A DNA stretch of 64,000 nucleotides. Origin: an uncultured Draconibacterium sp. (GTDB lineage: Bacteria; Bacteroidota; Bacteroidia; Bacteroidales; Prolixibacteraceae). The stretch is taken from NCBI RefSeq assembly GCF_963675585.1, contig NZ_OY776414.1:2769001-2833000 (forward strand). Reading direction: 5' to 3'. Below the pieces are notes generated by a model. That model saw only the letters and a program-made list of their open reading frames with translations. It was not told the DNA's origin and did no database searches. Positions 1 through 64,000 of this stretch are shown here, piece after piece. Position 1 is the first letter of the stretch, and each line of letters starts with the position of its first letter. The translations under genes and the position numbers were made by a program.

Positions 1-51
1 GCATTTAAACACACCTAGCCTCCCAGTAAATTAATTTATCCAGACATCGTA

Positions 52-1560
52 TTAATAGCCAGTTGTCTGACTCAGTGTACCATTGCTTTGTGCAATTTTA
101 TATTCTGGAATTGGGAATAGTGCAGGTCCAACAGGTTTCCCAACTGATTGTAATGCCTCTTCCCATTTACCAAAACGAATCAAGTCAACTCTTCGGTAGC
201 CTTCAAAATATAAGTCCCAAGCCCTTTCCTGAAGAATTGCATCGTTAAATGCTTCCTTTGATGCAGTTGCAGAAGCAGATAAATTATCTATTCCACCATG
301 TTTAGTACGAACCTCGTTGACTAAGGAAATTGCTTCCGAGGTTGGCCCATCCTGGTTGTTAATTGCTTCGGCCAACATCAGCATGACATCTGCAAAACGA
401 GCCAACGGGATATCGTTTCCATGCGCAAAAGATGAGCTTTCAACATCTGGATATTTCATAAAAACGGGACCACTCATATTTGAACGATCACGAATCCCAC
501 CTGCAGGAACACCTCCACGACTATTTATGGCAATATATTCTGGGATAAGTAACTCTCTTCTTTTATCCAATGGATCGAAAGAATCATAAAATTTCCAATT
601 TGCGGGCCAAAAACCATTTGGTGAAAGCCATCCTCCTTGTTGATTAATGCCTGGAAAATCAGAGGGATACTCATACCAAGTATATGCATTCATATTTCCT
701 AATGCTCCGCTTCCGTTTGCTGAAACATCAGTAGATATGGCATATATTGTTTCTGTGTTTCGTTCCGTTTCAGGAACAAATAAGCTCCGATAATCAGTTA
801 CCAGACTATAACCCATTCCCTGGATTTCTCGTCCAATCCCTTCGGCATTTGCCCAATCCTTTTCATTTAAATAAGTACGCATCAAATAAGTCAATGCAAG
901 CCCTTTATTAAATCTTCCGTATTCAGCAGGCGATTTCTCCAAATTGTTGGCAGCAAAATTTAGGTCTTCTACAATATAACCAACATATGTACTTCGTTCA
1001 GGTCTGGTAAGATCTTTCTCTACCTCAGTACCAATTTCAGAAGCATCCAAAATAACAGGAACAGGCCCATACAAGGTCAACAAATGATACATCAATATTC
1101 CTCTGGCAGCCCTAGCTTCTGCTATAAACTGATTTTTTGCCCCTTCACTTATAGTAGCGGCCTCATTAAGATTATCAATTATTTGAGTGATCTTAGTTAT
1201 GAACCTTATTTTTTCGATATGACTACTTGTTCCTTCAAATTTTAGGACCGCAAAATTCGCATTACTAAGTTCTTTGAAATTGCTTTGATGCCCCGAAACA
1301 GCCATTAAGTCAGTTGGAGAATCATTCAGCATAACATCACTCTTGTCGTATCCCCAGAATAAAGGGTGTGATATTCCTCCATCGGAAAAGCTCCATTTTG
1401 AAGTAAATGGTTTATACACATCAAGCATATAAAGTTCATAGTCAGATTCTGTTTGTGGAAAGTTTAAAGGGGTTAAACTTCCATATATTTCCGGTTCCAA
1501 ACCTTCCGTACAACTCAGGATTGAAATCAGCAAAACAATATTTAATATATACTTTTTCAT
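52..1560 (-). CDS. SusD/RagB family outer-membrane glycan-binding lipoprotein
   Basis: Surface lipoprotein that caps the SusC channel encoded just upstream and binds the imported glycan or peptide. The 502-residue protein starts with a short hydrophobic signal ending in a lipobox (SILSC, lipid-modified Cys17). The C-terminal third has the family hallmarks: LMLAEAIN, a VNEVRT helix, and ERAWDLYFEGYRRVDLIRFGKW. It starts 20 bp after the susC stop, so the two are co-transcribed with the sigma/FecR genes. No enzyme follows inside the window, so the substrate cannot be inferred. Length and architecture are normal for the family. Confidence 0.95.
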   Translation of the reverse strand: MKKYILNIVLLISILSCTEGLEPEIYGSLTPLNFPQTESDYELYMLDVYKPFTSKWSFSDGGISHPLFWGYDKSDVMLNDSPTDLMAVSGHQSNFKELSNANFAVLKFEGTSSHIEKIRFITKITQIIDNLNEAATISEGAKNQFIAEARAARGILMYHLLTLYGPVPVILDASEIGTEVEKDLTRPERSTYVGYIVEDLNFAANNLEKSPAEYGRFNKGLALTYLMRTYLNEKDWANAEGIGREIQGMGYSLVTDYRSLFVPETERNTETIYAISTDVSANGSGALGNMNAYTWYEYPSDFPGINQQGGWLSPNGFWPANWKFYDSFDPLDKRRELLIPEYIAINSRGGVPAGGIRDRSNMSGPVFMKYPDVESSSFAHGNDIPLARFADVMLMLAEAINNQDGPTSEAISLVNEVRTKHGGIDNLSASATASKEAFNDAILQERAWDLYFEGYRRVDLIRFGKWEEALQSVGKPVGPALFPIPEYKIAQSNGTLSQTTGY

Positions 1561-1580
1561 TATTTGATAATTTTTAAAAG

Positions 1581-4500
1581 TTAGAAATTAACGTTGACAC
1601 CAAGAGAGAATGTTCTGGCCATAGGATATGGTGCAGCTAAATGGCTTGAATTTCCTCGAGAATCAACCTCAGGATCCGCTATTTCAAAATTTGTAATTAT
1701 GAAAGCGTTTTGCACATCCAGATAAACTCTCAAGTTATTAACATACCTTTTCAGATTCTTAAAATTATACCCTAATGTAATATTTCGACATCTTATAAAA
1801 TCGGTTTTCTGGATTTGGACATCGGTTCCTACAGGTAATGAAAGAGAAGCTTCGTTATAATTGACCCCCGGATATTTTCCATTTGGATTGGCAGATGACC
1901 AAACGTTATCTACTTCTTTGATCCCTGGTAAACTTCTTAAAACCATTTTTAAAGGACTTGCCCAATTCAACAAGTAATTGGTTCCATAACCACCAACTTG
2001 GCCATAGAAGAAAACAGTTAAATCTATATTTTTGTATTGAAAGGTATTACCAAAACCTATTGAAAAATCAGGTGATGCATCATAACGTTCTATGTCATTT
2101 GCGTCAATCTTATTATCATCATTAACATCCACAAAAATTGGGGAGCCAGGAATCTGTGCTTTTTCTGGTTGATAGCTTGGAGCTGTTTCTCCAACTTGTA
2201 GAATCCCATTTGTCTTAAAAACATATATTGAACTCACAGGATCAGTTGCACTAGTATAAGCTATACCATCAAATGTTGATTCGACATAATTCGGAAATCT
2301 TTCTTTCCAATCATATCTTAAATGCGATAAATTAATATTGCTACTCCATTGAAACTGGCTCGTTCTAAAGTTTACTGTATTCAATTCAATTTCCCATCCT
2401 TTTCTCACTTGATGTCCGCCGTTAATAGGCTGTGTCGCAAGAAAATTTAAAGGTTCAGTACTGGCGTAGGTAATTAAATTAGTTATATCATCCTGAAACC
2501 AATCAATACTACCAGAAACTTTTTCTTTAAACAAACTGAAGTCCACACCAATATTCTTCATAATTGTTTTAGGCCACTTTAAATCAGGGCGATCAATATT
2601 ACTAAGGGTATAGGGTATATACGAAGCTGTCCCATCATTGAAAGTAATTGCATTGTTATCAGGAACAAACGCAGCGTAAGCACTACCAACAAAAGACGAA
2701 GGTATAGTTCCCGTTTGACCAACACTACCACGTAATTTAATCAAATCAATCTGATCAATATTTTGCAAGAATGATTCATTTGAAAGTTTCCATCCTAATG
2801 AAGCTGAAGGGAAAGATGCATATTTATTTTCCGGGAAAAAGCCATTGAAACCATCGTAGCGATATCCCAATTGCAAAATATACCGATCTAACAAATTGAA
2901 TGAACTTCTAGCAAAATAAGAACGAGTTTTTGATGCTGCTTTATAAGAAGATATTGTTTTTTGAGTAGTTGCAGCCCCCAAATTGGCTGTATTGATGGCA
3001 TCTAGCATTCCAGCACCAGCAGCTCCAAATCCATATGATTTTTTGGGGTATTGCCCAATACCGGCAACAGCATTTATAGTAAGTTTATCATCAAGAACGG
3101 ACTTTTTAAATGACAATGTGGCCTCCATCGTTTGCCACTGTCTTTTGGCTTCATTCCATGATCCTCTCGCAGTATTCTGTTCAAAATAGAAAGTGGTCAC
3201 AGGAACAAAAAAATCTCTTGTTGATGTTTCATAAGTATTACCATACGAAAGTTTTCCTGTTAATACGTTAGGAATAATTTCCACATCTAATGATACGTTT
3301 GCCAATAATGAAGTAAAATAGGTGTCATCTTTGATTTCTAAAAGTGATACAGGATTACCAATGTTGGCAAAACGACTATAATTACCATCTTCATCATACA
3401 CAGGCAACATTGTTGGATATGCCACTGCAGCTTGAACGGCAGCAAAGGATTGGGCGCCAGCTCCACCTGTTGACCATCCAGATTGAGGGTTATTGTAGCT
3501 AACACGTGATCCATCTAAACTTGTATTTAAAGTAAGGAAATTATTTAGTTTAAAGGATAGATTAACTTTTCCTGTATACCTTTGCATTCCGGATTTCTTT
3601 ACAGTTCCTTCCTGGTTAAAGAAACTTCCTGACATATAGTAGGTCATTTTTTCTGTTCCACCGCTAATACTAAGTGAATGATTATCGACTGACCCATTTT
3701 GTAAAACCAAATCTAACCAATTTGTACCCACACCTGCGTTTGCAATTTGCTGCTCGGTAAAAGGGCTATATGTCCCTTGATAGCCAGATAGATCAGGAGT
3801 ATTAGAGCCAAAAGGCGCCATTGAATTATCCCCTAGAAATCGATCCATAGTAAACTGGTTATAATTAGTCATGTAATCATGTGGACTTAGAGGTTCGAAA
3901 TATTTCATATTCTGAACAGAGGATCGGCTTCCATTATAACTAATATTCATTTTTCCAGCCTTCCCTTTTTTCGTAGTGATCAATATAACCCCATCAGCAG
4001 CATTTACTCCATATATTGCAGCACTTGCATCTTTCAGCACTTCAATAGATTCAATATCATCGGGGCTAAGTCCTGCAAATCCACCTCTACGCACATTGTT
4101 CAATTCATTTGCAACATTACTATTGCCTGCTTCCAATCCAGACGAAGGCATCTGAACACCATCAATAACAATCAGAGGATTTCCACGCCCCCTAATGGAG
4201 AGATTAATATTACCGCCCGGTTCTGCACTTGTTTGTCGCACCTTTAACCCAGAAGCTCTTCCAAATAGTAATTGAGCGACTGAATTATTCGCCGACTTAG
4301 GAAGATCGTCTGGATCAACACTTGAAACAGAAGTCGTAATATTTTTTCTGGATTCTGTACCATAACCAATAGCTACAACTTCATCAATGCCGATAGCATC
4401 CTGTGCCATAATTACATCAATAGTCGTATTAGTTCCAACGGCAATTTCACGTGTTTTCATTCCAACAAACGAAAACATTAGGATCGCATCTTCCGGAATG

Positions 4501-5015
4501 TTGGAAATAGTATACCTTCCTTCATTGTTTGTAATGGTTCCGTTAGTGGTCCCTTTAAAAAAAACGGTAACCCCCGGAAGCGGCAGACCTGATTCATCAG
4601 TTACAATCCCTGATATGGATTTTTGTTGATCTGCGTCATATTTCTCAGCGGTCGTAAGCAATATCTGACGATCTTTAATACTGTATATTATCCCTGTATT
4701 TTCGAAAAGTTGATCAAGGATATTTGTTATGCGCTGGTTTTCGTAATTGACGCTTTTACGCTGGTCGACATCGATTCTTGAAGCATCGTACATAAAATAG
4801 AATTCGGATTGATCTTCTATTTTTCCCAAAATGTTTAAGATTGTTTCGTTTTTAACATCAATATTTAACCGTTTGTTTTGCGCATAAGCATCGAGCGCAA
4901 AGGTTTGGGTAATTGAAATCAAAATTAATAATGCGACAATCCTCATTTTTCTAAAAAATTTGGATTTCCAGATTTTACATACTCCGGAAATCAATTCATA
5001 ATGATTTTTTTTCAT
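1581..5015 (-). CDS. SusC/RagA-like TonB-dependent transporter with N-terminal STN signalling domain
   Basis: Outer-membrane TonB-dependent importer paired with the downstream SusD. I chose the ATG giving MKKNHYELISG (1144 residues); an ATG 28 codons earlier is open but adds an Asn/Gln-rich, non-signal-like stretch. In order: signal peptide (about 18-42, ending AYAQ), STN/secretin-N domain (about 49-122), carboxypeptidase-like regulatory domain (about 133-215, PLPGVTVFFKGT), plug (about 225-350, with NPLIVIDGVQ and VLKDASAAIYG) and a long barrel ending in Phe. The STN domain normally contacts FecR in the periplasm, so this protein should both import and signal to the FecR/ECF pair upstream. 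Confidence 0.95.
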   Translation of the reverse strand: MKKNHYELISGVCKIWKSKFFRKMRIVALLILISITQTFALDAYAQNKRLNIDVKNETILNILGKIEDQSEFYFMYDASRIDVDQRKSVNYENQRITNILDQLFENTGIIYSIKDRQILLTTAEKYDADQQKSISGIVTDESGLPLPGVTVFFKGTTNGTITNNEGRYTISNIPEDAILMFSFVGMKTREIAVGTNTTIDVIMAQDAIGIDEVVAIGYGTESRKNITTSVSSVDPDDLPKSANNSVAQLLFGRASGLKVRQTSAEPGGNINLSIRGRGNPLIVIDGVQMPSSGLEAGNSNVANELNNVRRGGFAGLSPDDIESIEVLKDASAAIYGVNAADGVILITTKKGKAGKMNISYNGSRSSVQNMKYFEPLSPHDYMTNYNQFTMDRFLGDNSMAPFGSNTPDLSGYQGTYSPFTEQQIANAGVGTNWLDLVLQNGSVDNHSLSISGGTEKMTYYMSGSFFNQEGTVKKSGMQRYTGKVNLSFKLNNFLTLNTSLDGSRVSYNNPQSGWSTGGAGAQSFAAVQAAVAYPTMLPVYDEDGNYSRFANIGNPVSLLEIKDDTYFTSLLANVSLDVEIIPNVLTGKLSYGNTYETSTRDFFVPVTTFYFEQNTARGSWNEAKRQWQTMEATLSFKKSVLDDKLTINAVAGIGQYPKKSYGFGAAGAGMLDAINTANLGAATTQKTISSYKAASKTRSYFARSSFNLLDRYILQLGYRYDGFNGFFPENKYASFPSASLGWKLSNESFLQNIDQIDLIKLRGSVGQTGTIPSSFVGSAYAAFVPDNNAITFNDGTASYIPYTLSNIDRPDLKWPKTIMKNIGVDFSLFKEKVSGSIDWFQDDITNLITYASTEPLNFLATQPINGGHQVRKGWEIELNTVNFRTSQFQWSSNINLSHLRYDWKERFPNYVESTFDGIAYTSATDPVSSIYVFKTNGILQVGETAPSYQPEKAQIPGSPIFVDVNDDNKIDANDIERYDASPDFSIGFGNTFQYKNIDLTVFFYGQVGGYGTNYLLNWASPLKMVLRSLPGIKEVDNVWSSANPNGKYPGVNYNEASLSLPVGTDVQIQKTDFIRCRNITLGYNFKNLKRYVNNLRVYLDVQNAFIITNFEIADPEVDSRGNSSHLAAPYPMARTFSLGVNVNF

Positions 5016-5101
5016 AAATTTGTTCTGATTTGGATTATTTAATAATTCAAGTTGGTTTTGCCTCTGGAGTTGGTTACTGCGAGGCAATAAATTAAGCAAG
5101 A

Positions 5102-5123
5102 GGGAGATGTTAACAGCATCTCC
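5102..5123 (-). repeat. Stem-loop between fecR and susC (locus 1)
   Basis: A 7-bp perfect stem (GGAGATG/CATCTCC) with a 7-nt loop sits about 87 bp upstream of the susC start. A run of T lies on its plus-strand side only, so it resembles an intrinsic terminator for antisense rather than sense transcription. A similar hairpin is at the same place in the second sigma/FecR/SusC locus (33627-33651). Confidence 0.6.
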
Positions 5124-5184
5124 TTTTTTAGTTCATCGTTTTAATTTATTTCATAAGCCTAGTTTTTTTTAGTTATACAACCAA

Positions 5185-6201
5185 TTATTTTTTTGAAATG
5201 ATTATTTCGGGTTTAGCTTCTTCTTCGTAGTTGTGTATTAGTTTACAATCAACATCGCAAACGATTTCTATATACCTGAAAATCTCTTCGTAACTTTCGT
5301 TTTGAATTGTTCCTGAGAAAATAGAGCCATACACTTCTTCATTGGCAACCTCAATATCGACGTTATACCACCGTTTTAGTTTTTCAACTACATTTTTCAT
5401 TGATTCATTGCGGAAGATAAGTTTCCCATCTTTCCACGATGAGTAGATGGTAGGATCGGCAAAATTCAGTGTCAATGCTTTATCGGCTATGTTAAACATA
5501 GCTTTTTCTCCGGGCTGCATGGTGTAACTAAAAGACTCGATGTTTTCATGCGCCAGTTCCACTTTACCCGATTCAAGCACAACAGCAATCTTATCGTTTT
5601 CAGGATATGCATCTACATCGAATTTTGTACCAAGTACTTTTACGATAAGGTCATTCGCTTGTACTGAAAAAGGGTTATTTTCTTTGTGGTAAACCTGAAA
5701 AAAAGCTTGACCGTTAAGGGAAACTTCTCTATTTTGTTCAGAAAAGTTGCTGGGATAAGAAAGTGTTGTACCTGAATTTAACCAAACTATTGAACTATCG
5801 GGTAAAACGACCTTAGATCGTTGCCCATTTTCTGTTATAAAAGAAGTATATAATAACTCCTTCGGATTGTCGGTACGGTTAAATTGCTGTTTGTTTGTAT
5901 AATAAATGGTAGTGAGGCTGATTAGAAAAACGATGATGGCTGCATATTTAAAGACTGGATTAAGGATTGGATACAGTCTTCTTTTTTTTCCTGTAATTTT
6001 ATTTTGAATTTTCAGAAATGCATTTTCAATTTCATAATCATTCATTTTTTTTGTTGAAGAGAGGAATGCCCAGGAAATTTTCACTTTTTTGAATATTTCC
6101 TTGTCTCTTTTTTGAGCATTGATTTCTTCAATAACCTTTTTCTTTTCCTCACGAGGCAAATTTCCTGTAACCAGTTTTACTATGTCTTCAAAATTTTCCA
6201 T
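5185..6201 (-). CDS. FecR family anti-sigma factor
   Basis: Inner-membrane regulator that holds the adjacent ECF sigma factor and releases it when SusC signals. The ATG giving MENFEDIVKLV (338 residues) is preferred; an ATG ten codons upstream is also open. In order: cytoplasmic sigma-binding region (1-75), one membrane segment (about 80-98, AAIIVFLISLTTIYY), FecR domain (about 110-225, including GQRSKVVLPDSSIVWLNSGT and VLGTKFDVDAYP) and a C-terminal DUF4974-type domain (LIFRNESMKNVVEKLKRWYNV). It lies 95 bp downstream of the sigma gene and upstream of susC, the standard order of these trans-envelope systems. Confidence 0.93.
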   Translation of the reverse strand: MENFEDIVKLVTGNLPREEKKKVIEEINAQKRDKEIFKKVKISWAFLSSTKKMNDYEIENAFLKIQNKITGKKRRLYPILNPVFKYAAIIVFLISLTTIYYTNKQQFNRTDNPKELLYTSFITENGQRSKVVLPDSSIVWLNSGTTLSYPSNFSEQNREVSLNGQAFFQVYHKENNPFSVQANDLIVKVLGTKFDVDAYPENDKIAVVLESGKVELAHENIESFSYTMQPGEKAMFNIADKALTLNFADPTIYSSWKDGKLIFRNESMKNVVEKLKRWYNVDIEVANEEVYGSIFSGTIQNESYEEIFRYIEIVCDVDCKLIHNYEEEAKPEIIISKK

Positions 6202-6296
6202 GTATATAATAAATAAACCATGAAATAGCATTTACCCTCGGTAATGCTTTAATTTTTTTTACATATTTTTTGTATCAGTATTTATGTCACTGAAAA

Positions 6297-6884
6297 TCAA
6301 ACAACAAACAAATAGGCTACTAAGGGTAAATAATCTTTCAAGGCAACTTTAAATGTTTTAATTCCTTTTGAAATATGTCCTTCTACTGTTTTTATAGAAA
6401 TATTTAGTTCTTCGGCAATTTCACGGTTTTTCATTTCCCGGAACCTGCTGAGTTCAAATACTTTTCGGCATTGGGGAGGCAAACCGGTTAAAGTTTCTTG
6501 TATGATTTGGTCAATATCCATGAATGCGTATAAAGAAGTATCAATAGTTGACAATGCTTCTACATTTAAATTCAACTCACTGACATCCACTGCATTTGAA
6601 AACAGCTTTTGGCTGTACTTTTTATCGCGTAACTTTTTTAAGGCATTGTTTTTAGCTACAGTAAAAAGGTATGAAGTAAGATTTGAATTGTCTTTTAATT
6701 CGTTGCGTTTGTTCCACAAGGTAACAAAAGTATCCTGAACAACATTTTCGGCAGTATCTTTTAAAGGGATAAACTCTAAAACGAAATAATACAACTTTGA
6801 ATAATATTCGTTGTAAATAACTTTGAAGGCAGCCTCATCGTCATTTCTTAAGCGTTCAAAAAGTTGTTGTTCGTTTTTGTTCAT
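6297..6884 (-). CDS. ECF sigma factor (FecI-like, Bacteroidota expansion type)
   Basis: Extracytoplasmic-function sigma-70 factor of 195 residues, expected to drive the downstream susC/susD genes when released by FecR. Region 2 spans about 10-85 (AAFKVIYNEYYSKLYYF, AENVVQDTFVTLWNKR). Region 4 spans about 125-185, with a helix-turn-helix REIAEELNISIKTVEGHISKG. The C-terminus (YLPLVAYLFVV) is hydrophobic, a common feature of these factors. A perfect TAnnTTTG -7 box (TAGTTTTG on the minus strand) lies 22 bp upstream of the start. Confidence 0.94.
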   Translation of the reverse strand: MNKNEQQLFERLRNDDEAAFKVIYNEYYSKLYYFVLEFIPLKDTAENVVQDTFVTLWNKRNELKDNSNLTSYLFTVAKNNALKKLRDKKYSQKLFSNAVDVSELNLNVEALSTIDTSLYAFMDIDQIIQETLTGLPPQCRKVFELSRFREMKNREIAEELNISIKTVEGHISKGIKTFKVALKDYLPLVAYLFVV

Positions 6885-6905
6885 AGATTTTCATTGCTAG
6901 AATTA

Positions 6906-6913
6906 CAAAACTA
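6906..6913 (-). promoter_or_regulatory. -7 box of the ECF sigma gene promoter
   Basis: The minus strand reads TAGTTTTG, an exact match to the Bacteroidota housekeeping -7 consensus TAnnTTTG, 22 bp before the sigma gene start. A TTTG lies about 23 bp further upstream as a possible -33 element. Seen in sequence; activity is inferred. Confidence 0.5.
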
Positions 6914-7160
6914 AAAAAATAAAATAAACAAATAGTTTTTGACCTGATTTATGTTTATTTGGCATTATACCATTTGCCTTACTAACAATATGTTTCCTGA
7001 TTTTCTTATTACAAATAAATCAGAATTAATATATTACAATATAAATATATACTATTAATCAGTAATATACAATTCTATTTTTCGATATATTTTGAGGAAA
7101 TATTATATAATTCTCAGCTAACTTATTAAATTAGCTTTCAATTTCATTATTATTTACTGT

Positions 7161-7358
7161 GTGAACAGAATAAAGGAGATACTAAAAAAACAGGGGCGAA
7201 GCCAGATTTGGCTGGCAGAGCAGATTGGCAAGAGTTATGTTGTGGTTACCAATTACTGCAATAACAAATCGCAACCCTCTATTCCAACATTAAAAAAAAT
7301 TGCTAAAGTTTTGGATGTAGATATCCGGGAGTTATTGGAACCTACAAAAAACAACTAA
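7161..7358 (+). CDS. Small XRE-family helix-turn-helix regulator
   Basis: A 65-residue DNA-binding protein that is almost entirely one Cro/C1-type HTH: RIKEILKKQGRSQIWLAEQI, recognition helix around SYVVVTNYCNNK, then the typical PTLKKIAKVLDVDIRELL. Start is GTG; no upstream ATG is available. It has no sensing or toxin partner beside it, and its surroundings are very AT-rich. Such single-domain XRE proteins occur in phage, plasmid and toxin-antitoxin contexts, but none of those is visible here, so its target is unknown. Confidence 0.85.
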   Translation: MNRIKEILKKQGRSQIWLAEQIGKSYVVVTNYCNNKSQPSIPTLKKIAKVLDVDIRELLEPTKNN

Positions 7359-7758
7359 GACTGATTGCTTTAATATTATTTTTAAAATAACTATCTTTAC
7401 ATGGAAATATTTTAACGTAAAATAAGAGAGACTTTACCGAGAACAAAAATTATTGACTTTTATAAGAGACTGATTTTAAGCACATAAGAAATATCAGAAT
7501 CGTCTTGTTCTAACCTGAACAAACTCTCCAAATCAGATCAAACAAAACCAAGTTTCATTCATATCCAAATATTCTTATAACTTAGGCATTTATCACCAAC
7601 AATCCCTGTCAAAATTTAAGGAATATAATCAAGAAGACCTTGTTTATCCTTGTCAGATTTAGTATTTTAGTAGTAAAATAAATATCGTTCTTTAAGTGAG
7701 ACCTATAAGGTGACCTCGAAAAAACGGAACAATGTAAATCACTGACATAAAGGCATTA

Positions 7759-7791
7759 ACAAGATACAGTTCAAATCTTGTCATCCCGACT
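7759..7791 (+). other. tRNA 3'-end-like remnant, possible attachment site
   Basis: The segment includes GTTCAAATCTTGTC followed by ATCCCGACT, which looks like the T-loop and 3' acceptor strand of a Bacteroidota tRNA, and it is followed directly by a strong terminator, as tRNA genes often are. The matching 5' acceptor half (GTCGGGAT) and an anticodon arm are not present upstream, so this is not a complete tRNA. Integrative elements leave such 3' fragments at their ends. A 7-bp ACAAGAT/ATCTTGT inverted repeat overlaps it. Confidence 0.35.
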
Positions 7792-7795
7792 TTGC

Positions 7796-7831
7796 AAAAA
7801 GGAGTCAGATGCTTATCTGACTCCTTTTTAT
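7796..7831 (+). terminator. Strong rho-independent terminator
   Basis: A perfect stem AAAAGGAGTCAGAT / ATCTGACTCCTTTT with a GCTT loop and a T run. The A and T runs on both sides allow it to work in both directions, so it can also serve the minus-strand gene ending at 7872. Confidence 0.85.
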
Positions 7832-7871
7832 TTTGGCCTGAAATACAATTAATCCAATAGTTAGTACACGT

Positions 7872-8306
7872 TTAATGCGAAATATTGTCTTTTTTATCGC
7901 GCGGAATACGTTGATTGTATTTCACCTCATGATTTTGTAAGATCCCATTTTCGATGTACAGATGCATTTCTTTCTCGTGTAGCGCATGACCGTCGGAGAA
8001 ACGGTGCACAACCGGCCCCACAGGAATTCGAAGCATTCCGGTGTACCAATCGGCCAACATCCTTGTGCCTGAAAGAACCTGCGTTCTGTCGACATAAACA
8101 GTAGATTCAAACGGCTGAAATCCGGTAAGGTAAAGAACATTATTCCGAAGTCTCCACGAAGCCACATAACCCCGCTCACAATTTGAAGCAGTACCACTAA
8201 ACTCCTGGATTTCAGGATGAGATTCGAAAAAAGCTTTTAATGGCGTCGAAAGCAGCTCATACAACTTGCCATCCAAATAAATTCTATCGTTAATTTGAAT
8301 CGTCAT
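7872..8306 (-). CDS. Conserved-looking hypothetical protein, 144 residues
   Basis: I do not recognise this family. The protein is soluble, without signal peptide or membrane segment, and reads like a compact beta-rich domain: MTIQINDRIYLDGKLYELLS at the start, a central ASWRLRNNVLYLTGFQPFE, then RMLADWYTGMLRIPVGPVV. The C-terminus is charged (QRIPRDKKDNISH). It stands alone between a terminator on its downstream side and a divergent promoter region upstream. Codon use fits the neighbourhood and no competing frame is as good, so the gene is likely real; function is unknown. Confidence 0.75.
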   Translation of the reverse strand: MTIQINDRIYLDGKLYELLSTPLKAFFESHPEIQEFSGTASNCERGYVASWRLRNNVLYLTGFQPFESTVYVDRTQVLSGTRMLADWYTGMLRIPVGPVVHRFSDGHALHEKEMHLYIENGILQNHEVKYNQRIPRDKKDNISH

Positions 8307-8660
8307 GAATTCCTTTAACCTAAAATAATACTCTGTTGTCTATCATTCGATAAATTAATACCTGTAGCCTGTTTTTCCATTTGCTATGGCTAAACACGTT
8401 TGTTAAAATTAAAATAGAAATTAATACGGCGAAGAACAATTGATATGTTTTCAAACAAGTTTATCCCCTGCCTCTGCTTACGCGCATAGCGTGAAATAAC
8501 TTATTCCCAGAATCACCCACTCCTTCCCTCTCTCCTTGTCCGAAAATCGACAAGAACTTCTCATTTGGTCTTTTTGGGCATTTAAATGAACCACGTGGAG
8601 TAAATAAAAAATGGATGTATACCTAACATTGCGGCAGTAATAACAATAACAGTAAATAAG
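8307..8660. other. Divergent intergenic region with shared promoter element A
   Basis: Holds the leader of the minus-strand gene starting at 8306 and, near its right end, promoter element A for the serine hydrolase gene. I see no small gene in the rest. Confidence 0.5.
8570..8633 (+). promoter_or_regulatory. Shared promoter element A (before the serine hydrolase)
   Basis: First of five promoters with the same geometry: GGG at 8576, GGAGTA at 8597 (21 bp on) and a -7-like TAACATTG whose ATTG is at 8628 (31 bp on). The leader then reads AGTAATAACAATAACA before the ATG at 8661. The upstream TTTTTGGGCATTT matches the corresponding box before 26915. Confidence 0.6.
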
Positions 8661-9998
8661 ATGAAAACGACATTAAGTATGCTATTTGCAATTCTGCTAT
8701 TTGCAAGTTGCGCAAACAATGAAAGCTCGAAGGAAGAGAGTAAAAAAATGAAAGCTAAGCAGTCGGAACAAATATCGGAATTACAATCTGTGGCAGCACT
8801 AAAAGATGGCATTGCGCCGGAGATAGTTCTTGAATACCGACGGGAATACCGCAGCAAAGATTTTCTGGTAAATGGGAATTTAGGAACCTACAGTTTTATA
8901 AATACGCCCGAGTTTTATCAAACAGCTACCGTTAATCGTGGTGCCGGCCAGGTGGCAATGCTGGAAAAGGAGCTTGATGCCACTTTGTTAAATACCCAAA
9001 CCGATACTGATCTTGGGGAAATGACATTAGGCGATCTTATTACCAACGAAGATGCCCGCATGCAGGGAGTGTTGGTGATCCACAATGGTAAAATTGTGTT
9101 GGAAGAATATCCCGGAATGCGCGAGCTGGACAAACACAGTTGGTTTTCAGCATCGAAACAGCTGGTGGGATTAACCACGCACATTTTAGCAGAAGAAGGA
9201 GTAATAGATCTGGAGCAAACGGTAAATCACTACCTGCCCGAATACGACAGCGACGATTGGAAAAGAATAAAAGTGAAGCACCTTTTACATCACATGGCAG
9301 GTATGGATTACGTAGAAACCAATGCAAACTTTATGGACCCGGAACATGCTTTGTCGCAGGTTACCAAATACGCGCTTGCTTCGCGTTACGAAGACGGCGG
9401 AGTATCGGCTTTTGACCTGCTAAAGGATGTAAAAAGCTACATTGAGCCGGGTGTTAAATACGACTACGCATCGCCAAACACGCAGATATTAGGGTTTATT
9501 ATCGAGCGGGTTAGCGGTGAAAAATACGAAGATGTAATAAGCGAACGTATTTGGACCCGGGTAGGTATGGAAAGCGATGGTCATTATGCATTATCGGCAC
9601 AGGGCGAACCCTTGTCGGCCGGTTTGTTTGCATCGCGCCTCCGCGATTTTGGCCGCTTTGCACTATTGTACACCCCCAGCTGGAATACAGTAGCCGATGA
9701 GCAAATTGTGAGCGACACTTATTGGGAAAAGGTGTACGACAACAGCTATGCCGATGCCCTGAAACGTGGCGTTGAAACCGACAAGTCGAAATATTTTAAA
9801 GACGGACAGTCGCATGCAACCTACCAGTGGGATTTGGTATTCGACGATGGCGACCTTTTTAAAGCAGGCCGCTACGGACAGGGAATTTATGTATCACCCG
9901 AAACCAATACGGTGGTGGTGTATTTCTCTAGTGTGTACATGAACGAAGTATATTTCCCGGGATTTGCCCGTCAGCTGTTACAACAAAACTACAGGTAA
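8661..9998 (+). CDS. Beta-lactamase-family serine hydrolase, lipoprotein
   Basis: Class C beta-lactamase/esterase-fold enzyme that should hydrolyse an ester or amide through an acyl-serine. It starts with a lipoprotein signal (LLFASC, Cys17), so it is anchored facing the periplasm or surface. The catalytic SxxK is SASK (Ser163-Lys166); the second motif is Tyr269 in DYASPN, where the usual YxN is YAS with Asn two residues later. The signature KHLLHHMAGMDY (about 206-217) is typical of the non-lactamase members. At 445 residues it is normal length. It has its own promoter and is probably monocistronic. True substrate is unknown; antibiotic hydrolysis is unlikely on family grounds. Confidence 0.9.
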   Translation: MKTTLSMLFAILLFASCANNESSKEESKKMKAKQSEQISELQSVAALKDGIAPEIVLEYRREYRSKDFLVNGNLGTYSFINTPEFYQTATVNRGAGQVAMLEKELDATLLNTQTDTDLGEMTLGDLITNEDARMQGVLVIHNGKIVLEEYPGMRELDKHSWFSASKQLVGLTTHILAEEGVIDLEQTVNHYLPEYDSDDWKRIKVKHLLHHMAGMDYVETNANFMDPEHALSQVTKYALASRYEDGGVSAFDLLKDVKSYIEPGVKYDYASPNTQILGFIIERVSGEKYEDVISERIWTRVGMESDGHYALSAQGEPLSAGLFASRLRDFGRFALLYTPSWNTVADEQIVSDTYWEKVYDNSYADALKRGVETDKSKYFKDGQSHATYQWDLVFDDGDLFKAGRYGQGIYVSPETNTVVVYFSSVYMNEVYFPGFARQLLQQNYR

Positions 9999-10186
9999 CA
10001 ATGGGCAACAAAAACAGTACTTAAAGCGTATAGTTTTACGAACTTTAAATTAGCATATGATTGCTATTCTTTTAAAATTCCGTATTTTACCAAAAGAAGT
10101 TGAATGGCTAATTATTTCATAGAACATTAAAAAAACAAGTTAACAAAACAGTTTAACTACATAGAAACACAGTAAAAAAGAAAGAA

Positions 10187-11902
10187 ATGAAAAATCGAAA
10201 AAAAAGATTTATAGTGTATTTGTTCAGCGCACTTATGGCATTAAGTGTAATAAGCTGCACAGAACAACAGGAGAAAGAGCTTAAAATTTATCATGGAGGA
10301 ACAATTCTAACGGTCGACAGCGACTTTTTGGAAGTGGAAGCCATTGTTTTTAAAGACAATAAAATTCTGGCAACCGGCGATTTCGAGGCCATGAAAAAGA
10401 ACTACGGAAAAAATTCAGCGCTTGTTAACCTTGAAGGCAAAACAATGCTTCCGGGATTTATCGATCCGCACGCTCACGTATTGTCATTCGCGCCGGTACG
10501 TTTTCTAACCGAAAACATTGGCGTAACCAACTTTGCCACCACCGAAGAGGCTTTGGCTCACTTGAAGAAAGTGGCATCGGAGCGCCCAAAAGGCGAATGG
10601 ATACTAGGCAGTGGATGGGATCCTTCCATTCAGGACGGGATTTCTGAATTAACCTTTAAAGAACTGAATGCGGTTTCAACCGACCATCCTGTTTTTGTAC
10701 TGAATACCTCGGGGCATTTGGCTTATGTAAACGAAAAAACCTACGAGGCAGCAGGTATTACTCAAGATGTGGTAAACCCTCCGGGAGCCGAATATTCGCG
10801 GGACGAGAACGGCAAATTAAACGGTGTAATTAAAAACAATGTGGCCTATTTGCCGGTATGGCTGGCAAATCCGGCGGCTGCAACACTTGATATGACCGAA
10901 GCTTTAATCTCGCTGTTGAATGAGTTTAACCAATACGGTGTTACCACTACCAGCGAATTTGCCCTGGGAGCAGCAACACAAAGTCATACCGAAGCCGATT
11001 TATTATTTGCGGCCACCGAAAGAGACGATTTTTCGGCGCGTGTTATGGCCTATCCCATGTATACCATAAGCGAACAGTGGGACAAGGCAGGAACAAAGAT
11101 GTACGACGGCAACGACCTGGCAAAAATTGTAGGATTTAAATTTATTGCCGACGGTTCGAACCAGGGATATACCGGGCTTCAGCGCGAACCTTATTTCGAT
11201 CCGGAGCACGCCGGAGAACACGGTATTGCCTACATGTCGGTGGACCAACTAAAGGAAATGACAGAATACAGAGCCGGGCAAGGCTGGCACATGTCGTTGC
11301 ACGGCAATGGTGATGCGGCCATCGATAATATCTTAGATGTAATGGAGTATCTGAAAAGCAAAGGCTATGATCTTTCTAAAATCAGGCCCCGCATTGAGCA
11401 CTGTTCCATTCTGCACGACGATCAGATTGAGCGAATGAAAGAGTTGGATGTTTCGGCAAGTTTCCTTATTGGCCATGTTCACTACTGGGGAACTGTAATG
11501 CGCGATAAAGTATTCGGACCTGAAAAGGCGATGTTGCTAGACCGTGCCGCAAGTGTTGAAAAAGCGGGTGTTTCGTATACCTTGCAATCAGACTTTTCAG
11601 TTACCGAGCCCGATATGTTACGCATGATACAAACAGCTGTTGAGCGTAAAACATTCAAAGAACCGGACTATATTCTGAATCCCGACGAGCGAGTATCGGT
11701 TGAATCAGCTATTCGTGCCGTTACCATTGAAGCAGCCTGGCAAATGATGAGCGAAGACATAATCGGTAGTCTGGAAGCCGGAAAATATGCCGACTTTGTA
11801 ATTCTGGAAAACGATCCGCGAAAAGTAGATGAGTCAGAAATTTCGGAAATAAAAGTATTGGAAACCTGGATGAATGGCAAACAGGTTTATTCAGCAGAAT
11901 AA
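10187..11902 (+). CDS. YtcJ-type metal-dependent amidohydrolase, lipoprotein
   Basis: Amidohydrolase-3 superfamily enzyme of 571 residues with a TIM-barrel core, expected to hydrolyse an amide or cyclic amide using bound metal. A lipobox (VISC, Cys24) marks it as exported. The metal-binding HxH is in GFIDPHAHVL (His95, His97); further ligand-like motifs are LHGNGDAAIDN, HCSILHDDQ and a C-terminal LQSDFSVTEPD. The composite beta-sandwich halves are at the N-terminus (KIYHGGTILTVD) and C-terminus (GKYADFVILENDP). Neighbours are two other exported hydrolases on the same strand, but 188-bp and 197-bp gaps argue for separate transcripts. Confidence 0.93.
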   Translation: MKNRKKRFIVYLFSALMALSVISCTEQQEKELKIYHGGTILTVDSDFLEVEAIVFKDNKILATGDFEAMKKNYGKNSALVNLEGKTMLPGFIDPHAHVLSFAPVRFLTENIGVTNFATTEEALAHLKKVASERPKGEWILGSGWDPSIQDGISELTFKELNAVSTDHPVFVLNTSGHLAYVNEKTYEAAGITQDVVNPPGAEYSRDENGKLNGVIKNNVAYLPVWLANPAAATLDMTEALISLLNEFNQYGVTTTSEFALGAATQSHTEADLLFAATERDDFSARVMAYPMYTISEQWDKAGTKMYDGNDLAKIVGFKFIADGSNQGYTGLQREPYFDPEHAGEHGIAYMSVDQLKEMTEYRAGQGWHMSLHGNGDAAIDNILDVMEYLKSKGYDLSKIRPRIEHCSILHDDQIERMKELDVSASFLIGHVHYWGTVMRDKVFGPEKAMLLDRAASVEKAGVSYTLQSDFSVTEPDMLRMIQTAVERKTFKEPDYILNPDERVSVESAIRAVTIEAAWQMMSEDIIGSLEAGKYADFVILENDPRKVDESEISEIKVLETWMNGKQVYSAE

Positions 11903-11930
11903 AGTGCTGTAATTTTTCAGAAATCATATT

Positions 11931-11965
11931 TAAAGGGGTTGTCTTAAAAGGATGCCCCTTTTTCG
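11931..11965 (+). terminator. Likely terminator of the amidohydrolase gene
   Basis: AAAGGGG pairs with CCCCTTTT across an imperfect inner region and is followed by TTTTTC, 29 bp after the stop codon. Confidence 0.6.
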
Positions 11966-11993
11966 TTGCTATTAATTTTTTTTACATGTTGAC

Positions 11994-12057
11994 CCTTTTG
12001 GGATTCAGCCAGGCCGGTAAGGAGTAGAATACCGGAGCCAAAGCCCGCATCTTTGTA
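11994..12057 (+). promoter_or_regulatory. Shared promoter element B (before the M20 peptidase)
   Basis: GGG at 12000, GGAGTA at 12021 and TTTG at 12052: the same 21 + 31 bp spacing as elements A and C. The leader contains AGTAATAACGATA. CCGG flanks the second box on both sides, forming an imperfect inverted repeat. Confidence 0.65.
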
Positions 12058-12099
12058 CCGAGCATATAAACAAGTAATAACGATACAAAATTAAAATCA

Positions 12100-13461
12100 A
12101 TGAAAACAACGATTAAAAGAAATTGGATAAGCAGCATAATGAGTGTAATAGTACTTTTTACCTCGTTTAGTTTAAGCGCACAGGAACGCACCCTCCCGCA
12201 ATCGGTAATCGATAAAATGGAAAAGGTAGTAGATGCGAATGCCGAATACATTCAGGACATTTATAAAGACATCCACGAATTTGCCGAACTTCCTTTTATG
12301 GAGTTCCGCACAGCCGGAGTGGTTGAAAGAGAGTTAACAAGTCTGGGATTTGAGGTACAAACCGAAATAGGAATTACCGGCGTTGTCGGAATCCTCCGGA
12401 ACGGCGACGGACCAGTGTTTATGTACCGTGGCGATATGGATGCGCTTTCGATTAAAGAAGAAACCGGGTTGCCCTATGCCAGCAAACAGGTGGTAACGAA
12501 CCGGGAGGGAGAAGTAGTGCCCGTTTCGCACATGTGCGGACACGATGCCAACACCACCTTTTTAATTGGCCTGGCGCATACCATGGTAGAAATGAAAGAC
12601 CAGTGGTCGGGAACTTTGGTATTGGTGGCACAACCTGCCGAAGAAATTGTGCAGGGCGCCCAGGCTATGATCGACAGCGGATTGTACACCAAATACAAGG
12701 TGCCCAAACCCGATTATTTTCTGGCACAACACACCGGGCCGCTTCCGGTTGGTTCGATAACAACAACAGCTGGCCGCATAATGACCGGAACCACGCACAT
12801 GGATGTTACTTTTCACGGAATTGGCGGGCACGGCTCTTCGCCGCATCATGCAAAAGACCCGGTGGTAATGGCCGGAATGGCAATCGTTCAGTTGCAAACA
12901 GTTGTGTCGCGTTATACCGACCCGAACGAGGTAGCCGTATTAACCATTGGTAGCGTTCAGGCCGGGAAAGACCACAATGTGATTCCGACAGAAGCACACC
13001 TGAAACTAAAGCTGCACTTTTCGAACGAGGACACCATGAATAAAATGATTAAAGGCATTCACAACATAGTAAACAGCATTGCGCTGGCGAACGATGTGCC
13101 GGCAGAAATGATGCCAACCATAACACAAAGTGGGTTTGGCCCGGCAGTGTATAACGATGAGGAATTTATAAACCAGATAAGAAGTGTAAGCGAAAAAGTT
13201 GACTTTGTAAACAAGCGTATCGATGACTTTGTATCCTCAGGCTCGGAAGATGCCTTTGCCCTGATAAACGGATTGGAAGATGTAAAAGGGGCTTACCTGT
13301 TTTTAGGTGGCGTTACTGTTGAAGAGTTTACACAGGCCCAAAAAGAGGGGAAAGAGTTTCCGTTTTTTGTACACGAACCGTATTACCACGTGTCGATGGA
13401 TGGAATAACCTTTGGAACAAAAACAGCAGCTCTAATAGCCCTCGATATTTTACAGAAATAA
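12100..13461 (+). CDS. Exported M20 family amidohydrolase/peptidase
   Basis: M20D-type (hippurate hydrolase/AbgB-like) enzyme that cleaves N-acyl amino acids or related amides. A cleavable signal peptide ends about residue 27 (SLSAQ), without a lipobox. Core motifs: YRGDMDAL (about 109-116), metal Cys and His in HMCGHDA (Cys146, His148), catalytic Glu pair in QPAEE (181-182), dimerisation-domain GGHGSSPHHAKDPV, and a C-terminal His in PYYHVSMDG. Most relatives are cytoplasmic, so an exported version suggests processing of external acyl-peptides. Length (453) is slightly above average because of the signal peptide. Confidence 0.92.
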   Translation: MKTTIKRNWISSIMSVIVLFTSFSLSAQERTLPQSVIDKMEKVVDANAEYIQDIYKDIHEFAELPFMEFRTAGVVERELTSLGFEVQTEIGITGVVGILRNGDGPVFMYRGDMDALSIKEETGLPYASKQVVTNREGEVVPVSHMCGHDANTTFLIGLAHTMVEMKDQWSGTLVLVAQPAEEIVQGAQAMIDSGLYTKYKVPKPDYFLAQHTGPLPVGSITTTAGRIMTGTTHMDVTFHGIGGHGSSPHHAKDPVVMAGMAIVQLQTVVSRYTDPNEVAVLTIGSVQAGKDHNVIPTEAHLKLKLHFSNEDTMNKMIKGIHNIVNSIALANDVPAEMMPTITQSGFGPAVYNDEEFINQIRSVSEKVDFVNKRIDDFVSSGSEDAFALINGLEDVKGAYLFLGGVTVEEFTQAQKEGKEFPFFVHEPYYHVSMDGITFGTKTAALIALDILQK

Positions 13462-13488
13462 TAAACTTTTTAAATAATAGATGATGTA

Positions 13489-13517
13489 GAGCCCGGCCTT
13501 TGGTCGGGCCTTTTTGT
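13489..13517 (+). terminator. Terminator of the M20 gene
   Basis: GCCCGGCC and GGTCGGGC form an 8-bp stem (one G-T pair) around TTT, followed by a T run, 28 bp after the stop. Confidence 0.85.
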
Positions 13518-13595
13518 GGCTTATCGTGCAATATAAATTTATTCCGGATTTTAAGGTGAGTGTGAAATAAATTGCAGGAAAACAAAGCGATAGAT

Positions 13596-13642
13596 AAAAA
13601 AGAGACTCGCCTGCTTTTTTTTTAAAACAATGCAGGCGAGTC
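13596..13642 (-). terminator. Terminator of the sulfatase gene
   Basis: A perfect 11-bp inverted repeat (GACTCGCCTGC / GCAGGCGAGTC) with a T-rich loop; on the minus strand it is followed by TCTCTTTTTTATC, giving the U tract. It lies 84 bp beyond the sulfatase stop. Confidence 0.85.
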
Positions 13643-13725
13643 CGGCTTCAACAACCTAACAGCACGGGGCGGTTAAATACTTGCCAATGCTGTCGGGATA
13701 TAATACACCCTTATCAAAAGGTTGT

Positions 13726-16086
13726 TTAATTCGCTTTAGGGATGCGGACAACTAGCTTGTCGAGCGTTCCACTAAATTCATTTTCACGATTGTACTCTTT
13801 CGACACCAGTGTTCCGGTATCTTCTCCAACATCAAAGGTCTCCGACAAGGAATACATTACTGCATGAATACGACCAATTTCACCCTGACCGACCTTGTTA
13901 CCATTGATGTAAAGCGTTACCATACCTGACAAGCCTTCTGCAACCTCGTATTCGGCTTTTAGCTCCACCTCACCGCTAGGGACAGGAACATTCGAACGAA
14001 CAAAATACCTGTCTTCGTTAAAAGCATTATAAGCGTATACCAACCTGTTGTTATGTACATAGAAAGCGTATCCGCCATACAATCCACCGGCTGCAACGAG
14101 TACACCTTCGGCTCCGCCATCAGGAATTTTTGCATATGCCGTGATGGTGTGGTTACGATTCTTAACAGGTGGCGAATACTGTTCAGATATACGTGTTGCA
14201 CCGGGAGGATAGAATACAAACTCTTCGCGTTGCGGAGCGTAATGGCTGTTTGTTTCACCAATTCGGGCAGCAATATTGTCATACAAGGGATAAACATTGT
14301 ATTTCCACGCATCCTCGTCCCAGGCTTCCTGCAGTTCTTTTAACTTTTCAGGATACTGGTCCACCACGTTATTGGATTCCGAAAAGTCTTCGTTCAAATT
14401 GTAAAGTTCCCACACATCGTCTTCGAACGGGAATGTACCGCCGGTGGACCAGGGCATACGGTTTGCATGGATGGTCACTGCCTTCCAGCCATCCATATAC
14501 ATCGCCCTGTTTCCCAGCAATTCATAATACTGGCGGGTGTGGCGGTCATCCGCATCTTTATCGTTAAATGTATAAGCAAAGCTGGTACCATCAAAAGGTA
14601 GTTGCTTAATTCCATCTATTTCCTCAAGCGGATCTAAACCTAAGGCTTCAAGAACGGTAGGACCAATATCTATAATATGGTGATACTGGGAACGAACTTC
14701 TCCCTTTGCCTCAATACCCGAAGGCCAATGCACAATCATTGGATCCTGCACACCTCCCCGGTGGACGATCTGTTTAAAATATTTGAACGGAGTGTTACCT
14801 GCCCATGCCCAACCGGCATGGTAGTGGTTAAAAGTCTCAGCTGTTCCCCATTCGTCGTAAAAACGTTGATTGCTTTCAAAACTTGCTTGTTGACCATTTA
14901 CAAACAGCACCTCGTTATGGGTTCCAGCAAGTCCTCCTTCGGCACTGGCTCCATTATCCGAAGTAATAATGATTAAGGTGTTGTCGAGTTCTCCGATGCG
15001 TTCCAGCGTTTCAACCATTCTGCCGATTTCCATATCAACATGATCGAGCTGAGCAGCGAAGGCTTCCATCTCGCGTGCATACATCTTCTTTTCTTCATCG
15101 CTAAGGCTGTTCCAGGCCGGAATGTCATCTGGTCGTTCGGTCAGAACTGTTCCTTCAGGAATTACACCATTTTCTATTTGTCTCGCAAAAGTCATCTCCC
15201 GGGCTTTGTCCCAGCCCATATCAAATTTTCCGCGGTATTTTTGCAGATACTCATCCGGAGCGTGGTGCGGCGTATGTGCAGCTCCCGGTGCCCAAAACAT
15301 AAAGAAAGGTCGATCGGGGTCGATTGAAGCCTTGCCGGTCAGATAATAAATCGCTTTATCGGCAAGATCGGTAGACAGGTGATAATCGGGATTGTCACGG
15401 GCCGGCTCAACCGGTTCGTGGCCCGCATACATCACCGGGGCAAAGTTGCTCACGTCGGCTGCCATAAATGTATAGGTATGGTCGAAACCATCGTGTGTTG
15501 GCCAGTAAGTGAACGGACCAACCTGATGCACCTGGAATCCGGGCGTGTGATCCCACTTACCTATGGCATAGGTAGACCAACCGGCTATCTGGGCATTACG
15601 CGATATTGCCTGAGCCGATAAAGGAACCCGACCTGCATATCCGGGAAATCCCATCGCTGTGTTTGCATGCGATCCGAGCCCAATGGAGTGATGGTTACGC
15701 CCTGCCAGAATTGAAGCACGCGAAGGCGAGCAAAGGGCTGTTGTATGGAAATCGGTATAAATCAAACCTTCAGCGGCAAGACGGTCCATGTTCGGTGTTT
15801 CAGTTAAGCCACCATAGGAACCGAGCTGTCCGTAACCCACATCGTCAAGCAGGATAATCAGTACATTCGGCTCGTCTCCGGTAAAGGTCTTCTCTTCCGG
15901 CCAAACCTCGACTGAGTTCTCATAGCTTTTGGCGATCTTGCCGTCGAAGCCCTCAACTGTTTTGGTTTTAATTTCGGTATCGGTTTTGGTTTCGGTATCG
16001 GTCTGGGAGCATGCAAAGCCAGCCCAGCAAACAGCCAGCAAGGCAGCAAATCTTGTGGCAATTTTAATAGGTAAAGGTAAATTCAT
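13726..16086 (-). CDS. Arylsulfatase (S1 family) with C-terminal extension, lipoprotein
   Basis: Type I formylglycine sulfatase of 786 residues, releasing sulfate from a sugar or aryl ester outside the cytoplasm. A lipobox (GFAC) follows a short signal. The sulfatase signature LCSPSRASILAGR places the Cys to be converted to formylglycine at residue 119; metal ligands fit LLDDVGYG near the N-terminus and TSDNGAS mid-protein. The sequence resembles the AtsA-like S1_4 arylsulfatases. After the catalytic domain (to about 590) a C-terminal beta-sandwich-like region carries YINGNKVGQGEIG and ends in FSGTLDKLVVRI, similar to LamG-type domains. No maturation enzyme or carbohydrate locus adjoins it. 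Confidence 0.93.
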   Translation of the reverse strand: MNLPLPIKIATRFAALLAVCWAGFACSQTDTETKTDTEIKTKTVEGFDGKIAKSYENSVEVWPEEKTFTGDEPNVLIILLDDVGYGQLGSYGGLTETPNMDRLAAEGLIYTDFHTTALCSPSRASILAGRNHHSIGLGSHANTAMGFPGYAGRVPLSAQAISRNAQIAGWSTYAIGKWDHTPGFQVHQVGPFTYWPTHDGFDHTYTFMAADVSNFAPVMYAGHEPVEPARDNPDYHLSTDLADKAIYYLTGKASIDPDRPFFMFWAPGAAHTPHHAPDEYLQKYRGKFDMGWDKAREMTFARQIENGVIPEGTVLTERPDDIPAWNSLSDEEKKMYAREMEAFAAQLDHVDMEIGRMVETLERIGELDNTLIIITSDNGASAEGGLAGTHNEVLFVNGQQASFESNQRFYDEWGTAETFNHYHAGWAWAGNTPFKYFKQIVHRGGVQDPMIVHWPSGIEAKGEVRSQYHHIIDIGPTVLEALGLDPLEEIDGIKQLPFDGTSFAYTFNDKDADDRHTRQYYELLGNRAMYMDGWKAVTIHANRMPWSTGGTFPFEDDVWELYNLNEDFSESNNVVDQYPEKLKELQEAWDEDAWKYNVYPLYDNIAARIGETNSHYAPQREEFVFYPPGATRISEQYSPPVKNRNHTITAYAKIPDGGAEGVLVAAGGLYGGYAFYVHNNRLVYAYNAFNEDRYFVRSNVPVPSGEVELKAEYEVAEGLSGMVTLYINGNKVGQGEIGRIHAVMYSLSETFDVGEDTGTLVSKEYNRENEFSGTLDKLVVRIPKAN

Positions 16087-16426
16087 AATCTGTTTTTTTT
16101 CAGTGGTTAGCTATATGCTACTGTTTTTTAAAGTGTGGTATATTTAGATGTAGGATTGTACTGCATTTTTAGCTACAGCTTTGTTTTAAATATACAATTT
16201 ATTACAAATTATCGATAAAAAAAAAGCGCGAACAAATTCTATTTTATGTAGTTTGAGCAAATATTATGTTCCATTCTTTGATGCGGTTGATTTGCAAGCT
16301 GTGTACTGCTGCCAAAAAAATTCTATCGCGTGATAAATATCACAGCAATTTAATACACCAAACAAAAGGGCATCCGCTGTGGATGCCCTTTTGGTCAGTT
16401 ATGAGTTAATAAACGAACCGATGCCC
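16087..16426. other. Intergenic leader of the sulfatase and terminator of the upstream gene
   Basis: 340 bp. The left half is the AT-rich leader of the sulfatase gene, the right end the terminator at 16366-16393. No gene, repeat or clear operator seen. Confidence 0.5.
16366..16393 (-). terminator. Terminator of the 240-residue protein gene
   Basis: AAAAGGGCATCC and GGATGCCCTTTT form a perfect 12-bp stem with a 4-nt loop; terminal A and T runs make it usable on both strands. Confidence 0.9.
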
Positions 16427-17149
16427 TTACGGGTTTACAGTTTCTTCTTCGGGTGTTTTCCGGCGTTTTTTCACCACCTCGTTGTTCTCGGCAATAATGG
16501 TGGCTATTGTTCGGGCCAGGTCGCCATAAGTGGGCTCTTCAACCAATTCCATGGCACGCATATATACCACAATACGCTCGTTTATAATACCAACTACAGC
16601 TTTCTTAATGGTTGTTGCATTTTGTTCGGTTCCTTCGTGTGCCTTTTCTTCTTCGTAAGCTATACGGGTGGTTTCAAAGTCGGTCTGGGCGGTTTGTAAA
16701 GCTGTTTTTACCTCGGCACATCCCGGCAAGAGGGCAATGGCATCCTGTAATTTTTGTTTCGAAAGATCATCAAGCATCGAAACGAGCAACGACGATTCGA
16801 TAGAGTAACTTTCGCCGGTAATGTTGAGTCCATAACGATCAAGCACTTTCTCCACTGTTTCGGCGGCACTTTTAACATCGGCCTGCGGATGATGCAAATA
16901 GCCTTTTACAAGGTAGAACAAGGCCCTAACCTGCTGGTCGCGCAGGCTGTCTTTTTCGTCCAGTTCGCTTTCGGCTTTCGAGCGGTTAATGGATGAAGTT
17001 AACAGAGCCGATTCCGATTCAAGGTCGGTAAACATGCTGCTTAAATGCACATCGCTACTTAAAGTGGTGTTTTTATAGCCACCGATCATGCGCATACTCA
17101 CCGCATTAATTTCTGTTGTACGACTGTTGAAAATAATTTTTTCAATCAT
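16427..17149 (-). CDS. Helical hypothetical protein (DUF6261-like), 240 residues
   Basis: A soluble, almost all-helical protein with no signal peptide. It starts MIEKIIFNSRTTEINAVSMR and has long amphipathic helices: SAAETVEKVLDRYGLNI, LQTAQTDFETTRIAYEEEKA and GDLARTIATIIAENNEVVKK, then a Lys/Glu-rich tail. The overall look is that of the Bacteroidota family I know as DUF6261, whose function is unknown; the assignment is from memory, not a search. It is a single-gene unit with its own terminator, and its promoter region shares the 627-bp divergent gap that contains the 42-bp tandem repeat. Confidence 0.8.
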   Translation of the reverse strand: MIEKIIFNSRTTEINAVSMRMIGGYKNTTLSSDVHLSSMFTDLESESALLTSSINRSKAESELDEKDSLRDQQVRALFYLVKGYLHHPQADVKSAAETVEKVLDRYGLNITGESYSIESSLLVSMLDDLSKQKLQDAIALLPGCAEVKTALQTAQTDFETTRIAYEEEKAHEGTEQNATTIKKAVVGIINERIVVYMRAMELVEEPTYGDLARTIATIIAENNEVVKKRRKTPEEETVNP

Positions 17150-17280
17150 AGTTTTTGATTTTTAATGTTTGTAAAGGTCTCAATGACTCACGGGTTAATG
17201 ATGTGATTGTTGAGTTTTGTTGATGTAAGTTACAATATGTAAACAGTTAGCACCAAAATTTAAAACCTGCTATTGAGCAT

Positions 17281-17530
17281 AAGTAAACTTACATAGCCCG
17301 CTTTGGTTCGTTTGGCGCAAAACCAAACGGTTAAACCTTCACCCGGCATTTTTTTGGGGCGTAACCAAACAGTTAAGGCTCCAGGCGAAGGCATTCGAGC
17401 GTGTAACCAAACGTTTAAAGCCCAAAATGGCTTCAGGTGAGGCCATAACCAAACGTTTAAACCTTGCCCCGGCTTCGGAGGAGTGTTTAAGCAAACGCTT
17501 ACGGGAATAGGACTAAAGCCCTTTCTAGCA
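17281..17530. repeat. 42-bp tandem repeat array, five units plus a partial one
   Basis: The core AACCAAACGTTTAAA or a close variant starts at 17321, 17363, 17405, 17447 and 17489, exactly 42 bp apart; a diverged copy (AAGTAAACTTACA) starts at 17281. Each core contains or approximates the palindrome AAACGTTT, while the 27-bp remainders vary. In one frame each unit reads NQT(V/F)K followed by a Pro/Gly-rich stretch, but a TGA interrupts the third unit and there is no start. Confidence 0.85.
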
Positions 17531-17572
17531 TTTTGCCAGTTTATTTTTGCTTCGTTAATTAAACCTATGTTG

Positions 17573-17633
17573 TTTTGTTAAACAGGATTGCTAACTTTAA
17601 ACACAAAAGAATCAACCCGTTGAATACGTACAC
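17573..17633 (+). promoter_or_regulatory. Duplicated promoter-like segment, copy 1
   Basis: TTGTTAAAC, then ATTGCTAACTTTAAACACAA, then CCGTTGAATAC. The same blocks recur at 24984-25048. TTG and TAACTTTA are spaced like -33 and -7 elements, about 200 bp before the coding start. Confidence 0.45.
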
Positions 17634-17776
17634 TGAAAAAAGGCTAAAAACAAGAATAACATAATATGTGTATAATACACGCCTATATGGGTGTATAACA
17701 ACAGGTTTAAAACCGCTATAAGCGAAATAACAACAATGATGATACGTAGTAGTTGTGGGTAAATTTGAATTGAGTC

Positions 17777-19321
17777 ATGAATAAACTTACTTATCTAATG
17801 TTACTAGTTTTGATTTCCTGTTTTTTTTCATGCCAAAATGATAAAAAAGGAAATAATGTTAACGCATTAGTTGACTTTAACGGGATAACCTATCTTAAAA
17901 TTATCGTGAATAATTGTAGTGACACAACAGTCCTTCATGTTCAAAATCGCACAGTGATACCGATAGGTATTGAAACACAACAACTTGTTGTACTCAAAGA
18001 TGGGGTTTATTATCTGACACTTAAGTCTACCCATCCATTTTTAGGTCGGCTTTTCTTTGGAAATTCAGAATTTCCCATGTTCACCATTCCAAACGATACC
18101 TTGGAAATAGATTTGAACCTTGACTTAAATCACGACCATCAAAATTCAATAAAATATTCGGGTAAAACAGAGCATATTAACAACTATTATCTCGAAAAGC
18201 TTAGGCATTTTAACTACCCTTACCCCGACATCGGAGTTATTGCCTCAAATTATACCTCGTCTTCATATTCTATCTATGAAGGTGCCGAAAAAATTGATTC
18301 TCTATTTAATGAAGAGAAAAAATTCTTTTCAACCTATAAAAATAAATCTTATTTACCCGACTGGTTTACCGAGATGGAAAGGCTAAATTTGTACTATTAT
18401 AATTTAAGTTTAAAAATAGGGGCAATCCCTTACAGAAATTCCTTTTATAAAGAACATACAAAAACAAACGACCGCTATTTTAATTTTCTGGATTCAATAC
18501 CAATTAATAATCCAAAAGCATATTTATCATCTCACTATTTTTATTTCTTAAAATCATATTTTTTTATCCAAGACATGGATAAATATGATGACAATAAAAC
18601 GGGATTTGAAAGGGCTTACCCTATACTAAAAATAAATCTTCCAAAAATCACAGGTGAATTATCTGGTGAAACAAGAAAACTATTTCTAGCCTACCTTTTT
18701 TCATCTTACTATTACAGTGTAAATAACACAAGTCAGGTTTTAAAATTAGATACTTTATTTGAAACGGTTTCCAATTATGTCAATGATAGTACGTTAATAA
18801 ATGCTGTTAAAAAAAATAGTAATTCCAAAATTGAACCTTTAGGAGAAAAAGCCTTTTTGAATAAAGGTGAAAAAGCTCCGGACTTCTATTTAAGTGATAT
18901 AAATTGTAAGTTTCATACGCTTAAAGATTTTGAAGGGGAATTGATATATGTAAGTTTTTGGGCAACATATTGTTCTCCATGCATAAAGAATATTCCTGCA
19001 AAAAATGCTTTAATTAAGGAATATGAAAATAAACCAATCGTATTTGTAAATATCAGTTTTGATAAAGAAAGCGACACATGGTTAAATTCTTTAGAAAAAT
19101 ATAAGATATCTGGTGTAGATTTAATTTGTAAAGGGAATTGGGAAAATATTATTAAGACCAAATATTACATTCAGGGAATCCCTAGATACGTGTTAATTAA
19201 TAAAAATGGAGAAATCATCGACAGCGACGCACCATCTCCAGGGGATAAGTCTGAACTAACAGGTTTAATTGACAAATACTTAAATGAAAAAATGAAAAAA
19301 TCTGCACATAACAAAATGTAA
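17777..19321 (+). CDS. TlpA-like thiol-disulfide redoxin lipoprotein
   Basis: Periplasm-facing redoxin of 514 residues. Signal peptide with lipobox FFSC (Cys19). The first 370 residues are an uncharacterised, Tyr/Asn-rich region with short helices, as in Bacteroidota TlpA/ResA relatives. The last 140 residues are a thioredoxin-fold AhpC/TSA domain: GEKAPDFYLSD, then FWATYCSPC with active-site Cys399 and Cys402, and the cis-Pro loop QGIPRYVLINKNGEI. Its lower GC content and AT-rich codon use than the flanking hydrolases could indicate recent acquisition. It is transcribed alone. Confidence 0.9.
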   Translation: MNKLTYLMLLVLISCFFSCQNDKKGNNVNALVDFNGITYLKIIVNNCSDTTVLHVQNRTVIPIGIETQQLVVLKDGVYYLTLKSTHPFLGRLFFGNSEFPMFTIPNDTLEIDLNLDLNHDHQNSIKYSGKTEHINNYYLEKLRHFNYPYPDIGVIASNYTSSSYSIYEGAEKIDSLFNEEKKFFSTYKNKSYLPDWFTEMERLNLYYYNLSLKIGAIPYRNSFYKEHTKTNDRYFNFLDSIPINNPKAYLSSHYFYFLKSYFFIQDMDKYDDNKTGFERAYPILKINLPKITGELSGETRKLFLAYLFSSYYYSVNNTSQVLKLDTLFETVSNYVNDSTLINAVKKNSNSKIEPLGEKAFLNKGEKAPDFYLSDINCKFHTLKDFEGELIYVSFWATYCSPCIKNIPAKNALIKEYENKPIVFVNISFDKESDTWLNSLEKYKISGVDLICKGNWENIIKTKYYIQGIPRYVLINKNGEIIDSDAPSPGDKSELTGLIDKYLNEKMKKSAHNKM

Positions 19322-19539
19322 ATACAATGCGGGTTTAGCAGCTAATTCAACCCCTGTTCGTTCATCCCCTGCCCCAAATCTACCCATTTGACTATTTAAT
19401 TTTTTGTAGCTTTGGCTACTGTGTAATTTAAACGAAACCACGTTAAAGCCCGCTGCTATTTTTAGAACAACTAGTGTTGGCTGCCGGGCACAACTAAAGC
19501 ACTCAATAAATGCGATAGTATAACATTTAGAACGAACGC

Positions 19540-20115
19540 ATGGAAAACAAATTTGTAGCCTATTTTTCGAGAATATCGCCACTTTCAAAAGAAGAGGGAG
19601 AAGCCATCGCTGAAAGCATGCAAACAAGGAAATTCAAGAAAGGTGATTTCCTGATTAAGGAAGGGCAATTTTCAAACAAAACCTATTTTATTCTTGACGG
19701 CTGTGTAAGAGAGTACATCTTAACTGACGGCGAAGAGAAAACGACCAATTTCTTCACCGAGGAACAATGGGCCATTTCATTAAACAGCTTTAACCCACAA
19801 AATGTGGCAAAACACAATTGGATTTGCGTAGAAGATACTTTGGTGGTTGAAGGAGACGAGCAGCAAGGCCAGGCACTGTTTAAGCGCTTTCCCCGGTTCG
19901 AAACCATCTCCCGAACCATAATGGAAGCTGCCTTTGCAGAGCAAAAAGAAGCATTGACCTCTTATTACACCGACTCACCGGAGGAACGCTACCTGAAACT
20001 TATGAAATCGAGGCCCGGCCTTTTCCAGCGGATACCCCAATATCACCTTGCAAGTTACATTGGTGTAAAGCCCGAATCGTTAAGCCGCATCCGAAAACGT
20101 CTTGCTACTGAATAG
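19540..20115 (+). CDS. Crp/Fnr-family transcriptional regulator
   Basis: A 191-residue regulator with an N-terminal cyclic-nucleotide-binding beta-roll (about 15-125: FLIKEGQFSNKTYFILDGCVREYIL) and a short C-terminal HTH (about 160-190: YHLASYIGVKPESLSRIRKRL). It has no Fe-S Cys cluster of the Fnr type. These short Bacteroidota members usually respond to an unknown small ligand. It lies just before the minus-strand group 20144-24869, three of whose promoters share a 30-bp element, which makes it one candidate regulator of them; that link is inference. Confidence 0.9.
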   Translation: MENKFVAYFSRISPLSKEEGEAIAESMQTRKFKKGDFLIKEGQFSNKTYFILDGCVREYILTDGEEKTTNFFTEEQWAISLNSFNPQNVAKHNWICVEDTLVVEGDEQQGQALFKRFPRFETISRTIMEAAFAEQKEALTSYYTDSPEERYLKLMKSRPGLFQRIPQYHLASYIGVKPESLSRIRKRLATE

Positions 20116-20143
20116 AACTAACACGAAATTCAACAATGCATAA

Positions 20144-20737
20144 TTATTCAGGTTTTGAATATTCGATTAGTTCCTCCACATAGGTAAAATCACCTTGAAT
20201 CTGAGCAAGCTTAACAAAGGTTTTTAATGCCGGAGCATACAGCCAAACCTCTTCTTCATTGGCACTATATCCTCTCGAATTCGAGATTTTACCTGTATAT
20301 TTAATCGTGTAGGCCATGAATGTTCCTGCTTCTACCGTTTCTTCCCTGTAGGATAAAATCTCGGCATCCTGGCTTTGGTTACCCGTCGTTCCATCCTGAC
20401 TTGTCCAGTTGTTTTCATATTTCCACTTTTTACCCACTTTCAGAGGCCAGTCATATTTTGGAGTTTCGCTTTCCTCTGGTTTAACAATTTCGGTAACGGG
20501 AATGGTATCCTTACCGATGGTTATACCTAAATCTCCGTCAAAACTGACGATTTCTCTTGTATCTGTTCCGTCTGAGCGCACTTCGCCTTCGGTGGTTACA
20601 CCTTTATATTTCCAAACCCATTTCTCTCCAACCTGATAATCAGCTAAAGTCGGTTGTTGGGTAATACCAGATTCTGTTTGGCTATTACAAGCACCTAAGA
20701 TTATTAGTGTAAAGAATGTTACAACTTGAATTTTCAT
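20144..20737 (-). CDS. Hypothetical lipoprotein, 197 residues
   Basis: Not a family I recognise. Lipoprotein signal with lipobox LGAC (Cys17). The mature part is beta-rich and carries two similar segments, YQVGEKWVWKYKGVTTEGE and LKVGKKWKYENNWTSQDG, which look like an internal duplication of a strand pair, followed by EETVEAGTFMAYTIKYTG. This pattern resembles small exported proteins described only as DUF-type domains. It converges on the Crp/Fnr gene (28-bp gap) and is separated from the next minus-strand gene by 79 bp with a degenerate version of the shared element at 20781-20810. Confidence 0.8.
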   Translation of the reverse strand: MKIQVVTFFTLIILGACNSQTESGITQQPTLADYQVGEKWVWKYKGVTTEGEVRSDGTDTREIVSFDGDLGITIGKDTIPVTEIVKPEESETPKYDWPLKVGKKWKYENNWTSQDGTTGNQSQDAEILSYREETVEAGTFMAYTIKYTGKISNSRGYSANEEEVWLYAPALKTFVKLAQIQGDFTYVEELIEYSKPE

Positions 20738-20780
20738 GCTAAAAAATATTTATAATGACCATACTACTTCTACTTGTTTA

Positions 20781-20810
20781 TTTCAACTGGTTTCAACTGG
20801 GTTTATCTGT
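20781..20810 (-). promoter_or_regulatory. Possible degenerate copy of the 21551/23177/24937 element
   Basis: The minus strand has AACCCAGTTGAAACC and CAGTTGAAA, matching about 14 of 23 positions of the shared core. The -7 box at the expected distance is poor, so this may be chance. Confidence 0.25.
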
Positions 20811-20816
20811 AATAAG

Positions 20817-21503
20817 CTAAGGATTTTGAAGATTTAGCTTTAATTCAGGCTTTTTAAATCCCTTAACAATCAGCCAAATACTTAGTGATATCTCAAATAA
20901 TCCTCCTGGGATTGCTAAATGAACCCCAATATTATAACCAAATAATTCTGATATTGTTCCGGCAATAAAGACCAGGTAACCTAGCAAACCCCAAATGGAA
21001 AATACCCGCGGAACAAGCTTTGATATAGATAATAAATAGCAAAACATTAATCCACCGATGCCCCAAATTGCCATTCCTATCTGATAGGCGTAAAAGTTTC
21101 CTTTTGTCAGCAAGGCCCCAATGGTTTCAAAATGTTGTAAGTCTGTTGCAGCCGAATTCTGATACATTGCACCTAGCGGAACATGTAAAAGTAGAAAGAT
21201 GGAACCAACTATAATGATCGCCGTTGCCGTAATACCGGCACTTAAATAGCCATAACTTAAAATCGTATTAAAGGGTTTTAAAATGGGCATCATCAGAACA
21301 GGCAGGCCAATGTTTACAATGGTATGAACCAATGCCATAAGCAGCACACCGATTATTAGCTGAGCTTTATTTGTATCGATGTTACTAAATGAGTTGGCTG
21401 CGTCTGTTGCTGAAGCTGTTAGGCCACTTCCAATTCCGTACGATAAAAATGCGAGCAGGAAAAAGATTCCAAAAGTGCGGGCAATTGTTTTTTGTGCTTT
21501 CAT
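20817..21503 (-). CDS. DUF4386 family membrane protein
   Basis: Integral inner-membrane protein of 228 residues with about six transmembrane helices. The N-terminus KTIARTFGIFFLLAFLSYGIGSGL and the later GNFYAYQIGMAIWGIGGLMFCYLL and PRVFSIWGLLGYLVFIAGTISE are typical of DUF4386 proteins, whose function is not known. Transcribed from a promoter carrying the shared 30-bp element at 21551-21580. Confidence 0.88.
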   Translation of the reverse strand: MKAQKTIARTFGIFFLLAFLSYGIGSGLTASATDAANSFSNIDTNKAQLIIGVLLMALVHTIVNIGLPVLMMPILKPFNTILSYGYLSAGITATAIIIVGSIFLLLHVPLGAMYQNSAATDLQHFETIGALLTKGNFYAYQIGMAIWGIGGLMFCYLLSISKLVPRVFSIWGLLGYLVFIAGTISELFGYNIGVHLAIPGGLFEISLSIWLIVKGFKKPELKLNLQNP

Positions 21504-21531
21504 TATTTTACTTTTTAACTGTTTACTTCAG

Positions 21532-21580
21532 CAAAATTGGTGAAAGCGTATTCCAATTTCATTGACTTGGGTTAAGAAGT
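21532..21580 (-). promoter_or_regulatory. Shared 30-bp element and -7 box before the DUF4386 gene
   Basis: On the minus strand, CTTAACCCAAGT and CAATGAAATTG (a CAAT/ATTG inverted repeat) are followed, 25 bp from the start of CAATG, by CAATTTTG at 21539-21532, close to the TAnnTTTG -7 consensus. The start codon is 29 bp further on. Confidence 0.6.
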
Positions 21581-21703
21581 AAAAATAGATGGTAAACAAG
21601 GTATTTAGTTGGGCTATCCGGGCAAGGAGATGAAAGGTTTGGTATTCCAAAGCGATTTCCTTTCAAGCCCTTGCACTGTTTATTAAATGTACTGTACTAA
21701 AAA

Positions 21704-22240
21704 TCAGGAACCGGCTGCACCCAAATTTTCAAGCATTTCGAGGAATTTCGTTTTCCCAATCTTACCAACAGCATAATCAAGTACATTTCCCTTCGGATCG
21801 GTAAAAATTGTGATTGGCGTACCACCAACTTTATAAAGGTTTACGATCTCCTGTGCTTTGGGATCGTCAACATCAATCATAACCGCTACAACTTGCGAAT
21901 TAATGGCTTTCATCACTTCCTCATCCGCAAAAACTTCACGCTTCATAATGCGGCATGGCGAGCACCACTCCCCGGTAAAAAACAGCAGCATGTTTTTATC
22001 TGAATTGGTGGCAAGTTCACGAGCCGTGACCATATTGTCAGCCCAGGCCACATCATTTGAAGGTGCATAAAATGAGTACCATACATAAGCAAGAGAAAGC
22101 ACAAGGAAGCTGAGCCAAAACCATCGCCAAAACGGATGAGACTTGGTTTTCTTACCCTTGGGAGAGTTGCCCGGTGAATTCGTGGCCGGATGATCTGTTT
22201 TTTTCATCTGATAATTCGTATTTGTATTTTTCATATCCAT
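21704..22240 (-). CDS. Membrane-anchored thioredoxin-family protein
   Basis: One N-terminal membrane helix (WLSFLVLSLAYVWYSFYAP) presents a thioredoxin domain to the periplasm. The active site is GEWCSPCRIMKREVF; the cis-Pro region is VGGTPITIFTDPKGN. It resembles the C-terminal domain of DsbD-like reductases. I chose an ATG (MDMKNTN); a GTG nine codons earlier overlaps the stop of the upstream CPBP gene by 4 bp and would be a translationally coupled start, and an MKK start 11 codons downstream is also possible. It is co-transcribed with the CPBP gene. Confidence 0.88.
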   Translation of the reverse strand: MDMKNTNTNYQMKKTDHPATNSPGNSPKGKKTKSHPFWRWFWLSFLVLSLAYVWYSFYAPSNDVAWADNMVTARELATNSDKNMLLFFTGEWCSPCRIMKREVFADEEVMKAINSQVVAVMIDVDDPKAQEIVNLYKVGGTPITIFTDPKGNVLDYAVGKIGKTKFLEMLENLGAAGS

Positions 22241-22263
22241 AAGTTTACAAGAAAGTGATCGAT

Positions 22264-23121
22264 TCACAATTTTTCTTTAAGTGCTTTTCGCCAAAAGTAA
22301 ATGCCAAAAACAGCAGTAACCAGTGCAAACATAATTCCGTTTTCGCCCAACCAATATTCCGTCCCTTCGTTTTTAAGGGTTAATTCAGGCAGTATTTTTT
22401 GAATATACACATTGCTCACTGCGTGAAACAATACCGCCGGCCAAAGACTTTTAGACTTAAAAGTGTAGTAGGTCATTATAAACGACATGGATACAATAAC
22501 CACATAAAATGACGCCAATTCAAGAATTACATTATCGCCATAATACACAATTACCGGCCAGTGCCAGGTCGCCCAAACAATTCCACTAAAAAGTGCAACA
22601 CCGGTAAAGGGCAGCACTTTTCTTAATTCGTATATAAAAAATCCCCGCCATCCAATCTCTTCTCCTAAGGTTGTCGCAGCTGCCCGAATTACTTCAACAG
22701 TTCCCAATAAGATAACAGCAATGATTATTATCGCAGTTGGATTTAATGTCCCTATTCCAGTCAGTCCAAGTTCCTTTGCCCACTCTGTTATTGCTTCTTT
22801 ATTTGCTAATTTACCTAAACCGAAAATCCAGATGAATACATAAGTGATTATACCGTACAAGGCAGGAACAAAATAAGAGAATCGAATGTATTTCCAATTT
22901 CCCCAATTCCAATTTAGGGATGAAATTGAACGTCCTTTTAGTTTGAGTGTAATCATTGCGGCTATGGCAGGACACCACATCAAAGCTCCAATGTATATTC
23001 GCGAAGGATACAAATTCACAATGGCATAATGAAAAAGCGAGCTTAAAATTGTAACGATCGCAAGAAAAACGAAAATTGTTTTCCAGGCTTCTTTACGTTC
23101 CGATAAATTTTCAGGTATCAT
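22264..23121 (-). CDS. CPBP family intramembrane metalloprotease
   Basis: Membrane protein of 285 residues with about eight helices and the CAAX-protease/bacteriocin-processing motifs: EEIGWRGF (Glu154, Glu155, Arg159), ATWHWPV (His187) and a C-terminal FHAVSN. These residues place a zinc site and catalytic Glu in the bilayer. Bacterial members process or confer immunity to peptides, or have unknown targets. It is first in a two-gene operon with the thioredoxin. Its promoter has the shared 30-bp element. Confidence 0.9.
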   Translation of the reverse strand: MIPENLSERKEAWKTIFVFLAIVTILSSLFHYAIVNLYPSRIYIGALMWCPAIAAMITLKLKGRSISSLNWNWGNWKYIRFSYFVPALYGIITYVFIWIFGLGKLANKEAITEWAKELGLTGIGTLNPTAIIIIAVILLGTVEVIRAAATTLGEEIGWRGFFIYELRKVLPFTGVALFSGIVWATWHWPVIVYYGDNVILELASFYVVIVSMSFIMTYYTFKSKSLWPAVLFHAVSNVYIQKILPELTLKNEGTEYWLGENGIMFALVTAVFGIYFWRKALKEKL

Positions 23122-23157
23122 GTTTTTATAGTTTGTTTCTTGTAATGATAACTTAAG

Positions 23158-23206
23158 CGAATTTGAAGATAGCGGTTTCCAATTTCATTGATCTAAATTA
23201 AGAAGT
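23158..23206 (-). promoter_or_regulatory. Shared 30-bp element and -7 box before the CPBP/thioredoxin operon
   Basis: Minus strand: ACTTCTTAATTTAGAT, then CAATGAAATTG, then, 25 bp from the start of CAATG, CAAATTCG at 23165-23158. The left half is less conserved than in the copies at 21551 and 24937, but length and spacing are identical. Confidence 0.55.
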
Positions 23207-23220
23207 GAAAATGGAAGACT

Positions 23221-24249
23221 TTACAGACTATTTACGAATTCACGAAATGTTGCAATAAATAAACCCTGTTCTTCCATGTATCCCTCATGGGCACTATTTT
23301 CAAGAATCACCATTTCCTTATTGGTAAAATCCGGTCTGCCAATGCTGTTGTAGGCGTCAAACCCCATCTCGATTGTATTTACCCCATCGTGCCTTCCCCA
23401 AATCACAAGGGAAGGGATTTTTATTCTTTCCATATCGTCGCTAAGGTTGAGCTTGAGGATATTAAATCGCTCAGCAAGGTATTGTCCATTAAAAAACAGA
23501 GCCAGAGAAAGGTAGGAATTCATTGTTCCCAAAGCCCCAACCTCCGGTCCTTCAACCTCCTGATCAGGATTAAAACGATAGGCATTTGTGTTTGTCAAAT
23601 ATGCATCGTATTTAAAGTAGTTATCTACAACGGTCATATCCGGAACTGTTGCGCACCAATCACGGGCTTCTATCCAGTAATCAACGTCAACTCCCTTGTC
23701 AATTTGTTGTTGCGCATAGTTTTTCACAAATACCACCGATTTTGGTAATCCCTCTACCAGATTGTGTCCACTATCCATGCAGATAAAACCATCAACCTTT
23801 TCCTGATAATTGCCGGTGCTTAAATAAGCGCTCCCCAGAGCTCCTCCCCAACTTATTCCATAAAAAACAATTCGTGGGTTATTATAACGCATCCTAATTG
23901 TTTCGATTACAAGGTCTAGGTCAGCTACAAATTGTTCAACGGTAAAGGTACTTTTGTCTGGATTCCCCATGGAAAGCCCCGATCCTCTTTGGTCCCAGTA
24001 GGCGAAAGCATAATCGTTTTCCAGTTCCTTTGAAACCGGCATAAAAGAAGGAAGCGAAGCGTTTCCTCCGGGACCACCATGAAGAAAAACAATGAAAGTT
24101 CCGGATGCTACGTTTCCTTTTACATAAACAGGCATTTCAGCACCCGCATTTTTAACAAAAAAGTGATCCCCTTCGTAAAAACCCTCTTTTTGGCAGGAGG
24201 TAAAAACGAAAAAGATGATGCTTAAAGTAAATAAAACTATGGTTTTCAT
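23221..24249 (-). CDS. Alpha/beta hydrolase (proline iminopeptidase-like) lipoprotein
   Basis: Exported hydrolase of 342 residues with lipobox FTSC (Cys19). Oxyanion motif FLHGGPGGNAS (about 56-65), DQRGSGLS, nucleophile elbow GISWGG (Ser133), and likely acid and base in WGRHDG and ENSAHEGY. This set is that of the proline iminopeptidase/AB-hydrolase group, acting on small peptides or esters. It overlaps the upstream beta-barrel gene by 4 bp (ATGA-type coupling), so the two form one operon. Confidence 0.9.
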   Translation of the reverse strand: MKTIVLFTLSIIFFVFTSCQKEGFYEGDHFFVKNAGAEMPVYVKGNVASGTFIVFLHGGPGGNASLPSFMPVSKELENDYAFAYWDQRGSGLSMGNPDKSTFTVEQFVADLDLVIETIRMRYNNPRIVFYGISWGGALGSAYLSTGNYQEKVDGFICMDSGHNLVEGLPKSVVFVKNYAQQQIDKGVDVDYWIEARDWCATVPDMTVVDNYFKYDAYLTNTNAYRFNPDQEVEGPEVGALGTMNSYLSLALFFNGQYLAERFNILKLNLSDDMERIKIPSLVIWGRHDGVNTIEMGFDAYNSIGRPDFTNKEMVILENSAHEGYMEEQGLFIATFREFVNSL

Positions 24250-24869
24250 TGTTGTTCGAATTTATAAGTTATACCCACATTCATTGCAATATGCGGAAGG
24301 AATATGTGGTTATATGATGATTGTAAATAAACTTCAGGACCAAGGTGAACGGTCCAGTGCCGGTTCCCTTTTCGGGTGCTGTCGTACCCTAACAAAAATG
24401 ATGCATTGGGCATAAAATGAGCATGTCCCCGGTTATTTGCTTTTTCAACTCCACCATCCGCAGCTCGCTGGTAAATTGTACCTGCAGCAAATGAGTGCAT
24501 ATAACCAATTCCCGCATTTATGTCGGCAAATACAGAACCTGCAGCTACTCTTGTGCCAATGGTTGATTTTAAAAATAAGGATGTATTATTCCAGCGATGC
24601 CAATATCCACCTAAATCAACATCCCAATGAACAGTCAGGCGATTGTTTTGTGACAGTGTATAATCGACACCAAGAGTCAAGCCCGGATGTAGCACTAGTT
24701 CGCCGAAATAGTTGAGTTTGAAAGCAACTTTTTCATGGTGGATAAACCTGGAAAATGCACCGCGATTAGTTGATGATTGTTTGAGTTCCTGAGAATACAC
24801 ACCAGAACTTAGTAAACAAATGAAAATCACCGTTAAAAGGATTGAGACTATGGTCTGTGTTTTTTTCAT
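24246..24869 (-). CDS. Outer-membrane beta-barrel-like hypothetical protein
   Basis: A 207-residue exported protein with a signal peptide ending near GVYSQ. The rest is made of alternating strands with aromatic ends (KLNYFGELVLHPGLTLGVDY, HWTVHLGPEVYLQSSYNH) and ends MNVGITYKFEQQ, the pattern of a small 8-10 strand barrel. I cannot name a substrate or family. It is first in the operon with the hydrolase, under the shared 30-bp element. Confidence 0.75.
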   Translation of the reverse strand: MKKTQTIVSILLTVIFICLLSSGVYSQELKQSSTNRGAFSRFIHHEKVAFKLNYFGELVLHPGLTLGVDYTLSQNNRLTVHWDVDLGGYWHRWNNTSLFLKSTIGTRVAAGSVFADINAGIGYMHSFAAGTIYQRAADGGVEKANNRGHAHFMPNASFLLGYDSTRKGNRHWTVHLGPEVYLQSSYNHIFLPHIAMNVGITYKFEQQ

Positions 24870-24916
24870 AAGGTATACCTGAGATCGTTTAACTTTTCAG
24901 TTTTACTATTTGAGAA

Positions 24917-24966
24917 CAAAATTATTCGAGGCCCGGTTCAATTCCATTGACTTGGGTTAAGAAATG
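24917..24966 (-). promoter_or_regulatory. Shared 30-bp element and -7 box before the barrel/hydrolase operon
   Basis: Minus strand: CTTAACCCAAGT, CAATGGAATTG, and exactly 25 bp from the start of CAATG a perfect TAATTTTG (TAnnTTTG) at 24924-24917. Best -7 match of the three copies. Confidence 0.62.
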
Positions 24967-24983
24967 ATTTGGCGGCCTCTATT

Positions 24984-25048
24984 GTGTTGTTAAACCGTAT
25001 TGCTAACTTTAAACACAATTAAAAACCAAAAACCGTTGAATACACACC
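24984..25048 (+). promoter_or_regulatory. Duplicated promoter-like segment, copy 2
   Basis: Contains TTGTTAAAC, ATTGCTAACTTTAAACACAA and CCGTTGAATAC, as at 17573-17633, about 180 bp before the histidine kinase start. Confidence 0.45.
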
Positions 25049-25185
25049 CAAAATATCCTTAGTTAAAATTACAATGAATCAAACAGGTTTTTTATATCTC
25101 TATTTGGGATAGTATTATTACTTTTAGTAAGGAGATATTCCAATAATGGCACTTGGGTATAAAAAGTACTTAATCATAACTCGAT

Positions 25186-26448
25186 ATGAGAAAAACAAAT
25201 AATGAACAAGAACTTTTAAGTGAGAATGAAAAGCTAAAACTTGAATTAGCAAAAATAAAAGGGAAGTTCTCAAAGACAAAAAGTAAGCTTGAAACATTAA
25301 TTGCAGAAAGAAAAATGTTTCTAAGTTTAACTTACGCAGTACCATATGGCATCTATCAAATAAAAGTGTTAGCGGATACCAAAACCAGTGAAGAGCAATG
25401 GCAAAACTCAGTTGATGCTCCTTTTCGCGTACTTTTTGTTAACAAACGTTTTTGTGAAATATTAAATATAGACAAAGAAGCTTTTATAAAAACCCCCGGA
25501 ATAATTTTCGATTACATTAACAAAGAAGATAAATCCGATTTCGCAAAAAAGAATGCTGAAGCTAATTTAAAAGAAATCCCTTTTAAATGGGAAGGACGGT
25601 TTTTTGTTAATGAAAAAATTATTTATGCGCATTTTGAGTCATTACCAAAAAAGCAGAGAAATGGAGACATTAACTGGACAGGTATATTATATGATATATC
25701 TGAGCGTAGAAGAGCTGAGGCAGAAATACTCGAAATGAATTTAGAATTAAAAAAAATGAATGATGAAAAGGATAAACTATTTTCAATCATTGCGCACGAT
25801 TTAAAAAGTCCGTTTAATTCAATTTTAGGATTTAGTGAACTTCTTATCGAAAAAATACGAAACAAAGACAACGAAGCAATTAAAGAATATTCAGAAATTA
25901 TACTTAATTCATCAAAAAAAGCCAATCAGCTAATTGCTAATTTAATGGAATGGTCTCTTTTACAAAGCGGAAGGATGAATGTTTTTCCAGAATTCTTTGA
26001 TATAAATTTTGAGATAGACAATGTGACTAATTTGTTTTATGAAATTGCAAGACAAAAGACAATTACAATAAATAAAAACACACCAAAAACAACCATTGCT
26101 TACGGTGACAAAGTAATGATAAACACAATCATACGCAATTTGGTTTCGAATGCGATTAAATTCACCCGGGATGGAGGAGCAATAATCATCTCAGCAAAAA
26201 AATTAAAAAATGAAATATTAATTTCAGTGATCGACACGGGTGAAGGCATTCCACCTACCTCATTACACAAATTATTTAGCTTAGTAGAAAATATCTCTAC
26301 ACATGGAACCCAAAATGAAAAAGGGACAGGGTTAGGATTAATCCTTTGTAAAGAATTTATTGAAAAAAATAATGGGAAAATCTGGGTGGAAAGCACACAA
26401 AATGTTGGTTCGAAATTCCATTTTACTGTTCCCAATGGAAGTAATTAA
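25186..26448 (+). CDS. Soluble PAS-domain sensor histidine kinase
   Basis: Cytoplasmic kinase of 420 residues with no transmembrane segment. An N-terminal coiled coil (about 8-45) leads into a PAS domain (about 50-180), then HisKA with phospho-acceptor His204 in SIIAHDLKSPFNS, then a complete HATPase_c: N box NTIIRNLVSNAIKF, G1 VIDTGEGIPP, G2 GTGLGLILCKEF. No response regulator is adjacent, so it is an orphan here. Upstream leader is about 140 bp and shares a segment with the redoxin gene leader. Confidence 0.93.
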   Translation: MRKTNNEQELLSENEKLKLELAKIKGKFSKTKSKLETLIAERKMFLSLTYAVPYGIYQIKVLADTKTSEEQWQNSVDAPFRVLFVNKRFCEILNIDKEAFIKTPGIIFDYINKEDKSDFAKKNAEANLKEIPFKWEGRFFVNEKIIYAHFESLPKKQRNGDINWTGILYDISERRRAEAEILEMNLELKKMNDEKDKLFSIIAHDLKSPFNSILGFSELLIEKIRNKDNEAIKEYSEIILNSSKKANQLIANLMEWSLLQSGRMNVFPEFFDINFEIDNVTNLFYEIARQKTITINKNTPKTTIAYGDKVMINTIIRNLVSNAIKFTRDGGAIIISAKKLKNEILISVIDTGEGIPPTSLHKLFSLVENISTHGTQNEKGTGLGLILCKEFIEKNNGKIWVESTQNVGSKFHFTVPNGSN

Positions 26449-26576
26449 CCATCAACAATTTTATTGAATTAAAAGATTATATGTTTGATAAACCTGACCA
26501 TTATTCATTGGACGCACATGAAGTAATACTATTGAAAACGAACTAAACAAATCATTGCAATCCCATAATCATTAAA

Positions 26577-26612
26577 CAGATTCCTCTCCGTAAAACGACT
26601 GTTCGGAATGAC
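26577..26612 (-). repeat. GTCATTCCGAAC-type intergenic repeat fragment
   Basis: On the minus strand GTCATTCCGAAC is followed 14 bases later by GAGGAATCTG. Motifs of this form are, to my knowledge, widespread intergenic repeats in Bacteroidota. Only one copy was noticed in this window. Confidence 0.4.
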
Positions 26613-26806
26613 AAGTTTATAGCGACTTTTAAGCTCACCCGCTTGGGCTGCTTCGGCAATAATTTGCGCCCACAAAGGCTCTCACGCTGTCCGTTCGTCC
26701 AAGTTTCGTTTTCAACAACAAAGTAAAACAAAGCACTTTGTTTCAGCACATTCAGCTTCGCGGTGTGTTTGTGCTACTCAAAAACAACTCTTTTTTACAT
26801 CTTGGC

Positions 26807-26870
26807 CCTTTAGGGATTTTACATGGACATTTCGGAGTAAAATTCCGGGTGGCAATGCTGCATCTTTGTA
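26807..26870 (+). promoter_or_regulatory. Shared promoter element C (before the 56-residue lipoprotein)
   Basis: GGG at 26813, GGAGTA at 26834 and TTTG at 26865, the same spacing as A and B; GCATCTTTGTA is identical to element B, and the leader reads AGTAATAACAATTAAAAT. Confidence 0.65.
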
Positions 26871-26914
26871 TCGTTGAAATAAACAAACAGTAATAACAAT
26901 TAAAATTTAAAACG

Positions 26915-27085
26915 ATGAAAAATTTAAAAAGATTAGCAGTTGCATTTGTATTGTTGGCAGGTATTGGAGTTGGAATGGCGTCATGTTCAGACGACAACTA
27001 TTACGAGGGTCCTGAAAAGGAAATTCCGATGTTACCGGGTACAGATTATCCGATTAAACCCGGTACTGAGGCATACAACAACTAA
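26915..27085 (+). CDS. Small lipoprotein, 56 residues
   Basis: Short gene with ATG start and TAA stop. Signal peptide MKNLKRLAVAFVLLAGIGVG, lipobox MASC (Cys24), then about 32 mature residues that are acidic and Pro/Tyr-rich (SDDNYYEGPEKEIP, LPGTDYPIKPGTEAYNN). It is flanked by a good promoter (element C) and a strong terminator, so a dedicated single-gene transcript is likely. Function is unknown; no family recognised. Confidence 0.82.
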   Translation: MKNLKRLAVAFVLLAGIGVGMASCSDDNYYEGPEKEIPMLPGTDYPIKPGTEAYNN

Positions 27086-27131
27086 AATGGAAGTTCATAG
27101 AATTGTATGTGAATTGAACAAACGACAATTT

Positions 27132-27182
27132 AAAAGCCCGATACCTTGAGAACTTATTGTTTTCGGTATCGGGCTTTTTTTT
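27132..27182 (+). terminator. Terminator of the small lipoprotein gene
   Basis: AAAAGCCCGATACC and GGTATCGGGCTTTT form a perfect stem around an AT-rich loop, followed by a T run. Confidence 0.9.
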
Positions 27183-27312
27183 AGCATAAAAAAATTTTAT
27201 GTGAGACGAATATTCCATAATTTTATAAAATAGGAGCTGCTCCGGCAGAAATTAGAAGCAGACACAATTACGAACAAATGATAATATCGAAACAAGCATA
27301 TAACGATAAAAA

Positions 27313-28530
27313 ATGAAAACTAAAATTGCAACGCTCTTTTTATTCGTACTTTTTGCGGCTTTTACCGGCAATGCGCAGAGTGATTCTGTAAGTGTTGAAG
27401 TTGGAAAATTCTACCTCTCGCCATTACCAATTATCTCCTCAAATCCGGCATTTGGATTTGTCTACGGGGCAGCAGCCTCGGCGGGAGTTTATTTTGGCGA
27501 TCCTTCCACTACTTCCATGTCGAATGGTTTTTTAACCGGATCGTATTCAACAAAAAAGCAGTTGATGTTTACTTTTAAAACAACCATGTATTCCAACAAC
27601 AACGACTGGATGCTGATGGGAGACTGGCGTTTGTTCTTTTCGTCGCAACCTACCTACGGACTTGGTACAGGCCCGCAAGCCGATGATTTAACAGGCATAC
27701 CTGAACTTTATGAAGCAGACTCTGATATCTCGGAGGGTGAGTTAATGGAGTTTAATCTCATTCGTTTTCATCAAACTGTTCTGAAACAAGTTAAACCTAA
27801 TTTCTTTTTAGGACTTGGATACCACCTCGATGCACATTTCGACATAAAGGATCAACTGCTGGATCTGGAGAGTGAGCCTCAGGTGTTAACCAACCACTAC
27901 CGCTACAGCGTCGAAAACGGTTTCGATCCCGAGAAATATACCACTTCAGGTGTTTCGGCCAATGTTATTTACGACAGCCGCGACAATGTGGCCAACCCTT
28001 ATACAGGCAGGTTTGCCTTTGCTTCGTTCAGGGCCATTCCAAAGTTTCTGGGAAGTACAAAAAATGCCACAACTTTATGGCTCGAATACCGCGACTATTT
28101 TTCGCTAAGTGAATTAAATCCGCGGAATATTTTCGCTTTTTGGACCTATGGAAATTTTACAACAAGTGGTACTTTACCTTATATGAACCTTCCTGCTTTG
28201 GGTTGGGACCAAATGGGACGTTCGGGAAGAGCATTTCCACAGGGACGCTTTAGAGGGGAAAATTTATATTATGCCGAAGCAGAATGGCGTTTCCCTTTAA
28301 CCCTGTTAAAAAGAAATCCGGATTTGTTGGGCGGCGTTGTTTTTGCAAATATGACCACTGCCTCTAACAAAGCCGATGAGGTAAAACTGTTTAACTATGT
28401 TGAACCCGCTGCCGGTTTAGGATTGCGGATAATGATTCAAAAACAATCGAGAGCCAACTTAACAATCGATTATGGATGGGGCATGAATGGCGAAGGCGCG
28501 TTTTACCTGAACCTGAACGAATACTTCTAA
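27313..28530 (+). CDS. BamA/TamA-like outer-membrane surface antigen protein
   Basis: A 405-residue outer-membrane barrel of the bacterial surface antigen (Omp85/D15) type without POTRA domains. Signal peptide ends at GNAQ. Family features: an early IISSNPAFGFVYGAAAS strand, VIYDSRDNVANPYTGRFAFASF (the DxRDNxxxPxxG signature), QGRFRGENLYYAEAEWRFPL, and a last strand ending in Phe (NLNEYF). Such short members are often partner barrels of unknown role rather than the essential BamA. It has an independent terminator. Confidence 0.9.
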   Translation: MKTKIATLFLFVLFAAFTGNAQSDSVSVEVGKFYLSPLPIISSNPAFGFVYGAAASAGVYFGDPSTTSMSNGFLTGSYSTKKQLMFTFKTTMYSNNNDWMLMGDWRLFFSSQPTYGLGTGPQADDLTGIPELYEADSDISEGELMEFNLIRFHQTVLKQVKPNFFLGLGYHLDAHFDIKDQLLDLESEPQVLTNHYRYSVENGFDPEKYTTSGVSANVIYDSRDNVANPYTGRFAFASFRAIPKFLGSTKNATTLWLEYRDYFSLSELNPRNIFAFWTYGNFTTSGTLPYMNLPALGWDQMGRSGRAFPQGRFRGENLYYAEAEWRFPLTLLKRNPDLLGGVVFANMTTASNKADEVKLFNYVEPAAGLGLRIMIQKQSRANLTIDYGWGMNGEGAFYLNLNEYF

Positions 28531-28656
28531 GCGAGTAGTTAACCATTTCCTGATTTCGTCCTGTACATCATTTACATCAGCTTAAGATATTGCGCCCTAA
28601 AATCTGCAATTCGAAATAACAAGCAGGAATCCACCATTATTATACTCGAAAAACAA

Positions 28657-28692
28657 GGAGCAACTTTGCATTAAAGTTGCTCCTTTGTTTTT
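28657..28692 (+). terminator. Terminator of the BamA/TamA-like gene
   Basis: Perfect 11-bp stem GGAGCAACTTT / AAAGTTGCTCC with a 5-nt loop and following T-rich stretch. Confidence 0.9.
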
Positions 28693-28784
28693 TCAAATTC
28701 AATTCTACTTCAAACATTTGCCGGAGGAAATAGGCTCCACACTGTCATCCATTCCGTATTTTTTTAGGTATGATTCGCTTTGGA

Positions 28785-28848
28785 CTTTGTGGGCGACAGC
28801 TTGAGCTTTTCTGAGCAAAACAGGGCTTTACAAATGGTGATATTTGCA
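28785..28848 (+). promoter_or_regulatory. Shared promoter element D (before the His/Trp/Tyr-rich protein)
   Basis: GGG at 28791, TGAGCA (degenerate second box) at 28812 and TTTG at 28843: spacing 21 + 31, as in A-C. Leader AGTAATAACAATTAAAAT is identical to C. Confidence 0.6.
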
Positions 28849-28877
28849 TCAGTAATAACAATTAAAATAGTGAAGTT

Positions 28878-30857
28878 ATGAAAGCGATATTAGGTACAGT
28901 CCTGGTTGTGATGCTTTCACTAGGTGTTTATGCATCACCCAATAAATCCGGAGAGAAAAAAACAAATAGCCCGGTACGAGAATTTTCGGTAGAAATACTG
29001 AATGTTTCACCTGAATTAAAGGCAGGCGAAAATGGAACCATTGAGATGAGCAGTGCTTTTATGGCAAAGCAGAATGATTCATCGGAAGAACTGTTTGGCT
29101 CGTTTTGGGCCGAATTTGAATTTAAAAAAGGAGATTCAAACAATGTTTACGATGTTCTGAGTTGGAATATTACCGACATTCGGGTGGCAGACGAATTATC
29201 TGCTGAAGAGACAGAACAGATTAAAAATGTATTCAAGCAGGAATTGGAAAACAACTTTGACGAATTCCCCAAAATTCAGATTGATAAGATTCTGAATACA
29301 GAACAAGACAGCCCTGTTGGATTTAACACCGAAGCTCCTTCAATCATTTATTCCAACCAACCTTCGGCCCTTATTATAATTGACGGAGAGCCCTATTACG
29401 AAGAGTTGGACAAACGTTATTCGAAGGTTTCGAATGCAGGGGCATTTATTGTAAAAGACAATAAAAAAGAAGTGTATTACATGTATGGCGGGGGTTTGTG
29501 GTTCTCATCCAACGATGCTTTAACTGGGTGGACATACAATGACAATGTGCCAAACCGTATAAACAATGTGATGAAAAAACATGCACGCGAATTATATGAT
29601 ACGATGCAAAATGAGCAGTTTCAGGCCAGAACACTACCCGATATCATTGTAACTACCGAACCGGCAGAGCTAATTTCTACCGATGGAAGTGCGAAGTATG
29701 TGCTTATACCAAATACAAATCTGGCTTTTGTTGAAAATTCGGATGCTGAACTTTTCAGAGATTTAAACAGCAACAACTTTTATGCGTTGTTTTCGGGTCG
29801 GTGGTTTGTATCTGATCAGCTGGAAAGAAACTGGCAATATGTTGCACCCGGAACACTACCTGCTGATTTTGCCAAAATACCTGACGGGCACGACAAAGCA
29901 AATGTACTTGTGAGTGTACCCGGAACAAAAGCGGCTGAAAATGCAGTACGGGATGCACAGGTGCCTTCCGTTTCGAAGAAAGATATTTCAAGCATTTTAG
30001 ACAGCAGAGTAGAATATAACGGAGATCCGGAGTTTGCGTCCATTGATGGAACAGAATTGAAGTATGCAGTAAATACTTCGAATCCGGTACTTTTGTGGAA
30101 CAACCGCTATTATTTGGTTGAGGATGCTGTATGGTACAATTCATCAAATCCTTACGGTCCCTGGCAAATTGCCACGCAACGGCCTGTAGGAGTCGAGAAT
30201 ATTCCGGCTGATAATCCGCTTTTCAATATAAAATACGTCCATATTTATAAAAATACCGACCGGGTGGTGTACACCGGCTATACCTCAGGATATACAGGAT
30301 CTTACGTTTATGGACCTACAGTGGTATATGGAACAGGTTTTCATTACCACGGATGGTACGGTCATTACTACTACCATCACCCAATGACCTACGGGTACGG
30401 CTTTTTCTACGATCCGTTTTACGGATGGGTACCAGTTTACTCGCCCTGGTTCCGTTCTTCGTTTTACTGGAACTGGCACATGAGCTGGGGATGGGGATGG
30501 AATTGGCACTGGCACTGGCACGGTTACCGTCCACCAATTCACAGGCCACCACACCACCGGCCACCGTCAGGTGTCAGGCCCGAGCAGCCCATTGAAAGAC
30601 CCGGACGTCCCGGACAACCGGCTACTTTACCAGCTCAACCGGACAGAAGACCGACTCAGCCGGCGACAAGGCCACAACAGCCTTCAACAAGGCCACAACA
30701 GCCGGGCATGCGTCCGACTCAGCCTTCAACAAGGCCAAGTCAGCCAGGTGTACGGCCTACACAACCCATTAGCAGGCCAAGTCAACCCGCAGTCCGGCCC
30801 AGCCAGCCATCTGCCCGACCGATGCAACCAGCAGCAAGGCCGATGCCAATGCGCTAA
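28878..30857 (+). CDS. Exported His/Trp/Tyr-rich protein with Pro-rich tail
   Basis: 659 residues. Signal peptide ends near VYA. Residues about 150-470 carry repeated units of the type TDGSAKYVLIPNTNLAFVEN, NNFYALFSGRWFVSD, TELKYAVNTSNPVLLW, NNRYYLVEDAVWYNS and GPWQIATQRPVG. This matches the proteins often annotated as carbohydrate-binding family V/XII. After YVHIYKNTDRVVYTGYTSGY comes a 75-residue segment extremely rich in Tyr, His, Gly and Trp. The last 110 residues are RPxQP-type repeats, probably extended and wall- or surface-exposed. True ligand unknown; the annotation name is from memory of relatives. Confidence 0.85.
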   Translation: MKAILGTVLVVMLSLGVYASPNKSGEKKTNSPVREFSVEILNVSPELKAGENGTIEMSSAFMAKQNDSSEELFGSFWAEFEFKKGDSNNVYDVLSWNITDIRVADELSAEETEQIKNVFKQELENNFDEFPKIQIDKILNTEQDSPVGFNTEAPSIIYSNQPSALIIIDGEPYYEELDKRYSKVSNAGAFIVKDNKKEVYYMYGGGLWFSSNDALTGWTYNDNVPNRINNVMKKHARELYDTMQNEQFQARTLPDIIVTTEPAELISTDGSAKYVLIPNTNLAFVENSDAELFRDLNSNNFYALFSGRWFVSDQLERNWQYVAPGTLPADFAKIPDGHDKANVLVSVPGTKAAENAVRDAQVPSVSKKDISSILDSRVEYNGDPEFASIDGTELKYAVNTSNPVLLWNNRYYLVEDAVWYNSSNPYGPWQIATQRPVGVENIPADNPLFNIKYVHIYKNTDRVVYTGYTSGYTGSYVYGPTVVYGTGFHYHGWYGHYYYHHPMTYGYGFFYDPFYGWVPVYSPWFRSSFYWNWHMSWGWGWNWHWHWHGYRPPIHRPPHHRPPSGVRPEQPIERPGRPGQPATLPAQPDRRPTQPATRPQQPSTRPQQPGMRPTQPSTRPSQPGVRPTQPISRPSQPAVRPSQPSARPMQPAARPMPMR

Positions 30858-30986
30858 TGAATGAATGTAGTGTAGCACTATAAAATATAGCAACAGGAAG
30901 TAGTTGCAAACGAAAATGATGTAACAATCAGCAAGAAGTTAAAGCATAACAGTTTTGTCGTTTGTTATTACTGTAGCTCAAAACGG

Positions 30987-31017
30987 GGGTAGGCATTTTA
31001 TGTCTGCCCTTTTTTCA
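30987..31017 (+). terminator. Terminator of the His/Trp/Tyr-rich gene
   Basis: GGGTAGGCA pairs with TGTCTGCCC (two G-T pairs) around a 5-nt loop, followed by TTTTTT. Confidence 0.7.
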
Positions 31018-31056
31018 TTACAGGGAAATGCCACAAATACTCCTTTTCAACTTGAG

Positions 31057-31120
31057 CCAAACGGGACAATGAACGAGCCTATCCGGCACTAAAAGCATGT
31101 TTGCACAAGCTACATTTGTA
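31057..31120 (+). promoter_or_regulatory. Shared promoter element E (before the 130-residue protein)
   Basis: GGG at 31063 and TTTG at 31115 (TACATTTG, a full TAnnTTTG match), the same 52-bp distance as in A-D. The second box is degenerate (CGGCAC at 31084). The leader reads ATAATAACAAGTTAAAAT. Confidence 0.5.
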
Positions 31121-31149
31121 CACATAATAACAAGTTAAAATTTAAAGAT

Positions 31150-31542
31150 ATGAAAAGAAGTATTCAAAACATTTTTGCACCATTTACAGTAAGTGGCAGC
31201 TTAGTAAAAAATCGTTTCTCAACCAGAAAGAAATTAGCATTGGTAACATCTCCGTTTACAACAAACCAGACTTACAATGAAAAGGAATTTGAAAAACCAG
31301 TTGTAAGTATAAATTTAGCGGAAGACTATTTTACCAGCTTCGATCTGGACCTGGAAACAAGAGCGTTTACCAAAACTAAAAACAATTCTGTTTCTCCCAT
31401 TTTTCATTCAACTGGTTCGAATGTTACCACCCAGGAGATACACAGAGAGTTTAATGATGATACTCCACTTGTTACAACACAATGGGCTGAGCTTATGGAT
31501 TATGACCTATTAAACGATCAGAAACCGGATGAAGCAGCATAA
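31150..31542 (+). CDS. Hypothetical protein, 130 residues
   Basis: Not recognised. No signal peptide. The N-terminus is basic (MKRSIQNIFAPF, KNRFSTRKKLALV), the rest acidic and Thr/Phe-rich, with EDYFTSFDLDLETRAF and a C-terminal TQWAELMDYDLLNDQKPDEAA. It appears partly disordered. It is a single-gene unit under shared promoter element E, the only one of the five such genes without an export signal. Confidence 0.7.
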   Translation: MKRSIQNIFAPFTVSGSLVKNRFSTRKKLALVTSPFTTNQTYNEKEFEKPVVSINLAEDYFTSFDLDLETRAFTKTKNNSVSPIFHSTGSNVTTQEIHREFNDDTPLVTTQWAELMDYDLLNDQKPDEAA

Positions 31543-31884
31543 ACAATTAAATAAAACGACGCAAAAGAATTTCATTCAGAAGCAAAGTTGATTGAAGTTT
31601 TATGAAAATTAAAATAATAAAAGAAACTATAGTACTCACTCGTGTTAGCCTCCATTCTTCCCCCTTTTCTTTATCAAAAATATACAATGAGAGCCAAAAT
31701 TCAAGTCAGAACCTGATCCTGAACAACTTCTCTTTTTAACGACAAAAAAAGATCAGTATAATTCTTTCCTTTTTCATTTCATGCTCTAAATCCTGAGTTT
31801 TACTGTTTGAGGTGTTCTACAAATTTACTTACTTTGGAAGCAGTATTTTTTTAATGAATACGCTGACCTGATACAATTAGACTC
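31543..31884. other. Intergenic region upstream of the second ECF sigma gene
   Basis: 342 bp of AT-rich sequence. The only thing I can support is a candidate promoter: TTTG at 31806 and TTTG at 31833 are 27 bp apart, a -33/-7 distance, about 50 bp before the TTG start. Confidence 0.4.
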
Positions 31885-32478
31885 TTGAAAAATCAAATTA
31901 ACATAACTGAAAAAAGCTATATCACTGCGTTAAAAAATGATGATGTGGCTGCCTTCGACAAGCTTTTTTCTGATTATGGTAAACGTTTATACCACTTTGC
32001 ATTTGGCTACTTAAAATCGAAAGAAGATGCAGAAGGAGTTGTACAGGAAGTTTTTCTGAAAATCTGGAGGAACCGGAAACAGCTTAATCCCGACTTATCA
32101 TTTAAAGCCTACCTTTTTAAAATTGCATATCATCAAATACTGGAACTTTTCGATCAGCTTTACCGCCGCAACGAATACCAGCACCAGTTAATTGAAGAGT
32201 CGATAGGTTTTAACGATGAAACCAACGAACGCTTAAATTATCAGATACTCCTTGAAAAGGTGGAATCGCTCATTCAGAAATTACCCTCTCGACAAAAAGA
32301 AATTTTACTTAAAAGAAAAAAAGAAGGTATTCCGGTAAAAGAAATTGCACGCCAACTGGATATTTCGCCTAAAACCGTTGAAAATCATCTGACCGAAGCT
32401 CTCAAAAATATTAAAAAGGGTTTGGGAGAGGAAGAATTGTCTTCGATGTTATTTTTTCTTCTGTTTGTAAAAGACTGA
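31885..32478 (+). CDS. ECF sigma factor of the beta-glucan locus
   Basis: 197-residue ECF sigma factor. Region 2 is about 15-90 (AAFDKLFSDYGKRLYHFAFGYL, AEGVVQEVFLKIWRNRKQL), region 4 about 130-185 with HTH VKEIARQLDISPKTVENHLTEAL. The C-terminus is hydrophobic (SSMLFFLLFVKD), like the factor at 6297. Start is TTG, the first in-frame start codon after the promoter; the residues after it (KNQINITEKSYITALKNDD) fit the family. It heads the order sigma, FecR, SusC, SusD. Confidence 0.93.
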   Translation: MKNQINITEKSYITALKNDDVAAFDKLFSDYGKRLYHFAFGYLKSKEDAEGVVQEVFLKIWRNRKQLNPDLSFKAYLFKIAYHQILELFDQLYRRNEYQHQLIEESIGFNDETNERLNYQILLEKVESLIQKLPSRQKEILLKRKKEGIPVKEIARQLDISPKTVENHLTEALKNIKKGLGEEELSSMLFFLLFVKD

Positions 32479-32580
32479 ATTTAAGCCCACTAAAAATAAT
32501 TTCACTTTTTTACCCATTTCAACTGGGGGATTTTTTGATTTTTACCCTATTACATTCAAACGAACATCAAACCGTTATTT

Positions 32581-33618
32581 ATGGGGCTAAATCCGAAAAT
32601 ACTTCAACGCTTTTTCGAGGGAAAATATTCAAGAAAAGACTTTTTAGAAATTAAAACTGCATTTCAACAAAAGCAGAATGAACCGGAATTGCATACACTT
32701 TTGCAAAAACATTGGTTTGATTACAAAAACGAAGGACTTCCTTCCGGCGATATTGATTCTATTTTAGATAAAATCCATCATCAAATACAACTCGAAAAAC
32801 CGCTTAAAAAAACACGTTTTATAAGTACTTTCCAACGGATTGCCGCCATTTTGATCGTTCCCTTACTTCTCTCCTTTTTGGCATTGGCTTATTTTCAATT
32901 AAAAACACCAAAACAGGAAATTGCACTTGCCCAAATACAATGCCCGCTTGGAGTACGCACCAAATTTGTGCTTCCCGACGGAACAAGCGGATTCTTAAAC
33001 AGTGGATCGACATTGGAATACCCGGTAATTTTTACGGATGAGCGGAATGTTACTTTAAAAGGAGAAGCTTTTTTTAACGTAACACCCGACAAAGCACATC
33101 CATTTATAGTTACTACTCCCCACCTGGCCACCAAAGTGCTGGGGACACAATTTAATGTTATTGCATACGACAACGAACAAACCGAAGAGATCATACTTAA
33201 AGAGGGTAAAGTTGAAGTGTATTCCGATCAGGGGCAAATACTGGAAACCCTGCAACCCGATCAGAAACTGGTGCTTAATACCAAAACACGGCAGTACAAT
33301 AAAAACAAGGTAGAAGCCTTACAATATGTATCATGGACCGAGGGGAAACTGGTATTTCGTAACGAAAACATGAAACAGGTAGCCGATCGACTTGGAAGGT
33401 GGTACAATGTTGAAATTGAAATTGTAGATCAGGAATTACTAAACTATGCTTTTCGTGCCACGTTTATTGATGAACCACTGGAAGAAGTGCTTAAACTGCT
33501 GGCAATAACAGCGCCTCTTAGCTACACAGAGCAAACCCGCGAAACAACAAGTAATAACACATATAAAACAAGAAAAATTAAGGTGTACTTAGATAAGAAA
33601 AGGTTGGATGCCTTTTAA
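32581..33618 (+). CDS. FecR family anti-sigma factor of the beta-glucan locus
   Basis: 345-residue membrane anti-sigma factor: cytoplasmic part 1-80, one membrane helix (about 83-104, AAILIVPLLLSFLALAYF), FecR domain (about 118-230: GVRTKFVLPDGTSGFLNSGS, VLGTQFNVIAY) and DUF4974 domain (LVFRNENMKQVADRLGRWYNV). It lies 102 bp after the sigma gene. The C-terminus is Lys/Arg-rich. Expected to relay the SusC signal to the sigma factor. Confidence 0.93.
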   Translation: MGLNPKILQRFFEGKYSRKDFLEIKTAFQQKQNEPELHTLLQKHWFDYKNEGLPSGDIDSILDKIHHQIQLEKPLKKTRFISTFQRIAAILIVPLLLSFLALAYFQLKTPKQEIALAQIQCPLGVRTKFVLPDGTSGFLNSGSTLEYPVIFTDERNVTLKGEAFFNVTPDKAHPFIVTTPHLATKVLGTQFNVIAYDNEQTEEIILKEGKVEVYSDQGQILETLQPDQKLVLNTKTRQYNKNKVEALQYVSWTEGKLVFRNENMKQVADRLGRWYNVEIEIVDQELLNYAFRATFIDEPLEEVLKLLAITAPLSYTEQTRETTSNNTYKTRKIKVYLDKKRLDAF

Positions 33619-33626
33619 ATAAAAAC

Positions 33627-33651
33627 AGGAGAGTGTTACCAGCACTCTCCT
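33627..33651 (+). repeat. Stem-loop between fecR and susC (locus 2)
   Basis: AGGAGAGTG and CACTCTCCT form a perfect 9-bp stem with a TTACCAG loop. Upstream AAAAA gives a T tract only on the opposite strand. Same position and related sequence as 5102-5123. Confidence 0.65.
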
Positions 33652-33710
33652 ATAAATCAAGCAGTGTGAATTAGTCCAATAATTGTTTAACTACTTAACG
33701 TCTTAAATTT

Positions 33711-36700
33711 ATGAAAAAAAAATGGATTCGTGACGCCATTCATTTGGCTGTCAAAACTAAAATGTGGAAAATTATGCGATTAAGTGTCATTTTTCTTTTC
33801 CTGCTGATCTCACAAGTGTGGGCAGAATCAGGATACTCCCAACAAACTAAACTGACCCTGAAAATGGAGAATGCCAGGGTAATCGATGTACTCGATGAGA
33901 TTGAAAATAAAAGCGAGTTTTTTTTCCTGCTAAACCAGAAACTGGTAGATGTAGAACGCAAAGTTGATGTAAATGCAAAAGAAAAAAGCATCGACAAAAT
34001 ACTTAACAACCTGTTTTACGAAACCGATGTTACTTACCAGGTAAACGACCGTTTGATTATTTTAACCACTGAAAAATCGGATTTTTACGATGGAGTTAGT
34101 TCCCAGCAAAAATCGATTTCAGGAAAGGTAAGCGACGAAAATGGAGAGCCTTTGCCGGGTGTTACCGTTTTTCTGAAAGGTACTACACAGGGAACAATTA
34201 CAAACGCCGACGGTAATTATACGATCACCAATATTCCTTCCAACGCAACTTTGGTATTTTCTTTTGTGGGAATGTTAACACAAGAAATAAACGTTGCCGA
34301 CCAAAGCGAGATACATGTTACAATGAAGGTGGATGCCATCGGTCTGGAAGAGGTTGTTGTTACTGCGCTAGGTATAAAAAGAGAACAAAAAGCACTGGGT
34401 TATTCGGTACAGCAGGTTGACGGCGAAAGCTTACAAAAAGTTTCGGGTGTTGATGTGGGAACTTCACTTACCGGAAAAGTAGCCGGGGTTCTGGTTCAGA
34501 ATTCATCCGACTTTAACGTGGAGCCAACTTTTACCATTCGTGGAGAAACCGATCCATTGATTGTGATCGACGGAGTTGCTTACTCGAATAAAAAACTGAA
34601 CGACATTGCTGCCGAAGATATCGAATCGATGACCGTACTTAAAGGAGCCACAGCTTCTGCTCTTTACGGATTTAGAGGCGAAAAAGGAGCCATTCTGATT
34701 ACCACCAAAAACGGTAGTACGGGCAATACCGGAGTATCGGTTGATGTTACTTCAAGCACCATGTTTAATGCAGGCTTTTTAGCAATTCCCGAAAAACAAA
34801 GCATTTACGGACGTGGTACCGCTTACATTTACGATTTAAACTCCGACCAGTCGTGGGGTACTTTTATGGATGGATCCATGCAAACACAATGGGATCCCAT
34901 CACAAAAGAATTCAGAGATTACGAGTACCTGCCTGTTGGAGCAAACAACTTTGAAAACTTTTTGGAAACCGGTTACATCACAAACAATAATGTTAGTGTA
35001 GCTTTTAAAGGCGAAAACGTTGCGCTTCGAACTTCGTTAAACTGGACACAAAACAAGGGGCGTTATCCAAATTCGAAACTGGATAAATATACCTACACAT
35101 TAGGTGGCGATATTAACCTTGATAAATTCAAACTTACCTCGAACATGTCGTATACCAAACGCGAATCGCCAAACATGGGTTCCAATGGTTACACCTCATA
35201 CGATCCGATGTACACACTGTTGATCTGGTCTTCTGCCGATTTTGATATCCGCCAGTACAAAGACAACTATTGGATTAAACCGGGGCAGCTTCAGAACAAC
35301 CATTTTGGATACGATTACGAGGCCGACAAATACCGGGGTAAAAACCAAAACAACCCATATTACGACCGGTATGAAAGGACAAACGAGGTATCGCGCGATA
35401 TTTTTAATGCCGACTTAACCATGAGTTACGACATTGCCGAATGGTTAAAAGCAACCGTTCGTTCGGGTCTCGACTTTTACATCGACCGCGGACAACTCAG
35501 AATCTCGCAAGGATCGTACACATCTTCGGGGAATACAGGTGTTCCGGGAAATCCTTACACCTGGAACGGCAGCAGAACAGGAGCCTACTTAACCGGAAAA
35601 ACGCAGGGATTTAGTATCAACAGCGACATGTTGCTCACCGGAAACAAAAGCTTTCTTGAGAAATTTGATGTGGAATACCTCGCCGGTGGTACAATATTTT
35701 ACGACCGGAATGATAATATAAATGCAAAAACTGTTGGTGGTATTTCTATTCCGGGATATTTCTCGCTTAATGCGTCTGTAAATCCGGCAACAGTTGGTGA
35801 AAGCACGGTTGCCCGTCAAGTAAATTCATTGTACGGACGTCTGGCTTTTTCGTGGAATAAGTTAATTTATCTGGATTTAACAGGCCGTAACGACTGGGTT
35901 TCCATGTTGGCGAATCCAAATGTCGACGAGTCAGACCGTTCCTACTTCTATCCATCTGTTTCGGGCAGTTTTGTGGTTTCAGAATTATTGCCTGAATCAA
36001 CTCAGGACTGGTTGGATCTGTTAAAAGTAAGAGGCTCGTGGACACGTGCAAAAACAGCTCCGTCTCCATATGCCATCAACAGTGTTTTTTCGGTTTATCC
36101 GGGCACCTGGAACGACCAAAACGGAGCTTCGGCACCGTCTGCACTGTATTTAAATTCCTACAGTCCAAACTCATATACAACAAAAGAAATTGGATTGCAG
36201 GGAATGATGTTCCACAAACGATTAACTGTTGATGTAACCTATTATTCAAAATACATTTTTGATATCCTAAAACAAGGGCCACTTTCATCGGCTTCAGGGT
36301 ATACAGGTATTTACTTAAATACCGATGAAGAACGAACCAACAAAGGCTGGGAAATTGCCTTAACCGGTACACCCGTAAAAACAAAAGACTTACAGTGGGA
36401 TATAAATGTAAACTGGTCGACCTATAAACAGGAATATACCAAGCTCGACTCGCTTTATACTTCCAACTTTGGAAAACCCTGGGTAAATGTTGGCGATCGT
36501 ACCGATGCTTTCGTTCTGAAAGACTATCTGCGTGTTCCGGATGGAGAATATGCCGGGCAACAAATTTACAATACCAGCGGACGTGTGGTTCGAAGCAGCT
36601 ACGATTCGCTGTACGGATACAGTAACCCTGACTGGTTATGGGGTATTTCTTCCAGTCTCCGCTACAAAAACTTTAGTTTATACATGTCGTTTGACGGTGT

Positions 36701-37226
36701 AGTTGGCGGTTTATTGAGCACCCGAACTGAAAGTTATATGTGGCAATCGGGAGTGCATCCCGAATCGGTAACCGAAGAAAGAGCTTTGGATGTTGCTGAT
36801 CCCGGGTCGAAAAATTACGTTGGCGAAGGAGTTCAGGTGGTATCGGGCTCGGTTACCTACGATACAAATGGCAATATAACCAGTGATACTCGAGAATATG
36901 CACCGAATGATGTGGCTTCAACCTACAAACAAGCCGCACAGGACCTGCACAATACAAGTGCCTGGGGAGGCAGTGCCAATCCAAACGATGTATATTCCCG
37001 AACATTTCTGAAACTTCGTGAATTATCGCTAACCTACACCATTCCAAACACTGTATTAAACAACTGGGCAGGTGGTTTTATAAAAAATGCTTCGGTCAGT
37101 TTTGTAGGTCAAAATGTACTGTTCTGGTCAAAAGACTGGAAATATTCAGACCCGGATGGTGGATATGAAGATTTTGCAGACCCTTCTGTGAGATATCTCG
37201 GAGCTAATATTAAACTCACATTTTAA
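33711..37226 (+). CDS. SusC/RagA-like TonB-dependent transporter with STN domain (beta-glucan locus)
   Basis: Outer-membrane importer of 1171 residues. Signal peptide ends about residue 44 (ESGYSQ); STN domain about 46-122 (TLKMENARVIDVLDEIENKS); carboxypeptidase-like domain about 130-205 (PLPGVTVFLKGTTQGTI); plug about 220-330 (DPLIVIDGVAYSN, TVLKGATASALYG); then a long barrel ending GANIKLTF. The STN domain pairs it with the FecR upstream. SusD follows after 12 bp. GH16 and GH3 genes downstream suggest uptake of beta-1,3- or mixed-linkage gluco-oligosaccharides. Confidence 0.95.
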   Translation: MKKKWIRDAIHLAVKTKMWKIMRLSVIFLFLLISQVWAESGYSQQTKLTLKMENARVIDVLDEIENKSEFFFLLNQKLVDVERKVDVNAKEKSIDKILNNLFYETDVTYQVNDRLIILTTEKSDFYDGVSSQQKSISGKVSDENGEPLPGVTVFLKGTTQGTITNADGNYTITNIPSNATLVFSFVGMLTQEINVADQSEIHVTMKVDAIGLEEVVVTALGIKREQKALGYSVQQVDGESLQKVSGVDVGTSLTGKVAGVLVQNSSDFNVEPTFTIRGETDPLIVIDGVAYSNKKLNDIAAEDIESMTVLKGATASALYGFRGEKGAILITTKNGSTGNTGVSVDVTSSTMFNAGFLAIPEKQSIYGRGTAYIYDLNSDQSWGTFMDGSMQTQWDPITKEFRDYEYLPVGANNFENFLETGYITNNNVSVAFKGENVALRTSLNWTQNKGRYPNSKLDKYTYTLGGDINLDKFKLTSNMSYTKRESPNMGSNGYTSYDPMYTLLIWSSADFDIRQYKDNYWIKPGQLQNNHFGYDYEADKYRGKNQNNPYYDRYERTNEVSRDIFNADLTMSYDIAEWLKATVRSGLDFYIDRGQLRISQGSYTSSGNTGVPGNPYTWNGSRTGAYLTGKTQGFSINSDMLLTGNKSFLEKFDVEYLAGGTIFYDRNDNINAKTVGGISIPGYFSLNASVNPATVGESTVARQVNSLYGRLAFSWNKLIYLDLTGRNDWVSMLANPNVDESDRSYFYPSVSGSFVVSELLPESTQDWLDLLKVRGSWTRAKTAPSPYAINSVFSVYPGTWNDQNGASAPSALYLNSYSPNSYTTKEIGLQGMMFHKRLTVDVTYYSKYIFDILKQGPLSSASGYTGIYLNTDEERTNKGWEIALTGTPVKTKDLQWDINVNWSTYKQEYTKLDSLYTSNFGKPWVNVGDRTDAFVLKDYLRVPDGEYAGQQIYNTSGRVVRSSYDSLYGYSNPDWLWGISSSLRYKNFSLYMSFDGVVGGLLSTRTESYMWQSGVHPESVTEERALDVADPGSKNYVGEGVQVVSGSVTYDTNGNITSDTREYAPNDVASTYKQAAQDLHNTSAWGGSANPNDVYSRTFLKLRELSLTYTIPNTVLNNWAGGFIKNASVSFVGQNVLFWSKDWKYSDPDGGYEDFADPSVRYLGANIKLTF

Positions 37227-37238
37227 TAACAGATACCC

Positions 37239-38768
37239 ATGAAAAATCTAAAATATATTTTACTCGCGATATTTTCTCTTTCTATTGCTTTTTCATGCGA
37301 TAATTTTGAAGATATAAATACTGATCCAAATAAAACGAACCAGGTTACTCCATCGATGCTTGCCACGCAAACATTAAAAGATACCTACCGGTTCTGGAAC
37401 CCAAATTCTGCCGATTTTACTTCGGGAAACCTGTTTAACAAGCACATTGCAATGCTTGAAACAAACCCTAATCCAGGTCAGTATTACTACTCTTACTGGC
37501 CATACGGAAGTTTTGGTTCGTACACCAGATTAACTGACCTGAAATACATGTCGCAGTATGCTGAAGGATCTCAATACGAATCGTCTTACAAAGGATTAGA
37601 ACGCTTTTTAAAGGCTAAATATGGATTTTCGGCCACACTTGATATGGGCGATATTCCTTACTCAGAAGCCGGTCAGGCCTCGGATGGAATTACACAACCG
37701 AAGTACGACAAACAAACGGATGTTTTTGTATCCATTCTTGCTGATCTGCAACAGGCAGAAGCCTATTTTTCGGAAGGTGTAAATTTTGACGGCGATATTA
37801 TGCTGGGCGGCAATGTTGAAAAATGGCAAAAACTTTGCAATGCCATGCAATTAAAGGTAATTCAAACCATCAGTAAAAAAGCCACCTCCGAACAAATCAA
37901 CCGGTTTAAGGCCATCGTTTCGGCAAGTAATTTACTCGAAGGAAATGCCGATAATTTTAAGTTGGTTTATTCTGAAAATCCAAACGCAACTTATCCGATG
38001 TGGAACGGCGAAGAGCGCCGCCAGTTCACAGGTGTTTCTGAGTTGGTAATTGATGGGCTTAAAAATTTAAACGATTACAGGCTATTTTATTTCGCAGAAC
38101 CTGCCCGGGTTAAGATCGAAGGCGGATTGGCTGAGTCGGATTTTAATGCCTATGTGGGAGTACCTACGGAGTTGGCAGCCGAGCAACTGGCACTGAACAA
38201 CGCCAGCGGAAGCTATTCATTAATCAACAAACGGTATGTTGAATTTATGGATAACGATCCGATGCTTTATTTTACCTACTCGGAACAGTGTTTTATTATT
38301 GCTGAGGCCATCGAGGAAGGTTGGCTTTCGGGCAATGCACAGCAGTACTACGAAAACGGAGTTACTGCCATGTTAGAATATTACATGAATCTTCCTCATA
38401 CGGCAGACTTTGTGCATGGAATGGCGATAACTCAAGACTACATTAACAACTATTTTACAGGGGCTGCAGCGTATGCAACTGGCGGCACAAAAAAAGCCCG
38501 TTTACATCAAATCTGGTATCAAAGATGGTTGATCGATTTCTTCCAGGGGAACGGTGGTAATTATCCCCAATTTTTACGTACCGGATATCCGGAATATCCA
38601 CTGGATCCTTCAACAAGTTTAAATCCTGAAGATCCAAATGTTTATCCACAGCGCTGGATGTATCCAACAGATGAACAAACAAAAAATCCTGAAAATTATC
38701 AAAAAGCTATTGATGAGCAATACAACGGATACGATGGTATTAATCAGGTTCCATGGTGGTTGAAATAA
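37239..38768 (+). CDS. SusD-like glycan-binding lipoprotein (beta-glucan locus)
   Basis: 509-residue surface lipoprotein, lipobox AFSC (Cys20). It belongs to the SusD-like_2 subgroup: FEDINTDPNKTNQVTPSMLATQTL at the N-terminus, DIPYSEAGQ, a VEKWQKLCNAMQLKV helix and a Tyr/Trp-rich C-terminal half (IWYQRWLIDFFQGNGGNYP). It forms the complex with the SusC immediately upstream. The terminator at 38845 separates it from GH16. Confidence 0.94.
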   Translation: MKNLKYILLAIFSLSIAFSCDNFEDINTDPNKTNQVTPSMLATQTLKDTYRFWNPNSADFTSGNLFNKHIAMLETNPNPGQYYYSYWPYGSFGSYTRLTDLKYMSQYAEGSQYESSYKGLERFLKAKYGFSATLDMGDIPYSEAGQASDGITQPKYDKQTDVFVSILADLQQAEAYFSEGVNFDGDIMLGGNVEKWQKLCNAMQLKVIQTISKKATSEQINRFKAIVSASNLLEGNADNFKLVYSENPNATYPMWNGEERRQFTGVSELVIDGLKNLNDYRLFYFAEPARVKIEGGLAESDFNAYVGVPTELAAEQLALNNASGSYSLINKRYVEFMDNDPMLYFTYSEQCFIIAEAIEEGWLSGNAQQYYENGVTAMLEYYMNLPHTADFVHGMAITQDYINNYFTGAAAYATGGTKKARLHQIWYQRWLIDFFQGNGGNYPQFLRTGYPEYPLDPSTSLNPEDPNVYPQRWMYPTDEQTKNPENYQKAIDEQYNGYDGINQVPWWLK

Positions 38769-38844
38769 TAAAGTTGTGGTACAAATTTCAATCGATCATT
38801 TATACTGTTGATCATTTAACAGATCTTTAGTAGTTTAGTTTAGT

Positions 38845-38880
38845 TAAAAAGGGATGGGTATTTTTCCCATTCCTTTTTTA
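38845..38880 (+). terminator. Terminator after the SusC/SusD genes
   Basis: GGGATGGG and CCCATTCC (one G-T pair) around a T-rich loop, with AAAAA before and TTTTTTA after. Confidence 0.85.
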
Positions 38881-38964
38881 ATCGTGCAAAAAAAACGAAT
38901 AGAAAACAGTAATTCATTCCACCAATAAAATGAAAGGAACAATTTTTATCTGTTTTCATTTAAA

Positions 38965-39810
38965 ATGAAAAATTTAAAACTGATGAAAAATATTTTTTTA
39001 TACTTTATGCTGGTGTTCTTTTTCACCAACTGTACTAACAGTAAAAAAGAAAAAACTACAGATAACAGCACCAAATCGACAAACTGGGAACTGGTTTGGT
39101 CTGACGAATTTAATACCGATGGCCTGCCCGACACTAGTAAATGGAATTATGCCACACGTGGGAATTCCTACGGTTGGGGGAACAACGAAAAGCAATGGTA
39201 CACAGTGGCCGATAGCGATAATTGTTACATAAAGGACGGAAAACTTACAATTACTGCCATAAAAGAACCTACATCGGGCAAGGATTACAGTTCGGCGAGA
39301 CTAACCACAAAAGGAAAAGGAGACTGGAAATATTGCAAAGTTGAGGTAAAAGCAAAGTTACCCACCGGGAAAGGTACCTGGCCTGCCATATGGATGCTCC
39401 CCAGCGAAAGCTTGTATGGTAACTGGCCTAAAAGTGGCGAAATTGACATTATGGAACATGTTGGTTACGATCCCGACACGGTACATTCAACTGTTCACAC
39501 CGAGTTGTTTAATCACACCATTGGCACACAGGTAGGAAAACCAAGTTACCTACCAACTGCCACAACAGAATTTCACACCTATACAATGGAATGGGATGAA
39601 AAAGAAATAAGAAGTTATGTGGATGGCATGGAGTATTTCCGTTTTAGCAATAACGGAGAAGGTTACGGAGCCTGGCCCTTTGATCAGGAATTTTATTTAC
39701 TCTTAAACCTGGCCATTGGCGGCGGCTGGGGAGGCAAACACGGCATCGACGATTCGTTATTCCCACATAAATATGAGATAGACTTTGTGAGGGTGTATCA
39801 GAAAAAATGA
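38965..39810 (+). CDS. GH16 endo-beta-glucanase (laminarinase-type) lipoprotein
   Basis: Endo-acting glycoside hydrolase of 281 residues. Lipobox FTNC (Cys23). One GH16 domain fills the rest: LVWSDEFNTDGLPDTSKW, AIWMLPS, then catalytic GEIDIMEHVG with nucleophile Glu159, Asp161 and acid/base Glu164. GH16 with ExDxxE usually cuts beta-1,3- or beta-1,3/1,4-glucans. C-terminal IGGGWGGKHGID and DFVRVYQ are typical. Alternative start at codon 7 would only shorten the signal. Position after SusD supports surface depolymerisation of the imported glucan. Confidence 0.93.
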   Translation: MKNLKLMKNIFLYFMLVFFFTNCTNSKKEKTTDNSTKSTNWELVWSDEFNTDGLPDTSKWNYATRGNSYGWGNNEKQWYTVADSDNCYIKDGKLTITAIKEPTSGKDYSSARLTTKGKGDWKYCKVEVKAKLPTGKGTWPAIWMLPSESLYGNWPKSGEIDIMEHVGYDPDTVHSTVHTELFNHTIGTQVGKPSYLPTATTEFHTYTMEWDEKEIRSYVDGMEYFRFSNNGEGYGAWPFDQEFYLLLNLAIGGGWGGKHGIDDSLFPHKYEIDFVRVYQKK

Positions 39811-39895
39811 TCGAATAAAATGTTTCTGAGCCTGCGAAACTCCAAAACAATTGTTAGGATCTGAAGAATTTGATTTTCACTAAAACAGTGGGCTT

Positions 39896-40669
39896 TTAAA
39901 AGCCAAATTTAGTTTGTTCCTGCAGGAATTGCTGGTACTTTGCGGAATTAAATTTATACAGATAGGTTGGCTGCCCTTTCACATCTTTTGTTTTCTCTGT
40001 TTGTTCAATAATACCCAATTTTAATATTTTCCTGCGAAAGGTACCTCTATCGATGTTGCGATTTAAAATTGCTTCAAACAGCCCCCTTAATTCAGTTAAG
40101 GTAAATGTCTCGGGTAAAAGATTTGATGCAACCGGATGATTTAAAAGTTCGATAGAAAGAATGGTTCGGGTTTCGGTAATGATTCGGGCATGATCCATAA
40201 AAAGCGTTTCAAGATGATCGACATTTAACCACTTGCTCTCACCTAAAAGTCCGCCGGGCACTACTTCTGTTGACGCCAGGTTAACAAGGCCATAATACAC
40301 AATTGTAACAAAACGTTGGCTGGCCCATTCTGCTACTTTTCTGTTTTCAAGTGTTTCGTCAATATTCGCAACAGAAATCTCATGAACTCTGTGCGCATCA
40401 CCAACCGTAAGTATTTGCCGCAAAAACACCTGATTGATGCCTGATAAGTTTAAATTACGATAAGCTGCATCAGAAATACTTTCGGCTATATTTACATATC
40501 CTCCCGGTAACATCCACTCGCCAAAATCCGGTAATTTATGCACCAACACCTTTAAATGTGGCGATTCAAATCCAAGCACTACACAATTAATCGATATGTT
40601 GGGAAGGAAATTGTCGATCCCTTCAGCAAAATAATTGTTAATGATTTTATTTATCTGTTTGTTTTCCAT
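39896..40669 (-). CDS. Nudix-fold transcriptional regulator with winged-helix C-terminus (AraR/NrtR-like)
   Basis: A 257-residue cytoplasmic regulator. Residues about 20-155 are a Nudix domain, but the Nudix box is broken: G57YVNIAE63 is kept while the REUxEE glutamates are replaced (YRNLNLSG), so hydrolysis is unlikely and the domain should only sense a ligand. Residues about 165-250 form a winged helix (TLTELRGLFEAILNRNIDRGTFRRKILKLGII). This layout matches the Nudix-related sugar regulators known in Bacteroidota (AraR type). It is divergent from the GH3 gene, with a 19-bp palindrome between them, and converges on GH16. Confidence 0.9.
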   Translation of the reverse strand: MENKQINKIINNYFAEGIDNFLPNISINCVVLGFESPHLKVLVHKLPDFGEWMLPGGYVNIAESISDAAYRNLNLSGINQVFLRQILTVGDAHRVHEISVANIDETLENRKVAEWASQRFVTIVYYGLVNLASTEVVPGGLLGESKWLNVDHLETLFMDHARIITETRTILSIELLNHPVASNLLPETFTLTELRGLFEAILNRNIDRGTFRRKILKLGIIEQTEKTKDVKGQPTYLYKFNSAKYQQFLQEQTKFGF

Positions 40670-40683
40670 TCTTCTTTAAAATA

Positions 40684-40691
40684 CAAAGCTA
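40684..40691 (-). promoter_or_regulatory. -7 box of the Nudix-regulator promoter
   Basis: Minus strand TAGCTTTG, a perfect TAnnTTTG, 15 bp before the start codon at 40669. Confidence 0.55.
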
Positions 40692-40699
40692 CAATTTTA

Positions 40700-40718
40700 A
40701 TGAGGCATTTTGCCTCAT
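40700..40718. promoter_or_regulatory. 19-bp perfect palindrome, candidate operator of the Nudix regulator
   Basis: ATGAGGCATTTTGCCTCAT: two 8-bp arms with a TTT centre. It lies 9 bp upstream of the regulator's -7 box, over the spacer/-33 region, and 65-83 bp before the GH3 start, so it could govern both divergent genes. Confidence 0.65.
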
Positions 40719-40782
40719 CTTTCATTTTCTTTTATATTTTTGTTCGAAATTATTTGATAATCAACACATATAATCAAACAGA

Positions 40783-43200
40783 ATGAAGAAAATTCTAAAA
40801 ATTACTTTAAAAGTAATACTGGCATTAGTTGCACTGGTGCTTGTTGTTGTAATTGCAGGTGCCCTCTACCTAAATTCGAATTTCCTGAGTTTCGATAAAA
40901 AGGATAAATACAAAGATGTTGAGATTAAGGAGCTGTCCATTAATGGTTATTCATTCAGAGATTTGAACCGAAATGGAGAACTGGATATATACGAAGACGA
41001 TCGAAAATCGCTTGACGAACGTGCAAATGATTTGTTGTCGCAAATGACATTGGATGAAAAGATACGCCTGTTGAAAGGATCAGGAATGAAGTCGGGCATG
41101 GGACTTGGACCTGCAAATGAAGGAGTAAGGGGCGCTGTTGGAACTATCTTGCCTGTTTCTCGTTTAGGCATACCAACACTCTATTTATCAGATGGCCCGG
41201 CGGGTTTAAGAATAAATCCAACGCGAAAAAATGACGATAAAACCTATTATTGCACTGCTTTTCCCATTGGAACATTACTTGCTTCAACCTGGAATGTTGA
41301 TTTGGTAGAACAGGTTGGACAAGCCATGGGAAACGAAGTATTGGAATACGGGATTGACGTAATTTTAGGGCCTGGCGCAAACATTCACAGAAATCCACTT
41401 TGTGGAAGAAACTTTGAATACTATTCTGAAGATCCTATCATTACCGGAAACATTGGCGCGGCAATGGTGAACGGTATCGAATCAAATGGTGTGGGCACAT
41501 CAGTAAAACATTTTGTGGCCAACAACCAGGAAACCAACCGGAACTCCAATGATGTTCTTGTTTCGGAACGTGCACTGCGGGAAATCTACTTAAAAGGCTT
41601 TGAAATAATTGTAAAAAAATCGCAACCCTGGACCATTATGTCGTCTTATAATCTAGTTAACAGAACCTACACTTCCGAAAACCGTTACCTGCTTACCGAT
41701 ATTGTGCGCGACGATTGGGGATTTGAAGGAATAGTAATGACTGACTGGTTTGGCGGACAAAATGCTCCGGCACAAATACATGCCGGAAACGATCTTTTGG
41801 AACCCGGCACAAAGAAACAATACAAAGCATTAACAAAAGCGGCAAAAAACGGAGAACTTTCAATGGAAGATATCGATACTTCAGTAAAACGTATTCTGAA
41901 AATGATTCTGAAATCGAAAAAAATGAAACAATACGCTTACAGCAACACGCCCGATTTAAAAGCTCATGCAGAAATAACACGCAAATCGGCAACGGAAGGA
42001 ATTGTTCTGTTGAAAAACAATATTACGCTTCCGCTGAAAACGGCTACAAATATTGCACTTTTCGGTGCCACATCGTATGACTTTATTGCAGGCGGAACAG
42101 GTTCGGGCGATGTAAATGAAGCCTACACTGTTTCGCTGGAAGAAGGTCTTTCTGACGCCGGATTTACAATAAATGAGGATGCTAAAAAAGCTTTTGAAGC
42201 ACACAAAGCTGCAAATAAAGAAGCCTTTACAAAACCGGAAGGAATGTTAAATGCGATGATTCAAAAGTATTCACCACCTGAAATGATTCCAACTGAAACT
42301 CAGCTTCAGCACATTGTTTCAAGTGCAGAAATTGCCGTAATAACCATAGGAAGAAATAGCGGGGAAGGCAGTGACCGTGTGGAAGAAAACGATTTTCTTT
42401 TATCAAATGATGAGCAAAATATGATCAGTCTGGTTTGTGAAACATTTCATGCGGCAAATAAAAAGGTTATAGTCGTAATGAATATTGGTGGTGTTATTGA
42501 AACTGCATCGTGGAAAGCAAAACCAGATGCAATTGTATTGGCATGGCAAGGCGGACAGGAAAGTGGAAACTCTGTTGCGGATATACTAAGCGGGAGGGAA
42601 AATCCAAGCGGTAAACTTCCTATGACTTTTCCAAATAAACTGGCAGACCACGCTTCAACAAAAAATTTCCCTGTGGAAGGTGTACCGTTTAATGCCAACG
42701 GATTGCTTTTCGGCAACAAAGAAAAAGCAGACAATGAAAAGGTGAGTACCATTGATTATACCAATTACGAAGAGGGAATTTATGTTGGATACCGCCATTT
42801 CGACAAAGACAACCTGGAGGTTTCATTTCCATTTGGATACGGTTTGTCGTACACCGATTTTGAATTTAACAGCATGAAATCTGCTGTGAATGACAATACG
42901 ATTGATGTTACAGTGATGGTTACAAACACAGGCAATGTTGCAGGAAAAGAGGTGGTACAACTTTATGTTTCAAAACCAGATACTCAAATCGATCGTCCGG
43001 TGCAGGAACTAAAGGCATTTGCAAAAACGCCGCTACTTCAAAGTGGAGAAACCGCTGAAATAAAGTTAAGTATACCAGCCGCGGATTTATCGTACTGGAG
43101 CGAAACGGAATCAAAATGGATACTTGAAAGCGGAGCCTACACCTTATCTGCAGGTGCTTCATCGAGAGATAAAAATTTAAGCACGGACATTAGCATGTAA
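40783..43200 (+). CDS. GH3 beta-glucosidase, membrane-anchored
   Basis: Exo-acting glycoside hydrolase of 805 residues that releases glucose from beta-gluco-oligosaccharides. An N-terminal hydrophobic helix (about 12-32, LALVALVLVVVIAGALYL) probably anchors it in the inner membrane facing the periplasm. In order: GH3 N-domain with nucleophile Asp321 in GIVMTDWFGG, GH3 C-domain with GEGSDR near the likely acid/base Glu, and a fibronectin-III-like domain (about 700-790, VTNTGNVAGKEVVQLYVSKP). It completes the pathway: GH16 cuts outside, SusCD imports, GH3 finishes. Likely controlled by the divergent Nudix regulator. Confidence 0.94.
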   Translation: MKKILKITLKVILALVALVLVVVIAGALYLNSNFLSFDKKDKYKDVEIKELSINGYSFRDLNRNGELDIYEDDRKSLDERANDLLSQMTLDEKIRLLKGSGMKSGMGLGPANEGVRGAVGTILPVSRLGIPTLYLSDGPAGLRINPTRKNDDKTYYCTAFPIGTLLASTWNVDLVEQVGQAMGNEVLEYGIDVILGPGANIHRNPLCGRNFEYYSEDPIITGNIGAAMVNGIESNGVGTSVKHFVANNQETNRNSNDVLVSERALREIYLKGFEIIVKKSQPWTIMSSYNLVNRTYTSENRYLLTDIVRDDWGFEGIVMTDWFGGQNAPAQIHAGNDLLEPGTKKQYKALTKAAKNGELSMEDIDTSVKRILKMILKSKKMKQYAYSNTPDLKAHAEITRKSATEGIVLLKNNITLPLKTATNIALFGATSYDFIAGGTGSGDVNEAYTVSLEEGLSDAGFTINEDAKKAFEAHKAANKEAFTKPEGMLNAMIQKYSPPEMIPTETQLQHIVSSAEIAVITIGRNSGEGSDRVEENDFLLSNDEQNMISLVCETFHAANKKVIVVMNIGGVIETASWKAKPDAIVLAWQGGQESGNSVADILSGRENPSGKLPMTFPNKLADHASTKNFPVEGVPFNANGLLFGNKEKADNEKVSTIDYTNYEEGIYVGYRHFDKDNLEVSFPFGYGLSYTDFEFNSMKSAVNDNTIDVTVMVTNTGNVAGKEVVQLYVSKPDTQIDRPVQELKAFAKTPLLQSGETAEIKLSIPAADLSYWSETESKWILESGAYTLSAGASSRDKNLSTDISM

Positions 43201-43224
43201 ACCAGTTAAACCGGGTAATAGCAG

Positions 43225-43263
43225 GAAAGGGTTTCAATACATTGAATTGGAATCCTTTCTTTT
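43225..43263. terminator. Bidirectional terminator between GH3 and the permease array
   Basis: GAAAGGGTTTCAAT pairs with ATTGGAATCCTTTC (with G-T pairs) around a short loop; T-rich on the plus side. It separates convergent genes. Confidence 0.75.
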
Positions 43264-43265
43264 CA

Positions 43266-45674
43266 TCACTCATCACGCAAGGCTTCTACCGGATTACGAG
43301 TGGCAGCTTTCCAACTCTGAAACGACACAGTAAGCAGGGCTATTCCCACAGCCAAAATACCGGCCAAAACAAAAATCCACCAGCTCAACGACACTTTATA
43401 GACAAAGTTCTCGAGCCATTTATTCATGGCAAACCAGGCAAACGGACAAGCCAATACAAAAGCCAAAACAACCCACTTTATAAAATCGCGGTTTAACATC
43501 TGCACAATTTCTCTTACGCGTGCACCATTTACTTTTCGCACACCAATTTCTTTTGTGCGTTGTTGGGTAACAATAAGTGCGAGCCCAAACAAGCCCATTG
43601 AGCAGATAAACAAGGCAATAAATGTAAAAATCGACAAAAGCCTGGCCTGCAACAATTCGGCTTTATATACTTTTTGATACATCGATCCCACCGATTCGTA
43701 CTGAAAAGGATATTCAGGGAAAAGTGAAGTCCAAACCGTTTTCATATCAGCCAGAGCTTCCAACTTTTTACCTGGCTCAAACGCCACAATAAAATTAATC
43801 AGCCACAACTTATCGCGCTTAAAAAGCACCAATGGTTCCACTTCTTTTTTAAGGCTCGAAAGATGAAAATCTTTTACCACTCCAATAATTTTTCCACGTG
43901 GCAATTTTATTCCCGAAGCTTCAAGTTGCTCAAAATTCAGCTTAAATACTTTTCCAATAATATCATCGGCATTCGAATAATTTAATCGTTTCATGGCCGC
44001 TTCATTAATAATGTACTCTGCCGATCCTTCGTTGTCGAGGTTATTTTCGGTAAAGTTTGTTCCGCTTAAAAACGACAAATTAAACAGTGATGCAAATGAA
44101 TAGTCGCACGGAAAAACCCCGATTCGTTCGTATTGCTCGTTTTGTTCGTCGGGAGTGTATCCTTCCAATTCAAATGCGAACATATCATTTGCCTCACCGC
44201 CAGGTGGTTCCATCATGGCCGAAACCGATTGAATGCTGTTGTATTTTAACAACTCCTCTTTCAGAATTTCAAATTTCTGTTGAAGACTGGCATGCACCGA
44301 TTCAAAAACGATTATGTTGTCTTCCCCGGCTCCCATTCCACTTTTAAATGCAAAATTGGTTTGCCGGCTAATTACAATTACCGAAATAATTAGTGCAATG
44401 GAAAAAGCGTACTGAAAAACAAGAATCCCCCGGTTTATTCCACCTTGGTTTTGTTTTGTATTTGAATTGTTTCGTCCGCTTTTCATCGCCGAAAAAACAG
44501 GTTTAAGTACCGGCAGCATTCCAAAACTTACACTAAAAAGTATAAATACCGTTACAACTATAAAAACCAAAGCCAGATTACCCGCCAGCAAATTTAATTG
44601 ATACCCGCGCTGAATGATTGTATTAACAGGCGGAACAACGATTAGAGCAAGCAGCAAGGTTGCCATTGCTATAATAAATCCTTCCGTAAAAAAGTAGCGA
44701 ATAATTTGCCGTTTTGATGAACCCAGTAATTTATTTATAAATAAATACTTGGCACTAAAACCTGCCATCCCGATATTCAGGTTGGCATAATTACTAATGG
44801 AAATCAAGAGTAAAATTAAAGCGGCAATGGCCAGCACATAAATGTTTCGGATATTTCCGTTTGCTTCAATTTCTCTTAGTTTATTCGAATGTAAATGTAT
44901 GTCGGTTAATTTTTGCAGATAAACCTGGGTATCCATCTCTTCGGTTTCGGTATCAGTTCTTTCAAGCAGAAAATTGCGAATTCCGGTTTTAACGTTTTCA
45001 GGATTTGCATTCTCGGCCAACTCCAAATAAGTCCAGGCCCAACCGTATTCAAAATGATCTTTTACCGGTGTAGCAATAAAATCGGGATGAAAATGGCTGT
45101 TGGATGGAAAATCCTCCATCACTCCGTTTATGGTGAAATTTTGCTCCTCGCCATAAAACTGCCCCGTGGGTATTGTTAGAATTTTTCCTATCGGATTTTC
45201 AGTTCCAAACACTTTTGCTGCAAAACTTCCGGATACTACCATCGAAGCCGGATTTTCGAGTATTGTTTCTTTGTCACCAACACTAAGTTCTGCTTCGAAA
45301 AACTGAAAAAAGGTACTGTCGCATTCAAAAGCCTCGTTAATAGAATAAAAGCGGTTGTTGTATTTCATCACACCTCCACTTACGGGGCGGAGTCTGACAA
45401 AATTGGTGACCTCCGGAATTTGTTCCTTTAATTCAGATACATATCCTGGATTTATGAGCCGTGCAAAATGTTTGCCACCCAAAAAATCAGGATCCGTAAT
45501 GGAGTAACGGTAAATGTTATCTGCATTTTTATGGTAGGCATCGTAACTTAATTCATTTTCCAGAAATAGTGCGATAAATAAAATACCAACCAACGCGAGG
45601 CTTAAGCCAATTACTTTTACCAAATGAAGAAAAGGTCGTTTGATTAAATTCCGGACAACAACTTTTACAATCAT
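43266..45674 (-). CDS. MacB/FtsX-type ABC permease 1
   Basis: 802-residue permease with two FtsX halves. Membrane segments near 20-39, 278-300, 330-350, 370-393 and 418-438, then 680-702, 730-750 and 768-788, with periplasmic MacB_PCD-like domains at about 45-270 and 440-670. The second half has the coupling motif RTKEIGVRKVNGARVREIV; the first-half copy is diverged (LFINKLLGSSKRQI). It ends NPVEALRDE, while the neighbours end in RYE. Last gene of the array, 10 bp after the esterase gene, so it is co-transcribed with the esterase and the ATPase. Mechanotransmission-type efflux or lipoprotein handling is inferred. Confidence 0.9.
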   Translation of the reverse strand: MIVKVVVRNLIKRPFLHLVKVIGLSLALVGILFIALFLENELSYDAYHKNADNIYRYSITDPDFLGGKHFARLINPGYVSELKEQIPEVTNFVRLRPVSGGVMKYNNRFYSINEAFECDSTFFQFFEAELSVGDKETILENPASMVVSGSFAAKVFGTENPIGKILTIPTGQFYGEEQNFTINGVMEDFPSNSHFHPDFIATPVKDHFEYGWAWTYLELAENANPENVKTGIRNFLLERTDTETEEMDTQVYLQKLTDIHLHSNKLREIEANGNIRNIYVLAIAALILLLISISNYANLNIGMAGFSAKYLFINKLLGSSKRQIIRYFFTEGFIIAMATLLLALIVVPPVNTIIQRGYQLNLLAGNLALVFIVVTVFILFSVSFGMLPVLKPVFSAMKSGRNNSNTKQNQGGINRGILVFQYAFSIALIISVIVISRQTNFAFKSGMGAGEDNIIVFESVHASLQQKFEILKEELLKYNSIQSVSAMMEPPGGEANDMFAFELEGYTPDEQNEQYERIGVFPCDYSFASLFNLSFLSGTNFTENNLDNEGSAEYIINEAAMKRLNYSNADDIIGKVFKLNFEQLEASGIKLPRGKIIGVVKDFHLSSLKKEVEPLVLFKRDKLWLINFIVAFEPGKKLEALADMKTVWTSLFPEYPFQYESVGSMYQKVYKAELLQARLLSIFTFIALFICSMGLFGLALIVTQQRTKEIGVRKVNGARVREIVQMLNRDFIKWVVLAFVLACPFAWFAMNKWLENFVYKVSLSWWIFVLAGILAVGIALLTVSFQSWKAATRNPVEALRDE

Positions 45675-45684
45675 ATTTTTTCTT

Positions 45685-46602
45685 TTAATCCTCTATAAAA
45701 TCCATATCTTTTAGCCAGTTAATCAGACTGTTTTGCCAGGTTGCCACGCTTTTTCCCCGTCCAATCCCGGAATCGAAACCATGCGATCCTTTGGCGTAAA
45801 TATGCAATTCGGCAGGTACTTTTCTTTCGAGCAAGGCCGTGTAAAGCTGAATGCATTTATCGGGTGGCGTAACATCGTCTTGTGCACCATTAACCAAAAA
45901 CATGGGCGGAACTTTTTGTTTGTGTTTTACAGTGTGGTAAATGGCATTGTTTATACCCGGATAAATGGGAGCCACAAAATCGGGTTCGGTTCTTTCATCA
46001 AAATCAGCATATTCAGGCAGCTGGCTTTCGAAAATAGCTAACCCGGCGTAAAGTGCCAGTGCTCCTCCGGCAGAAAAACCGCTTATTCCAATTTTGTTTT
46101 TGTCGATGTTTAGTTTTTCCGACTGGGTACGCAAAATATGAATGGCTTGTTTTGCATCGGCATAAACTTCGGGATTATACACCTCGCGTTCGAGCGTAAA
46201 ACCTTCTGCATCGGCATTAAAAGTACGGTATTTTAACACCAGTGAGGTAATTCCGCGTTCTGCCAGCCAAAGTGCAAAATCAGCTCCTTCACGGTCGAAC
46301 CAAACATCGCGAAAACCACCACCCGGACAAATTACGATGGCCACTCCGTTTGCGATGTCCTTCTTTGCTTTGTACAAAGTATAAGTCGGTTCCGAAACCT
46401 GGCTAAACACTCGGTTCTTTTGCGAAAGAGAGCTTTCATTTACCTGCTCTTCTCTTACTTTTTCCTGCTCATATTGTATTGGATTGTTGGGGATTCCCTT
46501 TTCCCAAAGCAGGTGTTCCTTTGCTTTTTGAGCATTTACGGAACTGGATACAACGGTTAGAAAAAAAACAAGTACGAAGCCGATTTTGAGCAAGTAGTTC
46601 AT
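45685..46602 (-). CDS. Exported alpha/beta hydrolase (acetyl-esterase/BD-FAE-like)
   Basis: 305 residues with a cleavable signal peptide (VSSSVNAQ). Oxyanion loop CPGGGFRDV (about 92-100), nucleophile elbow GFSAGG (Ser177), acid in NGAQDDVTPP and His in KGSHGFDSGIG. This is the pattern of Bacteroidota carbohydrate esterases and xylan-esterase-like proteins that remove acetyl or feruloyl groups. Its place between an ABC ATPase (27-bp gap) and a permease (10-bp gap) is unexpected for such an enzyme and ties it to the same transcript. Confidence 0.9.
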   Translation of the reverse strand: MNYLLKIGFVLVFFLTVVSSSVNAQKAKEHLLWEKGIPNNPIQYEQEKVREEQVNESSLSQKNRVFSQVSEPTYTLYKAKKDIANGVAIVICPGGGFRDVWFDREGADFALWLAERGITSLVLKYRTFNADAEGFTLEREVYNPEVYADAKQAIHILRTQSEKLNIDKNKIGISGFSAGGALALYAGLAIFESQLPEYADFDERTEPDFVAPIYPGINNAIYHTVKHKQKVPPMFLVNGAQDDVTPPDKCIQLYTALLERKVPAELHIYAKGSHGFDSGIGRGKSVATWQNSLINWLKDMDFIED

Positions 46603-46629
46603 AACAAGATAATTTTTAGTTGCCGAAAA

Positions 46630-47298
46630 TTAATTTTCTTCTTTTACATATCCATCTTTTAATGTAATAATCCGGTTTCCGTATTGTGCATTTTCTTTCG
46701 AATGAGTCACCTGGATGATGGTCATTCCCTCATCGTTTAATTTTTTCAGGAGTTTCATAATCATTTCGCCTTGCTCGCTGTGCAAATTACCGGTTGGCTC
46801 GTCGGCAAGCAGCAATTTAGGACTACCAACAATGGCTCTGGCAATGGCAACCAATTGTTGTTGACCACCCGAAAGCTGGCTCGGAAACAGGTCCTTTTTA
46901 GCCACCATATTAAAGCGATCCAGCATGTCGGCAACCATAGCTTTTCGTTCTTTGCTTTTTACGCCTCTGTACACCAAGGGAGTTTCAATGTTTTCGTACA
47001 CATTCATTTCGTCGATCAGGTGAAAGGCCTGAAAAATAAAGCCAATGTGACTGCGGTGGTACTGCACCTTTTGTTTTTCCTTAAGTTTATTGGCTGGCTG
47101 ATCAAGGAACAAATATTCTCCTTCACTGGGTTCGTCCAAAAAACCAATAATATTCAATAGAGTTGATTTTCCGGCTCCACTCGGCCCCATAATCGAAACA
47201 AATTCTCCTTGCTCAATATCGAGGTTTACTCCTTTAAGCACAAATGTCCGCTGAAATTTTGCGTCGTAATACTTGTCAATGTTTTTTAATTGTATCAT
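46630..47298 (-). CDS. ABC transporter ATPase (MacB/LolD type)
   Basis: The only ATPase gene in the permease array. 222 residues with all nucleotide-binding motifs: Walker A GPSGAGKS (38-45), Q-loop Gln90, signature LSGGQQQ (142-148), Walker B LLLADEP (162-168) and H-loop His199. Family members power FtsX-type permeases that move or extract substrates at the periplasmic face. It probably serves several or all seven permeases. It is preceded by a 366-bp gap with a TGTAAA-N5-TTTACA site and a long hairpin, so it likely has its own promoter. Confidence 0.95.
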   Translation of the reverse strand: MIQLKNIDKYYDAKFQRTFVLKGVNLDIEQGEFVSIMGPSGAGKSTLLNIIGFLDEPSEGEYLFLDQPANKLKEKQKVQYHRSHIGFIFQAFHLIDEMNVYENIETPLVYRGVKSKERKAMVADMLDRFNMVAKKDLFPSQLSGGQQQLVAIARAIVGSPKLLLADEPTGNLHSEQGEMIMKLLKKLNDEGMTIIQVTHSKENAQYGNRIITLKDGYVKEEN

Positions 47299-47353
47299 AG
47301 TTGTTTAAACTTTTAATTGTCTGAATCAGGAATCGCACATTGGGTTCAGATAA

Positions 47354-47400
47354 AGTAAGGGTTTCACCTCCCTTAGCAGGAAAGTGAAACCGTTTTACTT
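47354..47400. terminator. Long hairpin between permease 2 and the ATPase
   Basis: GGTTTCACCTCCCT pairs with AGGAAAGTGAAACC (two G-T pairs) around TAGC, extended by outer AAGTAA/TTACTT arms. The flanking tracts are not strong U runs, so it may be a terminator, an attenuator or an RNA-processing structure. Confidence 0.5.
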
Positions 47401-47585
47401 ACGTCAAATTAATTATGAACTAAACTATTTTCTAATTTTCTTCTGAACCCAAAAAGCGCTTAACATATCACTTTTCGTTTCAATTGTTTCAGGCTTAAAA
47501 TTCTGCTGCTTTTATTACCAAATCCGATGCCTTTTTTACAAGTTGCAGAAATTCAAGCAACTAACTTTTCGAACAAGTAAAACAG

Positions 47586-47602
47586 TGTAAATATTTTTTA
47601 CA
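47586..47602. promoter_or_regulatory. TGTAAA-N5-TTTACA site upstream of the ATPase gene
   Basis: A perfect 6-bp inverted repeat with a 5-bp spacer, the same as at 62766-62782. About 285 bp before the ATPase start. Confidence 0.5.
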
Positions 47603-47664
47603 GGTATGCATAAATATTTGTCAACCCTAACTTTAACACCTCTTTTGATTCAGCGAACTTTGGT

Positions 47665-50070
47665 TTACTCGTAACGCAAACTTTCCACCGGATTTTTAGT
47701 TGCTGCGCTCCACGATTGATATGATACCGTTAACAATGCAATACCCAAAGTGACCACACCGGCTGTAACAAAAATCCACCAGCTTAATGCAGTTTTGTAG
47801 GCAAAACTTTCGAGCCAGGTGCGCATGGCAAAATAAGCAAGCGGAGTAGCCAAAACAAAAGCAACCGCAACCCATTTTACAAAGTCTTTGTTTAACAGAG
47901 CCACTATTTCGGCAATTGTTGCACCATTCACTTTTCGTACACCAATTTCTTTCACTTTTCGGTTTACCGTATGCGAAACCAGCGCATACAATCCCAAACA
48001 GGCAATAAATATGGCCAATAAGGCACTTAAACCAGCCAGTTCGCCCAGTTGTTTATACGAAATATATTGCCTGTTAAAAAAAGCATCGAGAAAAAAGAAA
48101 TCGGCCTGAGCGCCCGGATAATGTTTCTCCCAAATTTGTTTGGTAGTACTTAGTAACTCCGGAACATTTGAGGTATTCACAAGTGCCGGGTAATACCCGA
48201 ATTCATGCGGATGTCTGAACTGATAAATGTATGGTTCGAGTTCTTTTTGAAGCGATTCGTGATGAAAATTCTTTGCCACACCAACAATTTCAACCTCGCG
48301 GTTACCGATATTGATTTTTTCGCCAATGGCATCTGCAGGAGATTCGAAACCCAGGATCTCTGCCGATTTTTCGTTGATGATAACAGACTGTGTTTCGTTT
48401 GCCATTACCGTATAAAAATTACGGCCGGCAACTATGGGAACCTGATAGGTTTCGAAGTAATTTTCGTCGGAAAAAGAGATATTAAACCGGGTATTCATTT
48501 GTTTGCCTCTGAAGTTTACCACTACATTGTTGTACTTGTTGGTCTGCCCGGGAATATTCATGGTTGCCGTCACTTTTTCGATGTATGGCGATTGCAACAG
48601 CTCTTCGCGAAAAGCGCAAAATTCGTGGTAACGCCGGTCGCCGGAGGTATTATTTGTTGCCGGTCCGCGCATAACCAAAACCTGGCTGGCATTCATTCCC
48701 AGATTGCTTTTTTCAAGAAAACTGATTTGTTTAAAAATTAATGTGGTGGAGCCAATTAAAACAATGGCCAACATAAACTGAAAAACGGTTAACCCGTAAC
48801 GCAGTGATCCAAAACTTTTGGTGTTGCTTATTTTGTTGCTCAGCAACTGAAGCGGAGTTACCGACGATTGCAGCAAGGCCGAAACAGTTCCTGTAAAAAG
48901 AATACCGGCCACAAGAATAGCGGCCAACATCAACCAAAATCCGGTAGATGTAAAGAATAAGTTAGAAATATTATTGTTTATGTACGAAGTAAAAAATGGG
49001 AAGGCCAAAAGAATAAGGATTATTGATAAAATGACTGCAAGCAGATTTATGGCGAGCAGTTCGGTAAAAAAAAGTTTTACGATGGAAAGAGTATTTGCAC
49101 CGTTCAGTTTTCGAATGCCATTTGCTTTTGCACGTTCGAATGATAAAGCAGTTGAGATATTAATGTTGTTGGTCCAGGCAATAAAAATTACAAAAAAGGC
49201 AATTATAATCAGCAAATTCACCTTTGTGAGATTCCCCTGCGGAGTGAACTCGCCTTCAAAATCTGATGTTAAATAGATATCGGTGACAGGCAAAATTGAG
49301 TATGCTGCTTCAAATCCGTCTTTCCCGTTATTTACAATGTATTTGTCTGCCAAATTGCTTAATAAATTAAGAATAGCCGTTTCGGTTGCTGCAGGAATTT
49401 TTCTGAAATAAGTGGCAACAAACAAGGAGTTCCAGTTTCCTTCGCGATTCACGCCATAATCTTCGAGCGTACTAAAACTCACCACAAAATCGTAGTGCAA
49501 ATGCGTGTTCTGAGGCAAAGTCTCAAAAACAGCGGTTACAGTAAACGGAATCCCTTCGTTTAACTTTATAACATTGCCAACAGCTTCATTTTCGCCAAAA
49601 TATATTTTAGCTACTTTTTCAGAAATAGCAACCGAGTATTTATTCTCAAGGGCAGTTGTGGCATCGCCGTGTATCAATTTGTTCTGAAAAACATTTAAAA
49701 AGGCGCTGTCGGCCCAAAGCACATCCTGAAAATAGAGTTGAACATTTTCGGTATACATGTAGCACGACTCGTAAAATGCGCGGCAACTGGCAGCGATCAG
49801 ATCCGACTCGGTTTGTAAAGCCTGATTTAATGCTGAATGCGAACGACAGCTGTTTGTAAGTTGATTTCCGTCTTTGCTCGCCTGATAGTTTACGCGGTAC
49901 AAATTATCAGCCTGCGGATAAAACGAATCGTAACTTTTTTCGTATTGAACATACATCCAAAGCATGGCAAAAGTTGCTATACCCACCGATAAGCCAATAA
50001 TATTTATGGCAAAAAAGCGCTTGTGTTTTACAAAGTTTCTAAAAATTTGGTTCAGATAGTGTTGAAACAT
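47665..50070 (-). CDS. MacB/FtsX-type ABC permease 2
   Basis: 801-residue permease with the two-half layout of its neighbours: membrane anchor at about 20-40, core helices about 285-440 and a C-terminal FtsX block from about 680. Coupling motifs are ANGIRKLNGANTLSIV in the first half and VKEIGVRKVNGATIAEIV in the second. The C-terminus reads NPVESLRYE, with Ser where most copies have Ala. Between them, periplasmic regions hold signatures such as YAVSEKVAKIYFGENEAVGN and IVGVAKNFHHESLQKELEPYIY. It is 50 bp downstream of permease 3 and followed by the regulatory gap. Confidence 0.9.
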   Translation of the reverse strand: MFQHYLNQIFRNFVKHKRFFAINIIGLSVGIATFAMLWMYVQYEKSYDSFYPQADNLYRVNYQASKDGNQLTNSCRSHSALNQALQTESDLIAASCRAFYESCYMYTENVQLYFQDVLWADSAFLNVFQNKLIHGDATTALENKYSVAISEKVAKIYFGENEAVGNVIKLNEGIPFTVTAVFETLPQNTHLHYDFVVSFSTLEDYGVNREGNWNSLFVATYFRKIPAATETAILNLLSNLADKYIVNNGKDGFEAAYSILPVTDIYLTSDFEGEFTPQGNLTKVNLLIIIAFFVIFIAWTNNINISTALSFERAKANGIRKLNGANTLSIVKLFFTELLAINLLAVILSIILILLAFPFFTSYINNNISNLFFTSTGFWLMLAAILVAGILFTGTVSALLQSSVTPLQLLSNKISNTKSFGSLRYGLTVFQFMLAIVLIGSTTLIFKQISFLEKSNLGMNASQVLVMRGPATNNTSGDRRYHEFCAFREELLQSPYIEKVTATMNIPGQTNKYNNVVVNFRGKQMNTRFNISFSDENYFETYQVPIVAGRNFYTVMANETQSVIINEKSAEILGFESPADAIGEKINIGNREVEIVGVAKNFHHESLQKELEPYIYQFRHPHEFGYYPALVNTSNVPELLSTTKQIWEKHYPGAQADFFFLDAFFNRQYISYKQLGELAGLSALLAIFIACLGLYALVSHTVNRKVKEIGVRKVNGATIAEIVALLNKDFVKWVAVAFVLATPLAYFAMRTWLESFAYKTALSWWIFVTAGVVTLGIALLTVSYQSWSAATKNPVESLRYE

Positions 50071-50119
50071 TTTAAAGGTTTTTCTGTGATTTATTTTTGT
50101 ATCGACGATTCTTTCAAGT

Positions 50120-52501
50120 TTATTCGTATCGTAAAGCTTCTACCGGATTTTTAGTAGCCGCTTTCCACGATTGGAATGAAACCGTTAACAAAGCAATTGC
50201 CAAAGCCAAAACACCGGCCATTGCAAATAACCACCAGCTAAGTTCTGTTTTATAGGCAAAATTTTCGAGCCACTTTTTCATGGCATACCAGCCAATTGGC
50301 GTTGCTATTACAAAAGCAATAACAACCCATTTAATAAAAGCCATATTCAACAAGCCCAATATTTCTGAAATAGTGGCTCCATTCACTTTTCGAATACCAA
50401 TTTCTTTGGTGCGTTGCTGCGAAATAAACAAAGCCAGTGCACTAATACCGATCATACTTATTACAATTCCGATTACTGAAAAAAGAAAAAGAATACGGCT
50501 TAAAATGGTCTCGGCTTTATACTGATTTGCCAGTTTATCGTTCAGAAAAAAGTAATCCAATTCCTGACCCGGGTAATATTCATTCCAGGTTCTTTTAATT
50601 GCATCCATGCCGGCTAGCAAATTGTTGATTCGAACATGCGTAAAACGTGCTCGGTTGTTCGATTCATCCAGCCAGAACGCATAATCGCCAATGCCTTCAT
50701 GCGCCGAGGTGTAATTAAAGTCTTCGGCAACTCCAATAAAATTAATTCGTGTTTGTCCGGGGCTCAGCGCTTGCGCTTCCTGGTAGGCCTGCAAATTCTC
50801 CATACTCCCGTGCTTTTCCATCAAACGTTTGTAGAGGTGATTATTTATTACCATTCCCCTGATTGTGTCTGCATCGGTTTGTATCCAGTTTTGTATGAGA
50901 TTAATTTTCATGGTTTTCAGAAAATCATAATTGGCAAAAACAAACTCTGCCGTACCTTCAATTCCTAATCCTTCGAGTTGCATGCCTTGAGCCGGGTAAC
51001 CAAAATGTTGTGCGGTCATTCCTACTGTAACCACCTGACTTTGTTTTTGCAGTTCCCGCGCAAATACTGAGGGATCTTTCGAAAGGTCTTTTAATTGCAA
51101 AACAACCACTCCGTCTTTCTCAAAACCAAGAGGCCTGTTTAATACAAAGTCGATTTGTTTGTTTACCAAAAAAGTTCCCGCCATGAGAATTACCACAATG
51201 GCCACCTGCCCTACCAGCAGGATTTTGAGGATATAATTGCCCGAGTAGTTGCTCTTTCCTGCCAGAATATCGATGGTTGAACTTGATCCTAACAGAAATA
51301 CGACAACAAACAATGCCGTTAAAAGTAAACAAATAGACAGAACAGCCAGAATGCTTAAATAAACCACAGGCTCGGTGTAATAAATATCGAACTCAATCTC
51401 AAAAAAACGATTCACAAAAGGCTTAAAAGCCTCGATAGCAAGCAACGAAATTCCCACAGCAAACAAACACAAAAACAGCACTTCGGCCAAAACCTGTCGG
51501 ATTATCTGACTTTGATTTGCACCAATCGACTTTTTTAATCCCAGTTCTTTTGAACGTTTTATCAATTTGGCAATGGTCAGGTTGGTAAAATTCAATAAGG
51601 AAACCAAAAGAATTACAAATGAAATAACAACAAACAAGCCGATGTTTATTTTGCTGGAACTCTCACGCAACTCGAAGCGGTAATCCGATTTTAAATGAAT
51701 GTCGCCCATCGGAAACAGATCGAAACCATAATCCTGCGGTCCTCTTGTTTGTTTTAGGCTGCTCGCATCGTAGTAAGCCAGTACTTTACCGGCAACCGCC
51801 TCCCGAGAAGTACCTTTTTTAAGTTTGAAGTAGTTATAAGTCCACTGAATTTTTCTGGTATCAAGAGACTCAAAACGTTCTTGTAAACCACCTTTTTGCG
51901 ATAGTAAAAGTTCGTATTTAAAATGAGTTTTGGGATGTACATTTTTCACAATTCCTCTCACCTCATAATCGCCCAGATCGCGGGTATATTGAAGCGCTTC
52001 AATTGTTATAATTTGTCCTACAGGATTCAGATTCCCGTAATGTTTTTGTGCAAAATCTTCCGAAATAAAAACGGTGTTTGGCTTTTCAATCTCCGACAAA
52101 TGACCAACACTTGTTTCAAGCTCAAACATTTCAAAAAAGGCTTTGTCCACCGACATAATGTTCTTTTGCTGTATGGAGTTTTCGCCCAATTTGATTGTAC
52201 CCTCATCGCAGTGCGTGAATTGGGTTGCCAGTTCAACTTCCGGAATTTCAGCCGAAGCGGTATGTACAATTCCAAGACTGCGCGCCCAGCTTGCGTTGTC
52301 GAGTCCGCCGGGAACCGAAGTTACCCTATAAATATTTTCATGATCAGAAATGTGTTTATCGAAACTCTTTTCGTTTGAAACGTAGAGGAACAAAACGAGA
52401 AATGAAGTAATTCCAATTACCAACCCGAATACATTAATAGCAGAAAAGACCTTTTCTTTTAGCAAACGCCGGATGGTAATTTTCAGATTGTACAGAAACA
52501 T
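50120..52501 (-). CDS. MacB/FtsX-type ABC permease 3
   Basis: 793 residues. N-terminal helix about 20-40 (VFGLVIGITSFLVLFLYV), first periplasmic domain, core helices about 275-430 (LFVVISFVILLVSLLNFTNLTI), second periplasmic domain, and C-terminal FtsX block. First coupling motif SKELGLKKSIGANQSQII, second TKEIGIRKVNGATISEIL. Ends NPVEALRYE. Spacing of 49 bp to permease 2 and 23 bp from permease 4 implies one transcript. Its periplasmic domains are dissimilar to those of the neighbours, as expected if paralogues diverged in substrate or partner contacts. Confidence 0.9.
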   Translation of the reverse strand: MFLYNLKITIRRLLKEKVFSAINVFGLVIGITSFLVLFLYVSNEKSFDKHISDHENIYRVTSVPGGLDNASWARSLGIVHTASAEIPEVELATQFTHCDEGTIKLGENSIQQKNIMSVDKAFFEMFELETSVGHLSEIEKPNTVFISEDFAQKHYGNLNPVGQIITIEALQYTRDLGDYEVRGIVKNVHPKTHFKYELLLSQKGGLQERFESLDTRKIQWTYNYFKLKKGTSREAVAGKVLAYYDASSLKQTRGPQDYGFDLFPMGDIHLKSDYRFELRESSSKINIGLFVVISFVILLVSLLNFTNLTIAKLIKRSKELGLKKSIGANQSQIIRQVLAEVLFLCLFAVGISLLAIEAFKPFVNRFFEIEFDIYYTEPVVYLSILAVLSICLLLTALFVVVFLLGSSSTIDILAGKSNYSGNYILKILLVGQVAIVVILMAGTFLVNKQIDFVLNRPLGFEKDGVVVLQLKDLSKDPSVFARELQKQSQVVTVGMTAQHFGYPAQGMQLEGLGIEGTAEFVFANYDFLKTMKINLIQNWIQTDADTIRGMVINNHLYKRLMEKHGSMENLQAYQEAQALSPGQTRINFIGVAEDFNYTSAHEGIGDYAFWLDESNNRARFTHVRINNLLAGMDAIKRTWNEYYPGQELDYFFLNDKLANQYKAETILSRILFLFSVIGIVISMIGISALALFISQQRTKEIGIRKVNGATISEILGLLNMAFIKWVVIAFVIATPIGWYAMKKWLENFAYKTELSWWLFAMAGVLALAIALLTVSFQSWKAATKNPVEALRYE

Positions 52502-52524
52502 AATTTTGTTTTTTAATTAGACGT

Positions 52525-54975
52525 TTACTCGTATCGAAGCGCTTCAACCGGATTTCGAGTCGCCGCTTTCCACGATTGAAACGAAACCGTTAAAAGTGCA
52601 ATTCCAAGGGCCAAAACTCCGGCCAGCGCAAATATCCACCAGCTTAAGCTGGTTTTATAGGCAAAGTTTCCAAGCCAATAGTCCATGGCGTACCATGCAA
52701 GCGGGCACGAAATAACATAGGCAATGCTTACCCATTTTATAAAATCTTTATTTAGCAAGGCAAGAACTTCCACTACTTTGGCGCCGTTTACTTTTCTGAT
52801 TCCAATTTCTTTGGTACGTTGGTTGGTTATAAAAACCGATAATGCAAACAGTCCAATCAGCGCAATAAAAATTGCCATTCCGGTAAACAGAAGAAAAAAT
52901 AGTTTCATGCCTGCTTCCTTTTGGTATAACATTTCAAATTTTTTATCCAGAAAAGTAGATTTAAATGGAGCATCCGGGTAGGTTTCGTTCCAGCTTTCTT
53001 CTACAAATGCCAGGGTTTTGGCAAGATTCCCGGGTGTGGTTCGCAGTACTAAATAGTTATGGAAATTACGGAGCTGAATAGCAAACGGACGAATTTGTTT
53101 GTGGTACGATTCAAAATGAATGTCCTTTACCACTCCCACTATTTTCAAACGGGTAAGTTCTTCGGTGTTTGCCCTTACTTCGCTGTTGTAAATAAATGTA
53201 CCAACAGGATCGTTGAGGCCTAACGCACGAACCGCTGTTTCGTTCAGAATAATGCTGTTTTGATCGTCGTAGTTTTTTGCAAAATCACGGCCATCCAATA
53301 TTTCCAAGCCCAAAGTGGCAATAAAATCGTAGCTTCCTTCATACGGAATAACAACCTGGTGCGACGTTTCTCCCTCCTTTTTCAGGTACAAAGGAAAGTT
53401 GAAATCTCCATCTCCCGGAACCGTGTTGGCTGTAGAAACGGCGGTAATGTCAGGATGGTTTAATAGCCTGGTTTTAAAGTTTTCAAAGTTTTGGCGCAAG
53501 GCAAAAACCGGGGCATCACACACCACAACATGTTCCTTGTCGAATCCCGGATTCTTGTTCATCAAAAAATTTAACTGCCGCGAAACAACTATGGAAGAAA
53601 CGATAAGTGTAATGGCAATAACAAACTGTGAAATCACCAACACCTGCCGGAAAGTATTTCCGCCTTTGCTCTCGCCAAAAGCCGATTTTAACAAAGTAAT
53701 ATTTTTTACTTCCACCATTTTAAGCGCCGGATAAATACCTCCGGCAACTCCTGAAAGTAGAACTAACATTAATATTAAAAGGTAGGTAAGTGGTTCCTGA
53801 AGAATTGCCAGATCGCGGATTCCCGTTGAAATCGGTTCCAAAAATCCATAAGATAAAAAAGTAATACAAAGTGCAAGAAGCATGGCAATGCTTACAAAAA
53901 GAACCGACTCCGAAATAAATCCCCAAAAGACGGTGCTCTTTTTCATTCCTGAGATTTTTCGCACAGCAATTTCTTTTGCCCGACGAAAATTACCAACCAT
54001 AAAAAGATTCATGTAATTCAAAATGGCGATCAGTAAAATCATTAAGGCAATTCCTCCTGAAATTTTTATGTTTCGGATACTGCCGTTTGCTTTCAATTCG
54101 CGCTCGAAATCGGAAGTTAAATGAATACTTGTTATGGGTTGAAGAATAAATTTCCAGTAATCGGCTGCGGTTTCGTCATTTAGTGCAAATTGTTTTCCAT
54201 AGCCCTGGTTAACGTGCTTTTTTACAATGGTGCCCAGTTTTTCTTCCACTGCCGAAGCATTTGCTGCCGGAGCCAAAAGTGCATACGTATAATAGGTGTT
54301 GTTTAACCAGTGGTCGGTATTACTGTCAGGATCGGCGTTGCTCGAAAACAGCAGGCTGAATCCAAAATGAAGTTGTTTTGGTGGATTTTCACAAATCCCC
54401 ATAATCTGATACGGCCTGTATCTTCCGAATATTTTTAGGTGAAGATTTTGCCCCATCACTTCACCTTTGGAATAAGCTTCTGCTCCAAAATATTTAATGG
54501 CCGTTTCCTCTGTTACAACAATTGCATTCGGATTTTTAAGGCAGGTTTGAATGTCGCCCTGCAAAAGTTTAAAATCAAAAACATCAAAAAAATTCGAATC
54601 AGCTTCGGTTACCAATTGCTCATTGTATGATATGGATTCCCCGTTTACGTTTTCCTTTTTTACTGAAAGAATTGGCCATTGCCAAAGCCGCGTTGCCTTT
54701 TGTACTTCAGGTATTTCGCGTACCAGAGTTTTTGCCAGGGGTGGAGCAGCCATTGCAGAACTAAAATCAACACCGCCCATTCTTACTTTTGAGGCAACAC
54801 GGTAGAGCCGATCGTGCTGAGCAAAAGATGTATCGTATTTAAATTCATTTAAAATGTAGGAATAGATAAGCAAACAAGAAGTGAATGCAAGCACCAGGCT
54901 AAACAGATTTATTGCTGTGCTTATTTTATTTTTAAAAAAATGACGCCTTATAAAGCTTATCAAATACCGTTTCAT
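52525..54975 (-). CDS. MacB/FtsX-type ABC permease 4
   Basis: 816 residues from the ATG giving MKRYLISFIRRHFF; an ATG ten codons earlier is open but less likely. Anchor helix about 20-40, core helices about 310-465 and C-terminal block from about 700. Both coupling motifs are well kept: AKEIAVRKISGMKKSTVF and TKEIGIRKVNGAKVVEVL. Ends NPVEALRYE. It follows the GGG-repeat protein gene by about 130 bp and precedes permease 3 by 23 bp. Confidence 0.9.
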   Translation of the reverse strand: MKRYLISFIRRHFFKNKISTAINLFSLVLAFTSCLLIYSYILNEFKYDTSFAQHDRLYRVASKVRMGGVDFSSAMAAPPLAKTLVREIPEVQKATRLWQWPILSVKKENVNGESISYNEQLVTEADSNFFDVFDFKLLQGDIQTCLKNPNAIVVTEETAIKYFGAEAYSKGEVMGQNLHLKIFGRYRPYQIMGICENPPKQLHFGFSLLFSSNADPDSNTDHWLNNTYYTYALLAPAANASAVEEKLGTIVKKHVNQGYGKQFALNDETAADYWKFILQPITSIHLTSDFERELKANGSIRNIKISGGIALMILLIAILNYMNLFMVGNFRRAKEIAVRKISGMKKSTVFWGFISESVLFVSIAMLLALCITFLSYGFLEPISTGIRDLAILQEPLTYLLILMLVLLSGVAGGIYPALKMVEVKNITLLKSAFGESKGGNTFRQVLVISQFVIAITLIVSSIVVSRQLNFLMNKNPGFDKEHVVVCDAPVFALRQNFENFKTRLLNHPDITAVSTANTVPGDGDFNFPLYLKKEGETSHQVVIPYEGSYDFIATLGLEILDGRDFAKNYDDQNSIILNETAVRALGLNDPVGTFIYNSEVRANTEELTRLKIVGVVKDIHFESYHKQIRPFAIQLRNFHNYLVLRTTPGNLAKTLAFVEESWNETYPDAPFKSTFLDKKFEMLYQKEAGMKLFFLLFTGMAIFIALIGLFALSVFITNQRTKEIGIRKVNGAKVVEVLALLNKDFIKWVSIAYVISCPLAWYAMDYWLGNFAYKTSLSWWIFALAGVLALGIALLTVSFQSWKAATRNPVEALRYE

Positions 54976-55106
54976 TCTGATTTTTCCTGTTTTCGTTTTT
55001 ATCAAATCCTCAGCCTAGTTCGTGTTTGTTTGCTCTCTGGAGCCATTTCCCAAAGGCAGGTTGCCATCCATCCATACCTAATTCTTTTGTATGGAATGTT
55101 GTCCTT

Positions 55107-56102
55107 CTATTCTTCGAAACGAACATTTACATTGCCACCTGATGCATGCATGTAAGCCGGAATTCCACCTCCGTTCATTTTCCCTTTTACCCGGTCTTTT
55201 TCTGAAGTACCATTAAAGTTATGCAGTTCAATATTTACTCTTCCTGAGCGTAGATCCAGGTCGAGGCCCATATTTTTACCGTCGTGAATAAGTGCATCAA
55301 CACCTCCTCCACTCGACTGCAGGTACAATTCATCGGATAAACCACGAATATCCACACGTACCGATCCGCCGCTGGAGGTAGCTTTAACTGCGGCAGCCTC
55401 GCCGCTAACACTCACACCGCCGCCACTACTCGATGCATCCACATCTCCAACTACGTTGCTAACGGTTACACCGCCTCCCGAACTTCGAGCATAAACACTG
55501 CCTTGTACTTCGTCGGCACTTACACCGCCGCCACTTGAACTTAAACGGATATTGCCTTTGTGATTGCTTGCTTTAACGCCGCCACCCGACGATCTTGCTT
55601 TGGTATTTCCGGCTGTATTTTCCAGTTTTACGCCGCCACCGCTGCTTGAAAAATCGTGCGTTCCTTTAACGCCGCTTATTTTTAATCCACCTCCGCTTGA
55701 TGAAACATTACACGACATTTCCACTGGAACAATAATGTTTAAAGATATGCCTGCATTGTTGAAAAAGCTGAAACGGTTTTTACGTTTTACTTCTGCTGTA
55801 ATTACCGAACCGCTTTTTGAAAACTCCAGATCAAAGTCATCAAGTATTTCATCCAAATCGTTGTCGGATGGTGAAAGTAGTCTTCCGTTTTTTCGTACAA
55901 ATGCCTGAATAATAACCTCTGGCTGGTTGTGTGTTGTTACATCCACTCCTCCGCCCGACGATGAAGCATTGAGTGTTCCGGCCTGGTTCATCTCAAAAGT
56001 TTTAGTAATGGTTGGTTGATTGTCTTTTGCAAAACCGTTTAATGAAAGCAAAGCCAATATCATTACAACCATTGTGTACATTTTAAATTTCGTTGTTTTC
56101 AT
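55107..56102 (-). CDS. Exported 18-residue GGG-repeat protein (DUF4097/head-GIN-like)
   Basis: 331 residues with a signal peptide ending near GFAK. The central part consists of repeats of exactly 18 residues, each starting (S/R/T)SSGG(G/S): at about 134, 152, 170, 188, 206, 224 and 242, then one at 262. An isolated SSSGGG is also at 47. Such runs form a right-handed beta-solenoid in DUF4097/GIN-type exported proteins. Its function is unknown; a surface or periplasmic binding role is plausible. It lies between permeases 4 and 5 (62-bp gap on one side), so it probably belongs to the same regulated unit. Confidence 0.88.
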   Translation of the reverse strand: MKTTKFKMYTMVVMILALLSLNGFAKDNQPTITKTFEMNQAGTLNASSSGGGVDVTTHNQPEVIIQAFVRKNGRLLSPSDNDLDEILDDFDLEFSKSGSVITAEVKRKNRFSFFNNAGISLNIIVPVEMSCNVSSSGGGLKISGVKGTHDFSSSGGGVKLENTAGNTKARSSGGGVKASNHKGNIRLSSSGGGVSADEVQGSVYARSSGGGVTVSNVVGDVDASSSGGGVSVSGEAAAVKATSSGGSVRVDIRGLSDELYLQSSGGGVDALIHDGKNMGLDLDLRSGRVNIELHNFNGTSEKDRVKGKMNGGGIPAYMHASGGNVNVRFEE

Positions 56103-56164
56103 AATTAATTTTTATTGTTTTAGTGCTTACTCATGTATTACGTTTCTTATTTTATTTAAAAACT

Positions 56165-58552
56165 TTATTCGTATCGGAGTGCTTCGACAGGATTAATTTG
56201 TGAAGCGCGATAAGAATGAAACAAAACAGTTGTTAAAACAACAAGCGTTGCTAAAATAAAAGTTATCGCAAAGACCCACCAGGAAATGTTGGTTTTAAAG
56301 GCAAATTCGCTTAACCACCTGTTCATTATAACAAGTGTGATAGGAACTGAAAGAATTGTAGCGATAACTACCATAATAAAATTCTCTTTTACGAATGAAA
56401 ACGCAATCCCTTTTTCTGAACTGCCAAAAACTCTTTTTATTCCGATTTCCTTGGTTTGCGATTTCATGATAAAAAGTGTAACCCCAAACAGACCAATTGC
56501 TGCAATAAAAAGTGTAAACAAAGCAAAAAACGAAATGACAGTATTAAGGTCTTTCTCTGCCGTATAAAGCTCACTGTTATACTCAGTAATAGTTTTATAA
56601 TCGAAAGGTTTGTCTTCGGCTACTTTTTCCCATTCCTTTTTCAACAAAGGTAACAAAGTGCCAAGTGTTCCGGCCTCGTATCGAATTTCAACCTGCTCTA
56701 CGTAATTATCAAATATGGCCAAAAACAGAGGCGGAACATCTTCATGAATAGAGTGTACATTAAAATCTTTAACAACGCCAATTATTCTTCCTCCTCCCAT
56801 ATGCTGACCTAAAGGATCGGTAACATGACCAATCGGATTAGGAATACCAAGTTCTTTAACGGCAGTTTCATTTACGTAAAATGCCACCTCATTATCATTG
56901 GTCGGATTCCACGAAAAATCTTCCCCATCAAGAAGTGTTATGCCCATCGTTTCAATGAAACCTTTATTAACCGGAAGCATTTGACCACTCACGTTTTTCG
57001 ATTTATCTTGAAGATGCTGAAAATATGTAGGCATGCCTCCTTGTACAGGCAATGCATATAAAGAACCTCCAACCGATTTTATTCCAGGATATGCCTTTAT
57101 GTTTTTTATAAAAGTCTCTGTTCTTGAAGGATTTATTCCAACATTGACGAACAACATATCCTTGTTGTTATAGCCGGGGTCCCTTTCAAGAGCAAACTTG
57201 TATTGCGAACGAATTATTAATGTACTTGATACAAAAATGCAGAATATTGCTAACTGAACGACAATTAAAGCCGAACGAATTCTGGTTTTCCGTTTCCCTG
57301 TTTGTACTGGATTTTTTAAAATGCTGATTACATTTAATTTCGCCAGAAATGAAGAAATGTAGAGTCCTGATACGAAACCGATTAGCAAAGTAAGAAAAAC
57401 ATAAACAAGAATGTAGAGTGCAATATTCGATTTAATTATCAGCAATTCAGTTTGAAATAAATCTTCGGCATAAGGCTTGCCTGCCCATGCTAAAACTATT
57501 GCAAGGGGAAATACAAACAATGCCAATAGAATAGACTCATTGAGCAATTGTTTTCGAATTAATTGAGAGCTGGCTCCATTTGTTTTTCGAATTCCTATTT
57601 CTTGTGCCCTACCTGTTGAAACGGCAGTAGATAGAATGATATAATTAAAGGCAGCGACAATAATTATGAGTATGGCAATAGCTGAGAAAATACGGATATT
57701 CTTTAAATTTCCCCTAATCCCAATATAATCAATATGTTGCGAATGCAAGTAAACATCGGATAAATTCTGAATTGAATAATTGCAATTGTCTTTCTCTCCG
57801 TAAGCTTTCTTCTCCATAGCCCTAAACTGCGCATCCAATGATACAATATCTGGTTTTTCTTTGAACAACAACCAGGTTTCCCAGTCCCATCCAGCCCAAT
57901 CTGTTTCTGCATTTTCACCTTCTCGTCTTTCATTAAGTAAGTCTATCCCCCAAACTGAACCTACAAAGCACTCAGCCTTAAAAGTTGAATTAACGGGAAT
58001 ATCATCGAAGACTCCTTTTACTACAAAAACGGCCTCTTTTTCTTTTATCCTAACTGTTACCTCTTTTCCAATAGGATCAACGTCCGGAAAAAACTTTTGT
58101 GCTTGTTTTTTTGAAAGAACTATTGAATTACGCTCGTTCAATATTTGTTCCTGTTGCCCGTTAAGATTAAAGTCAAATATTTTAAATATTTCAGAATCAG
58201 CAAAAACTGCATCTCCAACAGGAATAAACTCTTGATTCAATTTAATCTCAATTTCCCCAAAATGTATAGCAGATGCCACATTTTTAACATGTGTAAACTC
58301 TTCCCTCATGGTGTGTCCAAGTACATAGGGAGCTTGAGCACTGGTTCTTTTAAAAGTTTCCCAATAATTTACTACCCGGTAAATCTGCTTCCGGTTTTTA
58401 AAGTACGTGTTATAACTGAATTCGTTAATTACAAACAACAAAATAATAAACGAAGCAGCCAAAGCGAGCGAAAGCCCCATAATATTGATTCCGGCAAAAA
58501 GTTTGTTTCGATTTAAAAACCGGAGCGTGGATTTAAGATAATTTCTAAACAT
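56165..58552 (-). CDS. MacB/FtsX-type ABC permease 5 (divergent)
   Basis: 795 residues from the ATG giving MFRNYLKSTLRF; a start four codons earlier is possible. Layout as in the other permeases, but this is the most divergent full copy: the second coupling motif reads TKEIGIKRVFGSSEKGIA, the last helices differ (NISWWVFAITFILATLVVLTTVLFHSYRASQ) and only INPVEALRYE is kept at the end. The first motif is AQEIGIRKTNGASSQLI. This suggests an older paralogue or one derived from another array. The upstream gap is 180 bp. Confidence 0.9.
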   Translation of the reverse strand: MFRNYLKSTLRFLNRNKLFAGINIMGLSLALAASFIILLFVINEFSYNTYFKNRKQIYRVVNYWETFKRTSAQAPYVLGHTMREEFTHVKNVASAIHFGEIEIKLNQEFIPVGDAVFADSEIFKIFDFNLNGQQEQILNERNSIVLSKKQAQKFFPDVDPIGKEVTVRIKEKEAVFVVKGVFDDIPVNSTFKAECFVGSVWGIDLLNERREGENAETDWAGWDWETWLLFKEKPDIVSLDAQFRAMEKKAYGEKDNCNYSIQNLSDVYLHSQHIDYIGIRGNLKNIRIFSAIAILIIIVAAFNYIILSTAVSTGRAQEIGIRKTNGASSQLIRKQLLNESILLALFVFPLAIVLAWAGKPYAEDLFQTELLIIKSNIALYILVYVFLTLLIGFVSGLYISSFLAKLNVISILKNPVQTGKRKTRIRSALIVVQLAIFCIFVSSTLIIRSQYKFALERDPGYNNKDMLFVNVGINPSRTETFIKNIKAYPGIKSVGGSLYALPVQGGMPTYFQHLQDKSKNVSGQMLPVNKGFIETMGITLLDGEDFSWNPTNDNEVAFYVNETAVKELGIPNPIGHVTDPLGQHMGGGRIIGVVKDFNVHSIHEDVPPLFLAIFDNYVEQVEIRYEAGTLGTLLPLLKKEWEKVAEDKPFDYKTITEYNSELYTAEKDLNTVISFFALFTLFIAAIGLFGVTLFIMKSQTKEIGIKRVFGSSEKGIAFSFVKENFIMVVIATILSVPITLVIMNRWLSEFAFKTNISWWVFAITFILATLVVLTTVLFHSYRASQINPVEALRYE

Positions 58553-58732
58553 AGTGATTGTCATTTTTTATTTTCATTATAATTCAGACCGAATCCCGAC
58601 ATTTTAATTGTAAGGTATTAGTTTTGAACATGATCGCTACATATTTGTAACCTAAAATTCTTAATCTGACTTTTTTTATTCTTCAATTGGCTCCTCTTAA
58701 AATTCAGACCGCTTTATTCTTTCGTCCTCCAT

Positions 58733-60133
58733 TTACATCTTTTTTATTATTATCTGCTCTTTGATTCCGCCTCTTTGCATTTCTTTTTTTAATTGTTGTA
58801 TATGCTTCTCAGATACATCTTGGTAAACATATATAGTTGCAGAATAATCTGTCCCAACTTTCTTCAACCAACTTTCGGCGTACTCAGAAACGGCATCTAG
58901 TAGAATCACATCTTTAAATACATTCTGAATCTCCTCCGGGTATAGTCTCAGAACGAATAAGGGTTGGGCGGATTTCTTATACTTTCTAATTTCAATTTCA
59001 TTGATCCCCAGACCCAAGAAAATGTTCACTACCGCCTCTATTTCTTCCTTTGTAACTCCTTCTTTATAATTTATTAAAATGTTACATTCACCAAGGTACT
59101 TTGCAAAATCCTGTTCTGCCTTTTGTTTAATCTTCTCTAATTGACCATGCGTAATTCCCGGATTTACTGTAAACTGAGATATTGCATATCCTACATTTCC
59201 CTTTACATATTCAACGTGCACGTTATTTTTATACAATAAATAATTTATTTCCTTCTGACTCGAGCGAGGAATATTTTCATAGGTTACGTGTACCCTGTAA
59301 TATCCTTTACTCCTCATGTTTTTATTGAACTTTCGTAGCTCTTCATTCCAGTAGTTAAGATTTTCCTCAAACTCTTTAAAGGTTTTAAATGTATGATTCT
59401 CAACAATTACATTACCATTACCTTTGAAAGTTATCTTTAATGGATCTGGTTTTGATGGTTTCTCATCAAAAGGTAACCAAACATTTGGGGTTGGTGACTT
59501 TGGAAACTCATAGAAAAACCAAATAGGCATTGCTTCATTCACCGCTAGTTGTTTTTCCACGTCCAAATTAAAGTAATCGTCTCCGAATAAAATCTGTGCT
59601 TTCTCCCTTTTTACCTCTAGAAATGCTTCTCCAATGCATTTTAAAGTATAATTAATCATCTCATTTGAAGATGCTAAGTCGTGCTTGAAAATGACAATTC
59701 CTTTCGAAACTTTCATTTTTCCCACATACGAAATATTCTTCTCTGCATAGTCTGGTCCTTTCTTTCCATCAGGATTCATTCCATGCAAATAGTTTTTCAC
59801 AGTGTGTTTTATCTCCTCGATTCCTTTAAACTGATTTTCTATTAAGAATTCATTGTTTCGATTCATCAATATTTCCAGGATATTGTTTGGTTTCCGAGAA
59901 GCCTTATCCGATTCCAGTTCTGGTTGAAAAAATCCTTTTCCAATATTTTCAGAAGTCCATTTTAAAAGCCACTTCTCTTCCTTATTTTCCTGCAATTTCC
60001 ACAAAATGCAGTCATCAATACTAGTACTTAATTTAGGGTATGCATAAGACTGGAGTATAACAATAAGAAAAGGCACTAGCAGAATAAATCTAAGGTTTTC
60101 CCGATGATTTTTGGTTTTAATTAGTGATATCAT
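58733..60133 (-). CDS. Hypothetical exported or membrane protein, possible BlaR1-tail relic
   Basis: 466 residues, no family firmly recognised. The start, KTKNHRENLRFILLVPFLIVILQSYAYP, resembles the last membrane helix and following linker of Bacteroidota BlaR1/M56 peptidases, but the protease part with HExxH is absent. The rest contains several short alpha-beta units: GKMKVSKGIVIFKHDLASSNE, VIVENHTFKTFKEFEENLNYW and YRVHVTYENIPRSSQKEINYLLYKN, then KEEIEAVVNIFLGLGINEIEI and TIYVYQDVSEKHIQQLKKEM. The latter two recall TolR/ExbD-like folds. It could be a stand-alone periplasmic protein with an N-terminal anchor. Position in the array is intact and codon use is normal, so it is likely expressed. 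Confidence 0.65.
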   Translation of the reverse strand: MISLIKTKNHRENLRFILLVPFLIVILQSYAYPKLSTSIDDCILWKLQENKEEKWLLKWTSENIGKGFFQPELESDKASRKPNNILEILMNRNNEFLIENQFKGIEEIKHTVKNYLHGMNPDGKKGPDYAEKNISYVGKMKVSKGIVIFKHDLASSNEMINYTLKCIGEAFLEVKREKAQILFGDDYFNLDVEKQLAVNEAMPIWFFYEFPKSPTPNVWLPFDEKPSKPDPLKITFKGNGNVIVENHTFKTFKEFEENLNYWNEELRKFNKNMRSKGYYRVHVTYENIPRSSQKEINYLLYKNNVHVEYVKGNVGYAISQFTVNPGITHGQLEKIKQKAEQDFAKYLGECNILINYKEGVTKEEIEAVVNIFLGLGINEIEIRKYKKSAQPLFVLRLYPEEIQNVFKDVILLDAVSEYAESWLKKVGTDYSATIYVYQDVSEKHIQQLKKEMQRGGIKEQIIIKKM

Positions 60134-60268
60134 ATCGCTCCGTTTTTTTTAAATTTTTTCAGTATTAATTTGGTTGATAGAACAAAAGTTTTCCAGCCTC
60201 TCAAACCTTACCCATCAAATTAATTATTCACATTTAATTGCTCCTACCCCAATGCTTCGCTCTTCTCT

Positions 60269-62638
60269 CTACTCGTATCGGAGTGCTTCGACAGGATTAC
60301 GCGTGGCTGCTTTAATTGTTAGAAAACTGGTACTCACCAGAACAATAAGCAGCAAGGTAAAAATACTCAGTATAAATATCCAGGGCTGAACCGGGTACTT
60401 GTTTGCACTTGGTAATGCCATATACGCTATCCAGGATGCAGGAAACGCAATTACAGCACTAAAAATTATAAGAAAGTGGTATTCGCGATTCAGTAAAGTA
60501 AATATTGAAGCGGCCGAACTACCATTAATTTTTCGAATTCCAATTTCTTTTGTCCGCCGTGCTACGGTAAATGCAACCAGACCAAATACGCCAACAATGG
60601 CCAACAAAATATTCAGCAAGGTAAAAAACAACAGTGATTTGTTTAAGGATTGATAAATACGATAAGCATTTTCGCCAGTGAACGCGAAGGAAAAATCAGT
60701 AATTTCAAACGGATCGTTGGGGAATGTTGTTTTCAGTTCATCGTTTAAAAGGGATTTTACCGCTACTGCATTTTTCTCGTTTATTCGAAATGAAAATATC
60801 CAGTCGCCCGAAACCATATCCGGTGCAAGAATATAAACTCCGGGCTCAACCGGATTATGCATGTCTTTATATACAAAGTCTTTTACAACTCCAACAATGG
60901 TGAGACGGTTATCTTTTATACGCTTGCCAATGGGATTATCCCAACCAAAACACTTTGCTGCTGATTCGTTAATAATACAATTCTTCTCAACATCGCCTTT
61001 AAAAGTTGAACTAAAATTTCTTCCGGCAACCAGGTGGGTACCCAGCATGGACAAATAATTATGGCTGATGTGATTAAAACGACAGGTAATTTTTTCATCC
61101 TGATTTCCACCCTCCCAGTTCGTTGTTCCTCCACCCTGCCGCACAAAAGGGAAATTTTCAGATATGGAAACATCAAATACATCAGGATTTTTTAACAACC
61201 TGTTGCGCAACTGGTCAAAAGAAATAGTATTGTCTGAAATGTTAATACGCGAATAAAGCAGACCTTGTTTCTCGAAACCAATATCCTTGTTGCTTATGTA
61301 TTTTATTTGCATCGAAAAGGCAACAGTTAGCACAATCAGAAACAATGAAATGGCAAACTGAAAGGTGATTAAAGCTTTTTTCAGACTAAACGACTGACGC
61401 TCTTTCCCCAGGAAATTTTCCTTGAACAAAGTGGTAATTTTATTCGATGCCATAAACATTGCCGGATAAATACCCGAAAACACACCTGTTGAAACTGCAA
61501 CCGAAATCAAGAGCAAAGCAAATTTCCAGTTGTTTACCAAATTAATCGACAGTTGTTTATCGACGATCGTATTAAAAACGGGCAAAAAGAGGTAGGCTAG
61601 TGTCAATGCCAACAATAATGAAATTACTGAGACAGTAATGGTTTCGCTTAAAAACTGAACAACCAATGTTTTTTTATGGCTTCCTATCACCTTTTTTAAA
61701 GCCACCTCTTTACCTCGCATAGATGCCTGTGCCAACGATAAATTGATGTAATTAAAACCTGACATTACCAAAATAAAAACACCTATTAATCCAAAAAGCC
61801 GAAGCACAATCAGGTAATCATTCCGGTCGTTAAAATTGAGGTACACCTTTGATAGCGGACAAAGCTGCATTTCAATGTATTTAATGTCGTCGTATCCGGC
61901 AAAAAGATGCTTAATCTTATTTTCGGCCACTTTAGCATCCACTCCCGGCTTTAGTTTGGCAAAGGTCATGCAGTTGCCCGCCCACAACGACGAACGCTCG
62001 ATGTTATAAAGCGGTTTTAGGGTTGTGAACGACAAAACATAAGGTGGTCTTATGGAACTGTTATATGGCAAATCTTTGTATACCCCGGTTACCTTTAGCG
62101 GAACCTTTTTTTCGAGCATCACGGTTTCGTTCAGCACATTGGTTTTGTTGAATAACTTCATGGCCAGTGTTTCCGACAGAACAACGGAATACGGCTGGAG
62201 TAAAGCATCTGTTTTATCGCCTTGGATGAACTGATAAGTAAATACATCAAAATAACAGGAGTCGGCTGCAATTCCTCCCACTTCATTTACAAGATGTTCG
62301 TTATCTGTTCCCAGATAAGCCGTATTCTGCTCATAAATAACGGTTAGCTTCTCAAATTCGGGATACTTTCCTTCAATAAGCTGGGCAGTTATTGCACGTG
62401 TATGCGGAGAGATATTATTACCGGCAGTAGCATAAAGAGCGTTAGTAACGTAACGTTGCAAACGATAAGTCTGTTTGTAATTGTCGTTGCTTTTGTCCCA
62501 GTTTAATTCGTACTGAATAAACAGTGCAATTAATATAAATGAAGCAAAGCCAACTGTCAATCCCAGAATATTAGCAACAGAATAAACTTTATTCCGCATT
62601 AATTTTCGGTACGACAATTTCAACATAAGAGAATTCAT
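60269..62638 (-). CDS. MacB/FtsX-type ABC permease 6
   Basis: 789 residues. Anchor helix about 20-40 (ILGLTVGFASFILIALFI), core helices about 280-440, and C-terminal block from about 670. Coupling motifs GKEVALKKVIGSHKKTLV and TKEIGIRKINGSSAASIF. The end is divergent in the last helices (VQPWIFILSIFTLLLIVLVSTSFLTI) but keeps AATRNPVEALRYE. It is preceded by the best candidate sigma54 promoter of the array (62696-62711) with two upstream activator-like sites, so it may head the transcript running toward 43266. Confidence 0.9.
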   Translation of the reverse strand: MNSLMLKLSYRKLMRNKVYSVANILGLTVGFASFILIALFIQYELNWDKSNDNYKQTYRLQRYVTNALYATAGNNISPHTRAITAQLIEGKYPEFEKLTVIYEQNTAYLGTDNEHLVNEVGGIAADSCYFDVFTYQFIQGDKTDALLQPYSVVLSETLAMKLFNKTNVLNETVMLEKKVPLKVTGVYKDLPYNSSIRPPYVLSFTTLKPLYNIERSSLWAGNCMTFAKLKPGVDAKVAENKIKHLFAGYDDIKYIEMQLCPLSKVYLNFNDRNDYLIVLRLFGLIGVFILVMSGFNYINLSLAQASMRGKEVALKKVIGSHKKTLVVQFLSETITVSVISLLLALTLAYLFLPVFNTIVDKQLSINLVNNWKFALLLISVAVSTGVFSGIYPAMFMASNKITTLFKENFLGKERQSFSLKKALITFQFAISLFLIVLTVAFSMQIKYISNKDIGFEKQGLLYSRINISDNTISFDQLRNRLLKNPDVFDVSISENFPFVRQGGGTTNWEGGNQDEKITCRFNHISHNYLSMLGTHLVAGRNFSSTFKGDVEKNCIINESAAKCFGWDNPIGKRIKDNRLTIVGVVKDFVYKDMHNPVEPGVYILAPDMVSGDWIFSFRINEKNAVAVKSLLNDELKTTFPNDPFEITDFSFAFTGENAYRIYQSLNKSLLFFTLLNILLAIVGVFGLVAFTVARRTKEIGIRKINGSSAASIFTLLNREYHFLIIFSAVIAFPASWIAYMALPSANKYPVQPWIFILSIFTLLLIVLVSTSFLTIKAATRNPVEALRYE

Positions 62639-62695
62639 AACACAAGATTGTTTTCTATTAAAACAAGAATAAAATTTTCATAGGTAAAATTTCTA

Positions 62696-62711
62696 TACAA
62701 TTGCAGTGCCT
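62696..62711 (-). promoter_or_regulatory. Sigma54-like -24/-12 promoter of permease 6
   Basis: Minus strand AGGCAC-TGCAA-TTGTA against the consensus TGGCAC-N5-TTGCA: the GG of -24 and the spacing are kept, with one mismatch in each box. It lies 58 bp before the start codon, and the activator-like sites are 55-93 bp further upstream. Confidence 0.5.
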
Positions 62712-62765
62712 TTATACGCAAAACACTAATATACTTACACTTAACAAAAACACAATCACAACAAC

Positions 62766-62804
62766 TGTAAAAAACATTTACACTGTGTGTAAAAAACATT
62801 TACC
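62766..62804. promoter_or_regulatory. Two tandem TGTAAA-N5-TTTACA sites, candidate activator-binding sites
   Basis: First copy 62766-62782 is a perfect inverted repeat; second copy 62788-62804 (TTTACC) starts 22 bp later, about two helical turns, so both face the same side of the helix. This is the typical layout for an NtrC-type activator. Confidence 0.55.
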
Positions 62805-62859
62805 TGCTCTAAGCACCAATCTCACCCTTAAGCCATATCTCCGATTTGTGATAGAGGAT

Positions 62860-62880
62860 TTATTCGTATCGAAGTGCTTC
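62860..62880 (-). pseudogene. Remnant of a permease C-terminus
   Basis: On the minus strand seven codons read EALRYE-stop, identical to the last residues of permeases 3-7, but the frame upstream does not continue the permease. It looks like the leftover 3' end of a deleted or recombined copy. Confidence 0.45.
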
Positions 62881-62944
62881 TATCCCGATACACTTCCGAC
62901 CAAAGGCACGGAACAAGTTCCGCTATCGAGGATCTTCGCTCTCC

Positions 62945-64000
62945 TCATTCATATCGGAGAGCTTCGACAGGATTTCGCGTAGCTGCCCTCCAGCTTTGCC
63001 AACTCACCGTCAATAACGCGATTCCCAATGCCAACACACCGGCAAGTGCAAAAATCCACCAACTCAATGTTGTCTTGTACGCAAAATTTTCGAGCCATTT
63101 TTTCATCGCATAGTATGCAACAGGCGTAGCAAGTACAAATGCAATTGCTACCCACTTCACAAAGTCTTTATTCAGCATGGTTAATATTTCGGATATTTTT
63201 GCACCGTTTACTTTTCGGATGCCGATTTCTTTTGTGCGCTGCTCCATCACAAAAAAGGTTAAGCCAATCAATCCAAGGCACGAAAGAATTAGTGAAACTA
63301 TTGTTGTATACATCAGAAACTTCTGAAACCGGGCTTCTTTGATATACATCGCTTCATATTTTTGATCGAGAAATTGGTATTCCAGCGGAAAATCGGGAGA
63401 AAACCGATCCCAAAGTAGTTTTACCTCCTTCATGGTTGTGTTGAAAGAAGCAAGATTTTGGGTATTGATTTTCATATAGATTACATCGTCGCAATCGCCG
63501 GAGCACCGAAAACCCGCCGCCCTCACAGGCACATGAAACGATTCGAAATTATAATCATCAACAACCCCGATAATGTTGCCATGACATGATTCCTGATAGG
63601 CAATCCGGGTACCTGCTAACTGGTCAATACTAAAATCAGCTTTAGCCGTTTTATTGATTATAAAATCTTTATTGGTTTTTGAATTCTCATTGAATCCATT
63701 TCCTTCATTCAATCGCACTCCAAAAAAATCGAAGAAATTGGCGGCAACCGAAAGCTTCGAAAACTGCACATCGTATTTATCGCCATGATTAACGATATTC
63801 ATTCCCCAATTCTGGTCGTTGGCAATTAAAACACTTTCGGAAAAAGTAATTTCGCTGATCCCTGGAATTTGTAATATTTCATTTCGGAATGCATTTATCT
63901 GTGTATAAATTGCATTGTTGGTGTTAGCATAAATAATGTTTTCCTTGGCAAAGCCGGCATCTCTGTTCTGCATATAAGTGTTTTGGCGGTTAATTACCAG
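62945..64000 (-). CDS. MacB/FtsX-type ABC permease 7, cut by the window edge
   Basis: The last 351 codons of another permease; the frame stays open to base 64000 (LVINRQNTY before MQNRD), so the N-terminal half lies outside. Visible are the second periplasmic domain (GNIIGVVDDYNFESFHVPV), helices from about MYTTIVSLILSCLGLIGLTFF, coupling motif TKEIGIRKVNGAKISEIL, and the end TLSWWIFALAGVLALGIALLTV followed by AATRNPVEALRYE. The 3' flank (CTTCGCTCT) resembles that of permease 6, which suggests duplication between the two. Confidence 0.9.
   Translation of the reverse strand: MVINRQNTYMQNRDAGFAKENIIYANTNNAIYTQINAFRNEILQIPGISEITFSESVLIANDQNWGMNIVNHGDKYDVQFSKLSVAANFFDFFGVRLNEGNGFNENSKTNKDFIINKTAKADFSIDQLAGTRIAYQESCHGNIIGVVDDYNFESFHVPVRAAGFRCSGDCDDVIYMKINTQNLASFNTTMKEVKLLWDRFSPDFPLEYQFLDQKYEAMYIKEARFQKFLMYTTIVSLILSCLGLIGLTFFVMEQRTKEIGIRKVNGAKISEILTMLNKDFVKWVAIAFVLATPVAYYAMKKWLENFAYKTTLSWWIFALAGVLALGIALLTVSWQSWRAATRNPVEALRYE

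Follow-up and report, generated by a model that had tools for sequence, protein, structure and literature searches.

Five Draconibacterium promoters share a predicted tandem operator and point to a candidate AraC/XylS-type regulator

The window analysed here is a stretch of 64,000 nt from an uncultured Draconibacterium sp. (GCF_963675585.1, NZ_OY776414.1, forward-strand positions 2,769,001 to 2,833,000). Five of its genes are preceded by promoters that resemble one another (Table 1). Two of the products have no assigned function: the 56-aa lipoprotein, which had no match in Pfam or NCBIfam and whose relatives occur behind the same operator motif, and the 659-aa protein of family F0, which had no Pfam match at 0.001. 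As an earlier note on this DNA had stated, four of the five products appear by eye to be exported. This description fits only part of the candidate regulon as a whole, because a universal stress protein and an old-yellow-enzyme-like protein are also among the targets. Several targets are paralogs (small lipoproteins and beta-lactamase-fold proteins), and unrelated protein families also lie behind sites. Regulators encoded in the window include a Crp-like protein (19540), a histidine kinase (25186), whose family turns up in 4 of 21 stretches, and an ECF sigma factor (31885); all three are set aside here as less likely candidates, without being dismissed.

Table 1. Predicted operators, leaders, and genes of the window, and the candidate regulator (G000 coordinates). 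A and B are the two boxes of each half-site.
Feature	Position	Strand	Details
Predicted operator and core of gene 8661	8562..8634	+	A 8565-8570, B 8576-8578 (GGG); A 8586-8591, B 8597-8602 (GGAGTA); ATTG 8628-8631; predicted start ~8636
Leader GTAATAAC	8637..8644	+	24 nt before ATG
Lipoprotein, beta-lactamase-fold serine hydrolase domain, 445 aa	8661..9998	+	PF00144 E 2.5e-32; lipobox by eye
Predicted operator and core of gene 12100	11986..12058	+	A 11989-11994, B 12000-12002 (GGG); A 12010-12015, B 12021-12026 (GGAGTA); TTTG 12052-12055; predicted start ~12060
Leader GTAATAAC	12074..12081	+	26 nt before ATG
M20-family amidohydrolase, signal-peptide-like start, 453 aa	12100..13461	+	PF01546 E 9.2e-23; TIGR01891
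Predicted operator and core of gene 26915	26799..26871	+	A 26802-26807, B 26813-26815 (GGG); A 26823-26828, B 26834-26839 (GGAGTA); TTTG 26865-26868; predicted start ~26873
Leader GTAATAAC	26890..26897	+	25 nt before ATG
Small lipoprotein, 56 aa	26915..27085	+	Lipobox by eye
Predicted operator and core of gene 28878	28777..28849	+	A 28780-28785, B 28791-28793 (GGG); A 28801-28806, B 28812-28817 (TGAGCA); TTTG 28843-28846; predicted start ~28851
Leader GTAATAAC	28852..28859	+	26 nt before ATG
Exported protein, family F0, 659 aa	28878..30857	+	Signal-peptide-like start by eye
Predicted operator and core of gene 31150	31049..31121	+	A 31052-31057, B 31063-31065 (GGG); A 31073-31078, B 31084-31089 (CGGCAC); TTTG 31115-31118; predicted start ~31123
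Leader ATAATAAC (variant)	31124..31131	+	26 nt before ATG
Protein without signal peptide, 130 aa	31150..31542	+	N-terminus similar to the one in the old-yellow-enzyme-like regulon protein
F1, sole copy of the genome at E≤1e-40	G000:C4:3385306-3386289	+	Outside the window at a distance of ~0.55 Mb; in divergent orientation to another site

The earlier note had described these promoters as a GGG followed by a GGAGTA-like box at +21 and a TTTG-like core at +52, with a common leader. On re-measurement, this arrangement and the leader (A/G)TAATAAC were recovered in all five promoters. The description caught half of the operator: a TTG..C lies 11 bp 5' of the GGG in 5/5 sites and the second copy of the half-site had been overlooked. 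In every site, a two-part half-site, TTGRNC-N5-GGG, is repeated directly with a period of 21 bp; it consists of an A-box (TTGRNC) and a B-box (GGG or similar). The half-site spans columns 4-17, with its two sub-boxes 10-11 bp apart, and the columns G6/G27, C9/C30, and G16/G37 are invariant in the five sites. An offset of 21 gave the top score among offsets 8-49 in the five window sites and also in 46 genus sites, which had been selected using a matrix of the five. The information is concentrated in the boxes and the core, most spacer columns having 0-0.4 bits, and the repeats stop ~25 bp 5' of the core, leaving the start uncovered. Re-measurement and the comparison with marine relatives uphold a single common operator with a two-turn offset, tandem half-sites, and an activator-like position. 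Judged from sequence, its anatomy is of the AraC/XylS type and not of the LytTR type.

We scored each site with a matrix built from the other four, using DNA of the same genome. Among 231,283 positions, 0, 1, 2, and 7 scored better than the sites at 26799, 11986, 28777, and 8562, respectively, and 29 scored better than the most divergent one, at 31049; because three further candidate sites have their loci in the test DNA, some of these better positions may be true sites. When scored without its core, the site at 31049 was much less clear (227 better of 231,563 positions). Two models were built, R1 from the five window sites only and R2 with most of the genus sites it later finds; the independent count rests on R1, and the R2 matches in the genus are no independent count. 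The site at 8562 had an E of 5.4e-9 with R1, by construction because it was used to build this model, and that at 31049 had an E of 9.7e-4 with R2. A pattern scan of the window for the repeat with 3 mismatches was uninformative, with 12 matches versus 14.9 expected; the first genome pattern scan gave 24 versus 11 with the reversed pattern, and none of its 18 three-mismatch matches was retained when judged by eye. Sites inside one genome are partly related copies.

The leader element GTAATAAC was found ~25 nt 5' of the ATG at 29 of 49 genus sites and at none of 246 other genes. AGTAATAACAATTAAAAT has two exact matches in the genome, both inside the window, and nine with ≤2 mismatches (11 for the reversed pattern). 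The rarity of AGTAATAACAATTAAAAT and the absence of GTAATAAC from the 246 other genes led us to reject a general leader of the genome.

The earlier note had left the regulator unnamed; a specific candidate is now F1, one clade of 328-aa AraC-type regulators encoded outside the window. Full-length R1 sites were found in 7 of 41 genomes, which include all six F1-positive ones: 6/6 genomes with F1 have such sites, versus 1/35 without (Fisher 1.6e-6, a value that ignores relatedness). In one genome (G005, 99% complete), a strong site (E 4.8e-14) occurs without any F1 at E≤1e-40. The close F0 subfamily is likewise restricted to F1-positive genomes (6/6 with F1, 0/35 without). In the genus stretches, six out of eight F1 copies have a site in directly divergent orientation. 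Of 88 candidate stretches, the 80 best were retained, and plasmids, with 6 places, are represented by the best place of each of 3 records. In a broader collection, the motif occurs at 37 of 44 F1 loci (34 of 41 without the training genomes) versus none of 31 control loci, the remaining seven F1 loci having no motif match. It lies beside F1 in all three loci unused in training, and five rounds of a Markov control gave no motif match. Of the 71 motif matches in this collection, 22 fall within 450 bp 5' of F1, a space that represents 18,814 of 757,864 bases. A stricter text test revealed no clear upstream repeat at 22 of 45 F1 copies. Motif sites also recur in other genera. In an order-wide sample, F1 at E≤1e-40 was found in 1 of 198 genomes, that of the window itself, and this sample therefore allows no second test of co-occurrence. 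There, 18 other genomes accounted for 19 R2 matches at E≤0.01; 18 of the matches are partial, and one, in G142 (model positions 9-69, E 0.004), barely meets the full-length rule. Of the two outcomes that the earlier note had named as refuting its candidate regulon, randomly placed genome matches and a lack of conservation in relatives, neither was obtained, and the result favours the regulon.

The C-terminal part of F1 is an AraC-type two-HTH DNA-binding domain, and its N-terminal half is strand-rich and may be cupin-like. All four F1 proteins scanned matched PF12833 (HTH_18) with E of 8e-16 or better, including 1.7e-17; the Pfam scan gave HTH_18 and HTH_AraC only, and no LytTR, kinase, or receiver domain. 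A sequence search of the PDB matched the HTH part alone (residues 222-318). The second HTH of F1 varies together with the operator. In regulators with PNF instead of SKF in this HTH, the B-box is GAT/GAC instead of GG: GG is present in 0/10 boxes at 5 PNF loci and in 26/28 boxes at 14 SKF loci, the exceptions being a GA in copy 2 at L121 and L124. An alignment (A3) covers 38 of the 44 F1 loci, with L127, L136, L139, and L142 among those left out; among the sites listed locus by locus, those of L102, L116, L122, and L135 were not used. The bipartite half-site pattern is clear and may reflect one sub-box per HTH; the PNF loci of the correlated change may represent one evolutionary event.

We regard the five elements as predicted operators of one AraC/XylS-type activator, F1, with a probability of about 0.8. 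F1 would combine a predicted N-terminal sensor domain with the two-HTH domain, HTH1 probably contacting the A-box and HTH2 the B-box. With TTTG taken as -8 to -5, following passages of PMC6847099, the two copies would lie at ~-71 to -58 and ~-50 to -34, adjoining the polymerase. Two F1 molecules, probably controlled by a small ligand, would then sit side by side and bring polymerase to a promoter of the TAnnTTTG type, and F1 would act in trans on the window promoters and on at least three more (C3:183065, C4:513510, and C4:3385072). We infer direct binding by F1, and activation rather than repression. A fatty-acid-type ligand would be a guess by analogy.

Another regulator could occupy the sites, either a different AraC-type protein or a response regulator that works with a kinase such as 25186, with F1 as a mere neighbour or fellow target. 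The site without F1 in G005, the 28 first-look candidates that the F1 profile gave in the window genome, and the recurrence of the kinase family are in line with this, which we nonetheless consider unlikely given that F1 follows the sites in six out of six genomes and that its HTH2 and the B-box change together. F1 might also act as a repressor: many sites are flanked by F1 on one side and a divergent gene on the other, and so could control F1 too. This seems quite improbable, because the repeats leave the start free, as in class II AraC/XylS activators (CphR, -35 to -69, in the relevant passages of PMC6205950).

The promoter cassettes might instead have been copied along with their genes and have no common regulator, the similarities being leftover ancestry. 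The paralogous targets and the near-identical leaders of some copies fit such a history, but the low information of the spacers relative to boxes and core, the unrelated families behind sites, and the recurrence in other genera make it very improbable. We give hardly any credence to operators of a LytTR-type response regulator, the family suggested in the earlier note. LytTR proteins, too, bind direct repeats in tandem with a spacing of about two turns, but their half-sites are short, one-box, and ~9 bp long. The bipartite half-site of the operators described here and the AraC-only domains of the linked F1 led us to set this identity aside, as far as sequence can tell.

Under the preferred assignment to F1, the likeness of five promoters becomes a regulon open to testing. 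One regulator is proposed for it, its operators seem to follow a code that pairs HTH2 with the B-box, and among its predicted targets are the 659-aa exported family and a family of 56-aa lipoproteins that is as yet unstudied. Bacteroidota are not known to use Shine-Dalgarno signals, and the leader result suggests a possible translation-level element. A doubtful extension is that each promoter has two layers of control: transcription would be governed by the predicted F1 operator, and a second layer, confined to this genus, would be the leader GTAATAAC(AATTAAAAT). This element keeps its place ~25 nt 5' of the start codon irrespective of how far away the core is, and would act post-transcriptionally, either by enhancing the start site or by serving an RNA or an RNA-binding protein as target. 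In this extension, the F1 clade would sense amphiphilic or acylated compounds and switch on exported hydrolases in Bacteroidota.

Among open-licence PMC papers, none of the listed titles and abstract openings described the F1 regulator or the operator motif. The whole-chain Foldseek matches of F1 were best for ToxT, Rns, and CsvR (E 1.8e-8 to 2.1e-6), solved structures for which some PDB titles name fatty-acid-bound forms; the TM-score over the F1 query is only 0.26-0.28 and the identity 10-14%. The hybrid two-component systems of Bacteroides combine a sensor kinase and an AraC-type domain in one polypeptide; F1 has 328 aa and matched neither a kinase nor a receiver domain in Pfam. What these systems share with F1 is the AraC-type DNA-binding domain in Bacteroidota (PMC11253607). 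Predicted AraC-family rhamnose regulators, including those of the Bacteroides group, have direct-repeat motifs with 21-bp periodicity (excerpts of PMC3870299), a likeness of period, and theirs are sugar regulons. In the operators of XylS (Pm) and CphR, according to passages of PMC6205950 and PMC5481539, a bipartite half-site occurs twice in direct orientation by the core, with box A (TGCA) and box B (GGNTA) 6 bp apart; the CphR repeats span -35 to -49 and, further 5', -55 to -69. Here too, the distance from the TG of the A-box to the GG of the B-box is 10 bp. In contrast, the letters (TTGRNC/GGG), the TAnnTTTG core of Bacteroidota, the regulator clade, and the unrelated targets differ. Two marks of the AraC/XylS family, a two-HTH domain in the candidate F1 and a ~21-bp tandem direct repeat 5' of the core, are both present.

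Re-measurement returned the same coordinates and spacings in all five window promoters where the earlier note had described a GGG, a second box and a TTTG-like core. The gap-free alignment of these sites has 15 invariant columns, including a TTG and a C upstream of the GGG that were absent from the earlier list. Three of these columns (G27, C30 and G37) repeat three others (G6, C9 and G16) at a distance of 21 bp. This offset gives the best self-match among those from 8 to 49, both in the five sites (0.73; mean 0.01, SD 0.20) and in 46 sites from the genus (1.06; mean 0.01, SD 0.25), the latter having been chosen with the matrix of the former. Each half-site is an A-box (TTGRNC) followed by a B-box (GGG or similar).

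The profile model built from the five window sites (R1) ranks them first in the 6.03 Mb genome by construction; the next full-length matches are three sites on C4 and C3 (see table), with three partial matches interspersed among them. With a second model (R2), trained on 52 sites that include these three, all eight have E ≤ 1e-3. Across 41 genomes, where stricter filters mean that weak matches can be lost, R1 gave 36 full-length matches (from model position 9 or lower through 69 or higher) at E ≤ 0.01 in seven genomes: six in the window's own (G000), five in G003, one in G005, five in G007, nine in G008 (all inside 20 kb), eight in G013 and two in G020. R2 gave 47 full-length matches, most of them sites from its own training, all in the same seven of 40 genomes, with the remaining 33 lacking any; one G020 site was split into two adjoining partial matches.

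When all genes of the window and of 20 fetched stretches were compared, a family of AraC-type regulators, F1, emerged with eight copies in seven stretches. Six of these copies have a directly divergent site (L077, L078, L079, L086 and, twice, L082), and L072 and L075 have a copy with sites within a few kb. At E ≤ 1e-40, F1 is present in six of the 41 genomes (G000, G003, G007 with four copies, G008, G013 and G020). Full-length R1 sites occur in all six versus one of the 35 others, G005, in a count that ignores kinship among genomes. The close subfamily of the exported window protein 28878 (>1200 bits) is found in 6/6 and 0/35 genomes, respectively; distant relatives of this protein (346–415 bits) occur in 13 of the 41, both with and without F1.

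Searching wider genome contigs for F1 gave 88 candidates, of which the best 80 were kept and provided 75 loci. The matrix of the 46 genus sites matched 37 of the 44 F1 loci (72 matches), none of the 31 control loci, and none of the Markov versions of the F1 loci in five rounds. Excluding L106, L121 and L124, which come from genomes represented in the matrix training, 34 of 41 loci have a match. The 450 bp before F1 hold 22 of 71 matches (42 loci), and all 23 near matches listed with a score of at least 14 are oriented away from F1. On plasmids of Persicobacter and Aureibacter, three loci outside every training set had best scores of 19.6 (before F1) in one, 25.8 (after F1) and 18.9 (before it) in another, and 25.1 (upstream of an arylsulfatase gene whose end adjoins F1) in the third; the control maximum is 14.4, barely below a second match in L240 (14.7).

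Sites, genes and loci associated with the motif
Location	Feature	Observation
C4:513510	Site	R1 E 0.007; universal stress protein gene downstream
C4:3385072	Site	R1 E 0.27; old-yellow-enzyme-like protein gene downstream
C3:183065	Site	R1 E 0.57; relative of 56-aa lipoprotein 26915 downstream
C4:510675	Weak full-length match	R2 E 0.145; upstream of P-type ATPase gene, near stress-protein gene
L084 -9280 (G005); L072 +8141 (G008)	Near-identical strong site	Each upstream of a 67-aa predicted membrane protein; G005 without F1 at E ≤ 1e-40
10187–11902	Amidohydrolase gene	No own site in window; L072 relative has match just upstream (13742)
26915–27085 (+); L072, L073, L074, L076, L077, L080, L087; L107, L110, L111, L126	Tiny lipoproteins	Divergent, adjoining site in L107, L110, L111, L126
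28878–30857 (+)	659-aa exported protein	W/H/Y-rich stretch, long proline-rich tail; no Pfam match at 0.001
31150–31542 (+)		First ~25 residues like old-yellow-enzyme-like regulon protein (L086, L073, L074); remainder unlike
40783–62638	Seven ORFs, 789–826 aa	Consecutive or nearly; perhaps paralogous
L101–L144	F1 relatives	Draconibacterium, Maribellus, Labilibacter, Carboxylicivirga, Saccharicrinis, Flammeovirga, Tamlana, MAGs
L145–L175	Control loci	Similar to F1 chiefly in HTH part
L106, L112, L136	Beta-lactamase-fold proteins	Divergent, adjoining site
L123	M20-like protein	Divergent, adjoining site
L109	YceI-like protein	Divergent, adjoining site
L139	DUF3604	Divergent, adjoining site
L141	Alkyl sulfatase	Divergent, adjoining site
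L115, L118, L120, L127, L142	Choloylglycine-hydrolase genes	Downstream of weak or variant sites
L102	SCO1-like gene	No site
L241 (Aureibacter plasmid pAT1)	Three annotated AraC-family regulators in 9 kb	Beside sulfatase maturase and arylsulfatase
L242	Arylsulfatase	Also adjoins F1

The tiny lipoproteins (...SCSDDYYYEEP..PG type) recur behind the motif, at times several per genome, with 52–68 aa in the genus and 61–128 aa elsewhere; those scanned had no Pfam match. The N-terminus encoded at 31150 is perhaps a remnant or a reused fragment. The L072 relative of the amidohydrolase gene has a motif match and the window gene has no site of its own, so site gain or loss is traceable.

Of the 49 genus sites, 29 have the leader element GTAATAAC, which lies outside the site-picking matrix, after the core; none of 246 other genes (≥100 aa) of the same stretches is preceded by it. 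Where a start is called (28 cases), the element stands 23–27 nt before the ATG in 27, and its distance to the TTTG varies (9, 16, 19, 22 or 25). About 20 of the 49 sites lack it, and the pattern GTAATAAC-N12-22-ATGAA has 10 matches genome-wide, five of them regulon promoters, versus five for the reversed pattern. The element is either associated with the regulon and the translation start or else a relic of copied cassettes.

In reports on the CphR and XylS operators, each HTH is assigned one sub-box (PMC6205950, PMC5481539). Among F1 copies, HTH1 (SKLKRDF) varies little, as does the A-box. HTH2 is IPNF in five of 45 copies (L115, L117, L118, L120 and L240), and the B-box of these loci is GAT or GAC in 10/10 copies; in this comparison 8 helices were unread, and a text test showed no clear repeat at another 18 loci. 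Among SKF-type loci, 14 show a clear repeat upstream: GG occurs in all 14 first copies and in 12 second ones, with GA in the second copy of L121 and L124. L104, L107 and L111 hold high-scoring sites by matrix, though without a clear repeat by the text test.

Judging from these sequence comparisons, the sites are a real regulon with putative AraC/XylS-type operators, for which F1 is a specific candidate regulator. Its signal might, as a guess, be an acyl or amphiphile compound. For F1 of L101, which shares 63% identity with the own-genome copy, the AlphaFold model has a mean pLDDT of 87; the best chain-long structural matches of this model, at low TM-score, are ToxT, CsvR and Rns.
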